This document shows positions 1 through 64,000 of a stretch of DNA of 64,000 nucleotides, in pieces. The number at the start of each line of letters is the position of its first letter. Position 1 is the stretch's first letter. The translations under genes were made by a program, and so were the position numbers. The stretch is from Cristatella mucedo. Its lineage: Eukaryota > Bryozoa > Phylactolaemata > Cristatellidae. Below the pieces are notes generated by a model. That model saw only the letters and a list, made by a program, of their open reading frames with translations. It ran no database searches and had not been told where the DNA came from. Location: contig WPIO01000001.1 of assembly GCA_009760855.2 (NCBI GenBank), forward strand, positions 2,741,001-2,805,000, in the 5' to 3' direction.

Positions 1-180
1 CGAGCCACAAAAGAATAGTGTGACGTCACTCGCGGCCCTAGGGAAGAGAGGCCAAGGTCTGGGGTCCTACCCCCACCAAGCGATGTGCCCACCTCCCTCG
101 TGGGAGGGGGCGGTGGCGGCGTGGTGCATTGTCCAATGTGACTGGCTGGCTAAGGCCAGGTTCAACCCTCCCGTTTTTAC
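1..180. other. intron sequence at left edge
   Basis: This is the sacsin-like gene beyond exon 22 in the direction of transcription. It is GC-rich (a C-rich stretch at 83-115), and no further exon of the family could be recognised. The gene continues outside the window. Confidence 0.6.
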
Positions 181-436
181 CTTTCTGGCCGTGTCCGCGT
201 GCAAGGCAACCAAAAAGGTTCGAAACGATAGGCGCAGCGAAGTCTAAACTACGAGACTGACCTATGCCTTCCAACGGCACTGCCACACCACCTGTCGGTG
301 AGAGGTCGTCGTGCGCAAGAGCCAGATTCAGTGCTTCGTTGCTGCCCATGCAGCACACGACGAGCCAGGGCACACTGGCTTCGAGCGCTCCCTCTGGCAG
401 TGGTATAAAGTGACAGCCGTCACTGGTCTGCTTGTA
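181..436 (-). CDS. sacsin-like exon 22 (SRR2), last exon in the window
   Basis: This exon has 85 full codons: [31 protein letters not shown], then [20 protein letters not shown] and [11 protein letters not shown]. 'WLV-x-x-x-MG' and 'P-x-GGVAVPL' are sacsin landmarks that precede the FCFLPL strand. The acceptor is GCGTGCAG|TACAA, phase 0 with exon 21. The donor is uncertain: AGAAAG|GTAAAA at 181 is strongest, but the last 14 residues before it do not look like the expected FCFLPLPL. A weaker donor at 211 (TTTTTG|GTTGCC) would drop them. Confidence 0.85.
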
Positions 437-3400
437 CTGCACGCGGAGGAGCAGAGACGTCTGAGGCAACGGCTGGCTCCAGCGGCCATTACGCAGAAGC
501 TACAATGACAGCGGAAAAGCTGCAGCCATCGTAGAGAAGCCGACAGATAGTTCATGCCGTACATGCCAATACTGGTCAAGGAAATATTCTCCTAATAAAT
601 ACAGGTAGCCAGATGGTTAACTCTCTGGTGGTCATGAGCTTTTTTAAGAGACAGCCGCCTCTAATCACATGATTTACATGTCGTATGTGCCTGTGCTTTC
701 GTTTATGGACGAGTGCGCATGTGCGCATAAGTGCCATCCTATGAGCATGCATGCTGAGGAGACGTTTTGTTAAACATATGTTAAACATATTACATATTGT
801 TAAACATATCTATGGTATCATATTATAGCATATGTTTCGCAGCTTTTGAAGGTGATGGCGTCAAGGTTCAGTCAACATTTGCCAACTGTAGCACACTATA
901 GCTAAGAGACTTATTTGGATATCCTAGCAACACTTTGGGCATTCTGGCTGGCAGGAACACATGCTCGGCCACTTTTACCAAGCACGAACCGGGCGTCAGC
1001 TAAAGCTGCGTTTACAAGGCCGACTTTACCACAGATTTTGGATCGATTTCCCACAGATTTAGGCTACATCATATGTCACAACATTCTGGGGAGGAGCCAA
1101 GTCTGCAGGCTCATCAGAAGGAGAATCTGTCTCAACTTTTCGGCTCCATGTTGGTTAAGCCGACCAATCAAAACCCTGGGGCTTGTCACTTACACCCCAC
1201 GACCACAATAAAAATGGCTGACGTTCGTATGTTGAGGCGGTCAGAGCAAGTCCTTGAACATGGGGTGCTTATGGATTGTAACAAATGCTTCAGCCTTTTC
1301 TACATAGAATACCCCATGCGCCAGTTCATCAAATACACCAAAAAACCTTACCGCAGCAAATTACTTAGCACTGCATGCCTGCACACCTGTAACGTCCGGG
1401 GCAGGAGCTCGAGTGCTTATATTGCATCGCAGTCCGCATTACCATTTTCGGGGTTACATAGAGCTGCTCATATTGCTTATTAATGACGACTGCATCCTAA
1501 ACAGGAGCAGAGCAGACGCGAAGACTTGCATACTGGGCTATTATAAAAGAAACATCAGGGTAAGCTAGATTTGGCACAACGAGCAACGACAAGCTTCGGC
1601 CTTGACGTCCAAGGCAGCATGCACGTCATTGTCCCAGGAACAGCCAGACCTGGGCATGTCTGGCTGTCTGTGCTGCACGCGAGGCCCCTTCCCCCACCCA
1701 CCCTCACTCCACTGCAAGCGGAGAACAAAGGATGCTGAAGTAGGGAACGTTACGGCCGAGTAGTCGGCGACCGACCCGCATACATCTGCTGCCTGCGTGT
1801 CAGCAGATGAGAGTGTGGGGACACAAGCACGTGGCACCACGAAAGAAGCCAAATGAAAGAAAGAAAGAAGAAGCGAAAGGAGTGCAAACGAGAGCTCGGC
1901 CATAGAGCAGAGCAAAAAAGCAACAACGGAAAGCCCACAAACGCCTCGAATCAGGCTCAGCAGAAAAAGCATACGTTCAAAGCGTGGCGAAGAACTAGAT
2001 CTCAGTTTTAATCTCATCGAGGAGCAGCGATCGATGCAGCCACCGAAAGGAGACTAACTAGCACAGCAGCAGACCACACCTGACACAGCCGGGCATAATT
2101 ATAGAACTGTGTTGCTCAGGTGGCAGAGGCATGCTTTCAACCACAGCTTCTTCGGCAGCAAGCCGACGAATCAGTCAGCACATGCGAAGTGCAGGAGGAG
2201 TAGAGTAAAGAGAGGCTGACCTAATTTACAGCCTCATTTACATAGCAGTAGAAGAAAGAGCCTTAAGGGCTATCACTGCTGCTTGCAATGGTGCAAATTG
2301 CTTATGATTGGATTGGCTACGATTGGTTACGGATTGCACACGACAGGACTCAAACCTCACGACCTGAGCCGTGAGGAGCAGTCACCTCACTGCTGGGCTA
2401 CGACAGGGGGCCTAATACCACGCGGGTCAATCAAGTAAGCGTGCTCGCTGTTTGCACTGACAGCATCTTTTCTCGACCGTAATTATGGGGCTACATGCAT
2501 TTGCCGGGTGTTTCAAACATCTAGTGACGTCCATGAAAGCAACATGCCACACACTAAATAGTGCTATCACTGCTTGCCATAGCTACCACGATAGCCGAGA
2601 TGCAGATTGCCTAGAGCACGTGGCTGTCTGCACTTTTCGATATGCCCCACAAGCAATCCGTCGGTTTCAGCTGCACTGTGACGTTAGTTGTAGCTACATC
2701 TCTCCTATTTGCCGAGCCGGCTATGCTAACTGGAGCTGTAATCACAGATGACACAATGCAGATCGACAAGGCCATACTGACTAACCTGCATGACACTTGC
2801 AGACGCTTTGAGGATGCTGCTCTGTTTGGTGAACTCCTGCTCGACTTCAGTCAGATCCTTCACCACCGGAGGCAGCTTCACCGGCACCGTCAGCTCGCCT
2901 GTTTTAAAGACAGGCGGTCACACTGGGGCATGTTCGCCAAAACTCAAAACAGCTCCATCTGTGCAGGCCGCCGCAAAACTATCGGAAAAGGTGTGTGCAA
3001 ACGCAGGGGGCATGCTTAAATTGGGCTTCAGCTAAAGGGACACAGCAGCTGCAAAAGCAGCAGCCTCTCAATTTTGTGAGCAAGGCTGTCTCGAGCCCGC
3101 TGGAAGCTACAGCAGCAGCAGCAGCAGCTGGGCACTGGACAATAAGGCCACACGTGCCCGCCAGCAGCAGCAACTAACACAGTGGCTGCTGCAGCTGTGG
3201 AAGCCTGTGTAGCATGACTCGCCTAGCTTGAGCTGTCAGTTCAGCTGCTTGCCAATGAGCTCCTGGTCAGCAACGACACTAGCATGCAGTTTATCTGGAA
3301 TGGGGTAGTAAACGTAGCTTCAGTTATTGGGTGACCACACGCATAATGAGCATAAGTTTAATAGATAATAATAATAATAATAATTTATGTGTATAGTGCC

Positions 3401-3564
3401 CTCAGAGAACTGAATATCTTTATAGATACCTTACAGATGCTATCAAGAAAGCACTACCAAATGACTAATAGTAACATTCGCAATGTCATCGAGCATAAAA
3501 TTGTTAGACGAACATGCACAGGATCAACGTATAGATACAGTAAGATATAAGGTAGATATATCTA

Positions 3565-3600
<36 letters not shown>

Positions 3601-3670
3601 ACGTATATATACATACAACGTATATATACATACAACGTATATATACATACAACGTATATATACATACGTC

Positions 3671-3746
<76 letters not shown>

Positions 3747-3761
3747 AGGGAGGGAGGGAGG

Positions 3762-3809
<48 letters not shown>

Positions 3810-6800
3810 TAGATGGATAGATAGATAACGCACACCAGCAGCCAAGGAGCTGACAGGGCAGAAAAAGTGTTTGCAGAAGAGAAGCTAAGAGGGTGCACCA
3901 CTTAATCAAGTAGCTAGGTTTTTCATCATCCTATCCCACATCATCCTATCCCACAGTTTCTGTTTGACTTTTAGCTTGCATGCATCTGGTTTGTGCTTCG
4001 GGCCATGTGCCATGCATTTTTTTAAAAGCTAGCAATCACTGTCTTCGTGGGCCGGATTTACTCGTGTCGGTAAGGTGTAAAGCCAAGATGGCGGCAGCAT
4101 AAAAGTGACCCCAAAGATGTTAGAGTCTTTGAACCCGGCTTGAAAGCTCGAGTGCCGAGCCTGTTGGCATATGGAGCTGCAGAGCACGATTGCTTGATGG
4201 CCGGTAGACCAGACCAATACCTCGTACTGCCTTATCGGAACAGCTAGTCTGTTTGACCTTAAGGATCTGGCATGTCGGATACGCCGTAGCAGGCTGACAT
4301 GCCAAGCTTTGAACAAAGTTAGCTAGGTATCGGGAGTCTGACCCAGCAGCGATTTTTATGAAGAGCACGAAGTGTCTGGAATTACATATTGTGTTATTTG
4401 AAAAGCATAATGAGCTAATTCAGTAATGAGATGACCGAAGCTATTGTTAAATAGTATTGTGCCAATACCACCAGCAGCTCAGTTCTGAAAACGAACAAAT
4501 ATTAACAGCTAAGTACACATACTACTACTACTACTAGCCGAGCTGGTTTGGTCTAGCGGTTGAGGTGCTCGCCCCGACCAAGGTCTGACTGAGGCCGTGG
4601 GCTCGAGCCCCGAGGCATATGTGAAGCGCCTGAATAGAGACTAAGTTCTCTTGGGGCGCTATATAAATGAATGATATGTTATGTTTACTACTACTAATAA
4701 TAATAATAAGACATTTGTTACATCACCATTAGAGAACTCAATCTCTTTCTAGACACTTTAAATTTGTTGTTAAAGGATGCATGATCGAATGGCTAGTGGT
4801 AGAATATGCTCAATCAACAACAAGAGTAACATGGTTAGAGAAGACTTGCACAAGGTCAGCATGCAGATGTTGTTAGTGGCAGCATGCACAATGTCAGCAC
4901 AGGCATAAGCACATAAAGGTCGAATCACATGGACCCACTAAATGCTGTGATACATAGGTGTTCTTAATTTCTTTTTAAATGTGGTCAAGTCACGATATGT
5001 CTTGATGCAAGTCGAAAGTGATTTACAGGCTTAAGGAGCATACAAAACGAACTAAAGGCACGGTCTCCAAAGGACTGAGGTTCGTACTAGGTATAAGTAA
5101 ACGATTAGATTCCGAAAACCAGGTGGTACCATGCTTAGCCTGGTGGGGAGTAGATCTGATAGGTAGGCTGGAACCAAGAATGATGAGACCTAAAATTAAG
5201 GAACAAAATGAAGTCGATGCATTGCTTGACTGAGAGCCAGTTCAGGTCGGCAAGAAGTGGTGTGATGTAGCAACTGCAATGCTCACGATAGACAAGCCTA
5301 GCTGCAGAACTTTGGAACAGCTGTAAGTGCCTGAGTGCACAGGCCGGTAGATCAGCAGGCAGTGAGTTACAGAAGTCAAGACGGGATGTCACAGATGCTT
5401 CGACCAATTTAGATGAGGTATCCCTGTCTCAACAAGCCCGAATTATAGCAATGCTATGTAGCTGAAAGTAGGCAGACTTGAGTGTGGAGCTGATGTGGTC
5501 GTCTAATGAAAGGTCACTTTGGAACAGGACACCTGGATTTCGTGCAGATTCAAGAGATATGCTAGAAGAGCTGATTGCAAGCAGTCAACTTTCCAATATT
5601 TGAATCACAATCGGTCTTCTCATAACTAGTAAGTTGGTGTTATCCTCTTTCAATTTAAGAAAGTTTGCTGCCATCCATGTGCAGATGTTATTAATAAGTA
5701 CATGCAGCAAGAAAGTTGGGAGAATTCGACATGCTGGAGGGCTGGGAGGGGTTAAAGCATAGGTACAACTGAGTGTCATCTGCATAAAAGTGAAAAGCCT
5801 AGATTGTGCCTGGCAATCACATCAGCAAGAGGGAGAGTATAAACCGTAAAAAGAACAGGACCAAGCACAGAGCCATGAGGTATCCCATACTTCAGAGGTT
5901 CATCGGATGATCTTTGTCCATTCACATAAATACTCTGGAGTCTCCCACTGAGATAGGATCTCAACTATTGTAATACAGTGCAGTGATGCATATAGATACA
6001 GCAAACGAGAAAGAAATGCTAAAAGTTCTCTTTTGGTCACGTTCACGATTAAGCACTAAAGGCCAGGAGCCATGCTCAGAGTGAACCATTCGAGATTGAT
6101 GACACCTTCCAGCAGCAAACTTCTGCCAGTGCAAGGTCGACTGATGCACTTCGACGAAACATCACCCTGCATGCCACTTCAGACTATGGTAACCACCAAA
6201 CATAGCCAGAGGCTCTAGTAAAGCAGGCAGATTAAAAAACCAGCCAATGAAATGGCAGGCTTCCAGTTAAGGAGCCAAAACACATACATATCATCACTGC
6301 ATCAAGTTCGGAGAGCCACTCACGTATAATTTTCATGGGTTCCTTTGTCACACTGAAGAGCTCCTTTGCATCTGCCGGCTTGCCAAATTGAGGAACATAA
6401 TGCACAGACACGGAGCGAACATTCTGTGTGAACAGTAATAGTGAACTGCAAGACCTAGCAAGAAGCTGGAACAGCTGCTTGACCTACAAGAATATGCATA
6501 TAGTAAACTGCATCAAAACAGAAAGTCTATTTATCTCTGCATACACTGCATTCACATTTCATGTAAAAGATTTTTGCAACAGCAAAATTGATCGTGTTTT
6601 AGAGCACAATTAACGGAATATACTGGCATCATCAACAATACAACCAGGACGTGAGGAGTATACGAATTCCACACAACATCCATGGGTAGGGCTCAGCATA
6701 AAGAGGCACCGAGCCGTCAAGGCCCTGTGCCAACCTAGAACAGAATAGCTTTATCTTAAGTAGACTCTGCCCACCAGAAATGATGCCACTAGACCACTAG

Positions 6801-9800
6801 TAATTCAAAGGAGTTATTTGATGTACCCATGAATGGTATAGGTAATGTTATGATGTCCTGCCACAGTGCCTTTCCAACCCTTTCAATTTAGATTGCCTGC
6901 ATTACAATATCAATGGTGACAAAAGGCTGAAATAGCAGAAGTTGGCAAATAAGATACCAAACTCATTACCAAGTATGCAATCAAGAAATCGTGACAGTTG
7001 GACCTATTCATTATTACCCGATGAGCATCCCTGCATCTGAGCCCACTTAATGCAAATGCATGTAGAAACAGCCACATAACAGCAGGATAGGATTCCTTAA
7101 GGTAGCAATTATACCTGGTCACGATCATAAGGAATATCACTTATTTCACTTCGCTTAGCTTGATCCGCAGTACGAAGTGGCAAGCGGAACAATGTTCCAT
7201 CAAAATGCATTGTTCGACCTTGTCCAGGCAAAAGTTCACAGCCGAAGATGCCATTATATGGCTTGAACTGATTTCGCAGTGTTTGCAGGGCCTTGCTATT
7301 CTTCTCAAGGTCGATCTTAATGCCTGGCTTAGTAGGATCAGTAAGGCCTCTTCCTACAACAACAATAATAATAGAATAATGACTGAAAGCAACTCAGCAG
7401 CAAGATTTTCTATCGCAGCAAATATTTCAAGTAAACTCCAAGATTCTGACATACATATAAAAGATAATCGAACTTATATGTTAACGGCTCGAAAAATTCT
7501 TAGTTCCGACTACTTACCTAAGTGAGTGGTGTGTGGATCAAAAATCACAACGTAATGCCTGCTCACAAAACTGGGGACATCGGTAAGATTGTATACGGCA
7601 TTGAAACCCAGTCCAAATCCACCAATCTTCTCAGTTTCGTGTGCCTTGCTAGCACCACTGAGTTTGATAATACTGTCAAAGTCTTTGTCAGTGAACACTG
7701 CATTATTGTATACCCACAATGCTGGGCCCTGGCATTCGCGCATACCTAAAAGCAACCATATCATTAGAGGTTAGCCAGAAGAAAATACACTAACTATGCC
7801 ACAAGCTGCAGCCATTTACAAGATAATATGAGATCTCAGATAGACAACGTAGGAAGTGGTCTCAAGAGATCACAAGTGAAAGCGCAATACAATGGCGCAT
7901 CATCACATAACTGAAATTAGAATAACAGGGATACCACGCCTCAACTTAGTACAAACTTAATTAACTCTGCTTTGATGCATTCCTAGGCTTACCGTCATCA
8001 ATCAGGCATGTAAGGGCATCCTCGTTACGACGCTCATCGTAAAGGAATTTCACATCGGTTGCCCCAGCATCGTCTGCATTCTGGATGAGTTCTTTGGGCA
8101 CAGCAAAGCCATCAGCATATTCCTGCAATCAACTTGCCAAATGATTTAAGTGGCACCGTGAAAAAAGGCCCCCCACATCATGTATGGCCACTTGGATATG
8201 CAAATTGTAATAATTTTTTAATTTAGAAAGTCTCACTGGCTACCGTGACTGAAAAATAGTGACTCCGAAGAGACCCTCCAGTGGCAATTGCTGCACATTC
8301 AGCACAGCTGAATTCAGCACTGATAATTTAATGCACACGGCGATAGACAGCGCAGCCCTTAGATAAGATGAACAGGTCGAAGCAAGCAGGTCTAAAAGTG
8401 AGTGTCATGCATCCATCATTCAAGTGAATCAATTCATCACATCAATCCACAACATGCCACTTCACTCACTGGCAACACTATGCTAAGCAGCTCAGCCACT
8501 AGAGCAAGAGCTTGGATCAGCCACGGCCAGTCTAACGACCAGCATCTGCTCATGCCATGATGCAATCTGCAGGCAAGCAGCAAGTGCCCACTAATACACA
8601 TGCAGAGATTTCGGCTAGCGTGCACGAGCCAGAGTAACACTGCCACGCACGTTGACGCTGCCACGAGTTTTCCCCTCCCACGATTTGCTCGAGCCGTGCT
8701 CACAAGCAAGTCACACGAGAGTGAGAGACAACAGAGCTCAGTGATTGTGAACACACAGCCAGTACTAAGTAGCATCTAGAGTGCCGGAAGCTTATCCAGC
8801 TACGGATAGGCGGCATAGAACTGACACTTGGAGAGGCTGATCGATGATACATACAAAAAAAGCAGCTCTGATTACCCAGTGGCTCTGCCTGTCTGCTGCT
8901 TTTGTGTCGTGGTCCTACTGCCGAGAATGCAGGTCCCTTAGCAACAAAGAAGGAGAGGCTAACTTGATTAATGGACTCATCTCTACAGAGGGAAGCGTTC
9001 TTAATGGCTTTCAATGAGCAATAATGAATTTACTTGCTACGCGACTCGAGCTCACAACCTGGTTCATGAATTGCACCAAGCCTCACAGAAAAAACCTTGT
9101 TCAGTGACCAGATTAATATACAACTGGGCATCAAAGTGACCAACTTCTAAGCTGTGTCTGCTAAAAAAGATCGTCCACTGGAGTAGGTGGATTTTGATTG
9201 TTTCTCAGTTGCTGGTCTCAGTCATCTCTAAGATGTTCCATAGGGTTTTCACCGGATAACTTGACTGGGCCAATCTGCGACGATAACAGACCAGGCATAA
9301 TACTATTTTCTGACAGGATTAAGGATTGAACTGTTATCCAGCCTAGAAAAAAAAGAGTTAGCTACTCTATGGTGATGTAGTTCCGATAAGATAAGATATA
9401 TATATATCTATCTTATAATTATTATAATGATAATATCTTATTATTATCATTAGTGTGATACTCGCACTGGTACAGACACTCTTTTAAGAACCAGCTCTCA
9501 CTGGAATTCGATAAGATACAGCTGGCGAACTGCAGATATTGCAGCCACAGTACGGTTTGATAGTTCAGTGGGTGTGAGACAGGTTGTATCAGCCACTGAC
9601 TATCTGATGTGCTTGCACTGCAGCCTAACATGTGTAGTCTGGCATGCACAAAACAGGCACAAGGCAATAAAATGCAGTGTGTCACACTAGCAGTACATTT
9701 CGTAAATGCAACGGCAGGTCGTAAATTTCGATGGCTGCACTCGGCAACATTCGGCCAACAAAATTTCCCCAAAAACATAAGATTTATTTACCAAAACACT

Positions 9801-12800
9801 GGATTCGCAGGAATTAGCAATATTCTAATTAGATCGTGCATATTACCTCATTGGAATTTTAATCAGATGTAAAACATGCAAAATGACACTAGGTTTACAG
9901 TTTTGGGACACAATTCTTGCTCCTGACTTCGAAGCCATATTCGAAGGATATTATTTTGTAGCACCGTCTAGGCATTCTGAAGTCAGATTTATCTGCATAA
10001 AGCAATCCCCTCTCTAAAAAGAGGTCTACACATCAATTTCGAGCATTTTCCAAGCACTTATTCCAAGGGTTTCAAGCAAGCTATTATGATCATGCACTAA
10101 AATGAGTCCGACGTGATTCGAAATGATGCAAGAAATTTAACGCTGCAAAGTATAAAATGAAGCTCGATCTTTATGGCTTATTAAATGGCTTAAGTTATAA
10201 AATGAAGCTTGTTGAGGTGCATTCTTCTGACTTTTACACACCATAATTTACAATGTAGCATAACGTCTTGTACAGTCAACAACCAGGCTAATAATTCACA
10301 TATCAAAGTGAAATTTAAGATAGGAGTTTGGCTCTGCTTGTATGACATGATGCTAGATTATTTCTGATTTCGTTTAGATACGTTTTGCTATAAACATCAT
10401 CAAAAATCCTGAAGCTTATTTCTGCTGCAACCGTTGATTGATATTTAACATGCAATCAGGTCCGAATTCGTGTATCGTTTCAAAACGTGGCCCACGACTA
10501 GACACGAACGAAACGGCTTGCTATGAAAGCTTGATTGTCAGTGAGCTTGAGCACTCATTAAGATGCACGTTTTGAGAAGCCAGTACTTAACGCACTCAGT
10601 AAACCTTACGTTACAGTTCGCTGACAGCACAACTAAACGACATCCTTCGATAAGGGCTACTGAGTCAAAAGTCCGTCGGCATGTGGTCGGCCAGAAGGCT
10701 GCAGAAGATGCGATGACAGGCTTAACTTCTGCGATTACTTCACACTTTGTAAAAAAAAAAAAACCAAGGCAGCAGCAAGCTCCATTGGTTACTGCAAATG
10801 CTAAATCAATCGAATCCTTTGTTCTGGTGACATTTTTGGCCAAGAGTAATAAAACACTCACGAGTGTTCAAACTTACACGTTAGTCTTAGCACAAGCACA
10901 CATTCTAAATCATAAGTTATGCACAGCAGCCGGAAAGTTGAGTAATTACCTGAAGCAAATTCCTCAGTCTCCGTGTAAGTGGCTCAGACTGTCCAAAGCC
11001 TTCACCAATTTCAAACTTGTCTGCATTAAGCATTCTAGAAACACAAGGTAATTGAGCCAAATACTAGCACCGGTGGCTGCCCTACTCTGTTGCATGTGGC
11101 ACACTTCTCCCGGTAAAGCTCAGCAGTAAAAAAAATCCCCAGTCATTCTCCCAATCTCTTCAGTGCCGGCAGTAACTCGCTAATTGGACAAGGCGGCATA
11201 AACCAGTTCAGGAGAAGTGATGTAGTTGATTAGAGCTCTTCTGTAACAAACCCTCGTCTCAGATCACTACCACGGCACTAGAATGCAAGTGAAAGCATGG
11301 TAAAATAGACCGGTACCAAGGATATCGTTCAGCTTAGTTGCACTGGCAGCAACTGCCTGAATCCAAAAGTGCAGTGCCATAATACATAAGAATTAGGAAT
11401 TTACTAGGCCAATCTAAAGCAGCAAAGCAATCGGTGGCCTGATTCAAGAGATAATGCTATCGAAGGAATAGCACAGCCATATCATTGTGCTTCAATTTAG
11501 GCCAATGTAGGTGTCAACACCTGGACTAGAGGCAAATGTCCTAATCTGCTTAAATCCCCATGCTGCTGATTTCCACTAACAGAGAATCTTCGAAAATCTA
11601 GGACGAAGCTCGCAAAATCCATTTCTCAGCTCTGGCTAATCATGTACACATGACTGCTGCACGGTACATGCTGCACGTGGAAGAGCTGGAGCAATGGTGA
11701 GAAACTTTCCATTCCCGAGCCAAATAAAGGGACGAGACAGAAAAGAGTACACACAATGCTCCAGCAAAACATGTCCATCAGACCAGAAGCACTAAAAACG
11801 GGTGAAAGCAAGTGAAAAAAAACAAATACAAGTAAAGTTGGCTTGACAGCCTCATTTATATAGCAGCAGAAAGGCCTTAACGGTGATCACCTTGCAGAGG
11901 GCTATAACGGATAGCCTGCAGCAGGGCTCGAAGCCACGACCAGGGTCGTGGAGAGCGAGTGTGCACCTTACCCTTGGGCTAAGACCAGGGAATCAAGGCA
12001 GAACATGTGAAGATCGGGTGGAGGGTCAAGAAAATGAAAGAGTGAGGTAGAAAAGTCGAGCAGAGCGAGATACAAGCATAATGACTTTGGCAGACTGCAG
12101 GGATCGGGCTACGTGGAAAGCATTCACACAAGCTTGGCATGTCACCTGATCGCTCGGCAATAGGCAGCCCTTTTCTGCCTACTAACCTGTTCACAAGAGA
12201 TGGCACACCGAGGCGCTCGGCCAGATCGTTGCGAACACTTGGGTGAACGAAGATTATCCGCTCCTGCTCATCTGCAGATATCTGCAGCCGCCTCTGGTTG
12301 AGCCACTCGGATTCGCAGTACGTCGCCTGGTCGACTGGGACGAGGTTGACCACGTGCTTGCCATCGACGGCAGCAGGTACGAGAAGCCTGAACAAACCAT
12401 ATGAGAACACCCACGGCTTAGGTGTGCAGCAAAAAAATGACGCGGGTAATTTTTTCTTAATTCTAACGGCCGGCACAGATGCCCAGCTATGTTTTGGGCA
12501 ACGTCGGGAGTTTAAATGCAAGCACGAGTATACAGCCATGTACAGAGGTTCCAGCATTTGCTAAAACTAAGGAAGAGTGCAGGTAAAGGAGGAAAGGGGT
12601 CTCCATAAATCAGCATGACTGGCAAAAATAGAATGCTTACAGTGGTGCTCTTGTCAAAAGGGTTCCTTCAAATTGTGCTCTCACAAATTGCCAGGATGCT
12701 TCCAAAGTAAATAAAAAAAGATATAAAAACATCTCTGTTTTGCAAGCAGCTAGCACTCAATATGCAAGCATCGGGGTGGAGTCACTCGGTCATCCACCGA

Positions 12801-15800
12801 CATTGTTTCCAGGTACAATTCTCACTGTTGACGATATTTGGTTCTGGCTAACAAACTGATAAAATCCGAATTGTGTAACAAGCAAGCATAAATAGCAAAG
12901 CAAAGCATAAACGGCAGCTCTGATCGAACGTCAGGAAGTGACCCTAATTTCTGTTTTACGCCCACATAAAAAGCCACGGAACTCAGACAAAGTCAAGGAC
13001 TGAGGAAAAAGTCGCCCGAGTACCGAAAAGCCAATCTCGACAGTTCACGTTGGTCACTCACGTCCAGCGGACCCCGGCAGAGCAGCAAGTATTACCATGA
13101 TGCTTCAGATGCAAACCGAGGCAGGCACAGGCATGCTGTTTCGAGAGTGCTTCGATTCGGTGAACCATGCACTCACAGCCAAGGCATGGGCGCTACACAA
13201 AATTGCTAGATTTCAACTGCTGCTTGCTGCTGTGAGTAAACTGGGGCATCGGCAGCAGTAGCAGCAACAAGCCGGTCCGGGCATTGCGCAAGCCGGTGAG
13301 GAAGGCAGCACGAGCAGTACACGTGCCTCGCTTGCACAGCCGAAGTGAGTGGTGAACTTGACGATGCTAGCCGATCTATGATTTCGAGTACCAGTTGAAG
13401 GTCCTGTTTGCTTTCATCAAAGTGAGCCATGGCCGAGGTGGCACTGGCATACTTATCTTTAACCATGTGCAGAATGTCTGCAACGAGAATAAGCAAGCTC
13501 TTTCAAACGTTCACTTGGGTGTTACATGATTAGAGAAGTCTCTGCCCAAGAGTAGGAGTGCACGTGTGTGTGTGTGTGTGTGCGCATGCGTTCGTGCCCG
13601 CGTGTCTCTGCGTGCACGCCTGCCTGTGTCACACCACTGCATTACAGTCGCATGTCAGATTGAGTTCTCTGAGGGTGCTTTAACAAATGTATTATTATTA
13701 TTACCTACCACTCTGGTGCCTCTGTTACCCAAGTCTACCAATTACAGATCTATAAGCTTTTAGCTGAGGCATCAATGTCGCAAAGTGAAACTTGGATTTA
13801 AGACAGCATAACTCTGCTAAAAATCAGCAAAAGAAGCATGCATTCTCTAGCCAGGCAAGCAGCTTATTTTTGGCAACTGTGGGGTTTGAATCTATGAGCA
13901 GCACCTGCAGCAAGGTCGTAGGCAGCTCTGCACTGCCTATCTTTGGTATGACCAACGATGGCAATAAGCAGGCCAGCTTAGTTTGGCAGCTGCCAAAAAT
14001 TGACTGATACAGAGAGCACTGACAAGATGAGAACAAGTGACCATTCGCAATGCGCACAAGCTAGCTAAGAACAAAACGGAGAGAAACCACACTAAGTAAC
14101 ACATGATGGCAAAACCCATGCATAGGACCGGCCCACGCCATCCGTTAGTGTGATGCCAAAAGTCAGCCCCAGCACGGAAGAGACATCCAAGTACCCACAT
14201 GTTCTGAATAACTCCACGGGTCTCAGCACGTTTAAGTTTGTTCGTGGCGATCTCAAATATTCCTCCACTTAATTTGAGCATGTGTTAGATACAACCCACG
14301 TGTTTTCTTATCAAACATTGCCTATACAATACCGAAAATCCACTTAGCTTAACGAGTCAGAGCCATGATCAAGGTATCACGATTCCCTAAATCATAAGGC
14401 TAAGCCACGAGCCAGATAATACGATCATAAACACAACCTGCTCTGCACATCCGCGAATTAGCTGATGACAAGATAATACCCAGTGGAGTGCACTTTGATG
14501 GCAACGTGGCTGACACAAAAAACTTGCTGGCACTCGCCTGGTCTAAGAATGCACTAAAAATGACAGAATCATTAAAGCAAAGCTGAGGGAATCATTAAAG
14601 GAAAGCCTGACGAGTCCTTAATGAGATATACTACTCCGATCGAGAGCCAGGTCGGTGGAGTCCAGAACTTATCTCGTTACCGAGAAGCACCCAGCTTGGT
14701 TTTTTACTCGTTGCCTGCTTCCAAGTAGCGAACCATGGGACCCTCACAAGCTACCCAACATATTAATGCATGAATGCCGGTGAAGCTAGCGGAGCCGTGT
14801 TGCACCACGATCAATCGATCAATCCAGGGCCATTGATTAAAAGCGCATACACACATACACACGCATGCATGCATGCATGCACGCGCACACACGACATATG
14901 CTCTGGCTTACGACAGGGATGTCAGAGACAGCCAGAGCTCAAACCGGCCCTTAGCAGTATTTACCCAGCAGTAGCTCATCACCACAAGTCTCGTGAGCTC
15001 CAGCCTTGGCAAAAAGGTTGCAGTATTTCTCCACTTCAGGTGGTAGAACAAAGATGTACGGCTTGAAGTCAGAGCTTGCTGGAGACAGAACAATGTTGTG
15101 TGCAGACGCAAAGCCGTCTCCATGCCAGACCCATTTAATGACCTGCAAGTGAGACAGATGCCGTTTCGATGGCAGTTATCAATGGCAATGCATTAAACGA
15201 GATCGTCATTTAAGCAGGACATTGCTAAGTGAAAAAAATCAGCATGGAGCAAACCTGATGCTGCTGCATCCCTTGTAGCACTTCATCGCAGTCGTAAGAT
15301 TGGAGAGCATCATAAATGTTACACATGATGCTAAGAAAGTTCCCTTTCTCTTTTGACCTGCAAAGAACGTCTGCTGTGTTTATTAAAGATATTTTAGCTT
15401 TACATACATGGAAGCAAGGCAGAAGATGCAGATGCAATATCGACAGATGCATAGCAAAATAGTAGGAAATAAAGCAACTAACAACAGTCACCGATAAACC
15501 CAGATGGCACGTAGAAAGATGAAAAGATATGGATGAATACTAGCTCGTGCAATGACAAGTATTATACATTTTGTTTGTTAGCTCCGTTGGTGGGATTCTC
15601 ACATAATACGACATGTGTGTCATTGCAAGCTAAGGGTTATGCAATAACTTCCCATCGGAAACCTATAGAGAAAAAATAAACGTTTTTTCTACAAACGCTT
15701 GTAAAATGAATGGTGGACGCATTAAACAGAAGCTATGAAAATGAAATCTTCCTTTAACTACCATAAAGAACACGATAACATATTCATTCTTAAAGAAGCC

Positions 15801-18800
15801 AATGGAAGTGAGTTCATAATTCAAGTATATACTGTGGTTTACCGTGTAAAGCCCCTTAATGTATAAGCCCCCCATGTATAATCCCCTCACATTTCTTAAC
15901 CAATTCTTTGGAAAAATAGTTGTATAAACTATCTGAATGAACTGAACAGTATCAAGACTCATAACAATCACTCATGTAACTATCACTATCCTCTGCATCA
16001 GGAATGGTGATGCTACTATATTCCCGTCTTCCTTGTTCATACCACAGGCTTGAAATTTGGTGGAAATTCCATCATCATCATTGTCGTCGTCACCCTCTAA
16101 ACAATATTTAAACAACAAAAGTAACTCCCCGTGTACAAGCCCCTCTCCATTATCTGACCCCAAATTTTGTGGAAGAAAAGGCTCAATTGCTTCAATTGCT
16201 CAATTGCAGAAGCTCAATTGCTTCAAATCCTTTGCTTATGCACAGCAAAATACAGTACTTGGCGCATGTTAGTATCACTAATCAGTTGAAGTGCTTGCTT
16301 TCGAGTCTAGGGGGGTGGTTGTTGAGTGCCCATGCAGGGGTTAGGTTTTTGTAGGCTTCTACGCAAACGCATTACAATGATTATCTAAGCACGACATATC
16401 TGTGCTTTAGCAAGCTTGTCTAAGCAGTAGACCTGTAGGCTTGTAATTAGCTCTTAGTTATTGCTTCTCTTGCAGCAAGTTGTAAAGCACCTGGGCTGAC
16501 ATTTGCTTCTCTTAGGGTGCTATACCAAAGACTTATCGCAATTATTCCACTTGGTTTTTATTATCACCACAAGCGATTTTTAAGTGAAAAAACTACAACA
16601 AATGATCGTAAACACCTAAGAGGTGTTATTAATATATATTAGGTGGGTATTTATATTTATTATTATTTTTATATATTTTTATTTTATAGTTTTTTAGTTT
16701 ATATATATTATTTTTATATATATTATGTGGGTATTTGTAAACATCACTGTAGCAAAAGCCGCAGGGAGTAGCATTGAAAGGAGCAACACATTTTCACAGG
16801 CAAAATAAGCTGACTTAATTTCGACACGGATGCTTATCTGCAGAGAAATGCATGCTCAGCTTTTTACCCTTGGAATACAAATCTAGACGACAGAGAGTGC
16901 GAGAAGCAGCGCACGGTCGGTCAGTAACAATAGCTGAAGAAAAGTTAAACATCGAAGCAGTGAGTATGCAAAAAAGACTGCTTGGTAACCTGTAGCCAGT
17001 GACAACATTCTTGAGATGCCGAAGAACCAGATGGAGATCCGGAAGCACATCCCAACCGAAGAGGTGCCGCAGGACTCCAGCAATGGGTCTCGGCATTACT
17101 GGTGATGCAGAGCCAACAACAGTTGCATAACCAATATCAGCTACAGCCACGGGTGTGACAGCCGTCGTTTCAGATTTGTACCACGGTAGCTGTGATGGAT
17201 ACCCTGTGAGGAAAGAGGTACAACGTTTATGAAGTGCAGAACAGAAGGTGCATCAAACAGAACTGGTGCATCAAATAACAACAGTTTAAACTGTTGCCCA
17301 AAGTGAGCATAAGACGAGCATGAAAAGTACTATAAAATGTAAGGTTACTTAATATGAACCGATCGATGCATCAACGATGTTTCAACAAAGTATCAGCATG
17401 CAAACCAAAGCATGTAAGTAGGAGAGAAAAAAGAAATGTCAGCCATGTAGGCACCGCTGGTGGTGAAAGCTAAATAAATTTCGGCCAACGCTGAAACTCG
17501 AAAAGTTGACAACGTCGAAGCAAATAAAAAATACTTTTTGCTAAACGATTGCAAGCCACTTGGCCAATTGAGTACAACACCACACACGGAGTCATTGGTA
17601 ACCTACCGGGAGGGGGCGTTTCGAGAGGCACGATCCAGTTGCACTCTTTGAGATCTTGCAGGAGTTTATCGTTGAGAACTGAATGATATTCTTCCAAGAA
17701 TGACAATATCGCCTGTGACTTGTTAACAATGACAGTTCTATTAAGTCGTGGAATGGTCTTGGCAAGCTCACTGAGCTTACAAGCAGAATCCACGAGCTCC
17801 TGTCCACTAAGAGAGCTTACACGACCGAGCCCTGCAAAAACATGGCACAACAATAGCGCGGCTAGATCATCGGCTAGCTCTGATTTGTACAATGAACGCA
17901 GGGGGGGAGAGGGCATGTAAAAGTAGTGCTTGCGGTATCCACCTGCTTTAGCTACAAATCTGGCAGGCGGTGGATCTACTCAAAACTGGCTAGTCATGAT
18001 TTTGAAGACTTACCTAGCCTACGCAGAGCAACCAATATTTCTTTTCCATCGTACGGTGGTAATGGGAACAACTTCTGACCATACAAAAGGCTTTGCAAGG
18101 CATCACTCTCTGGATCGAATACCCGCGATGGTGTGACCGAAGTGCCATCCTGTCGCAAAACAAATGGCAGAGATGCAAGAAGCGACATTACGGAAGGGTT
18201 CTCCTTGACGTAGGCAGCCAGGTTGAGCAGTACATCGACCATAATGGCCTCGACTTCAAGCCGGGAGCACCGCTGATCGCGTATGATGGGCATCAGGTGG
18301 TCGACGAACAGCTCAGCACGGCTTGGTCGGGCTACTGCCAGCAGGTCGGCGAGAAACTGCGATGACGTATCACGAACGTCTGCAAGGTAGAAGCAGCATT
18401 TGCCTTGTGTAGGTGAACAAAAACCCCTGAACTAATGGAGTTCACTAGCACAGCATTCGTTATCTATTTATCAAGAGAAGCTAGCCAAATGCTGTCCTAT
18501 AATTGATTGTGTCATTGGTCCAAAGTACCCTTCGGCAGCAAAATATTCATCCGAAGTTCACACCAGTCACATGAGAGAAATGGAGGCAGTACCACAGGCC
18601 AAGCGGAACTGTTACACTTACATAGCGACCACAGGCAGATGGGTCACGCCCAGATCTCAGAAGCGTGCCGAGCCCCCATGGACGCCCCAAACACTGACCG
18701 CCAGGTGTAAGTGCTGCCTACGATCCATCAACCCTCCAACTTGCAGCTCAGCAGCGCTTGATGAAAAGCAGGCGTAAATGGAATTCAGAGATAGTGACAA

Positions 18801-20692
18801 CTCAATACAAAAGCTGCATAGTAACCAGAATGTAAGAATTTAATTTAGTTAAAACAATAATTTAAGGGAGAATGAAGGAGAAGGGGTAGAGGCAGCACCC
18901 TCAACCACCATTAATTAGGCTGCTAACAATAATGTGAAAACTAGCACACTGATTCTCCTTAAAGAGTCATTTCTGTGGCTACACTACAAGCCCCCCCCCC
19001 TGCCTTACGGTCATCACCGGCACTGAATATCTTCGAGAAGAAGAGACACATATACAAATATTTCAAAGTACGTTTCACAACAGGGCTGTCGCAGGCTCTA
19101 AAAGTACAGGAAACACAGGCGCCTCACAGCACTATACCCTGACCAGCCAAACAAACAAACGCAGCCAGGCTGGCTGTCCCTCCCCCTCTTTAGGCCGATT
19201 GGAAAGGGGGTGCTGAGCGATCAGCTAGGCCAGTTCGGTCCACATCAATTGAAATGGTAGCGTGCTTTATCGACCATATTGCGAATTACATTCATTGTTC
19301 GCAGGTCCTAAATTATAATGGCCAGGAGCCGACTATGCGATAATCTATGGCAATTATGGATAATCAAGGCAGAACGAAAGCAGAAGCCACACAGTCGTGC
19401 AGTCAATTGGCGCCTCAGCTGTTGGGCTGAGAGTGCTCTGCGGCTTTGAGCTTGAGTTACTGTACACCGTGGCTGGTTTTCGAAGCCTGTAACACTCCTG
19501 CACGGTCACATGGACTTCTCTGCGCTAGGGATATGGAGTTGCCATCTTAGGATGTCTTAGGGCACTTCATTCCTGTCAGGGCTTCACATATATTCGTGGT
19601 GCGTCTGCTGAGACTGGCACATTCGCGAGCACTATGCTTTGCAGCCTAGTCCAGTCCAGACGTAGAAGCGGTTACACCCTATTTTGCAAAACAGCATTCA
19701 GCTCCTTCAAAGGGTTCAGAGCCTGGCCCCTGTCAGCGAATTCCTGGCTAGCGCCGGCCAGCTCTCACACAGTAACCCCCCCCCCCCCCCTGTAGCCGCG
19801 TTCAGTCGACGACACTCGACGACTCACCGAGCAGTAAGCAGGCCTCGGGCAGCGGTGGGTGCTCGAGCGGTGCAGCTACTGAAGCCTGCCTGGCAGAGGT
19901 GAACACGCCGGGTCGACCTTCGACCTCAAAGATGGGCATTGCCTCGAGCAGCTTTCTCTGCTCGGGCAGCAGTTCCGGTCGGTTAAGGCGCGCCAGCACT
20001 CCGCGAATGGCTCGCTTCTCGTCGGCGGTGAGCTTCAGGAAACTGTCGACCATTATCTTTCCAGAATGTGCATAGGCACACAGCACGCTGAGGATGCCTG
20101 CAGTAGAACACTGGCGGGTCAGGGAGAGAGCATTCACTAATACACGCAGCAGCTGCTTGGTCACATGGTTGCACGCGGTGCTTTGTCGACGAAAAGGGAC
20201 AGCTGACAGACTGAACGAAGGGCATATCGCATGTGCGCTCGACAGTCGACGAGCGACCTCGGAAAATCAGAGGCCTGGTCTTAACAGAAACGCTGTCTAC
20301 GATGGACATAGCATACAGCGTACGAAGCATAGCCGTCAGCCGGTTTCATGAATCACCAAACAAAACCCACTGTGATATCCTAGTGCTAGAAATAAGAGCA
20401 GCATGCCAAGTCAGTACACCATCGACGCGCGTTGGACCACGAGTTCTAAAAGCAAAAGATAAGAGACTAAGTAACTAACCAACTTCGACCGACTGCTCAC
20501 AACAAGTGAGCTGAGAAAGAAAGTCTCATTGCAAATTGCTTGAAACAGGCACTGCGCATTATATGTGACTATTATATGTATATTATATGTACACACATAC
20601 AATACATACATATATATATATATATAATGCACATACATAATATAATATAGATATATATACAGATATATATGTGTATATATATATACATAATG

Positions 20693-20737
<45 letters not shown>

Positions 20738-23700
20738 ACATGTATAATATATATAGACAGTATTGCTTGAAACAGGCACAGCACTGCAACAATATATAGA
20801 CTAAACTTGGGAGCACGGCGTCTAATGCAGCCTGCTCATGGGTAGCTCACAAACAGACAGACCGATCTGCTGCGACATTGTCAGTGGTGCCAATCGCTAC
20901 TAATACATGGCTAAAGAGCTTCGCAGCTCTGTAGATTTTCATTTGGTTTTTGCTGCTTGGTTTCTAGGTTTTTCCGTAAGGACAGTGGGCTGTTGTCCCT
21001 TTCAAGCATGCATAGCTACCGTTAGCCGAGTTTATACTAAGCAAGAGACATTGTTGGTGGGCGACCAATGGAATTTTCGTTTTTGTAAGGAGCAGACATG
21101 ACCGAGTGCCAAAGCCGGGGCACCCCACACCCTTCATGGCCGAAAAATAGCAAATTTTAGTTATGCTTGCCGGAGCTATTCAGCAAGTCAAAAATTGGTA
21201 ACTGTAAAAGAAAAAGGCCTGATCAGGCACTACTTCTGACATAGAGGCTCGTGCGGAACACAAACTCTATTCTATGTTGAAATATGGATCTCGTGACAGT
21301 CGTAATTAAAACTGGACGACCAAATATGCTGCAACGGTTTTTATTTCTTATTGCAATTTGAATTGATCGTACACACCCTTTAACATATATACATATATAT
21401 ACATATATATATATATATAACTTGTTTTAGGTGAATCAAGCAGCTAGATTGAACAAATACTAAACAAATACATGCTTATCCAGAGGGACGAGAGCTTACA
21501 CAGCAAACGGAGTAAGAAAAACGAGAGGCAGAACGAAATCCATTGATTATTTACAGCCTGCAGCAGACATATTGACATAGGCTCTTCTCGAAAAGCTTAC
21601 CTACGTAAAGGACCCAATTTAGTTTTTCCACATCTATAAAATGCTGCCAGCAGCATTACAGAAGTAGAGCTTCGCCTGTATGTGCTATTAGTGCAGCTGG
21701 TCTTCTTCTAACAGCTAGACAAGTGCATGCTGACAATAAAAGTCCTCCACGTTCAGTGCATAAGAACAGAACCACAATCCATGCATACATATAAAATGCG
21801 TGAGCATCACACAGCCTAGTAGCTATACAAACAGACAGTAGTTGTAGCATAAATACCGAAAGCCGCTTAGGCTGTAAGTGCGCTATACACAACTCTCCTG
21901 CTTAACACCCACATGGTCTTTATGACTTTGTGGAGTTACAGACAGAGATGCATTACATTACATAACACATGCAATAGTTCTCATTTTGGGCTTAAATCAA
22001 GTTACCATTCTCTTCAAGTCAACACTGTTAGACCAGGTGAGAACTGTGCAGCATAGAACAACAGGTTCGGAGATACCAATGCTTATTAACGAGAACACAT
22101 AGGGTACGGATCAGCCTATGACAGAGAAGCACATCCAATGCAGAAGTGTAAATCCAACTCGTTGAATGCCAGCTAGAAACATATACGATGCAACTGAGAG
22201 CTAACGTTAGCTAGAGCTCCCACTCAGACTGTAATGCATGCTTCCAGCATGCATTATAGCATGCATTCACAGATGACTTAGCAGGATAAGAAGCTAGTGT
22301 AAGTCTGAGGAAGAAAGGATGAATAATTCGTCACGGCAAAAAACCTAATCAATCAAGAGGAAATCACTAAGATTGCATGCACAGGCAGAAACCTAAGACA
22401 CGGTGCCGTTCAAGTCCACGATGGTGAATCTGAGTGACATAACACAAAACAGAGATATCCGAAAGCAGCCAACATGGTAATCAATACATAATATAAGATA
22501 CCTTGTGCAGTGGGCTGGAAGAGGTAGTTATTTCGAACGTGAGGGTGGTTACATACAAACAGAGGTGCTTCGTCGATGATTGTGATATCGATCCGCTTAA
22601 GCGCACTGGTAGCCATTCGGTCGCCAATGACGAACTCCTCAAATTTCAAAGCTAGAACAGGATGATCGCTGCAAACACAAGACATCAGCTAAGCAAATAT
22701 GCTAATCACAGCAGTGCACACAGGCCGAGCAACACAAAATGCAGTTCATGCAAATCATTGCAAATTCATTCAATTGCATTCAAATGCAATTCATTCAATG
22801 CAGTTTTCAAAATTGCAAGCATCACGAGTAGTTAAAAAGAAAAACAAACTCAAAAGAGTTCGGTGAAAAGAGACATACACCCTAGGGTATGCTAAGTAAA
22901 TATTCCACTACCCTCGCCAAGTTGCTAAGTCGCCAGGTTGCCAAGTTGCCACATGATGCCCATGCCATAATTTGCCTCGACTGTAAAAACCAGGGGATTG
23001 CGGGGCAGAAATTCCAGCCCCCACTCTTACCCCACTAGCCTGGGTCGAAGAGTCGGCTAGTAGGGTAAGGATAGCTAAAAGTAAGATAGTAAGAGTAAGA
23101 TCAGTCCACTCACCTCCGCAGGGGCAGTATCAGGTAATCGGAGGAAGATGCTTGCAAGGCAAGCAGCAATGGCATCCCCTCAAAGGCAGACAGGTCTTTT
23201 GAAAAGTATTTGTGCAGATATTCCCATATTATTTCACCATAGAAGCCTCGAACAATGTCGTCGGTCTTCAGCAGTGATCGCAGCACGCTCGCAAAGACTT
23301 TCTCGTTGAACGAGCGCAGTTGAGCTTTTCCTGCAAAAGTAAATTTGGTCGCCTCGTGGTGCAGCCACCGATCACACGCACGGCTGCAGCTGCTGCTCCG
23401 GAGAGCTGCGCACAAGCCTGTGCAGAGCATCAGTCGCTAGCAAGACAATCTCAGTCGCTATCAAGACACTCCCAGAGAGCAGGGGGGGTGGCGGTACCAC
23501 ACAGCGGCAACACAAAGGCGATTTAATTTCTGCACCACGCACTCTTGTAGGCTAAGAACTTGAGCTTGTTCAAGACGGCGTCGTCGACACGATTGCTGAC
23601 GTCCAAAAACCTTTTCGGGATCTGAGGAAGCAGTGCCGACGGATGGTCCTCCGTTGGCACGTACACGGGCTGAGCGTCGGCATCAGCAGAGAAAGTGACA

Positions 23701-26700
23701 AATGTACCGTCTGACACAGGCAGTAGAGGCACGCCTAAAAACCACAGAAATTACAGCAAGATGTTGCCAGCTCCACCGCAGCAGCGAAGAGCCAAACCAG
23801 TATGCATCGCCACCCCTGCAGCGCAATAAGAACTTGCTAGCAACGTCGGCCGAAACAGCCAGCAGCCGCAGCTGCTTCGCGTGACATGATGCCAACCCCC
23901 CACACTTCGGGCCGAAGTCTCCTAGCATCCCACGGCGCGGAGCGCTGACAGCGCACGCTGGGACGCCTGAGCCTGCGCGGAGGGGCAGTCTCGGCGCCAG
24001 CCACCCTACCCCACAGGTCGTCATACTGCTCGTCTTGCAGTACGAAGTCAAGCAGAGTGAGACACTCCTCGTCCGAGAGGACTCGCACAGCGCCGGGCGC
24101 TCGGCGAAGAGTCTGCCGCATGACGGCCGGCGTGGCCCGCTGAGGTGGCCGCGACAGGAAGTCGCGCGCCACCCTGAGCACGTGCGCCGGCACCAGGGCC
24201 AGCCCAGCGGCCGATGCTGACGAAGCAGCGGCCAGGCAGCGTGCCAGCACGTCGCGCAGCAGCAGACCGTCGCGCTCGTCCGGCACGAGCGCTTTATCAG
24301 CATGCTCCCAGCGGCCACCGCCCGAGTTGGCGTGCACGAACATGACCGGCTCACGGAAGACGACGTCGAACAGGACGGGCAGCACGCGCCGCCAGCGATC
24401 GACGACCAGGTCGGGATCGGGAAAGAGGCCGTACGCGGCGCGCCTCGTGAGGCCCGGCAGGGGCGGCCGGGCGCCTCGAAGGGCACCCACTGCCTCGATG
24501 AGCAGGGCGGCATAGGCGCGCGGCGCCACCTCCTCGGCAAGCCGCTGGTTCCACAGGCAGGCGCGGTCCGTGGCGCCGTGGCCGACCGTCGACGGCCACT
24601 TGACCTGGTGCCGATTGGAGCTGAGCGCAAAGAAACCGCTGACGTGCACAGGCAGCCCCGTGGGGCTGTCGCGCTGCAGTGGCAGCGGCAGGAAGCAGAA
24701 CAGCTGGCCGCGCGGCGGCTCGGCGCCGGCCAGCATGCAGTCGAGCGGCTCCGTGTCGTCGGCGGGCAGCGGCGCAGCGGCACTCGCCCAAGGCAGGTAG
24801 CCCAGCTCGTCGGCGAGCTGCGACAGCGAGGCGGTCGTAGTTGCGCTGCCGCCGCCGTGCGCAGCCGACTCGGCGCCGCCGTGCCGCCCTCGCCGACAGT
24901 AGTGACTGACCAGGTACACCGAGCTGCTGACCGAATTGACGGCGGGGCTTCCGGCGACTGCGTCGGCCGCCGCCGCCGAGGGGCCGGTGCTCTCGACAGT
25001 CAGCTGGAAAGTCAGGCTCAAGTCGGCAGACGCGGCAGCAGCAGCGGAGCTCGGCCGAGCAGAGGCAGAGGCAGCCTCGCGCACACGGCTGACGAACTGC
25101 CGGCGCTTATCGCGCACCACCGGCGCAACGGCAGGCGCCACCTGCACCCGGAATAGGAGCCTGGCCAGAGGAGGCGGCGAGGGCGGCGGCTGCTGCTGCG
25201 GGAACTCGTGCGCTGCGCGGCCGCTCGATCCACTGTCGCCGCCGCCGCCTCGGCGATGAAGCTCGACGCGTTCGACCGAGGTCAGGAAGATGAGCACCTG
25301 CTCAGCGGCGGTCTCGAATGCTCGGAACACCTCCTCGACCTTGCGAGCGTCGTACGTGCTGTCGGACAACGCCGACGACCGCTGGCGCAACGGGAACCGG
25401 AACAGGGTGCCGCGAAAGTGCCCGGTCTCGAGCGGCTTGCAGCCGTCTCCGAACACGTCGCAGTAGGGCGCAAACTGGTCGACGATGGCGCGCATCTCGT
25501 CGCGATCGTCCTTCAGATGCCAGCTGTATCCGGTGGTGCGGCGGCCATCCTCCACGAAGTAGCGCTCGTGCGGATCGAGAATGCAGATCCGGTCGCCGCT
25601 GAGAATGCTCGGCAAATCTACGACGACGAAGGGAGGCTTTAAAAAGTAAAAAGCCTGGCATGCAGATTGGCCACGATTTACTGCCCCGAGCTACTTCTGC
25701 CAGCACAGCAAATGCCACTCAGCTGCATGGCAATCTAGCAACATCAGCGCACAACTACGACTACACATAAGCCATGCTGCATCAGATGTCTGAGACTGCC
25801 ACGCCTAATGCAGCTGTGCTAATAAGTCGCACAAGCAAAGCTTGCCTACGAGCTTCCAGATTGACAGATTAACCCGAGCCCAATAGTGTTGCCAGTTGGC
25901 CTAGTTAGATTGTGAACCTCTGCACTCCTACCGTCCAGCCTCTAGCTGGCAGTACCAAGTATGCATGCATGCCGGCACAGAGCAAACACCCGAAGCACCG
26001 GATGCTCACAATGGAACCCAAGAGACAACAATCACTGGAAGATGCCGATTGACCATAGCAAAATATCGACAAACAGCCCCTAAATATTGCTTTTACAAGA
26101 GACGACAATGTGATAAATGTGACAGGCCGGGTGGACCACAAGGTTCTCTATTAACACGAGTTAAGGATGAGAATGTCGTCAGTTTGCTAAGCTTTTAGGT
26201 ATTTACTGAACACTACCACACATCAGCAGCCTTCCTTGGCTGATGCTAGGAGCTACGCCCTCAAAACAAGGCCAGAACCAGTGGCACCACTTGCGAAAAA
26301 GGCCAGGGCCAATCGCATAGCTATGGAAAGCAATGGGGCAATGCAGCCTTGGTCTTCACCTGGTTGGCTACCCCAAGAGGGTCTTTCCTCTAGTAGCATC
26401 CCTTCTGATTGGATGGTCGCGGTACGGTCATGACTATGTCTCATTAAAAAAAAGTCGACCAAGACTGCCTGCTGGCCAGGGCAGCCAGTAGCTTAAGCAT
26501 CTGCTTACGAAGATGATAGTGCATTTTCGGCGGTGGCAGTCGGGACTTGGGGGTCGTTCATCAGGCCACACAGGGGGAATTCATACAAGGGAGTTTAAGC
26601 AGTCTAAGCAGGCTGACTGTACAATAAGGCTCTCTGCTCATCGATCTTAGGTATACAAAGGTGATGATTAATGACCAGAAGCCAGCTTGAACCAGCAAAG

Positions 26701-29700
26701 CAAACCAAACCAAAGGTCTGGTGCACTGCTGGCAATGTAGAGGACTCCTACTTTTCAAGAAAGGACCTGAATTGCTGCTAATAAGGTTTGCTAGACCAGC
26801 TGATAAGGTTCCTTGGTGTGCTTTATTTAGAACACTAAACACACGTAACAACTACCAACCACCCAACTTACTTACCTGCCCATTTGCCATGTTAGCCCAG
26901 CTGCACTGGCCACCCAACTTTCCCCCGTGATGGGAGCCTACAATACGTCAGCCAAGCCTGCCCGATATGTCATCTGTCATGGCGGTGGCAAACAACAGAC
27001 ACACTCCAGCTCGTTTGGGGTAAGACACTCTCTTCTGAGCCTGCCGTCGGTCTAATTGGACCTCGTCAGCATCTTCTCCTTGGCTAGCGAATCAATGATT
27101 CAAAACTTGACCACGTATTACACTTAACTGCTGTAACTAATCAGTCTCAAACTGTACAAAGCAGATAGGCTTTATCTATACCTAGAGTAGTCTCTGAATG
27201 CTGAAACTCGTGGAACTGCTATGACAGGTAACAATATATAGGCTCGGTTTCAAACGCCATCCGTACTATATACTATATATGCCATCTCTCTAAGATATCA
27301 GTCGGCTACTGCAACATTTCACAACGGGGCCTGCTAAATTCTCCAAGCTCATTGAACCTTGCCAGATTGAAGCAGCGGATCAGCAAACTATGCATTAGGC
27401 AGGTTCACCAGCAATCTAGGGGCTTTTTTATAAGTGCTGTAATATGCAGTCCTCTTATGCAGAGTTCTAAGCCTGCTTTACCGAAGCTACAATCTCTAAA
27501 ACTCAAATGACTTATTGATATATGAAGAGCTTTCAAACGGATTTGGTTGACCTGCTATTGTGTTCCTTTGAGTAAAAAAAAACGGCCGAAATAACTTTTT
27601 ATTTAAACTTATTATATAACTTGCCGACAAAATTAGCTGTCTTTGATTGGATAGCAAACTCTTTAATTCTTCCATTGTAAGCAGCTCAGGCTTTGTGTGT
27701 GCTATAGAAAACTCTCTAGCATCACATCATCAGCTGGGTCCTTGTAGAGTTACAGAGAGACATACTACAACACATTATGTTGTAATTGCTGATAAAGTGC
27801 CAAGGCAATGAATGATATATCTCCGGCATTTGAAAGAGATGGCTTAGGGGCCTATTCACCCATTACAGAAATGAAAAAACGATCAATCATTTGATGCAAG
27901 CCGCAACTTTAACAGTGCAAACTGTTGATGTTCATTGATTTAGGTGTGACGTATACACGGAATACCATTTGTAGGGCGAGTTCAGTCGGATGACGTCTAC
28001 AAGCCAATTGAGAATATCTATAAAGCTGTTTTTGGGCAGGAAGCAAATTCGCCCTCTCTTTCCCGTGCTCACATCAGTTGCATCGAAAAGCGGCCATGGT
28101 GTCCTCTCAACGAGAGCCAATTCATAAACTATCTCAATTGTGGCATTAGTGGTCACGATAGGAGACAAGGCATCAATCAACTTGGTGGGTCTTTAAAAAA
28201 GCTTGCTATCTGCTAGGGATGGATCTCACCGAATCCCCTAAATTCTTCATTCCATCCAGTCATCCCCATCTAGTCCCTCGAGGCCCTAAGAGAATTGAAT
28301 TTTTGTTCAAATTCTTTGCAAAAGCTGTATGGGAAGCACTTGAGTTAATAAGAGAAAAACACGTGTGATCATAGCGCACATAAGTACATGCAGGACGATT
28401 TACATTTATATGAAGGCTGTTGTTTAAGGGCGATTCACCCGATCTGCATGATGTGGCTGATTAAGTACGCGAGAATGTGATTCGTCAAAAGCTCGGCAAC
28501 TAGACTTAGCTGTCGTAAACGTCGTAAATGCAATGTGAAACCACTGCTCACCAATTCACACTGGATGTTATCAGGCGGTGTATCGACTTCAAGAGTCTGT
28601 AACTCGCATTCAGCTTCACATCTTACCTCACTACAGTAGAGGCTCAATAATAATGTCTAGCTATAACCGTATACCTCTCAAGATAAGGATACAAACTAAG
28701 AAAATAAGGGGCTTCACAGCATGAACTAAGACCGTAACAACCAGAACAATGCAGCTACTAAGCCAGGCTGCAGCCGAGAGGGGCTTAACCTCATAGCAAC
28801 CAGCAAAACCTGCTTACAGGCAAACATGAATGCATGTGAACACGTGGCTATACTAAAAGAATCACATCTTGCTGGTGCTAGAACCTTTGGTAGACACTGC
28901 GCACTTACAGCTTGCACGGCTTAACCGCCCTGTGAGTGCACTGTCCAGTGGCGGGCACGGCTCCATGGAATGGAGCCGTGCCTCGTGCTGCTCTCTGTGT
29001 AGCCCCTAAAGCAGCAGATGCCAACACGTGCCTGTCTTTCAGTCTACATTTTTATAACTCCGAGCCATTGCTCATGTCGATAACATCAGAATCGTTTTTT
29101 TTAAATCCCGGTAGTCGATTGAATCGCCCTTCTACAGGCGTTGGCCCAAACCTCGTGTGCCCAGAACAAACATGCCATGCTAGTTCTTCAATTTAGTAAC
29201 TAAAATCTTTTTCTTCTCAAACAGCTCACTTCTCTATTGACATCCATTGAAACATGCGCTTTTGCCAAAGTCCTATGGTTAAGACGAAGTGTAGCCGATG
29301 TCTGGCACATCAGGGGCAACCGCTCACAAAGAATGTACCGACACACACTGAATGCCTAGAATGACTGGTCTTTTTTCTTATGAGCTTCATCACAACTCCC
29401 ACAGCAAGACCCGAGTCGTGTAGCAAGTTCCAGTGACGCCAGTGGCAGGATCGTAAGGTCAAAAATTCAACGACCTCTTTTTCGCAGGGCACCAGAAGAT
29501 GCACAGACAGAGAACCAGATGCTGCTCTGTAATTACACTCAGCTTGAGCAGCCTCTGATCTTGCAGAGCAAACGAAGCGCCTGCAGACGAGCCAAAATTA
29601 TAGCACCAACTGGAACCAGTGAGAGGGAGAGGGAGGGCTGGCCATGAGACTTTTCAAGCAGGCACCTTCTAGGAACCTGTACATAGATCCAGTACAAGCT

Positions 29701-32700
29701 CAGAAGATTGGCAAAACGGTGGCCTGCAGGTCAATAGTGGCAAAATAAAACTAAGCATCTCAGCAGCTTCCGAGTGGGCTGCCAACTGTGCACTGCTCTC
29801 CTCCAAGCGCAGGAATTGGCGCTCGTCGCCAAACCCCATTGGTGCCCCGAAGTCGTTGAGATTTCGTCTTCAATGTGTGTCGAGCGGCCGTGCTGTAAGA
29901 CCGAACCATTACTGTCGGTGCACCTTTGAAAGCTGCATGCATGCCCCTGCATACGTTAGTTGGACACTGATAACTACCTTCATCTGGCAATCATGCGTTA
30001 GCACAAGTCCAATGCCTGCCCAGATAGTCCGAAATGGCCAGCTGTGCCTCCTCGTCGCTGCACACCAACTCGACATCAAAGCTAGTCTCAGTCACATCCT
30101 GCAGCCAACTCCGCCAACCCCCCTATGAACTGGGCTAGCTCACGCATAGCTGCAAATAGCTGGAGCCGATGCTAGGAGCAGTAGTGTGTATGATTCTCCA
30201 AAATAGCAATGTTCCGGAGGCTGCTGAAACGATCTGCCAATTAGATGATGGCCTAAATTACCAGTAATAATAATAACAATAGTAAGACAGTTTAAAGTGC
30301 CCTATGAGAACTAAATCTCTTTTCGGGCACTTTAAATAACATGGTGCATAACAATGACCGTCCGTTGGCATTTTAGCAGAGAATGCAGTAACTATCTCGA
30401 AACTATGTGTCAAAAATAGGTCGCTAATGCGGTAGCACGGTTCTGCTACAGATGCTACCCAATGGCTGAGCTAGCATGCTCTGCAACCCACTGCGCCACC
30501 AGGCTGCTACACAGGCCAAGGAAGATAATAAGGTGCTAAACGAGGAGACAATGAAACCTTGTGAAGCCATGCAGGCATCTTCCTCATCTGTGCTGCTCGT
30601 CGACTGGCCTTGTTTGCCGGCTCTGCTTGAGCGCCAGCACGCCAACCGCTGCTCTGCTGGGGAGAGGGGTTTTCGCCGAAAGCTTGGAAATGGCCGAAAA
30701 GTCGAGAAATCCAGCTGTCGCGGCCCAATCCAGCCCCCTACAAGCTAAGCCATGTCTCGTCGCCCACCCGCGCCCCCCCCCCCGAGGCCTGTCACTGAGA
30801 TGAAGTCGGCGATCAAATCTCGGAAGCCATAGCATAAAGCCCTAGCGACTCGCACCCTGCCTGCCGGTACCCTAGCAGCAGCTTCTAGGCAACTCGGTGA
30901 CTAGGCAGGGAGCTCTCACCTGTCATGTGAAACACCGACTTGAAGCCCAGGCCGAATCGGCCCACCTTGGTGGGATCGTCCTTCTTGATGCTGTCACCGA
31001 GCATCTTAAGCCCATTCCAGTCGGACTCGGTGAAGTAAGCATCGTTGTACGAGTACAGTGCCGGACCCTGCATCGGACCGAAGGACCTTCCTGCAGGGGC
31101 CTGCTTGCGGCGGGCAGCTGCAGCAAGTGCGCGGCGAGTGCTGAGGACGATACAAGCAGCAGGCCATCAGCCTGTCAGTGAGCTGGAGTCGGTCATGTTT
31201 ACAACAGCCAGCCACCGGTGGGAGAGGAACAGCCTTTTGGTGGCTCCTTGCCACCCCCCCTTCAACCGATTGCAAGGGGTGCTTTGGATAGCCATGCTGA
31301 CAGACAGGTTCACTCAGGCTTCTGCGATTGGCTTCGTCAGGCATGATCAAATCGGTGCTCCCTCTTGGCCAGATCTTGGCAACTTCTATGTGTTCAGACC
31401 ACTCGCCTCGAAGGCACGGTCTCGCTACACAGACATTGTATCCTTACTGCTTCCAGAGGCTTAAAAATCAGCTTAAAAATACTAGCTGATGTAACAGCCT
31501 CATTTGTATAGCAGCACAAGAGCGTTTATCACCACTGCTTGCAGATGGCAACAAAAGGATCGCCCACAGCAGGATTCGAAACCGCGACCTTGGTCGTGAA
31601 GAGCAAGCACCTTACCTTCGCTTACTCAATCTGTCCACCAACCCCCCAACGCGCGCGAACACACGCACATACACACACACACAGAACCCAGTGTCATAAC
31701 TGACTTACCAGTAACAAAACAAAAAACAAGTGAGCAAGAAAGACGTCAGCAAGGCAACAAGAACTTTTCTCGTTATACGTCAAGGTGATGATCAAAAACA
31801 CGTCACTCACAGAGGGAATGGCCTATACAGATATTAGTGAGAGAGCTAAGGTTTAGCACAGGGAATTTTAGTGGTGCAAGCACGAAACCTGGCTCGATTG
31901 TTGACCTTGATATTCGAAGCACTTCCGGAGGTAGGCTCAGAGACAAATAAGCTTTTTTGTCTGGTAATGCTTGAAATGTAGGAACCAGGCAACACCAACA
32001 CTTTCGCAAGTGCAAGCCGAGACCCGGAAATACTGTCTTACTGTCAGTACCCATCAAAAACTCTTTGTGAACATGCTTGACATGCTACCAGCCCATGATT
32101 TTCGCAGCTAGTGCCAAACAAAAGCTTCATAATTAAATTTCTGTCCACATACACTTTTGAAAGCACTGCTGAGCTGGTTGACTTCGTCCTTGTGAAAATG
32201 CCTTGGTGTCAGGAAAGCACGCGAGAAGATGTTTCAGCTGGATTACACAGACCGTGTTAAAACAAAGCCCGGTGGAAACCAGCTTGCTTGCACAGACAGC
32301 AGCTAATGCTGAAAGTCTAAATGCTGCCATCATGTTGCGGCAATACTTGACGGCATTTTTAGTTCTCTTCTCCTGCATAAACTTAGCCAGCTCTACCATG
32401 CCAAGCTATGTAGCATCTCTGCATGCTTCTACTCATTCATGCTATGCTACTCAGAAGCCATCTGACTGAGACTTGTTCCACGGTACAGATTCATTATGCA
32501 CTCTGGAAGATATTTCCAAATCCTCTGAATAACTTTACCTGCACTTAACTTCACCAGCAACAGGGCACCGACCTGCAGTTTGGTAGCGTTCAATAGCGTT
32601 CAACTGGGCATCCATCGGACCACTCGGTGCACAAGCTCCGGTTTGGTTCTGTTTGGTTCCGGTTTGGTTTGGTTCACAAGCTTCCGGATTGGTGCTCGAT

Positions 32701-33975
32701 TGTTAGAAGCCCCCAGCACCAGCTGCAGCAAGCTAGCAAACAACTCTCGAGACGTAATGTCGATAGAAAAAGTGTTGGAATTCGATGAAAGATATCAGAT
32801 ATCAGAGATATCAGAGATATCAGAGATATCAGAGATATCAGAGATATCAGAGATATCAGATATCAGACTTTGATCAATAAAAGTGCTTGAAACAGCCTGT
32901 TACTATCTCGGATTCGAGCATACCACATATAGCTTGTGATAGTGAATCGAAAGAAGAGCCCTATATCGGTGCAGCCGTGATGAATTTCAACTTTAATCAT
33001 CTACTATCGCTTCATTCCTAGATCTTGCTAACGATAGCCAATTCCAGATGTCCCTATTTGTAGACACACTATTTAATAATTAAATTCCAAATAATATGAT
33101 TATCTGGCTTGTACCTAAGTTTGCAAAAATCGCTCGTTTTGGGAACTTCAGCTCTACAAGTAAAGTTAAGGTTAGCTGATCGAACAGCCTCATTTATATA
33201 GCAGCAGAAGAACCTTATCGGCTTTCGTCTGCTTTCAGTGGACGATAAAGAAAGAGGTCGTGAAGTGCGAGCACATTACCTCTGGGCTAAGACTGGGGGG
33301 GGGGGTAATTCTACCAATTGCCCTTTTCAGGTCGTAGCATTAACATGATCAGTGCCGTTGGGCACAGCAGAACAATCACAAGAATGGGAGCTAGCCCGGT
33401 AAAACTAACATTCGATTACATCTAATGCTAATGAACAGTAGGAGCATCCAGCATTCAGTATAAGAACCTATGACTATGACACAACGGGGCAACTTCAGAT
33501 GCCTTGGCAACTTAGGATGTCTTGGGGAGCAGATGAGGAGCAGTGTTTGTTGTACATAATTACTAAATCACACTACCCTGGGCCAAAGGCAGCTCCGGTG
33601 CACCAACTGCCAAAAGAGCAGGATTGCTGATTCACTGCCCAGGGATATAACCACCAAGCTGCCACAAAACTCACAGCTAATTGCTTGGTACTCCACTTAA
33701 TCAGCCTGCTGGCATTATATAGATATCACGACAATCAGCTCATCATCAGTATCATAAGCAAGGCCCCTGTCTGAATCACATAGCAGCTCTACTGTGTTCG
33801 ATAGGATGGCCGATCTCCTTTTGCTATACTTCACCACTCCTAAACACTGCAACAGACCTAGCACCTCACAGCTCGTTCATGCAAACAGGAATTCGCATTC
33901 CCACGAAATCACGTGCGCTTGTGTGTGTGTGAGTGCTTGCATGCGTGTGTGTCTGCATGTGTACGTTTACATGTG

Positions 33976-34045
<70 letters not shown>

Positions 34046-37000
34046 TGTGTGTGTGTGTGTGTGTGTGCGCGTGTGTGTACGTGTAAATCCAAACAGTGGC
34101 TCGGAACACCTTGTGTGATTCAAAATGTGTGAGTTGAAGTGGGGAGCCATAGCAATCGATGCTGAGTAGGTGCTGACATACAGAGCACAGCAGCGTAAAG
34201 TTCACTGCCTCAGCTAAAACCAGACCTAAGCATAGGCTGTCAGAAAGCACTTTGCACTTTTACGAGCTCTTCGGGCATCAATCCCGGAAGCATCTGCTTA
34301 TTGCAGAAATGCAGTTGTTTGCCGTGGATTGCATAACCAGCAGCAGCTCAGCCTGGGAGTAGGTCAGTTACAACTGCCATCATTATTCGCAAAGGGAAGC
34401 AAAGGAACTGGCCAACGACACAGTCATATAGTAGTATCTCTCAAGCAGCAAAAAATCTCCTGATTGCCGCTAACCTGAAACTGGGCGAGATCGGGATGCT
34501 GCAGGCAGTCCGGCCGAGCAGCGTGACTCCTTTCGTCCAGCAAGAACTTGACCTCTGTTGCCTGGGCATCTTCAGCATTCTGGATCAGCTCCTATATACG
34601 AGTGGCAAACAAAATGTGAGGCATTAACACACAGCCAATGCCTACCGCCGGTCCACTAGGACGCCAACGTGAGCTCAGTATGCACATATCTGAATCTGCG
34701 ACCGACATGAGCAGACCCTCCCCCCAAAGGGCTGTCCGCACGCGGCCTAGCCTATCCTCCATGACTGCACATGCGCGTGTACGCAAAAAGGGCGCTTGGC
34801 CCAACGTTAGGCAATGACCGGTGTCAAACAATGGCAAGCCCTAAAGCCCTGCAGCCCTAAAGACGAGCCGATGGCTAAAGCCCCCATTGAGAGCAGCACG
34901 TGCAGCCAAAGCCCCACATGCCAGGGCCCATGTGTCAGTTAAGATTAAGATCTAGATGATTAAGAGCAGTCAGACCGATTGGCTAGCAGTGTCCGAGGAC
35001 TCGAGTTCGCTTCCCAATGCCGGTACGGCGACTGCACTCTCGTTTTATTTTTCTTACTCTGTCTTGCATTGACAACTCTAGACACTTGCCGCCGACAGCT
35101 CAGCCAAGGTTCTTACGCGAGAGCGTAGCTGAAGGGGGCACCACATCATGGATAGCTGCAGGCCAGCCGTGCAAGTCTAGAACGATCAGCACACATAGGC
35201 AGAGGGAAAAGTCGTCGGCTCAATTGTGTAACAGACGTAGCCACGGCAGCCACACCCAGACAGCCGTAAGATGAGGAAGTAGTATTTCTTAATACCGTGC
35301 TGTACTGGTGATGAATCAAACGATGCTGTCATATGACATTGGCCACCAGAAATACCTCTCCACGTGCTTGGGCCTCACATCTATGGAAGAAGCGTGACTT
35401 AAACATACGACTAGTGCACATGTGACTAGTGCGTGGCAAGCCGTGTTCTGCTTACGATCCTATTCGGACTTGGCGATATTTAGCAAATCAATTCGCGCTA
35501 TTCGTAGCTGCCGGGCAGGATGGACAGCCAAAACACCTCCATCCAAGGTGGTCAACACCAGGTCAGAGCCCATGTTCACATTTTTTAGGCAGATGCTTGA
35601 CTAGAGCCTCTCACATGCCCTGGCTATACGTTCAAAGCATCGTCACTGGTGGAGCTGAGAGTCAGCAAGCCAGTTTATCAACGGTTGCGCTGACCATGTC
35701 CGTCCTACATTGAAGAATTGCAAAAAACCCACTTTAATTTAATGAAAGCCTGTACAGTGCCAGATCTGGCTCGTAAAGGGTTCGATATTGGCATTATTAT
35801 TTAAAAACCAACCAACTCCTTGTAGCACATGCTTTGTCCACATAAATCACAAATTGGCAAGTGAGAACATGCACCGTGTCAGCAAGAATATGCACACAAT
35901 AATAATTCAAAAGGAACCACTAAATGTTGTGGTAAACAGGTGCATTTTAGCTTCTTTTTTAATATCGTCAAGTCATATGTCATGCCGTCAGTCGGGAGTT
36001 GGTTCCATGCTTTAGGAGCATGCGAACTCGAGGCACGGTCTCCAAACTAGTTGAGGCTGCTAGAGGCTAAAGGTTAAACGACTTGAGCAAGAAAACAGGC
36101 AGCAAGTGAGTAGCCAGATTGGGAGTAGTTCGGCTCCATAGGCCGGGGCAAGTGAATCCTAGCCAATGGCCAACGGTCATTCGAGAGAGCTCTTAGAGTT
36201 TGGGGTACCCCAATAATCCATTTGAAATCCACTTCTTTCCACAATTTATACTGTACTCTTAGACAATGTAATCGCCAAGCACAATATAGACTTGCGTTTC
36301 CATTGAGATAGCTAACAGCTGTACCTGTGATTTGATCCTTCCCTCCACATTCTCTCAGCACCTCGACCTCTCTCAGCTTCCTCGCAGCATGAATTTGCAC
36401 TTGGATGGCAGCAAAGTATGGCGATAAAATGAATGACGATAAAACGCACAACATAGTGATGGGAGGAAATGTAGGATCACTGAGAAACTGGAAGCCAAAC
36501 CTTGGAAATAAATAGGCCTGGCCAGCACATACTGTAACATGTAGCCTGATCACGGAATGTAGGCATCCTGTTCAAAAATGACTTGTCATTTATTATATGA
36601 CAGCATCCCCTCCACATTAAAGTCTGCCAACTTTCAACTACGTAGCATAGAACAATTTCGGGCTTGCTTAGGTAAGGGTACAAGAATAAGGGTACTAAAG
36701 TCAAGCTGGTCCAAGCATTTGCGACATCTTCCTTAGACTTTTGTTTCTCACTCTTGGCAATTTCTATAACTCACTACTTGCAACTCACTGCTTTATTCTC
36801 GAATACCGGCTGTTAATACGTGTGAGAAATGGTTTGCCAAGGCGTTCCCTTGCAGGCCTTACTCTGAGTGGGTAGAGAAGGACCACTCCACTCATTGCAG
36901 AGAGTTACCATTCCTCAGCTGGAGGTTTGCCCTGCCCTCCTCGAAGCCTCGAAGGCCTATCATTCAATTTTCTACGATGGGAGCACCAGTGCCTTGGTGC

Positions 37001-38543
37001 CCCCCCCCCACAGGCTAAGCCGGTGCTTTATAAATTACCCTACAGCCTGACACCAGCATCTCCAACCGACTCATTCTCCCGAAATGATTCACTGCAGCAG
37101 TCGATAAGCTTTGACATCCGATCTTCGCCAGTCAGCAAAACTTGAGCAAGCAGCCAAGCAGCTCCCAGACTCCTAAGGCCAAGGCCAGACAAGGCTGCTG
37201 CTCAAAGAGGCCAGGCAGGCCAGCTGCACAATCAGGCTGCCCGATACAGTCATAGGAACGGTCATCGTATTGTACCGACCGGTGACCCTGGGGACGACTG
37301 CATTGTTGCCCGTCTTTGCTTAGGTATAAGGTGTTGACACTCTGATCGTGGGTAGGGGTCCTACAACAGGCAATTCTTTACTGCCCGATGCAAGCCGGGG
37401 TGATAGCTCCTAAGGCGATATAAACAAGGCAGCTGAATCAGATGACCTTAGCTTTAACTTTGGTTAACCAAGCCCTATATAAGACCCGGATTTAGCCTTG
37501 CACCAAGTAAATCAAAGAGCTATCGGCCATTAGGATTCGAATCTGAGGATCCAGAAACCGTGAATGGTGGCCACTTACTCATCGGCAAGGTTCTAGTTCT
37601 ATCTGCAGATTTGATCCTATAAGCTAGCTTGCAGTCAGGCCGGCCAGAGGGTAAAGCCATGCAGAGTAGCTACCCCTCGGCTGTCGAGCTGTGTGCAGCC
37701 ACTTTAAGGTTATTGGTAAGCTGATAAGACTTCGATTGATCACATGCAAGAATCACCCACTACTTCCATTAACCACGTGATAGGATTAAATCCATTGATT
37801 ACACGATAGAATCACATACAGTTGCAGCCTGAGCTTAAATGTAACCAGGACAATCAGCAACCTCATTTCATGAATACACGGTGATCGATGCAAGTCCACG
37901 AAAAAGGGGGTCACGTAAGACTAGCAGACAGTGCAAAGACAAATAAAATACGGAATACAATGATAAATTAAACAATATATAAAATAAATAACAAATAATA
38001 ATAAAATAATAAAATACAGAATAAAATTATGGCACCTTGGTATATGATCTGTTCGAATTGCGCTTAGTACAAAAAAATGCTATCACGATACTGCATTGAG
38101 CATCTCTTTTCACCCAAGAATCTGAGATTGACTGCATCCTCAAAGTAAACCACGACCTGCCCCTAGTCCATCGGTTTGCATAATTGACAAGAGGATATGT
38201 GTGTATGCACTAGAACAATATATTCATAAAATCCAGCAATAACTAGTTGACTTAAGAAAAATCAATGTCTACACACAGATTACGAATGCAAGCAGTCTGC
38301 ATACAGACAGGTTCTACAGTATATGTACAGACGAGCTATACAACCCACATTTTGATGTACTGAGAAGAAATCTGCTAAATAGGACTGCTGGTGATGAGCT
38401 ACTAAAATGCAGATCCGTATCACCTAGTTTAGCAACTTTTCAATGACACGGAGTTACCTTTAGAATTTGGCCGTCATCCTGATATTGGTCTAAGATGGAC
38501 TTAAGCTGCTGTATCAATGATGGCTGGACGATGCTGAACTTCC
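181..38543 (-). CDS. sacsin-like giant protein gene, 22 exons seen, partial at both ends
   Basis: The product belongs to the sacsin family: very large cytosolic proteins built of sacsin repeat regions (SRRs), each starting with an HSP90-like GHKL ATPase fold, with chaperone-type roles. I joined 22 exons on the minus strand. All 21 junctions keep the frame and give about 1,818 codons without a stop. SRR1 spans codons 1-1413 and SRR2 starts at 1414. Both carry the N-box ([18 protein letters not shown]) and the glycine motif ([20 protein letters not shown]). SRR1 also shows the [17 protein letters not shown] and [15 protein letters not shown] motifs. SRR2 leaves the window after its WLVVCCMG segment. 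The start codon and the exon before 38543 were not identified, and the 3' end lies outside. Vertebrate SACS has most of its coding sequence in one giant exon, whereas this gene is finely split. The family assignment is very secure; the orthology to SACS itself is not. Confidence 0.95.
437..2785. other. intron 21 of the sacsin-like gene
   Basis: This is a 2.3-kb intron. It holds one SINE-A copy (2221-2410) and a purine-rich patch near 1855-1890. I saw no other feature; open frames here have no family resemblance. Confidence 0.6.
2221..2410 (-). repeat. SINE-A copy 1 (tRNA-derived)
   Basis: Read on the minus strand, a tRNA-like head with a box B-like segment (GGTTTGAGTCC) is followed by a shared body and a tail ending ATGTAAATGAGGCTGT. 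It aligns end to end with five other copies in the window. This copy carries a small internal repeat of an ATTGGATTGG/ATTGGTTACGG type between head and body. Confidence 0.75.
2786..2898 (-). CDS. sacsin-like exon 21 (SRR2)
   Basis: This exon has 37 full codons, [20 protein letters not shown] then [16 protein letters not shown]. It was found by searching for an exon that fits phase 1 after exon 20: C|GC gives Arg and yields [14 protein letters not shown]. The acceptor is TTAAAACAG|GCGAG and the donor is ATGCAG|GTTAGT, phase 0. The opposite strand has a longer open frame that I treat as a shadow. The 3.4-kb intron before this exon contains the LINE, SINE-B and microsatellite. Confidence 0.8.
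3362..3535 (-). mobile_element. LINE 3' end fragment
   Basis: Read on the minus strand it ends in the family tail (AGTTCTCTGAGGGCACTATA then an ATT repeat at 3367-3387). The upstream part matches the 3' untranslated region of the fuller copies at 4687 and 43888. Confidence 0.7.
3557..3830. repeat. composite microsatellite: TA, 17-bp unit, GA and GGGA runs
   Basis: From left to right there is an alternating TA run, four copies of a 17-bp unit containing CAACGTATATATACATA (3603-3668), a second TA run, then about 105 bp of pure purine GA with a central GGGA block (3701-3805), and a GATA-type end. Open frames with IYIY or ERER runs here are translation artefacts. Confidence 0.97.
4536..4673 (+). 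repeat. SINE-B copy 1 (tRNA head, LINE-like tail)
   Basis: The head has a box A (TGGTCTAGCGGTTGAGGTGC) and a box B (GGGCTCGAGCCC) 40-odd bases apart, as in a class II tRNA with a long variable arm. The tail GAAGCGCCTGAATAGAGAC followed by GGGGCGCTATATAAATGA is the same as the end of the LINE in this window. It is flanked by a CTA repeat on the left. Confidence 0.85.
4687..5985 (-). mobile_element. 5'-truncated L2/CR1-like LINE, frameshifted reverse transcriptase
   Basis: The minus-strand frames give LRSYLSGR-type and then [18 protein letters not shown], the palm of a non-LTR reverse transcriptase. A frame change follows, then the catalytic FYADDTQLY (near 5785), and [15 protein letters not shown] with [12 protein letters not shown] near 5300-5400. 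These are hallmarks of L2/CR1-group elements. The frames are interrupted, so the copy is dead. It ends at the left in a 3' untranslated region and a TTA-type tail (4687-4708). Its 5' end is cut at about 5985, as usual for target-primed insertion. It lies in sense orientation within the intron. Confidence 0.9.
6324..6483 (-). CDS. sacsin-like exon 20 (SRR2)
   Basis: This exon has 53 full codons: [30 protein letters not shown], then [15 protein letters not shown]. 'LLF-x-x-NV-x-S-h' is the family strand after GTLFR. The acceptor is TTCTTGTAG|GTCAA. A nearer AG (TTCACACAG) would lose the conserved LLLF helix. The donor is TATAC|GTGAGT, phase 1. Confidence 0.95.
7115..7353 (-). CDS. sacsin-like exon 19 (SRR2)
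   Basis: This exon has 79 full codons: [57 protein letters not shown] and [16 protein letters not shown], the FKPY-x-x-hFGC stretch and GTLFRLPLR are strong sacsin markers. The acceptor is TTGTAG|GAAGA and the donor is GACCAG|GTATAA, phase 0. Confidence 0.97.
7518..7745 (-). CDS. sacsin-like exon 18 (SRR2 ATPase core)
   Basis: This exon has 75 full codons: [60 protein letters not shown] and VVIFDPH. It holds the GPAL-YNN signature, the GxGLGF loop and the LTD-x-PSF strand in one exon; in SRR1 an intron separates HMT from D-LPS. The acceptor is GCTTTTAG|GTATG and the donor is CTTAG|GTAAGT (consensus). Confidence 0.97.
7993..8122 (-). CDS. sacsin-like exon 17 (SRR2 ATPase N-box)
   Basis: This exon has 43 full codons: [20 protein letters not shown] then [20 protein letters not shown]. 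It is the second N-box of the gene and closer to the family consensus than SRR1. The acceptor is GATTGCAG|GAATA and the donor is TGACG|GTAAGC. Confidence 0.97.
8123..10949. other. intron 16 of the sacsin-like gene
   Basis: This 2.8-kb intron shows no coding segment or SINE. The only structured element is the AT-rich palindromic patch at 9388-9455. An A run of 12 lies at 10751-10762. Confidence 0.6.
9388..9455. repeat. AT-rich palindromic patch
   Basis: Segments such as GATAAGATATAT and ATATCTATCTTAT are complementary, and AATGATAATA is followed by TATTATCATT. This gives two adjacent potential hairpins in about 70 bp. Confidence 0.7.
10950..11034 (-). CDS. sacsin-like exon 16 (start of SRR2)
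   Basis: This exon has 28 full codons, [20 protein letters not shown] then RRLRNLLQ. 'FGQ-x-E-x-LT-x-R-h-x-x-hL' is the linker that begins a further SRR, so the protein has at least two. A nearer AG at TAATGCAG would break the frame, so the acceptor used is TTTCTAG|AATGC. The donor is CTTCAG|GTAATT, phase 0. Confidence 0.93.
11035..12186. other. intron 15 of the sacsin-like gene
   Basis: This 1.15-kb intron separates SRR1 from SRR2. Apart from SINE-A copy 2 (11846-11990), nothing is recognisable. Confidence 0.6.
11846..11990 (-). repeat. SINE-A copy 2
   Basis: Read on the minus strand it has the head TAGCCCAAGGGTAAGGTGC (box A-like), a box B-like GGCTTCGAGCCC, the shared body, and the tail CTGCTGCTATATAAATGAGG. 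It is a nearly complete copy of about 145 bp and the best single reference for the family here. Confidence 0.8.
12187..12387 (-). CDS. sacsin-like exon 15 (SRR1 C-terminal motif)
   Basis: This exon has 66 full codons: [29 protein letters not shown], then [20 protein letters not shown] and PSLVNR. This is the classical SRR end block 'LVP-x-x-C-x-YC-[DE]-x-x-WL' followed by 'hVHP-x-x-x-x-x-h-A-x-x-LGvPSL'. The first Cys of the block is replaced by Ala here. The acceptor is TTGTTCAG|GCTTC and the donor is AACAG|GTTAGT, phase 2. Confidence 0.95.
12388..13326. other. intron 14 of the sacsin-like gene
   Basis: This 0.94-kb intron shows no recognisable element. Its 5' boundary is the possible GC donor of exon 14. 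Confidence 0.5.
13327..13477 (-). CDS. sacsin-like exon 14 (SRR1), possible GC donor
   Basis: This exon has 49 full codons: [20 protein letters not shown], then [15 protein letters not shown]. The 'vL-x-x-hKdKY' helix is typical of SRRs. The acceptor is CGTTGCAG|ACATT. No good GT donor keeps phase with exon 15. The best in-phase site is GCGAG|GCACGT, a GC-AG intron, giving [10 protein letters not shown]. An alternative GT donor 16 bases further on (TGCTC|GTGCTG) also keeps phase and adds HVYCS. The left boundary is therefore uncertain. Confidence 0.8.
13478..14964. other. intron 13 of the sacsin-like gene
   Basis: This 1.5-kb intron has a short GT microsatellite (13565-13581) and a GCAT repeat (14863-14880). 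Nothing else was recognised. Confidence 0.6.
14965..15142 (-). CDS. sacsin-like exon 13 (SRR1 W-x-W motif)
   Basis: This exon has 59 full codons beginning [20 protein letters not shown], the 'W-h-W-x-G-x-GF' hallmark of the SRR C-terminal half. [19 protein letters not shown] follows, then [10 protein letters not shown]. The acceptor is CACTTGCAG|GTCAT and the donor is GCTGG|GTAAAT. It continues into exon 14 with a split Asp. Confidence 0.95.
15255..15357 (-). CDS. sacsin-like exon 12 (SRR1)
   Basis: This short exon of 34 full codons ([20 protein letters not shown] then [13 protein letters not shown]) is a helix preceding the W-x-W motif. The acceptor is TTTGCAG|GTCAA and the donor is CATCAG|GTTTGC, phase 0. 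It is supported chiefly by frame continuity on both sides. Confidence 0.88.
15358..16989. other. intron 11 of the sacsin-like gene
   Basis: This 1.6-kb AT-rich intron is most extreme at 16625-16735 (mainly T and A with TATATATTA blocks). A CAATTGCTT-type direct repeat occurs at 16180-16225. A degenerate LINE or SINE tail (GTAAAGCACCTGG with AGGGTGCTATACCAAA) lies near 16484-16545. Confidence 0.6.
16990..17203 (-). CDS. sacsin-like exon 11 (SRR1)
   Basis: This exon has 70 full codons: [21 protein letters not shown], then [20 protein letters not shown] and KNVVTGY. Sacsins show the order 'GYP-x-x-LPWY', 'VGS-x-x-P' and 'FGW' at this point. The acceptor is CCTCACAG|GGTAT and the donor is CTACAG|GTTACC, phase 2. 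Strong family match. Confidence 0.95.
17607..17831 (-). CDS. sacsin-like exon 10 (SRR1)
   Basis: This exon has 74 full codons: [20 protein letters not shown], a helix [11 protein letters not shown], and [19 protein letters not shown]. The segment 'W-x-P-x-x-x-PPPGYP' spanning exons 10-11 is typical of SRRs. The acceptor is TTTTTGCAG|GGCTC and the donor is CTCCCG|GTAGGT. The exon-exon Gly codon is G|GG. Confidence 0.93.
18014..18379 (-). CDS. sacsin-like exon 9 (SRR1)
   Basis: This exon has 121 full codons. Landmarks are [20 protein letters not shown], a helix [19 protein letters not shown], then [13 protein letters not shown] and [19 protein letters not shown]. The last matches the sacsin 'lP-h-x-DG, P-s-x-hFDP' block. 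The acceptor is CTTGCAG|ACGTT and the donor is GCTAG|GTAAGT (consensus). It joins exon 8 with a split Asp codon. Confidence 0.95.
18380..19827. other. intron 8 of the sacsin-like gene
   Basis: This 1.45-kb intron has two poly-C runs (about 18991-19000 and 19777-19790). No mobile element was recognised. Confidence 0.6.
19828..20097 (-). CDS. sacsin-like exon 8 (SRR1)
   Basis: This exon has 89 full codons: [20 protein letters not shown], then [14 protein letters not shown], then [13 protein letters not shown]. The 'LPIF'-type strand after a charged helix is a recurring SRR landmark. The acceptor is TACTGCAG|GCATC and the donor is TGCTCG|GTGAGT. A trinucleotide-free run of ten or more C bases lies just outside the donor side at about 19780-19793. 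Confidence 0.92.
20572..20755. repeat. TA-rich compound microsatellite
   Basis: Imperfect TA, TATG and ACAT tracts end in a TGTGTG block. Low-complexity tyrosine/isoleucine open frames across it are artefacts. Confidence 0.95.
21850..21972 (-). repeat. repeat C copy 3
   Basis: The reverse complement matches the copies at 43548 and 50563. Shared blocks include TGTAACTCCACAAAGTCAT, CATGTGGGTGTTA and GCCTAAGCGGCTTTCGGTA. No coding potential. Confidence 0.8.
22502..22668 (-). CDS. sacsin-like exon 7 (SRR1)
   Basis: This exon has 55 full codons including [19 protein letters not shown] and [19 protein letters not shown]. The acceptor is TTTGCAG|CGATC and the donor is ACAAG|GTATCT, phase 1. The split codon AG|C gives Ser at the exon 6-7 junction. 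The segment matches the variable part of an SRR between the PLLP motif and the DEK-rich motif of exon 8. Confidence 0.85.
22669..23113. other. intron 6, with short AT-rich and CAAGTTGC direct repeats
   Basis: A cluster of ATTCA/TGCAA words lies at 22740-22810, and four variants of an 8-9 bp word (CAAGTTGCT, CCAGGTTGCC) lie at 22918-22952. A TAAGA-type repeat lies close to the donor side (23040-23101). No exon was seen. Confidence 0.6.
23114..23330 (-). CDS. sacsin-like exon 6 (SRR1)
   Basis: This exon has 71 full codons, [20 protein letters not shown] to [10 protein letters not shown]. It is predominantly helical in character and includes the segment [12 protein letters not shown]. The acceptor is TTTTGCAG|GAAAAG and the donor is CGGAG|GTGAGT, a near-consensus site. 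Both split codons complete properly with exons 5 and 7. It is assigned to SRR1 by position and frame more than by motif. Confidence 0.88.
23543..23734 (-). CDS. sacsin-like exon 5 (SRR1)
   Basis: This exon has 63 full codons starting [14 protein letters not shown], matching the sacsin 'PLLP-x-x-DGTF' segment, then [13 protein letters not shown] and LKFLAYK. The acceptor is GTTTTTAG|GCGTG. The donor is read as AAGA|GTGCGT because only this site keeps phase with exon 6, giving Lys-Arg-Lys-Ala across the junction. Without splicing the frame stops a few codons later. Confidence 0.9.
24010..25617 (-). CDS. sacsin-like exon 4, giant GC-rich exon (SRR1 middle)
   Basis: At 1,608 bp this is by far the longest exon. 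It opens [20 protein letters not shown], then shows [11 protein letters not shown], a long low-complexity insert with Gly, Pro and Ala runs ([21 protein letters not shown]), then [12 protein letters not shown] and [16 protein letters not shown], and ends DEQYDDLWG. These are the canonical successive motifs of one SRR. The acceptor is CGTCGTAG|ATTTG and the donor is TGTGGG|GTAGGG (phase 1). Base composition is markedly GC-rich and CpG-rich, unlike every other exon and the flanking introns. Reading frames on the opposite strand here are by-products of that composition. Confidence 0.95.
27690..27775 (-). repeat. repeat C copy 4, degenerate
   Basis: The reverse complement retains the block around TCTCTGTAACTC and the GTGCTATA-type block of the family in the right order. 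It is shorter and more diverged than the others. Confidence 0.5.
30263..30355 (-). mobile_element. LINE 3' end fragment
   Basis: On the minus strand, AAGTGCCCGAAAAGAGATTT then AGTTCTCATAGGGCACTTTA precedes a TTATTATTATTA tail, the family's 3' end. Confidence 0.75.
30920..31067 (-). CDS. sacsin-like exon 3 (SRR1 ATPase glycine motif)
   Basis: This exon has 49 codons from [14 protein letters not shown] to [15 protein letters not shown]. It carries the sacsin signature GPAL-x-x-YND and the glycine-rich GxGLGF nucleotide-binding loop. The acceptor is GATGCAG|GGTCCG and the donor is GACAG|GTGAGA. It ends in phase 1, and the split codon completes as Asp in exon 4 ([12 protein letters not shown]). 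Confidence 0.95.
31489..31630 (-). repeat. SINE-A copy 3
   Basis: On the minus strand it has a box B-like GGTTTCGAATCC, the shared body, and the tail GCTATACAAATGAGGCTGT. It is full length and diverged. Confidence 0.78.
32791..32872. repeat. 9-bp tandem array of AGATATCAG
   Basis: Roughly nine copies of AGATATCAG are present. Each contains the palindrome GATATC, so the array is a string of EcoRV-type palindromes. The adjoining frame (ISEISE) is an artefact. Confidence 0.95.
33176..33300 (-). repeat. SINE-A copy 4, box B deleted
   Basis: It has the family tail (TATATAAATGAGGCTGT on the minus strand) and the head (TAGCCCAGAGGTAATGTGC), but the box B stretch between them is missing. It is followed by a G run. 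Confidence 0.7.
33921..34083. repeat. GT microsatellite, imperfect, about 160 bp
   Basis: Alternating GT is interrupted by GC and AC steps. It is purine-pyrimidine alternating throughout, hence Z-DNA prone. The VCVC and THTH frames are artefacts. Confidence 0.97.
34475..34591 (-). CDS. sacsin-like exon 2 (SRR1 ATPase N-box)
   Basis: This exon has 39 codons beginning [20 protein letters not shown]. The E-x3-N core is the GHKL N-box that binds Mg-ATP in HSP90-type domains. Its boundaries are acceptor ATATAG|GAG and donor TTTCAG|GTTAGC, both phase 0. It joins exon 3 as [14 protein letters not shown], the usual order in sacsin ATPase domains. Confidence 0.95.
34592..38457. other. intron 1 (of those seen) of the sacsin-like gene
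   Basis: This 3.9-kb intron has a LINE fragment at 35775-36200 and an AT-rich AATAAAATA stretch at 37940-38030. A tRNA-like box B word (GATTCGAATCTG) lies at 37532-37543 without a convincing SINE around it. Nothing else was recognised. Confidence 0.6.
35775..36200 (-). mobile_element. LINE fragment (3' untranslated region and ORF end)
   Basis: It aligns with the copy at 4687-5985: the ACTAAATGTTGTGGTAAACA block, GCACGGTCTCCAAA, and the segment just after it are shared in the same order on the minus strand. It is truncated and diverged. Confidence 0.7.
38458..38543 (-). CDS. sacsin-like exon 1 of those seen (SRR1 start)
   Basis: This exon encodes 28 residues, from [13 protein letters not shown] to DDGQILK, the pre-ATPase helix that opens an SRR (family pattern: PSL, then IL, then a run ending QILK). 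The acceptor is a T-rich tract plus CTGTAG and the donor is AAAG|GTAACT. It starts with two bases (GG) of a split codon, so the upstream exon must end in phase 1. It reads directly into exon 2 as QILK-ELIQNA, as in the family. The first coding exon must lie further right. Confidence 0.85.
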
Positions 38544-38837
38544 CTACAGAAACAAAAAGTGTGGCTTGACCAATGCATGGAAAATTCCTGCCCAAGGGAC
38601 CGGTTATTCCTACTGCATGTAGTAAGCAGCAGCACTACATGCACTGTGTGGGCATACAGTACACTCTACAATGCAGGCTAGGCAAATGTTTCATGTCAGA
38701 TACTGCACTTAGCAGTGGTGCCAGCAGCAGCAGAGCATGCAACTATACCTGTGTCACGTTATATCAATTTACCCTGCACTTGAGACATTGTCCAAATGCT
38801 ACAATTGCATCTATTGATGCAGAGATTTCATCGCCCA

Positions 38838-39170
38838 CTAGTTTGGCCGAGTGGTTAAGGTGCTTGCCTCTACTGAGGTCGAGGTGAATGTATGCCGTGA
38901 GCCGTGATGGCACACTAGGTAGGTACGGTGGTTGCTTTTCACGACTTCGGTCCCGATGTCGTGGGTTCGAATCCTGCGGTGGGCAATCCTTTATTGCCAC
39001 TGCAAGTGGTGGTGACAGTGGTAGAGGCTCTTCTGTCGCTATACAAAAGAGGCTGTTAAATCAGCTAGTATTTATTTATTTATTTGATAACCAGGGTCTT
39101 GGGGTCGAGCCGCAAGGCATATGTGAAGCACCGAAATAGATATTGAGGCACTAGACAAATGAATTATATC
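38838..39170 (+). repeat. SINE-B copy 2, split by a SINE-A insertion
   Basis: The SINE-B head (TTTGGCCGAGTGGTTAAGGT, a Ser/Leu-type tRNA start) runs to about 38889. The SINE-B remainder (GATAACCAGGGTC, GGGGTCGAGCC, tail GACAAATGAATTATA) resumes at about 39085. Between them lies a SINE-A copy with its tail. The missing middle word (GGTGAATGCATTTGATAACC, seen in copy 3) is cut exactly at the insertion. Confidence 0.8.
38890..39084 (+). repeat. SINE-A copy 5, inserted into SINE-B
   Basis: It has box B GGGTTCGAATCC, the body GGGCAATCCTTTATTGCCAC, the tail GAGGCTCTTCTGTCGCTATA, and an end in a TATT repeat. Full length and one of the two plus-strand copies. Confidence 0.85.
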
Positions 39171-40539
39171 CCAGGCTAGCAAGCTCTGGACTTGGATCAA
39201 AATTATTCCTGCCAATATTAGGAGCAACGAAACACTAACAACATGAACAGCTACAAACAGATGTAAAGAGTTACAAAGTGACGACAGTTGTTTACCAAAG
39301 AAGTCTTCCAGGCTTGGTGGCGTTTTCCAATAACTGATGTATGCACCCTTTTAAGCATGATGATTTGTACAAAATTAACTGAAAGCTTACATCGAGGTGA
39401 ACACCAAGATGACATGCTCGTTCCTATTTACGACAGCACGAGACCAGCCAGAGGTCCAGAGGTCAGCACACGTGACTACATACTAAGCTGCTATGCAAAT
39501 GGTGGCCCAGCTCAGCGCTCCTGCTAAGGCTGTGCCTGTCGTTGGTTGAGGTAACTTTCTCCGGACTTGAAAGCAACCACAAAAAGTGCTCGTGCAGAAA
39601 AGATCAAAACGAGGAGACAACAGCATTCTCGAAAACAGGGCACAGAATCCGAACTAAAAACAGACAATGACTGCAATAGGCAAAAAGGAAATCGTGATGC
39701 ATTGCATCGCTTTTTTAAAGGCAAAACTTTAGCAGCGCTGCATTTGGGCACAGTCGAAGCAACGAAGCTAGCGTTGCAGAGAACCGGTAAGCCTGAGACA
39801 AGTTCCCAGTGCTTGCTTGCAATGCTCCACGGATGGCATGGAATGACAGTCTGGATGAGTTGAGCTGCTTTACAGTGGCAGCAGAGACTGAACCGAGCGG
39901 TGGCAGCACTTGACCCCGCTGGACCTGATAGAGCCGCCACGGCAGCCATGGCAGAGAAGGCTCAGGACAATGCACACCGGCCTGCTTTCTAATACTAAGA
40001 GACTGCAGGGCAGCAGATGCTCTTGTTGCATCCTAGTTTAGTAGTATAACAGCAGTGGCCACACTGCTTCTGCTACCATTCTTAGCAACTGCAGCCATTA
40101 TTCCCTACTTGATTTCAACTCATTTAGGAATGTGAGCACGAATTAAGCCAACTATAAAACTATTGCGCCCGAGTGGCACCTCAGGGCACCAGTGCTCGAC
40201 CAGCACAGGTGCAGCACCAAGGAGCTGTCTCTGAGCAGGGTCGGCTGACAGCTCAACGGCAAGTGGAGAAAACTGCTGGCATTATCAGCAAGAGAAGGCC
40301 TGCTGCCGGGACCTCTATTAGCCTGTCCCTGTCCTCCAAGGCATGACTAGCTAGCTCTTAGTGATAGGCAAGGTCTTCTCCCCTCACCACACTGGCCCAG
40401 CGGCCAGTGAGCACCGTGACCACGTGACAGGAAGCTCAGCCGAGCCTGCCGGTCGCTAAGGCCCATTCGGGTGGTTCTAACCAATGAGTCAAGCAGCTGC
40501 CAAATCGGAGTCTGACGCCCGTCATGTGCTTGTTATTCG

Positions 40540-41390
40540 GAGAGTGAGAACCTTCTCAACTTGGAACCACTGTCAGAGGAGGAGCTAGTTTGTGGGTCAG
40601 ATGAGCTGATGCAAGCACTGAAGCGACCGATAGGCCACAGGACGGATCTTGAAGATGATTCGATGCTTGGTAGGGAGGCAGCAAGAATCAGACTGATGTG
40701 GGGTACTGTGGCATCCTGACAGTTGACAGCAGACCATACGAGCAGCTGAGTTCTGCACCGGTGGCCGACGTTTAGGGAAACGTGCAGGGAGTCGTGAATT
40801 AAGGGAATCACAGTAATCTAGATGCACTGTCACCAACGAGTGAATTAGTCGAGCTGTCGTTCTCTTGTCTCGGCAGGTCCTGATTTTGGTGGTTTTGTTC
40901 CTGATTTTGTTCCTTAGCTGAAAGTAAGGCAGACTTGACTATGAAGTAAATGTGCTCATCCAATTACATGTGGATCTGATAAAGGCAATCGCAATAATCT
41001 AGATGGCATGTCACAAAGGAGCGAGCTACTCGGGCTGTCGTACTCTTGTCTCGGCAGGTCCTGATTTCGATTATGTTCCTTAGCTGAAAGTAGGCCGACT
41101 TGACATTGGAGAAAACGTGCTCATCCAATCACAAGTCGTTTTCTAATACGACAAGTCGTTTTGGAACACACACCCGGATTATGGGCAGACGACAATGCAG
41201 TGATGCTAAATGAATCAATCTTGAGGGTGCCGCCTTCCAACTTGAGGGTGACACTAGGCTTGCCCAAAAACTTGAGGAGGCTGGTACTATCGTTGCTAAG
41301 CTTAGGGGAGCCAGTGGCCACCCAAGTGAGAGCCTCATCGATACAGGCAGCAAGGGAATCAGGTGATTCGGATACAGAGCAAGGCTTTTA
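40540..41390 (-). mobile_element. LINE fragment with an internal tandem duplication
   Basis: Minus-strand frames give VTVHLDYCDSLNSRLPARF and VQNSAARMV, the end region of the L2/CR1-type reverse transcriptase ORF, then LKLEGGTLKIDSFSITALSS. A segment of about 160 bp is present twice in a row (40804-40975 and 40978-41140) and shares TCTTGTCTCGGCAGGTCCTG and CTTAGCTGAAAGTA words. It lacks a clear 3' tail. Confidence 0.8.
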
Positions 41391-43547
41391 CTAAGCAACC
41401 GAGCATCCCAACATCCCCCTTACGATCGGTCCAGGGGAAGGGGCTGAGTCTTGGGTCTGCTGGTTCTCCCTTTCCCCATGTGGCAGTGCTACCGTGGAGC
41501 AACTTACGGTTCACCGTGCAGGCATTTACAAGCTATTGGCATTATGGTCACGGCACAAAGCAGCAGTAGGCACGGCTGTCGTCATGCCAGGCATGACAGG
41601 CTACATCTGCCGTTAAGAGAAGCACACAAAAAAGGAGTAGGGTGCACAGGGGTAAGAAGCAGCACACCCCAATATTAATTCCGCGCTGACCGCTTGCATA
41701 GGTAGCTTGTCTTGTGCAGAGGTCGGCTACATTGCCAACAGCCTCCAGTAGGCATCGACAAATTGCACCGGACAGTGGCACAGCAGCAGGCAGCGGCTCC
41801 AAACTTGTAGGCCACAACGTTTTCTGGCGGAACTGCTATTGTTTATGCACAGGGGCACACACACGGGGCAGACTGTGCAGCCAGCAGCCATGGCTAGAAC
41901 TGATCAGCTGCTGGCTGCATGCAGCCAGCCCGGCCCCACCAGGTCTGGTAAATTGTGACTGCTAGCTGAGCCACGGCAGTCGATAGAATGGGCAGTTAGA
42001 TGGGGAGTCAGCACCACCACTCCTGCTCGAACCGACTTGAAGGGGCACATCCAGTAGCTTGGCTGCCTGCCACACCCATTCGCCGTTCTATGATTGGCTG
42101 CCTATAGGTGGATATAAAGATTTGGCCACCCCTCCTCAGCTCAATCCTGGACAAGCCTATTGGTCGCTAGCATAGCCAAGACAACGCTTTCGCAGACCAG
42201 CAGGAAACATGGAGCTGAAACTGCAGGAAGCCACTTCAGCACTCGGAACAGTGGCAGGCTTAGGGGCTGGGCTGGACTGGACCTTGTGAGTGGGTGGCCT
42301 GTCTTGGATAAAAGAAAAGAATACTACTCGTTTTCTGTGCACAGCCGAACGTGGGTAATGAATGACTTACCCTATAGCGTTCAGTCTGTGCCCACCGAAC
42401 CCTTCAAACTCCATTCCACAGCCACCATTCGCCAGCAACACCGAAACACCAACCACTTACCGAAAGGCAGCACTTACCGAAAGGCAGGTCAGGGGCAGAG
42501 AAAGTGCAAGCAGGTTGTGAGCCCAGCCCTCAGCCTTTCCTAAACGGCTAGCATCTCACAAAAAAACCTTCAGCCAACCATGGATCATCAACAAACGGTT
42601 GAAGCCAGCAATGCTGTGCAAGCACTGCAGGATTACTGAAGAGAATCACGCCTCTGGCACGTCGGGTGGCTGAGAGCTGTGCTCAAATGCCTGCAAGCTC
42701 ACTAGCCCACTCGAGAGCATGGCCACCGCCATATTTGGGAGCTGGGTGGTGCTAGGACATATACCCCAGCTGCCAGTCTGATTGTCAGCACCAACGACAG
42801 TTAATTTTCATCCATAGAATATCAGCAGCAGTCACTGTCGTTGCCAGCGACAGCAGGTGATATAGGAGCTGCTGGCAATGGCAGTCGATCAGTGGTCTCA
42901 CCCATTGCTGCTGCTCTGCTCCACAAACGTCAGCAGACTGGGGCTGATGAAGCATCAAGAAGACATCATCAGAGACCCTCACGTCCAGCCGGAGCCAACC
43001 TGGCAACAGACACAGCCATCGGTAAGGTGAGCAGGTGAGCAAATAGACATACCGCCTCAATCGGTATGGGAAACAATTCGAACAGTCGGTCAAGCATCCC
43101 GGCAAGCAGCCGGTCAGAATCCAAGCTATGCACCACTGGCAACACAATTCATGCAAATGATCATGCTACATTAGATATATCTGGAGCATTCGAGCCCAGC
43201 GGCAGTGCTAGCTTTTAAGTGCAGCAATGTGGATGTGGCGGTCAGGCACATTACCATCACACAACCACACCAATATACATTCATCTCAAGATCACTAGCA
43301 CATCATGCATGCACATAGCCACAGTTAAATGCTAGCTTTGGCATGCGGATGGGGCAGGCCAGCAGACCCTAGAGGTCCAGTGAAACAACCATAAAAGGAG
43401 GATGTAAAGCAGCCCTTCGGTCCCCCTTCGGTGGCCAACCCGAGTGGCTGACCTGGCCAGTTAAAGGTCTGGCTTCCTCCTAGGCTCAATCTTGGTTGTC
43501 ACTATCTGCATGCTGGCGCACACAGAACTCGTCGGAGAGTAATGTAA

Positions 43548-43770
43548 TGTAATGTATCTCCGTCAGTAACTCCACAAAGTCATAAAGACCATGTGGGTGT
43601 TACGCAGGAGAGTTTGGTATAGCACACTCACAGCCTAAGCGGCTTTCGGTACGCATTCGGTAGCCAACCGACTTCGTCTCACCCAACAAAGAGAAAGTGG
43701 GAAGCATAGCAGAGTCAGGAGAGCAGTTGAGGTAGTGAGTAACATAGAAGTAGCAGTTCAGGACCGCTGA
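43548..43770 (+). repeat. repeat C copy 1
   Basis: It starts with TAATGTAATGTATCTCCGTC and contains TAACTCCACAAAGTCATA, GTGGGTGTTACGCAGG and GAGAAAGTGGGAAGCATAGC. Over 200 bp it is closely similar to copy 2. No tRNA boxes or coding frame; its class is unknown. Confidence 0.85.
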
Positions 43771-43884
43771 AAAAGATGTGCCATAGTCGGCATCGACCGT
43801 GCTCTGGCATTGTGATGACCTGATACATTCGCCTTTTGCCAGAGGTTACTTCGAAGCTATGGCGCCATTGATAAGTGAGATAGT

Positions 43885-43887
<3 letters not shown>

Positions 43888-43924
<37 letters not shown>

Positions 43925-44190
43925 CACTTGATAAAGCGCCCTCAGAGAACTTAATCTCTTTCTAGGTGCTTTACATTTGCAGCAAAGTGATATGCAATAG
44001 AATAGTAAGTAAAATCATGCTTGAAAAACAAACAAAATGAATAATATGGTTAGGGGTGACATGCACAGGGTCAGCATGCAAATGTGGTTAGTGGCAGCAT
44101 GCACAGTGTCAGCACGCATAAGCACATCAAGGACGAATCACAGGGACCCACTAAATGCTGTCCTAAATAGGTGTGTTATCAAAGCAAATG
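43888..44190 (-). mobile_element. LINE 3' end with ATT tail
   Basis: An AAT repeat (43888-43922) on the plus strand is the tail. Next to it lie GCGCCCTCAGAGAACTTAAT and the 3' untranslated words GACATGCACAGGGTCAGCAT and GACCCACTAAATGCTGT, shared with 4687-4960. Confidence 0.85.
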
Positions 44191-46720
44191 CGTGGTCAGG
44201 TGGTCACCTACCAACAAGTGGAAATGATCGGCATTGGAATAAATGTCCACCAGTTAAGAATGATTTGTATACTATATATGAATAGTTAGAATAGCAATGG
44301 CCAATGCCATGCATGAGCAGCAGCAACAGAGGCGGCAGCAGCAGCAGATAGAAAGCTGTCAAGTGGCTGCTCAGCGATCATTGTCAGAGATCATTGACTC
44401 GTCGTACCACTCAGGATGCATGAGCATGATAACATAGCAAGGGTGACTCTAATTGAGGCACGGATTTCTGACCGAAAAATCATACTACACATCAGTGACA
44501 GGAAACTGTCTACGCATTTCGACATATCGGCAGATGGGCTCACACAACAGCCACATGGTAGACATCAGCCAATTCAGAGTTCTGCCTCTGCAAATAGTCT
44601 TGATCGCACCGTGAAAAGAAGCTTGCCGGAAGCGCCAAACCTAGAACACCTTTTAGGTGTAGGCCTTTAGGGTAGATGGCAATGCGACTGCTACGCATGC
44701 TGCTATGCATATTGCTCGTGAGAGCATGGTTTGGTTTGTAAGGGCAGAATCTTTCCTGGAATCTATCCATGAGCTTTACATATGCCGCAGGTCTCGAGCC
44801 CATGAACTTAGTCGTTAAAGGCTAGCATGTTACTCCTGGGCCAAACCAGGACCTTAATTGGTAGCCAAGGGTCGACATAGTTAAGCTGGTGAGACTCTTG
44901 CCTCGGGATTTGTAAGCAGAGGGTACAACTACTGAGGAAGACTAGGTCTTCTTTCGTTGCAGTGCTACGATGTTCTTTAGGATCACACTGAATAAATTCG
45001 ACCGTCTGCCCATCCAAAAAATTTTTCAAACGAATGGGACTTGAACTGGGGGGAGTTTGTGTTGGTATGTACGTACGACGTGTGGGCATGTGCACACCTT
45101 CATCTCAAATTCCATATAGCCAAGAGGATTGAGCAACACGTTTTGAAGGGCTGCCTTTTCACGAACACGGTGATTCTTCATAACACTCGTCGGACGTACC
45201 AGCTGCAAAGCATTGCTAACGTAGAACTGAGATAATTTTCTTGGTGGCCACTCAGCTGTTACCATTACCACTGCTTCTTCTATTGCTAGCCAATAAGGCA
45301 AAGCAGCATTGCATGGCATTGCTTTCGAAATGTTATATTCGTTATGTCGATGGTAGAAGTAAACTAGAAGCCATCTTCTATGGCACAATGATCCAGCAAG
45401 TAGAACCATGTCATTACCGGCAATAATCACTATTTTGTGTGTGTCTCTGCTACAAGCACTATAACAGTCACCGAGGCACCTGACACAGCAAAAGTGCATT
45501 TATCGGGAATTTCTAAGTAGAGCAGCTGGAGGCTGTCATAAGAGTAAGTAACAATACTGCCTTTTACATTACAAACCGGGCCTCAGCAAGCTGAAAGCCA
45601 CTATTTCACGATTAGGTTTAACATGCAACAGTGCACGTGCACACACACCAGCCGATCAACACAGAGTGACCTTATAGAAGTGGCTAGAAGATGTAGTGGC
45701 TTAGGATTACTTAAACGATGGAAGTGAGCAACGGGAAGTGTCATCCAGAAGGGGAAGCAAAGCCAGCAGACAGGACGAAGCTGGCAGAAGCTCAGGAATA
45801 GAAGCATGGCTCCCAAGGCACAGCTGCAACATCATAGTTGGCCAATAATAAGCTGAGACAATAAATAATGGCCAGGGCACATTTTCGAAGAGGTAGAGGT
45901 AGAAATAGGTTAGATTTTGCAATTGTTATCAAGCAGAGCGTGCCAAAGAGCAGGGCTTACAAACGGTCTGCATCATGTCGGGAGGGGAGGGCCAGCATAG
46001 GAGGCAACAAATGAGTGCTGCACCATGATCTTCTCAATTATGGGTACTCACAGTTACTCATCTACACACCGAGCTTAGTAAATGCAAAAAAACAAGCAAA
46101 GAAAGGTAAAGAGCAGCACAGGCAAGGCAGTGATCAAGGCTATCAGTAATGATTGATGGGAATCTAAGGAATTGTTTCAACAGACACACATACTCACTTG
46201 AAGCACACCCAAACCCTTGCCCTGCATGTGATTAGAGCAAGGTCAAACAACTTCTGTACACAATGGGGCTGGTAGGCTAAGCTTCATTACAGAGCTTGCC
46301 AAAAAATGCTGGCCAAAGCTGAAAAATTTCTTTGGCAGCAGCAGCAGAGGTTATAAGGAAGCTGCAGGTCACGAAACCGCAAGTTTGCCAGCAACCGGCT
46401 AATCCAGCCCAACATTTAGCAATACCCTCCTTTTTCCCAAAACAGACCAATCGGCAGCACAAGTAGTTGGAGCCTAAGCAGTCGTAAGTAACATGGAAGA
46501 TTTGGAAAAGACTCCTCCACTCAGCTACCAGTACAGCCGGCCCCTCCCGCATTGCAGCCACTCTGGGCTGGAAGGCAGCAGATCACAACAGCCAGCTCCG
46601 AACTTGACCTCGATATTACTGTCAACAGAGCATTCAAGCACAGTGCACTCACTCGGTAGAGCAATATCTCAAATTAAATTAAAATCTCAAAGCCCCATGC
46701 TAGCGCTAGGTATGTATATA

Positions 46721-46821
<101 letters not shown>

Positions 46822-47199
46822 ATATACCCAGTATCGATATATATACATTAATTTATTTATTGCACAACACACCAACTTCGCTGCAATATGCTAGCAGGCT
46901 AACTAACGCAGCTAAATGCGCATGTATCGGGATCGGTGTAAGCAGGCAGCATAGGACATAGGACTAGAACAGTACCAGCCGAGGTCAGCATACATCGATG
47001 GGTACTCGAAGTCGGTGGCATAAGTCTGGGAGCAAGCATTGGCCAACGCTAGACATACGAGCGTGTCGTTTCTTAATACAATGGTTGCAAAAAAACTATA
47101 CATAATTCGTAATCAGGGATTGTCTTCTTGCACGATGAGTGGGATTGTTCACCACTCGGTTCGGGAGGCACCCTCCAGCAAGGTCAACAGAGAGCAGAC

Positions 47200-47440
47200 C
47201 ACTTCTCCACTATGCATGCTGACACTGTGCACGCTGCCACTAACTACAGTTGCAAGCTAACACTGTAAATATCACCTCTAATCCCGTTATGCTTGTTGAC
47301 ATTGAGCATGCTACCACTAACCATTCGATCGTGCTTCCTTTACAGCTTATGTAAAGTGCCTAGAAAGAGATTAAGTTCTGATGAGGGCACTATACAAATG
47401 TAGTATTATCATTGTTAGTATTGTTATTAAAGTCTAGAGC
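47200..47440 (+). mobile_element. LINE 3' end, plus orientation
   Basis: It carries the same 3' untranslated words as 43888-44190 in the opposite orientation (CATGCTGACACTGTGCACG, TGCCACTAAC), then GTAAAGTGCCTAGAAAGAG and an ATTATC/TTATTA tail. Confidence 0.8.
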
Positions 47441-48487
47441 GCGCATACTTTCAATATCGATACACTGCTGTAAATATACGAAACAGAACCACCGCAGCGC
47501 ATTTTGTAGCTGAGGGCACCCTGGCGGCGACTTCCGATAGGCATCGGTGGATTCTGGCGAAGTCCTATTATCGGCACCAGATACGGCAGCCATGAGAGCG
47601 GAGCGGAGCATAAGGCAGACAAGTTGCGTTGCCGGTCGTTCGTCCGCCGCTGTCGCGTCGGGCGACCGGCGAACGGAGGGCAGCCGGCGCTCGCAAACTC
47701 CGGGCGCGATCGCCGGACGTCGCAGCGAGGCTCTCTCGCCAGAGCGCTCTGTGGCGGCAGGCGGATAGAAAGCGACCGCTGCGGTGCCAAACGACGGGGG
47801 GTCCAGCGGCCGCCAAAGGGCGCAATAGAAATACCGCGAAAGGCCGCGAAATACCGCGAAGGCCTCGGAGGGGGGGTGGCGCTCGCATCAACCCTCATCG
47901 AATGTCTGCTCGCTCGAGCAGTAACTGCCATCTCAGTGAACCGCTACAGAGCGCCCCCCTCCCCGAAAGCGGGTAGGGAGTAATGTGCCGCTAAAGCTGC
48001 AGCTGCTGGAGCACTTACGAAGACGAGCACCAGCGTCCGCTGAGGCGCACTCGCTGCGCCCGAACCACGGGGCTGAATGGTACGACCGGCTCAGAGGGGG
48101 AGGGCCATTGCTGTTCTTACCGCCCTTTTTAAAGAGCTGCAGCTAGGACGGCTAGGCTCAACGTTGCCAAGGTCAGAAGCTCAAACAGTTAATTCGCAAT
48201 ATCAGGTCGATTGGAATGCGTGCTCGCTACGCTTTTGTGCGCCCATGGAAGTTCACGCGCCTTATCGTTTGATGCCTTGCTCAGAAGGGTATTTGTTTTG
48301 GTTTCGTAAGCGTCGGACGAAACCTTCAGGCGGCGTCCGATCGGATTCGAGGTTTCGACAGTGAGCGGTCAGGCGAGCGAGACCACCGCAGCGTCCGCTG
48401 CCCTCAGTTATATTCCTAACGACGACGTCCCGTCTCGGGAACCTTCGAAAATCAATCAACACAGGTGGTCTACAAGCCGGAAACCCC

Positions 48488-48572
48488 TTAGCAGTAAATG
48501 TAAAGCGCCTAGAAAGAGATCGAGTTCTTTGAGGGCGCTTTATCAAGTGCATTATTATTATTATTAAGTAAT
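48488..48572 (+). mobile_element. LINE or SINE-B 3' tail fragment
   Basis: It has GTAAAGCGCCTAGAAAGAG, GGGCGCTTTATCAAGTGC and ATTATTATTATTA, the clean form of the shared 3' end. Confidence 0.75.
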
Positions 48573-49437
48573 AGCTACTTTGTAGTTTCGTCCAAACTTC
48601 GCTAACGTAGCACTGGCTCAGATTGATTTGCTTTGATCTTTGCACGCAGCTGCATTTTGTAGCTGTGGCGGTCACGCTGTCGCCTTTCGGGACGGCTTGC
48701 ATTCTCGTTGGGCCATTAGACGCGTCAAGAAATGGCTCACGGTAATAGATTCGATCATGCGAATGCGAATAGACTGTGCGAATGCGGTGCTGCTAATTTG
48801 AAAACTTGCCGCGGGTGAATCTTGTGCCTGCGCGGGCCGCGTGGAGAAGTGCCCGTTGCTCTGACGGCGTGCCGACCGCAGGCCGCCTTCCCGTAGCCCG
48901 CGAACGAACGCATCGATGAAGTCTGCTTGGCGAATGCACCGACCTACTTGCTCAGACGTAATAGATCAACGACTATTAATCCTAGCGGATGGCCCTGGTA
49001 GAGGTTGCCAATGGAAACGGCTGCCAGATCTCGCGGAATGTCCTGCCCCTCTGAGCCTAGCTCGACTGGAAATGGTTAGTAATCACCACTGGTGGGAGCA
49101 GCAACCAGTCTACTCGGCGTCCCAGCCACCCCTACACCGCCTCGCCCCTCCCCCTGCTGCTGCTGCCGCTGACCGCTGAGCCTTGGACGATCGGAGCGAT
49201 TAATGATGAACCTCACGCAAGCCGGCGGTCCGCGAGGCGCTAATCCCGCAACCGCCATTAAAGAGGCTCTACATGAAACTGCAACGGAGCGAGAGTGCTT
49301 GACTGCTCAGAGATCAGAGTGGAGGAGAGCTCGTGATAAAGAAGAGAACAAGTGTAAGTGTTAGAGAACTCGGCGAGGATGCGAGATAAGGAATCGGAGA
49401 GAAGTGAATGTGAATCCACTAGTGACAGAGAGCAAGA

Positions 49438-49531
49438 AAGGAGAGAGCAAGTGAGAGAGAGAGAGAGAGAGCAGAAGGGAGAGAGAGAGAGCAAAAGAGA
49501 GAGCAAGAGAAAGAGAGAGAGAGAGAGAGGG
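49438..49531. repeat. purine-rich GA microsatellite
   Basis: Imperfect GA runs with AGCAAGAG interruptions form an almost pure purine strand of about 95 bp. Confidence 0.9.
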
Positions 49532-49579
49532 CAGCGTTGAAGTCATTCGCGTGAGTGGAAGTGGGAGCGGTTGCTTTAC

Positions 49580-49583
49580 CCAT
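49580..49583 (-). other. candidate start codon mini-exon end (ATGG) of the sacsin-like gene
   Basis: On the minus strand, CATTCATGG|GTAAAGC gives ATG plus one base before a donor-like GTAAAG. Spliced to exon 1 it would read Met-Gly-Lys-Phe in phase. A TATAAAAAG word lies about 215 bp upstream (49796-49804). It fits the required phase but is otherwise unsupported, since a short signal like this can occur by chance in 10 kb. Confidence 0.2.
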
Positions 49584-50562
49584 GAATGCAAACGGGCTGG
49601 AGGCGGCGGATGAGCTAGGAGAGGCAGACCGAGCCGCGCGCTCACCATTCGATTGAGAGTGAAGAACGCAACGGCGGTGGCCCCACGCTGCTTCGCGACG
49701 ACCTGCAGACCTGAAAGAATGTCGCAGCCTTCAATGATTGCAACTTCCATACTTCTATAGCAAGACCGCGAGTGTGCTTTTAAGGTAACGTCCGGCTTTT
49801 TATAGCACAGCGCGGCTGTGCTTGGAGCCAGTATCCTCATGTGTAGGTAGGCTAAGCGCTAGCCCGGAATATGACGAGAGAGCTGCGATCGTTCGCGCAG
49901 GCTGGTAAGACGGTTCTCGGTAAAGCTTTGGTCCACAGGCGCAGCTGATACCACCAGTACGACTGACCCGGCGCGTCTCTGGCATCCGGCTCGGGTTAAT
50001 GACGCTCAGAGGAATTTCAGATTCGCTACGCGATCGCCCTCGAAACGCGCTACTAATGACCCCCGAACGAACTGAGGCCACCAGGCCTCCTCTGCGAGCG
50101 AGCGAGCTACCGCCGCGCTATAGATTCTCCACACATTTGCCGCCGCCGCCCTACGAAGACGCTACACCTACGCAATAAGCTGCAGCATCTGTCACGTTAG
50201 CTCTTCCTTCAGAAATGGTTTGGCCCAAGGCGTCAGATAAACTGTAACGTCGGCGGTTGCAGATGCGACGCCAGCGCAAGCCTTGGCCGTTGACCTTGGG
50301 ACGCACGATCCCCGGACGCCGACTCAGTAAATGGCGCTGCTCCCGAGCTGCCTGCTCGGAAACGTCGTGCGTCCTCCGCCGGTCCGCCATCCTTCGCCTC
50401 TCGAGGAAGACACTGGGTTCTGCGAGCAGCCCCGCTCCGACTCGCCAAGCTGCTCCCAATAAAGTCTACTAAAAGACAGTTAGGCTCTGCCCTTCTCAGC
50501 CAATTTGTCCTGAAAGTTTCCAGTTCCTAGTGCCTGCAATTAATGGACAAATATGTCTCTCC

Positions 50563-50775
50563 TATGTAACGTAATGTATCTCCATCTGTAACTCCGCAAA
50601 GCCACAGACTATCTGGGTGTTACGCAGGTTTTTGTATAGAGCACTCGTTGCCTTCGCAGCTTTTGGCACGCATTCATTAGCCAGCAGACTTCATCTCACG
50701 CAATAAAGAGAAAGTGGGAAGCATAGCAGAGCCAGGAGAGCAGTTGAGGTAGTGAGTAGCATGGAACTCGTACAA
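50563..50775 (+). repeat. repeat C copy 2
   Basis: Same order of blocks as copy 1, including GTAATGTATCTCC, GGGTGTTACGCAGG, AAAGAGAAAGTGGGAAGCAT and GAGAGCAGTTGAGGTAGTGA. Confidence 0.85.
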
Positions 50776-50939
50776 TGAGCCAGTCCAGGTTATTCAAGGC
50801 TTCAGTCAGTCGCCTTCTGGCAGAGTTATGCTTCACCCAGAAAGCATTTGTCCAAGCTAAATCTATGAAATTCGTTGATAAAAATATGCTGTTAGTGTGC
50901 TGATGGATGGTGACACCGTGCATGTAATCGCTAACTGTC

Positions 50940-51035
50940 AAATTTGACACGCTTCCTTTACAGCATATGTAAAGATATACAGTGATCTAGTTTTCCAAGG
51001 GTGCTATGCAAATGTGTTCTTATTTTTATTATCGT
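50940..51035 (+). mobile_element. LINE 3' tail fragment
   Basis: CGCTTCCTTTACAGCATATG and GGGTGCTATGCAAATGTG followed by a T-rich TTATTTTTATTA end match the family 3' end. Confidence 0.6.
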
Positions 51036-51439
51036 TTCCGAGACAGTCAAACTAAATTTATGGCATGAAGACTGGATTGGCAATACGATACCCGTGCGAA
51101 GAGTGCGAGGTCGCAATCGCTTGCGAAAGTTGCATGGAGGCTGGCCCCTTATTTATTGTTTTATTGTAGAGCCTAACAGTCATATATTGTAGACGCTAAC
51201 GGCGGTGGCAATGCCGAACATTGGCACCCGGCACCTTTGGTAGTGTAAAAATTCATTTAATATCCTGGCTATGGCCGGCCTTAAAAAAGGAAACGGGTAG
51301 TGGACGTTGTCGTGCTACATCAGTCAGATTGTGACGCCCACGATAGTATTCGCGATTCCTGAATCATAACGAATAGGAACTGATCGTCGCAATCTGTGGC
51401 GAGGCGGTGTAATCAGCCCTGTCTTGAGCAACCCCTGTA

Positions 51440-51725
51440 ACGAGTCATGTATCAGCTCATGTATCAGCCGTGCTCCAGTATCAGCCGTGCTTCGTGCACC
51501 GGGCAGTGCAGCTATGGCTGCTGCGGGACCACGCGAAGTCGGTCTGTCAAACCACTGTCAATCGCTCTGGCTGTCAAATAGACTGCACTTCGCTATGCAC
51601 ATGGACTATGCACATGTGCATTTGATCATCTTGGTGCATGCATTGTGACATCGTGCATTGCGACATCGTGCATCTTGGTTCGTGCATTGTGCATGGACTA
51701 TGCACATGTGCATGGCAATGCACGT
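51440..51725. repeat. local direct-repeat cluster
   Basis: Words such as CATGTATCAGC and CCGTGCTTCGTG at 51446-51500 and CGTGCATTGTGACAT, CATCGTGCAT and GACTATGCACATGTGCAT at 51600-51715 recur two to four times. No known element was recognised. Confidence 0.6.
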
Positions 51726-52639
51726 GTTAGATTATGGTACGAGCGCTCTTCGTTACTGCCGCATTCCGTTGTCGTCGGCGTTACGCGAGCGCATCGGGGC
51801 AGCCTCTCGACTCGTTAGCATAGTGGCCGGCGTTGCGCCACGAGTACTCGCAGGCAAGGGCAGGTGCTGTTACCGAGCCCTTAATAGTTTGCAGCCCGTG
51901 TACGCTCACAGGCAGAAGCCGCTATCTTTAGCATCTGTAACAAGGTAAAGTTTCTAAGAGAATTAATCGGCCGTTCTGTCGATGCGCCTTCCGAGCGAAG
52001 ATTCCGATTCAGTCTTCGGAAGGTGCCGCCGTTCGTTTTTAGAGAGGCAATCGAGTTTTTGCGTGGATGGAGGTTCATGGCGATGCTGCCAGGTGACGAA
52101 TAGCCGACGACCAGCTGCACTATTCATCTCCTACGGATGCAAGACTTCGAGATAAAAAGTTAAATAAAACAGTGAACATATCAGCTGGTTTATGCAGCTG
52201 AAAAATGGGGTTTGCGGGTTCGCTTACGGCTCCTGTCACCATCTGCAATGATGCAATGACTTAACATTATTCAAGTGTCAGCTAATGATGCATCTGACCG
52301 ACCAATTTTCCCTGGGACACATTGAACGTGCCTTCTTTGTCCCATGTTTGCTTTTCGTCCGTACCTGTGGACGATTCGGAGCATTTTACTAAACAGGCCT
52401 CCTACTAGCCCATAGCCCTCGGTGACTTTTTGTGTGCTTGTGCGTGCTTTTCTAAACAGGATATTTGGGTGCCTTTGAATGGTTGCCAGTGCGAGATACC
52501 TTGTATGCAAAAAACTCAAGCTTATTGCTTCTTTAGCCGAGAGTTGCATATCGCCTAGATAGATATATGTTACTCCTAATGCGCTATACAGACGACTCAC
52601 GACGACTTACTGTTATCGTTGTTGTTAATTTATAAGAAC

Positions 52640-54020
52640 CCAGCAAATGCTATGAAAACCAGGTGCATTTTTAGATTTTTTTAATGTAGTCAAGTTAGTA
52701 CAAGCCGCGATGTCAGTCGCAAGTGACGTCCAGGCTTTGAGAGCACACGAACTAGAGACAAGGTCTCCAATGGATTTGTGTTTGGTTTGCGGCACCATTC
52801 TAAACAATTTGAGTAAGACGACTGGGTAGTACGACGCCAAGCCTATTCGGGAGTAGTTGCGGTAGGTAAGTCGAGGCAAGAGGATGAAGTGATCTAAAAG
52901 TGAATGACAAAACCTTTAAGTCGATGTGCGGCTTGATGGATTGCCAGTGCAGGTTGGCTTGAAACGGAGCAATGCAGTGATTTCGACGCTCACGACAGAA
53001 AAGCCTGACTGCATAGCTGTATACTAACTGTATGCTCCTGATTGCATAGACCGCAAGACCAGTAAGCGCCGAATTACGGAAGTTGGAGACGGATGTTACT
53101 AAGGCATGGACAAACTTGGATGTGGCTTCACTGTTTTAGCAGGCCAAAGTTTATTTGCGAAATTTTATATCGCTGAAAGTAGTCTTGAAAGGAGACTTGA
53201 CTGCGGAGCATGTGCGCTCGTCTTGTGAACGATCCCTTTGAAACCGGACACATGGATTGTGTGCAGATTTTACAGCATATGTGTTGGCAGAGCCCATTTT
53301 AATGGATAGGTCTTTCGATTTCTGAGTCACATTAGATTTGCCCTTAATTAGTAAGCTGGCTTGATCGTCATTCACTGTTGGAAAGTTTGTTGCCTTCCGA
53401 GTGCATGTGGCAATAATACTGTACATGCAGCAAGACAGTTGAGAGAGTCTGACGTGATGGAAGACTGAGATGTGTATCAAAGGATGGGTAAAGCCTCTTG
53501 TCATCTACTTAGAAATGTAAGTCTAGATTGTGCTTGGCGATCGCATCGGCAAGAGACAAAGTACCAATTTTGAAAAGCAGTGGATTAAGCTCAGAGTCAT
53601 CGGGTTCCCCGTACTTCCGCGATTTCTCAGATAATCTTTGTCCTTTGACATAAACACTCTGTCGCCTCTCTTATGAGATATGACCTGTACCGTTGAATTG
53701 CAGTACCAGTGATGCCCAGGCGACATGATAGGGGCTCGAGAAGGACTTGGTGATTGGTAGCATCAAATGCGGCCGAACGATCCAGCAAGCAAGCAGATGT
53801 GTATGCTAGACGAGGTCCTGCATAACTAATTAATAACACCCACCGGCCGGCAGACTTTCGAAGCGTAGTGAGCGATAAAAATACTTCTATTTGGAACAGT
53901 ATATATGCTCCATTTATTTTTACGATTTGCCGATACAGGAGACAGAAATCGATAAGTAAGTTGCACAATAACAAAATCGATAGTAAGTTGCCTTGCGAAG
54001 GTGGGTTACGTGCATGCACG
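52640..54020 (-). mobile_element. LINE copy with reverse transcriptase relic
   Basis: The minus strand encodes LLDRSAAFDATNHQVLL and LGITGTAIQRYRSYL, motifs of the L2/CR1-type reverse transcriptase finger and palm (consensus LDLSAAFDTVDH, RLGI-x-G-x-AL-x-W-x-x-SYL). Further left the 3' part aligns with the 4687-5985 copy (GGTCTCCAATGGATTTG, ACGACAGAAAAGCCTGACTG). Frames are broken in several places. The tail at 52608-52635 is GTTATCGTTGTTGTTAAT. Confidence 0.85.
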
Positions 54021-54560
54021 CGAAGACCATGGCAATTTGCTTAACCAGTTGCAGTTATCAATGGAATTATTGCAGAACAAGCCGCGTAAACCTAAGGACA
54101 CTCGGAACAAGCAGTTTACCCGAGTAGACAGAAACGCAAAGAGACGTCGTGGAAACATCGAGTTCAAGACAAGCAGCTATCTTCCTCATCTTGAATCCTC
54201 GGCCTCGAGCCTCGTATGATATGTCACCGTCACATTTATTATTGCAAAAAATAGTCTCTCATTGGGCAGGTAGCGAGTGCTTTCAACTACCGGGCGATTC
54301 GCAGCATGGACTCAGACATCAGTATCAGGACTCAGTGCTCACAGCATCAGTGAAGCCGCAGAAGTCCAGCGTCAGAGCATCAGTCAATAATCTCAACAGT
54401 TGGCACAGTAGGACTTTCCAAGCAAGACACCGATCGCGGTCTCCAAAGTGGCTATAACGGCACAGAAAAAACGATTCTTCTCTTTCCTCACATCGTCACT
54501 CAAGACTAAGCTACCCGCTTGGCACGTACACAACCTTGCAGCCAGTTCCAAGTTCTTATG

Positions 54561-54851
54561 TTAGATCATGAGCTTTGGCTTCCCAGGCCAGACGTGCATA
54601 TAGTTTCCCGATTTTCCAGCACGGAGCTTTAACGTTGGATTCAACTGTACTAGAGTGGTCACCCCACCGCCTCTGATATCTTCTAGTTTAACAATAGTAA
54701 GTCCACTCCTGCTACTGGTATTAGCACATTTAAGTTCCATTCTTGAAACGGTCAGAATTACTGTCAGCAGAATTCTGGTTAGCCGTGACTTATAATTCGG
54801 ATAGCAGCTTTTGCTCCAGGTATCGACATTAATCTCCTTTCGGGGTTCCAC
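54561..54851 (-). pseudogene. possible LINE endonuclease relic
   Basis: The frame contains VKLEDIRGGGVTTLVQL, resembling the RGGGV strand of apurinic-like endonuclease domains of LINEs. It lies about 0.5 kb upstream of, and on the same strand as, the reverse transcriptase relic at 52640-54020, so both could be parts of one decayed element. A single motif makes this weak. Confidence 0.3.
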
Positions 54852-56129
54852 GATCTTAAGACTAGTGCGTCAATGTGCACGTCTTTATGCTTAGCTATAA
54901 ATCATGCCTCGCGAACTTTTAAGAATGAGCGTTTATTCTGAATTCACTCAAGTCCAATATGATACAGTCCTCCAATATGCTAAATGTTGGTTTGATTCTG
55001 CTCCCTAATTCTAATAATTTCATTATGTAATGAGTCATTCAAATTCCAAGTTTTGGCGGAGCAAGTAGCTACTTCAGCTTTCGTGTACTCATGCATTGTG
55101 GTCAGTGCGTATCTTGATCCATCCAGCCAATTCGGAAAGTAATGTTTCAGGTGCAATTCTAACCGAAATAGTCATAAACAAAGAGAATAGCGAAAGACGA
55201 CACACGAGGGTCTTAAAAAAAGACTGTCATCTGCCCACACTTCCGCTAGCGAGTGTTGCAGGCGTTGCTGCTCAAGCGACTGCACGTCTGCACTGCTGTC
55301 CGTTGGCCGCGAACGCTGCGCTCGTAACGCTGCCGGTCCGACGCGCGACCAGCACGAAGCGCTAGCCTAGCGAAGCACGGCTGGCGCCTTAGGTTAGGCG
55401 CTGCACCGAGGCGCGAAAGTATTCCAAGGTCAGCCGAGCACAGCAGGACTAAAGAGCCCAGTAATATAGCGCTTAATATAGCAAGTACATGTCCATAGCA
55501 TCGAGATGGCTATTCAAGAGCCGCAGAGCGCTAAAGGTGTCTAGCAGCAGCAGCAGCAGCCATGTGCGCGGGACGGACCTCGTACGACCACAATTCAATT
55601 CAAATTCAATCACGAGACCACAATTCAACAGCACTTTCGATGCATCGAGCACAGCTCCCTGACTATTAAATGACCTTGTTGCCTTTCAATGCATCCTAAA
55701 CATAGAATATGACTCAACCAGTTCATAGTCGATGTAATTTAGGATCGGCAATTAATATATCGGCAGCCACATTCTGGCGGATGTAGCGCTGCAACGTTTT
55801 AACGTAGCTCATTGTGGTGAAACTCCGCACCGAAGGCCCGCCGCCGGAAGCCATTTTAGCCTCATTCTAAAAATAAATTACCCTCCCCCCCCATGGTGAG
55901 CTGCCCGGCAGGTCAATCTTGCGCCATGCAATAGAACTTTCCACTGCAGCAACACTGCGAACCTCCACTTCTGAGAAGCGCCGCCTGGAGACGTTAGCCT
56001 CTTTAAAAAGCTGACTTTAAAAAGCCTATTTCAAATGTCACTAGATGAAAACACGAATCCGCGGTCAAGTCGGCATATTTTCAGTTAAGGAGCATTAAGG
56101 ATATCGGGGCCTACTTTGCTAAAAAATAC

Positions 56130-56925
56130 GAGGGCCAAACTAGGTCGCGCGTTGATGACGTCGTGCCTTGACTATTGCATTAATTCCCTTTATTCGGGAC
56201 TTCTGGCTAGTGCCTTTCATCTCTTCTGAGGCTGATGGTGCAAAACTAGCGGCTCGTCCGGTCAGTCAGCTGTGGCGTAGCAACCCATCACCACACCTTT
56301 TTTGAGCTTCGCTTGCTCTCTAACAGGCATCGATTCGACTTCACGATCTTCCCTTCGGTCGACAAGTCGAATCACTCGCTTGCACCTGCCTGCCAATCGC
56401 ATCTCCTTGGTCCTCCAGTCACGTGCTCTTCCATTTCCTGCTCCTCAACAGCTGGTCATCTTGCAACCCTTTGAAATTGAAGTTCTGGATAATCTATCTT
56501 CCATCTTGGATACTCAAAAAGTCGGCAACTGGCTTTCGAGTTTTTTCGTGACTTGCAATCACTATGCATTGTTAAAGCCTCGACTCAAGACACGTCTGTT
56601 CCGGTCAGCTTTCGCCAACCCAGAGCAGTTATCTTTTTTGTTCCGGTGTGCTTTGCTTGCGCACCTGTGCGTGGCTCACTGAATGCTACTCGCGAGATAT
56701 CTTACCAACCGACGGCAATGAGTTTATACATGTTTTTCTATAGCATGCTGGTCCGAGCCCGAGTATGAAAGTTATTTGCTTCTACATGCTTGATACCATT
56801 CGGGTCATCTCTAGGATCTCTTGGGTACTGGTTCTCTTGCACCGACTTGCAAAGCACCTAGATTGAGATTAAGTTCTATTAGGGTGCACTACAAAAGACC
56901 TATTATTATTTTTATCATTAGTACT
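56130..56925 (+). mobile_element. LINE 3' half, plus orientation
   Basis: It has CINSLYSGLLASAFH at 56175-56225 (end of the reverse transcriptase ORF, consensus NSLYSGLP), then a frame ending LLKPRLKTRLFRSAF, the usual C-terminal LK-x-x-LFR-x-AF of L2/CR1 ORFs. The tail is AGCACCTAGATTGAGATTAA, TAGGGTGCACTACAAAAG and TATTATTATT. Confidence 0.8.
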
Positions 56926-57029
56926 CGCCAGTATAATTTTAGGCCTGCACGCTAATGCAGACGAGAAGAAGGGTCAAGGGGTTAGTAGGACTTCCGGCCA
57001 GCAACGTGCACTGAATCGTGTACAGGCTA

Positions 57030-57850
57030 GCACTAAATGTACATGTGAACAAAGTTCTCTGAGGCGCGGGTAAAGCTGAGAGGAGCATACAGGTCTTTAG
57101 CTAAGACTTAAAGTCATTCCAAAAAAGTGAACCAAGCCAGAAGTCAGACCTGCGGTGCATTCGAACTGCAGGCGAACCATCATTAGATGATTTCAATTTA
57201 GTGCAAAGGATAACCGGACTAATAGAAGCTGGAGAGCAGAGTAATGCGGAAGCACGTGACTGGCCGACCAAGGATGTCTGATAGGTAGGCTGGTGCAAGC
57301 GAGTGAAAGGTGACCTCTTGGCTAATGAGAGGATCTTGAAGTCGATTCGATATTTGATCGGGATCCAGTGAAGCTCAAACCGAAGGGGTGTGATGTGGCA
57401 GCTACGCCATAGACGCCTGACCAGAAGAACAGCAGAGTTTTACACGAGATGCAGACAATTAAGGCTTAAAGTCCTGATTGACGGGCATTGAAGTAGCTTG
57501 GTGACATGTCTCTGACTCGTAAACGAGATTGTCTGTCTTACTCTTAGCCAAGCAGGTCATGATTTCGGCGATGTTTCTTAGTTGAAAGTACGGTCACTTG
57601 TCAGCGGAGGAAATGTGCTCATCCGATAACAAGATATTTTGGAACAGCGTACTCAAATTGCTGTCGTGACTGACTGTAATGTGACTGGACGTGACTGGAA
57701 TGATGACAGACGAACCAATCTTGAAGGTTTTTAAGGGGTGGGCGTCAGGTTCTTCATGTGTAGGCGTAAGTTTCAAGGAGCGGGTTACCCATGTTCGGCA
57801 ACTGAGCCTTTGCTTAATGTTGCCACTCCAAAACATACTTCGACATGGTG
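57030..57850 (-). mobile_element. LINE fragment
   Basis: The minus strand reads FTSLAPAYLSDI-type sequence around 57270-57300. Blocks GATAGGTAGGCTGG, GGGTGTGATGTGGCAGCTAC and CAAGCAGGTCATGATTTCGG match the copies at 5150-5500 and 41040-41080. There is no 3' tail on the left side. Confidence 0.75.
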
Positions 57851-59501
57851 TTATTGCTTCATTATTTAAGTAACTGTGCCTTTAGCAATATACATGGATG
57901 GTATAGCCTTGTGCACTTCTTGCTAGCAGATCGTTTATCCACCTGCTGCTCTTGCTGGTTGCCAGATGAGTGGTTTTGCATCTGTCGGCACCCTCAACCA
58001 TTCTTGCAGCTGTCGCACGGAGACTCCTGGCTGTTATGGCAAATGTACCAAGCCTTTCTTGTGCCAAGCCTTTCTGATCCCTCGCGGCTGTAGACTGAGT
58101 TAATGCAGCCTGCCAACTCATTTAGCTCAGTCCCCAAACTCAGTTATTGTTCTGCGATGCTCTGAGACTACTTTAGCAGCGCCGCCTGACTCCTTGAACT
58201 GGATAGTCGGGATGACCAGAGGGCCCTTAGCAGCCAGCACATAGCAGCAATCGTAGATTGAGCACTGTCGTTGCTCAGCAACTGGGCTTTCAGAGAGCTC
58301 CGAAGCCTTGAGGTTGCTGCTTAAGCGGCTACAAACCATGGGCTGGGTGCTGCATAGCTAGGTCAGAGTAGAGTAGGGTGCCGGTTGCTCAACAGCAGGG
58401 GGCATGTTGCAAGAAACTACTTCAGTATATCTACAATCCAAATTCCTTAGCTGCCACTGATCATCGAGTAGATGATTCGTGCACTGCAGCAAAACGCCGA
58501 GTGCCGAATTGTGCTTTGTATTTGACCAAGCGTCTATTTCGCGTCCCCACAATCAAATGCAGCCCTTTTTTCGGCGCCAAATTCGCGATCATCACAAATG
58601 ATCGTTAGTAGCGGCTCTCTTGACTTATACGTCAAAGCCGTATGCTGAGTTTGAGTGTCGACGTCACGATACGCAGGTGTTAAGAACTTATCTTCAAGCA
58701 CTAAGCTCGTGGATGGGTGTGTGCGCCATTGGCATCGCTCGACTGAATATCGACCGAAGTATACATTCAGATGGCGTAGCAGGTGCTCGAGCCGATACAC
58801 AAAGAGGTGCAAATGTAATTTACTCCGTTTGAGGCGACATATTATGGAGCGCCGAGTCACATGGCAGAGGGCACTATGCTGTTCTGTGGTTTTTAATTGC
58901 ACTGCGATGCGACTGTTGCCTAGAGCACAACTGTACGGTACACGTTGCATTGAGCAAGCGTTTGGACCTTTCGTAACCAAACCGCAGAAATGATCAGCAG
59001 GCAGCTGGAGCAGCTACATAGCTTTGCTACGGGTTTGCTTGGATTTGGATCGAGCACATTCGCCGCAGGATATCTGCTCGTTCCTGAACACGAAGGACTG
59101 CCCTGCGAGATTGGTCTTACAGCTGTGACAGGCAAAGCATTCAGCGTGCCAATATTTGCTGTCGAACGGAATGTACTTGCATCCTCCCTGAGCTACAACG
59201 ACAAAGAAAAGGATGTCATGGTGAACTTTTCCAGGGTGACGGATTGTGAAGTTTCGTGTGGCCCTGATAAAGCCGAATCCTGAAATTGATCTAGCCGTTT
59301 AGCTGCGCAGTCTTATGCCTTCTCTCAAGATTGATCAAGTTACGTTAGTTAGGTAGACATTGGTGTACTTTTAGAAATTGAAAAGTAAGTTCACTGGAAG
59401 TGAGCGGAAGTCAGGCCCTTTGAAAATTTTAATAGAGTCGTCGCATGGATGGGAAGGATAGTTCAACCTCATGATTGTCAGCAAAGAGCTCTTCGATGTC
59501 T

Positions 59502-60080
59502 AAGTGCCTGGAGCTAGCCGAATGCACCATGCTTTGCTGCAGAAGTGCTTGGAGCTAGCCGAATGCACCATGCTTTAATACGGAAGTGCTAGGAGCTAGC
59601 CGAATGTACCGTGCTTTGCTGCAGAAGTGCTAGGAGCTAGCCGAATGCACCATGCTTTAATACGGAAGTGCTCGGCGCTAGCCGAATGCACCCTGCTTTA
59701 AGCAGGAAGTGCTAGAAGATAGCCGAATGTACTGAACAATGCTGCTTCGGGGTGCACGAAAATGGCAGAATGCACTATGCATTGCAGCTGTATTGCCAGG
59801 AGCTAGCGAAATGCACTAGAAACTACTGCAGCATTGCTGCATGGGTTCTCAGAGCTAACCCACTGAATTTCGCATCGCAGCTAAATTGCATGGAGCTAGC
59901 CGAATGGACCAAGCCTCGGAGGAGAAATGCTCGTAGCTTGCTGAATGCTCCATGAATTGCTGCAGAAGTGCTCTGAGCAACTTATATGTATCGCGAATCG
60001 CTGCAGAAATGCTCGGCATTGGCCGAATGGGCAAGGCATCGCAGTAGAAGGGTTCGGATATAGCCGAATGCAAAATACGT
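59502..60080. repeat. 41-bp minisatellite, about 14 units
   Basis: The first six units (59502, 59543, 59583, 59623, 59664 and 59706) are 40-42 bp long and contain GGAGCTAGCCGAATGCACC and ATGCTTT. Units further right are increasingly diverged but keep AGCTAGCCGAATG and TGCAGAAGTGCT words. Some units alternate between a CTGCAGAAGTGC and an AATACGGAAGTGC variant. Confidence 0.93.
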
Positions 60081-60384
60081 TACTTGAAGAAGCAGAAGCC
60101 TTGAATTACCTGAGAGCAAAGCCTTTACTGAAAAAGTGAAGACAAGAACCAGCTGTTGTGAGAAACCTCTCAAGCCATCCGAGCCAAAATGAGCAAGTTG
60201 AGTGCTGAAAAATTAGGTAGCCAAGCAAATTTCTTCTGGGACTAAAGCTGCACGGAATTAACCAACATGTTAGCCAAGTCAAGGTCAGATCTCTCCTTGA
60301 CTTGATTACGGCTCAGCATCGGGCTATGAGATATGAACTAATATATAGGACTAGTTCCTCCCTCTATGTTAATATATAGGTCCA

Positions 60385-60540
60385 CCCTCTTCCCGACCCG
60401 GCGGTCGTGGGTTCGAGTTCTGCAGCGAGCAATCCTTTATTATCCACTGAAAGCAGCGGTGATAGCCGTGAAGGCTCTTCTGCCGATACGTAAAATGAGT
60501 CTGTTAGATCAACTAGCCTTTAATTTACTTTTTAGCAGCT
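60385..60540 (+). repeat. SINE-A copy 6
   Basis: It has box B GGGTTCGAGTTC, the body GCAATCCTTTATTATCCAC, the tail GAAGGCTCTTCTGCCGATAC and a TGAGTCTGTTA end. Its 5' head is shorter than in copy 2. Confidence 0.78.
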
Positions 60541-60773
60541 GGCTTGGGTGCCTAAGTTTAACATAAATGCGCGTTCGTTGCCACTTGGACGTGACCATCA
60601 TTCTCTGTATAGTAGGAATAAGTTTTCAAAGGACCAAAATGTACAGAATATAAGCTGTTTCATGGTGTGAAGACACGCAAACGTGTATACTCTGGGATTT
60701 AAGAAATGTGGTACACAAAATAAGACCATTTCGCTCTAATCTGACGAGAAGTTAGCAACATTGTTCTCTTTAC

Positions 60774-60960
60774 CTATCGCATCCTTGCAGCTCTGACACT
60801 TTTTTCCGAAAGTGGTATCGTAGCATGGAGCGCAGTATGGAACACCATCCTTCTTGAGAAACTTCATGGACCCCAACTCCATTTTGCAGACGTTACAGCA
60901 GAAACACTTCTGATGGTAAGTTAACTCACCAAGGCAAAATACGTCGTTCTCCGTAATCGA
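60774..60960 (-). CDS. LIM-domain protein exon (partial gene)
   Basis: This exon has 62 full codons: SITENDVFCLGELTYHQKCF then CCNVCKMELGSMKFLKKDGV, PYCAPCYDTTFGKKCQSC, KDAIG. It contains the second half of one LIM domain: the H-x2-C-x2-C-x2-C ligand row (HQKC, CC, NVC), then the terminal C-x2-C in PYCAPCY. The first C-x2-C of the next LIM (KCQSC) follows. The protein therefore has at least two tandem LIM domains, which bind two zinc ions each and mediate protein contacts. The acceptor is TCTATTGCAG|TCGAT and the donor is GATAG|GTAAAG, phase 1. The other exons were not found in the window, so the subfamily (FHL, PINCH, paxillin or other) cannot be set. Confidence 0.9.
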
Positions 60961-61577
60961 CTGCAATAGAACAAGCAATCGTGAATATAGGCTGTCAGAA
61001 GACTCAAGACCTTGGATATTGGAAGAAAAGTCAGCATCTTGATTTCAACAAGAAATTTCACACCTGATTTTATATTCATGCACAATGCTGCTTCATTTAT
61101 CTTAATCGGCTCATGTTGTACGACACACGGAATTCACTATAATTCCCAACCAAAAAACATATATTAATATAAGCAATTAGAAAGGATAGGTTGAGACAAT
61201 AAAATATGTGTATTAAATTAGACCTCATCGTGATCAGCCAAGATATTACCTAGAAATGGTGGGATAGTGAATATTTGATTCTGATGGAGGTGCAACTAAA
61301 ACAGAGGATGGTCCAGCATGCAAGAAATAGAATTACTTATATAACAGCTAAACAATCAGAAATAATGATTTTTCAAACTAGGCGACAGTAAGGACCCCTA
61401 AGCAACTGAACGAGAACCAACTTTCTCGCGGCCGTAAATCCAGCTTTAAATATAGGTATTAACTGCTAAACTGATTGGGAATGCAAAGTTTAATAGCTTA
61501 CGTTTAGCGACCTCATTGATGACTCGGTTTTTCTTATATGCATATATATTATTTTCTTATATATATATATATATATA

Positions 61578-61730
61578 TTTCATTTGTATAGCGCCCTAAA
61601 AAACTCAATTCTCTATTCAGGCGCTTCGCTTAAGCTACTGGGCTCGAACCCATGACCTCGGTTATCAAATGCATTCACCATGACCCTGGTCGGGCCAGCA
61701 CCTTAACCGTTGGGCCAAAGCAGCGCGGCA
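61578..61730 (-). repeat. SINE-B copy 3
   Basis: On the minus strand it has box A (TGGCCCAACGGTTAAGGTGC), a long variable-arm segment, box B (GGGTTCGAGCCC), then GCGCCTGAATAGAGAATTGA and GGGCGCTATACAAATGAAAT. This most complete copy shows the class II tRNA-like architecture of the head. Confidence 0.87.
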
Positions 61731-62391
61731 TAGTTTCTGGTCCCGGCTGGCATCGTGAATCTGTTTCCTGCCAGGGCCAATCGACCCAGTAACACTACGG
61801 CAGTGGAGCTTTGTCTGGAGTAAAAGATCGAGTCGAGAAAGATCTACTGCTGCCGATCTGTCTGCCAAGTACTCACTGGAGGTAGTGCGTCTCGGAAAAA
61901 TTCTAGCTCCATCGCCGGTGACCTCGGTTCAGGAGGAAAAATCCTTAAACTTTCCCATACACAAAAGTCATTCAAACCTGGAACTATGCTCCCTAAAACG
62001 TATACAGAGTGGTTTGCCCTATCACAGGAACGCGTTGAAATTTCGAACCGACATCCAGACGCTTCGCTGCATGGGGCACAGGATGACAGCTTCTTAAGAA
62101 ATGCAGGGTGAGGGAGAAATGGAGGAGAAGAAAGCTAAACTCATTCGGTCTCGAGCGGGCCTTGGCACAATATTTGTGGAATTGCATTGCAAATTTTTAA
62201 AGCTGACTACGCATATATTTATATATTGTCATTGCAAACGATTCAATGTGCTATTATTCTAATCGTAATCAATACAATATATTGCCATCGTGATTGAAGC
62301 GAATAGAATATATTGACATGCATTTTCAATAGAATTATTGTTGAATGTTATTCGTAAAAATAATGCTGCTTTCATTTCTCACATAGATTAC

Positions 62392-62781
62392 TCAATAATC
62401 CTCATCGTCCTCGTCAGTCAGTTCCCCTTCTTCCTCTTCTTCTTCCGTTTCTGCGTCATTCACAGCTACAGCTACCAGTGCCAAATTTCACAGATCTCTA
62501 TTTCGCTTGAAGAAAACCAATGCTTCAAGCGTGCGCGGTGGCAGACTTTGGCGTTTCTGAGAAAACTTCAGCTTGCTAGAACCACCATTCGATACCATTC
62601 GACGTAGGAAGCAGAAACTTGGTATCAAAATAAGCCTGCACGTGGGTTCCTGTTGCAAAAGCTGTCGCTTCAACGTAGGTTCGGCTAAGAAAAGTGTGCA
62701 ATCGTCCACTTCGTCAGAATTATCAGCACTGTAGTGCGATTTCAACGGGGCGTAAACAGAGGCAGTTTCATCTGAATTCAA
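62392..62781 (-). pseudogene. hAT transposase C-terminal relic
   Basis: The minus strand reads SNGGSSKLKFSQKRQSLPPR then TLEALVFFKRNRDL, matching the C-terminal dimerisation region of hAT transposases (consensus FS-x-aG-x-x-x-x-x-kR-x-x-L-x-p-x-x-x-x-LvFL-x-x-N-x-dLW). A TGA (62488-62490) sits where the family often has Trp. The same frame then stays open for 31 more codons through an acidic tail (ETEEEEEEGELTDEDDEDY) to a second TGA at 62392-62394. The N-terminal part (before about 62640) no longer resembles the family, so the element is decayed or internally deleted. No terminal repeats were found. Confidence 0.65.
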
Positions 62782-64000
62782 TCGACCTTCGTTAACATCT
62801 GTATTATTACTGACATTTGTGATTTTGGGATCACGGGGTCACGCGGTCTAATGCTTTATTGCGGGTTAATGGTTTGATTGGTTCACGGGTTAAATGGGAT
62901 CATGCTTAAATGATTTAGTGTTTTACAAAGGTGAGTCAATGCCGGAACAAGAGCAGGCAGTGGAAAACATGATGGAGGGGAGAATGGCTGTGCGGTGTAA
63001 CGCTGCAAGCGTTGACGAAATACAACAGTGTCGGAGCCCACCTCGGTGTCTGCATTTCGTCGTTTCTGTACCGGCGCGTGCTTGGCAGCTTAAACGAACT
63101 ACGAAGTTAGTTTCCCCATTTCGCCATACTAATTTCTCCAGTCCCCGTTTGTCTGAAGGGCTTGTAGTTGTTTAGGAAACGCAGTGGCTAGATCCTCAAA
63201 GGCCGCAGAATCGTTTGTTGCCTCTCAGAGGTGAAATTGTTTTGTTCCTGAAGCGGCACTGCGAGCCGATTGGCGCAGCTCGTTTTCGCATTGATGCTTC
63301 GCGCGGTCTGTTAGACTCAGGACTACGGGCGTATTTCGCTCCCCTCGTGCCCGAGTTCATGCGTGCGCGCGACCTAGAGGATCCAGTGGCCGTCGAGGGG
63401 CCGCCATTGCCCGGCCATAAAATACAGGTCACAGGTCACAGCTAAATACGGGGTCAAGGATATGGCTCTTCCTATTGGCCAAGTGAACGCGCCAATAGAA
63501 ATCGCTTCGGTGGTTTCGCTGTTGTCGTTCGCAGAGAACCTTACGCTTGAACACTTTACGTGCTTGTAACATAACGAACGCATACACTTACGAAATCGCA
63601 AGGCGGAACTTTTCTCTGTCTGGGTATTATTGTGATTTCAAGTCCTATATAAGCAAAAAATAGATGTACTGGCTGGACGCATGATATACCTTAGCTTCTG
63701 GTCAGTGTGAAAAGCCCCTGTAGTAATATCATGAGGTAGTTAAAAACTTTTAGCTCATTGGTTACGACTACCATAGCTACTTTTCTGGGTATGTTCCTAA
63801 ATTAGTTGAGAAACCTACGCTCTTTATTCCAGACAAGCCTACGGGTCTAATAAAATAAAAAGTGGGTACTAGTAATATTCTGTAGATAGCATCTGCAGGT
63901 ACCCTTAGTTGCTACTTTGCATGCACAGTTGTTAAACTTTCAAATTATTATATTAAAGTGCTCAATAACTGCTAAGATGCATCGTTTATATCTGTGTTCG

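Follow-up and report, generated by a model that had tools for sequence, protein, structure and literature searches.

Does the left part of this window (the 64,000-nucleotide stretch analysed here, C111:2741001-2805000 in an assembly of 572 Mb and 688 contigs) belong to a true sacsin gene, how far does that gene extend, and is its division into many exons out of the ordinary? An initial annotation had described a sacsin-like gene between positions 181 and 38543, finely split into 22 exons with about 1,818 codons, and had treated both its contrast with vertebrate SACS and the agreement of its intron phases as significant. The gene is best read, with a probability of about 0.95, as a full orthologue of sacsin (SACS, an ataxia gene in human) in a protostome-type invertebrate, spliced from about 70 predicted exons, intact-looking and probably functional; the left 38 kb contain its first third. 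It adds a further member to a known gene family and is ordinary apart from the question of how its introns evolved.

Extent and predicted exons of the gene

The sacsin gene, for which the initial annotation named no strand, is encoded on the minus strand, such that its 5' end lies to the right and its 3' end to the left of the window. Exons were chained by our own program on the basis of generic splice-site matrices, codon scores and phase. The finder enforces phase agreement and open frames and allows only GT-AG and GC-AG introns; it was run without the exon list of the initial annotation, although the two end coordinates were known beforehand. The final run, confined to 38700 and leftwards, followed retraining and gave bonuses to exon edges of the first repeat (38543 received its bonus only once two runs had picked that edge unaided). 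It produced one minus-strand chain of 78 exons that begins at 38543 and reaches a stop at window coordinate -60632 (C111:2680368), 60.6 kb beyond the left window edge. Four predicted exons (30682-30558, 29005-28909, 26937-26876 and 26468-26360) were dropped as contradicted by homology, since the alignment to lizard sacsin joins 30920 directly to 25617. The remaining 74 exons comprise 15,722 nt, and the predicted gene spans ~99 kb with roughly 70 exons.

After this removal, the share of the chain in the window is 23 exons and 5,607 nt, or 1,869 codons. The many-exon chain described earlier is therefore upheld, with slightly different counts, but "finely split" suits the number of exons better than their sizes, which are uneven (one exon is 1.6 kb). 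Both end points were recovered: edge 181 was reached in three finder runs and edge 38543 in three, with one other run giving 38508. The start exon of the gene was not found, the upstream right flank included, so that 38543 is the edge of the first identified exon only. A wider run added three weak exons further right (41295-41174, 40917-40834 and 39038-38868), which are left out of the count. The exons inside the window, all on the minus strand, are as follows.

38458..38543, minus: exon, start of SRR1 sr1, first identified exon (lizard sacsin alignment; three finder runs, 38508 in another)
34475..34591, minus: exon, ATP-site helix ELIQNAEDA of SRR1 (finder, Pfam SACS, lizard sacsin alignment)
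30920..31067, minus: exon, glycine loop GRFGLGF of SRR1 (finder, with start 31117 in two runs; Pfam SACS, lizard sacsin alignment)
24010..25617, minus: 1,608-nt exon, rest of SRR1 sr1 plus middle (sr2-type) region and beyond (homology; 3' edge predicted only)
23543..23734, minus: predicted exon, SRR1 (coding score and splice sites only)
23114..23330, minus: predicted exon, SRR1 (coding score and splice sites; one BLAST match, E 0.04, at a non-matching place, uncounted)
22502..22668, minus: predicted exon, SRR1 (coding score and splice sites only)
19828..20097, minus: predicted exon, SRR1 (coding score 29.8; BLAST match, E 0.001, to nearby exon 17831-17607, uncounted)
18014..18379, minus: predicted exon, SRR1 (coding score 24.2; weak match to SRR3 exon, E 0.002)
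17607..17831, minus: predicted exon, SRR1, start 17831 or 17942 (finder; BLAST match to 20097-19828, E 0.001, uncounted)
16990..17203, minus: predicted exon, SRR1, low confidence (finder; end at 16868 in one run)
15255..15357, minus: predicted exon, low confidence (two finder runs)
14965..15142, minus: predicted exon, by position the sr3-type segment of SRR1, start 15142 or 15078 (matches SRR2, SRR3 and paralogue exons)
13327..13477, minus: predicted exon (two finder runs)
12187..12387, minus: predicted exon, end of SRR1 (coding score 23.1)
10950..11034, minus: exon, start of SRR2 (finder, profile and structure homology)
7993..8122, minus: exon, ATP-site helix ELIQNADDA of SRR2 (finder and homology, including Pfam SACS on the genome)
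7518..7745, minus: exon, glycine loop GGFGLGF of SRR2 (matched by Pfam SACS at 1.2e-32 in the raw genome; profile and structure homology of the spliced piece)
7115..7353, minus: exon, rest of SRR2 sr1 (Pfam SACS, on the genome and on the spliced piece)
6288..6483, minus: predicted exon, SRR2, 5' edge 6483 or 6423 (finder; weak match to SRR3 exon, E 0.007)
2786..2898, minus: predicted exon, SRR2 (coding score 16.6)
1443..1496, minus: predicted exon, low confidence (two finder runs)
181..499, minus: predicted exon, SRR2, 5' edge 499 or 436 (finder; gene runs on leftwards)

Homology backs 11 of these 23 exons (8 strongly, 3 weakly); the remaining 12 are predicted from coding score, splice sites and phase alone, several with low confidence. 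The largest predicted exon, 24010..25617, has its 5' edge at 25636 in two finder runs. Exon 14965..15142 matches an SRR2 exon (1e-5), an SRR3 exon (6e-5) and a paralogue exon (1e-5). By eye, exon 12187..12387 looks like the one that directly precedes SRR3, a pair for which BLAST gave no match at E 0.05.

The chain over the 38-kb stretch scores 580.7 on the minus strand versus 203.1 on the plus strand, and 10 dinucleotide shuffles of the same stretch score 0 to 12.5. Over the 61 kb that adjoin the window on its left, the scores are 924.2 (minus) versus 193.6 (plus). The plus-strand score of 203.1 is presumably a shadow cast for the most part by the GC-rich 1.6-kb exon. A plus-strand reading of 24-26 kb was rejected, its open frames overlapping the minus-strand frame that matches sacsin. 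Chain scores flatter the gene and carry little weight, because the codon model was trained on the same gene and because phase and open frames are forced. Likewise, phase agreement is no independent evidence of a live gene, as any chain built under the phase rule has it. The decisive evidence for the predicted gene is provided by the homology tests, not by the chain scores.

The surroundings yielded observations of their own. LIM-domain exons are found at window 59017-61044 on the minus strand (Pfam LIM E-values: 1.2e-10 and 4.7e-9; the FHL2/3-type N-terminal LIM profile is below cut-off), with a third LIM place near 70.4-70.6 kb in window coordinates, seen by eye only. These exons probably belong to an FHL-like gene located upstream of the sacsin gene on the same strand. 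The window also has a tandem array at 59502-59732 (41-bp unit, 5.6 copies, with higher-order periods of 82 and 123 bp) and TG dinucleotide runs of ~50 copies each at 46723-46819 and 33972-34078. Elsewhere in the assembly, COX1 on C688, the likely mitochondrial contig, stays open when AGA codes for serine, ATA for methionine and AAA for lysine, which is the invertebrate mitochondrial code (table 5) and points to a protostome; the sites used for this reading are presumably conserved places. COX1-like pieces on other contigs (C166:4375626-4376390, C83:3121-3735, C549 and C299) are probably nuclear copies of mitochondrial DNA.

Sacsin repeats, terminal domains and a one-repeat paralogue

On the minus strand, a frame of 617 residues at 25690-23840, the longest in the region, has the conserved domain Pfam SACS (E-value: 2.8e-23). 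Its PDB matches up to E 1 are four sacsin sequences only, the best being 5v47 (3.9e-32). When the genome was searched with the Pfam SACS profile, at least 12 matches were found among the best candidates. In the window, these lie at ~34.6, 31.0 and 25.4 kb (first repeat) and at 8.1, 7.6 and 7.2 kb (second repeat). Elsewhere, among the same best candidates, there are three pieces 12-13 kb left of the window (third repeat) and three pieces on C331. Once spliced, SRR1, SRR2 and SRR3 (the last outside the window) match Pfam SACS with E-values of 1.1e-73, 8.3e-72 and 1.6e-75, respectively, the SRR2 match coming from four joined exons. The four joined exons of SRR1 encode a 243-residue domain of which positions 3-241 align to lizard sacsin 5v47 (E-value: 9.7e-76), gap-free at all three splice junctions, and three further sacsin chains in PDB match SRR1 with E-values of 1.7e-72 to 2.2e-71. 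The earlier assignment of the left 38 kb to a sacsin-like gene in which one SRR is complete and a second partial is thus borne out: the joined exons fall in the sacsin family, SRR1 is whole and SRR2 is cut by the left edge. Extension to the left adds the end of SRR2, SRR3 and then the J and HEPN domains, for three SRRs in all.

The best scores against vertebrate sacsin structures, a comparison limited to vertebrate repeat 1, are 257.9 bits for SRR1, 145.8 for SRR2 and 129.9 for SRR3. That SRR1 is much closer to the vertebrate first repeat than are SRR2 and SRR3 fits conserved repeat order and orthology. The invariant ATP-site residues of sr1 are tabulated in Table 1 of PMC9880540. Compared with that table by eye, each of SRR1, SRR2 and SRR3 has ELxxNxxDA, GxxGxGF and, ahead of FRxPLR, the Thr; the ATP-site residues in question are E, L, N, D and A, the three G, F and T. 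The likely catalytic-arginine loop of the middle domain, also placed by eye, has an Arg in each repeat (SNRH, SNRR and EARR; human R474, R1839 and R2893). A search of a phage collection with window 24201-25700 gave no match.

The repeats are followed by a J domain and a C-terminal HEPN domain, for which the exons of the C-terminal piece were trimmed by eye. The J domain is most similar to PDB 1iur (KIAA0730; E-value: 4.4e-8), which we take to be human sacsin, and has HPDK; Pfam DnaJ is absent from the matches of the J piece at E 1. The HEPN domain is most similar to sacsin 3o10 (E-value: 5.6e-11) and has the conserved domain Pfam HEPN (E-value: 1.4e-13). At the place that best fits the HEPN RNase motif, Rx4-6H (PMC3710099), this domain reads R-x5-D by eye. 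The predicted domain order, three SRRs followed by J and HEPN, is the same as that given for human sacsin in PMC9880540 and PMC3629688.

No ubiquitin-like exon was found upstream in a search that could miss a split, diverged domain and in a fetched flank that partly reads N: plain ubiquitin against 671 minus-strand frames gave a best E-value of 0.64, ~40 kb away. When Pfam ubiquitin was run on the genome, the sole C111 match among the 84 best candidates was at 20.5 Mb. This result fits Table 1 of PMC3710099, in which the ubiquitin-like fusion is listed as a vertebrate feature.

A second sacsin-family gene, also split into many exons, is located on the plus strand of C331 (C331:2170291-2213485; loci L018-L021 and L027). 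This paralogue has one SACS domain (2.8e-27 against sacsin structures), and its repeat is closest to SRR3 of the window gene (63% and 54% over two exons). One of its exons is 1,730 nt long. A J-like exon matches Pfam DnaJ at 0.0053, below cut-off, and a candidate HEPN-like exon (2212967-2213485) matches 3o10 at 0.00026 and Pfam HEPN at 0.14, the latter below cut-off; the finder chain stops at 2205108, short of this exon.

Exon-intron architecture and its evolution

The initial annotation stressed that this gene differs greatly in architecture from vertebrate SACS. The contrast is real. The vertebrate gene has a giant exon of 12,794 bp, with eight coding exons upstream of it in human (PMC3629688), and this exon has been called the longest among vertebrates (PMC8745260); among the 74 exons predicted here there is no giant last exon of this kind, the largest being 1,608 nt. 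The present gene is not the odd one. Its median exon is 199.5 nt, its median intron is 999 nt (range 103-5,302) and its intron phases 0/1/2 are 33/25/15. Such exon sizes, intron sizes and phases are the usual animal pattern. On general knowledge, the split structure is ordinary and it is the vertebrate giant-exon form that is exceptional. For both sacsin genes together, 90 of 93 introns are GT-AG and 3 are GC-AG, the finder allowing no others. As a separate observation, G is favoured before CAG at the splice acceptors, TGCAG closing 30 of the 93 predicted introns.

Intron positions were compared among the repeats and the paralogue. Those in SRR1 lie at T|D (phase 1), K|E and Q|G (phase 0). In the aligned sr1/ATPase domain, no intron position is shared among SRR1, SRR2 and SRR3. 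The comparison yielded five coincidences within two columns. The convincing one is exact and is shared by SRR3 and the C331 paralogue (TGQY/TGQF|G, phase 1), such that at least one intron predates the paralogue. SRR1 and SRR3 coincide at one column in phase 2, in low-confidence, weakly aligned exons outside the ATPase domain (7 identities in 25 columns). The other three coincidences were rejected as common introns, their phases being different. As for the remaining predicted introns, their gain or loss postdates the repeats, unless poor alignment conceals shared positions.

A stronger form of the earlier view, that this gene has an unusual, newly split architecture of its own, draws on the exon-poor relatives seen in the literature, namely vertebrate SACS with its giant exon and a sacsin-like gene of Acropora that has three exons (PMC8626496; the only statement on exon number of a non-vertebrate sacsin in the literature surveyed). 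It is also favoured by the absence of sr1 introns shared among the three repeats, with one common to SRR3 and the paralogue. Yet the paralogue is split too, the exon and intron sizes and phases are those generally known as usual in animals, and losses of introns in the vertebrate and coral lineages account for the contrast equally well where one genome is compared, as here; this form of the view is doubtful. We consider it unlikely, too, that the ancestral sacsin was exon-poor and that dozens of introns were gained in both genes here, later than the origin of the repeats and, for the most part, later than that of the paralogue. If true, intron gain would account for the near-absence of common introns among the repeats and for the single clear one between SRR3 and the paralogue.

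An introner origin of the introns was rejected. In an all-against-all comparison, intron matches are internal, and among the 45 of 118 matches listed none runs from splice site to splice site. Several introns of both sacsin genes share internal, retroelement-like stretches: long ones, LINE-like by look, reach 1.3 kb at 76%, and shorter ones of ~120-190 bp match at 71-94%, some of them SINE-like by look. The repeat-bearing introns include 6287-2899, 38457-34592 and 34474-31068, with others left of the window.

Identity and proposed function

Two other explanations concern the gene as a whole. Open frames and phase agreement are imposed by the search and some predicted exons are weak, so a decaying sacsin pseudogene might have yielded exons that chain by luck of the search rule. 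This is hardly credible given the good matches of three ATPase repeats, J and HEPN across many exons and the retention of the ATP residues. It is likewise highly improbable, if a shade less so, that two or more tandem sacsin-like genes have been wrongly joined, one ending near SRR2 and the other containing SRR3, J and HEPN. Prediction alone links the exons between the repeats and those from SRR3 to J and HEPN, but the domain order is that of human sacsin, and a single chain to the same stop was kept at gene penalties of 12, 30 and 60 bits. In addition, the three segments measure 1,414, 1,186 and 1,830 residues (within limits set by us and with false exons included), the second being the shortest, as in human (PMC3629688). 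A single sacsin orthologue is thus the preferred reading. It is probably live, as its exons are open (a demand of the finder), the ATP-site residues are present in three repeats, and five domains that match relatives stand in the right order. The initial annotation was therefore probably right about a live gene, for reasons other than phase.

The proposed function follows from the known family. A pre-mRNA of ~99 kb would be spliced from roughly 70 ordinary predicted exons. The product would be a giant co-chaperone in which each repeat may bind and hydrolyse ATP like Hsp90, the J domain would recruit and stimulate Hsp70, and HEPN could form an end module that binds nucleotides or RNA or that dimerises. 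Such a protein may help to handle misfolded or filament proteins under stress.

Like vertebrate sacsin (SIRPT1-3, J, HEPN), the predicted protein has three Hsp90-like repeats, J and HEPN in the same order and the ATP-site residues. It differs in that no ubiquitin-like domain was found, and the gene has ~70 predicted exons rather than eight coding exons and one of 12,794 bp (PMC3629688). The Acropora sacsin-like gene shares Hsp90-like, J and HEPN domains and has no ubiquitin domain, but PMC8626496 names one Hsp90-like domain and three exons; in this make-up it is nearer to the one-SRR paralogue on C331 than to the window gene. The same multi-domain family includes the HEPN-bearing sacsins of animals and slime moulds (PMC3710099), and sacsin is named as expanded in littorinid snails (PMC11423352).

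A complete sacsin, with three repeats followed by J and HEPN, thus appears to be present in a protostome-type animal. Being rich in introns, the gene allows the origin of the SACS giant exon to be tested as a case of intron loss or gain. Given the conserved repeat order, with SRR1 nearest to the vertebrate first repeat, the triplication of the SRR probably predates the split from vertebrates.
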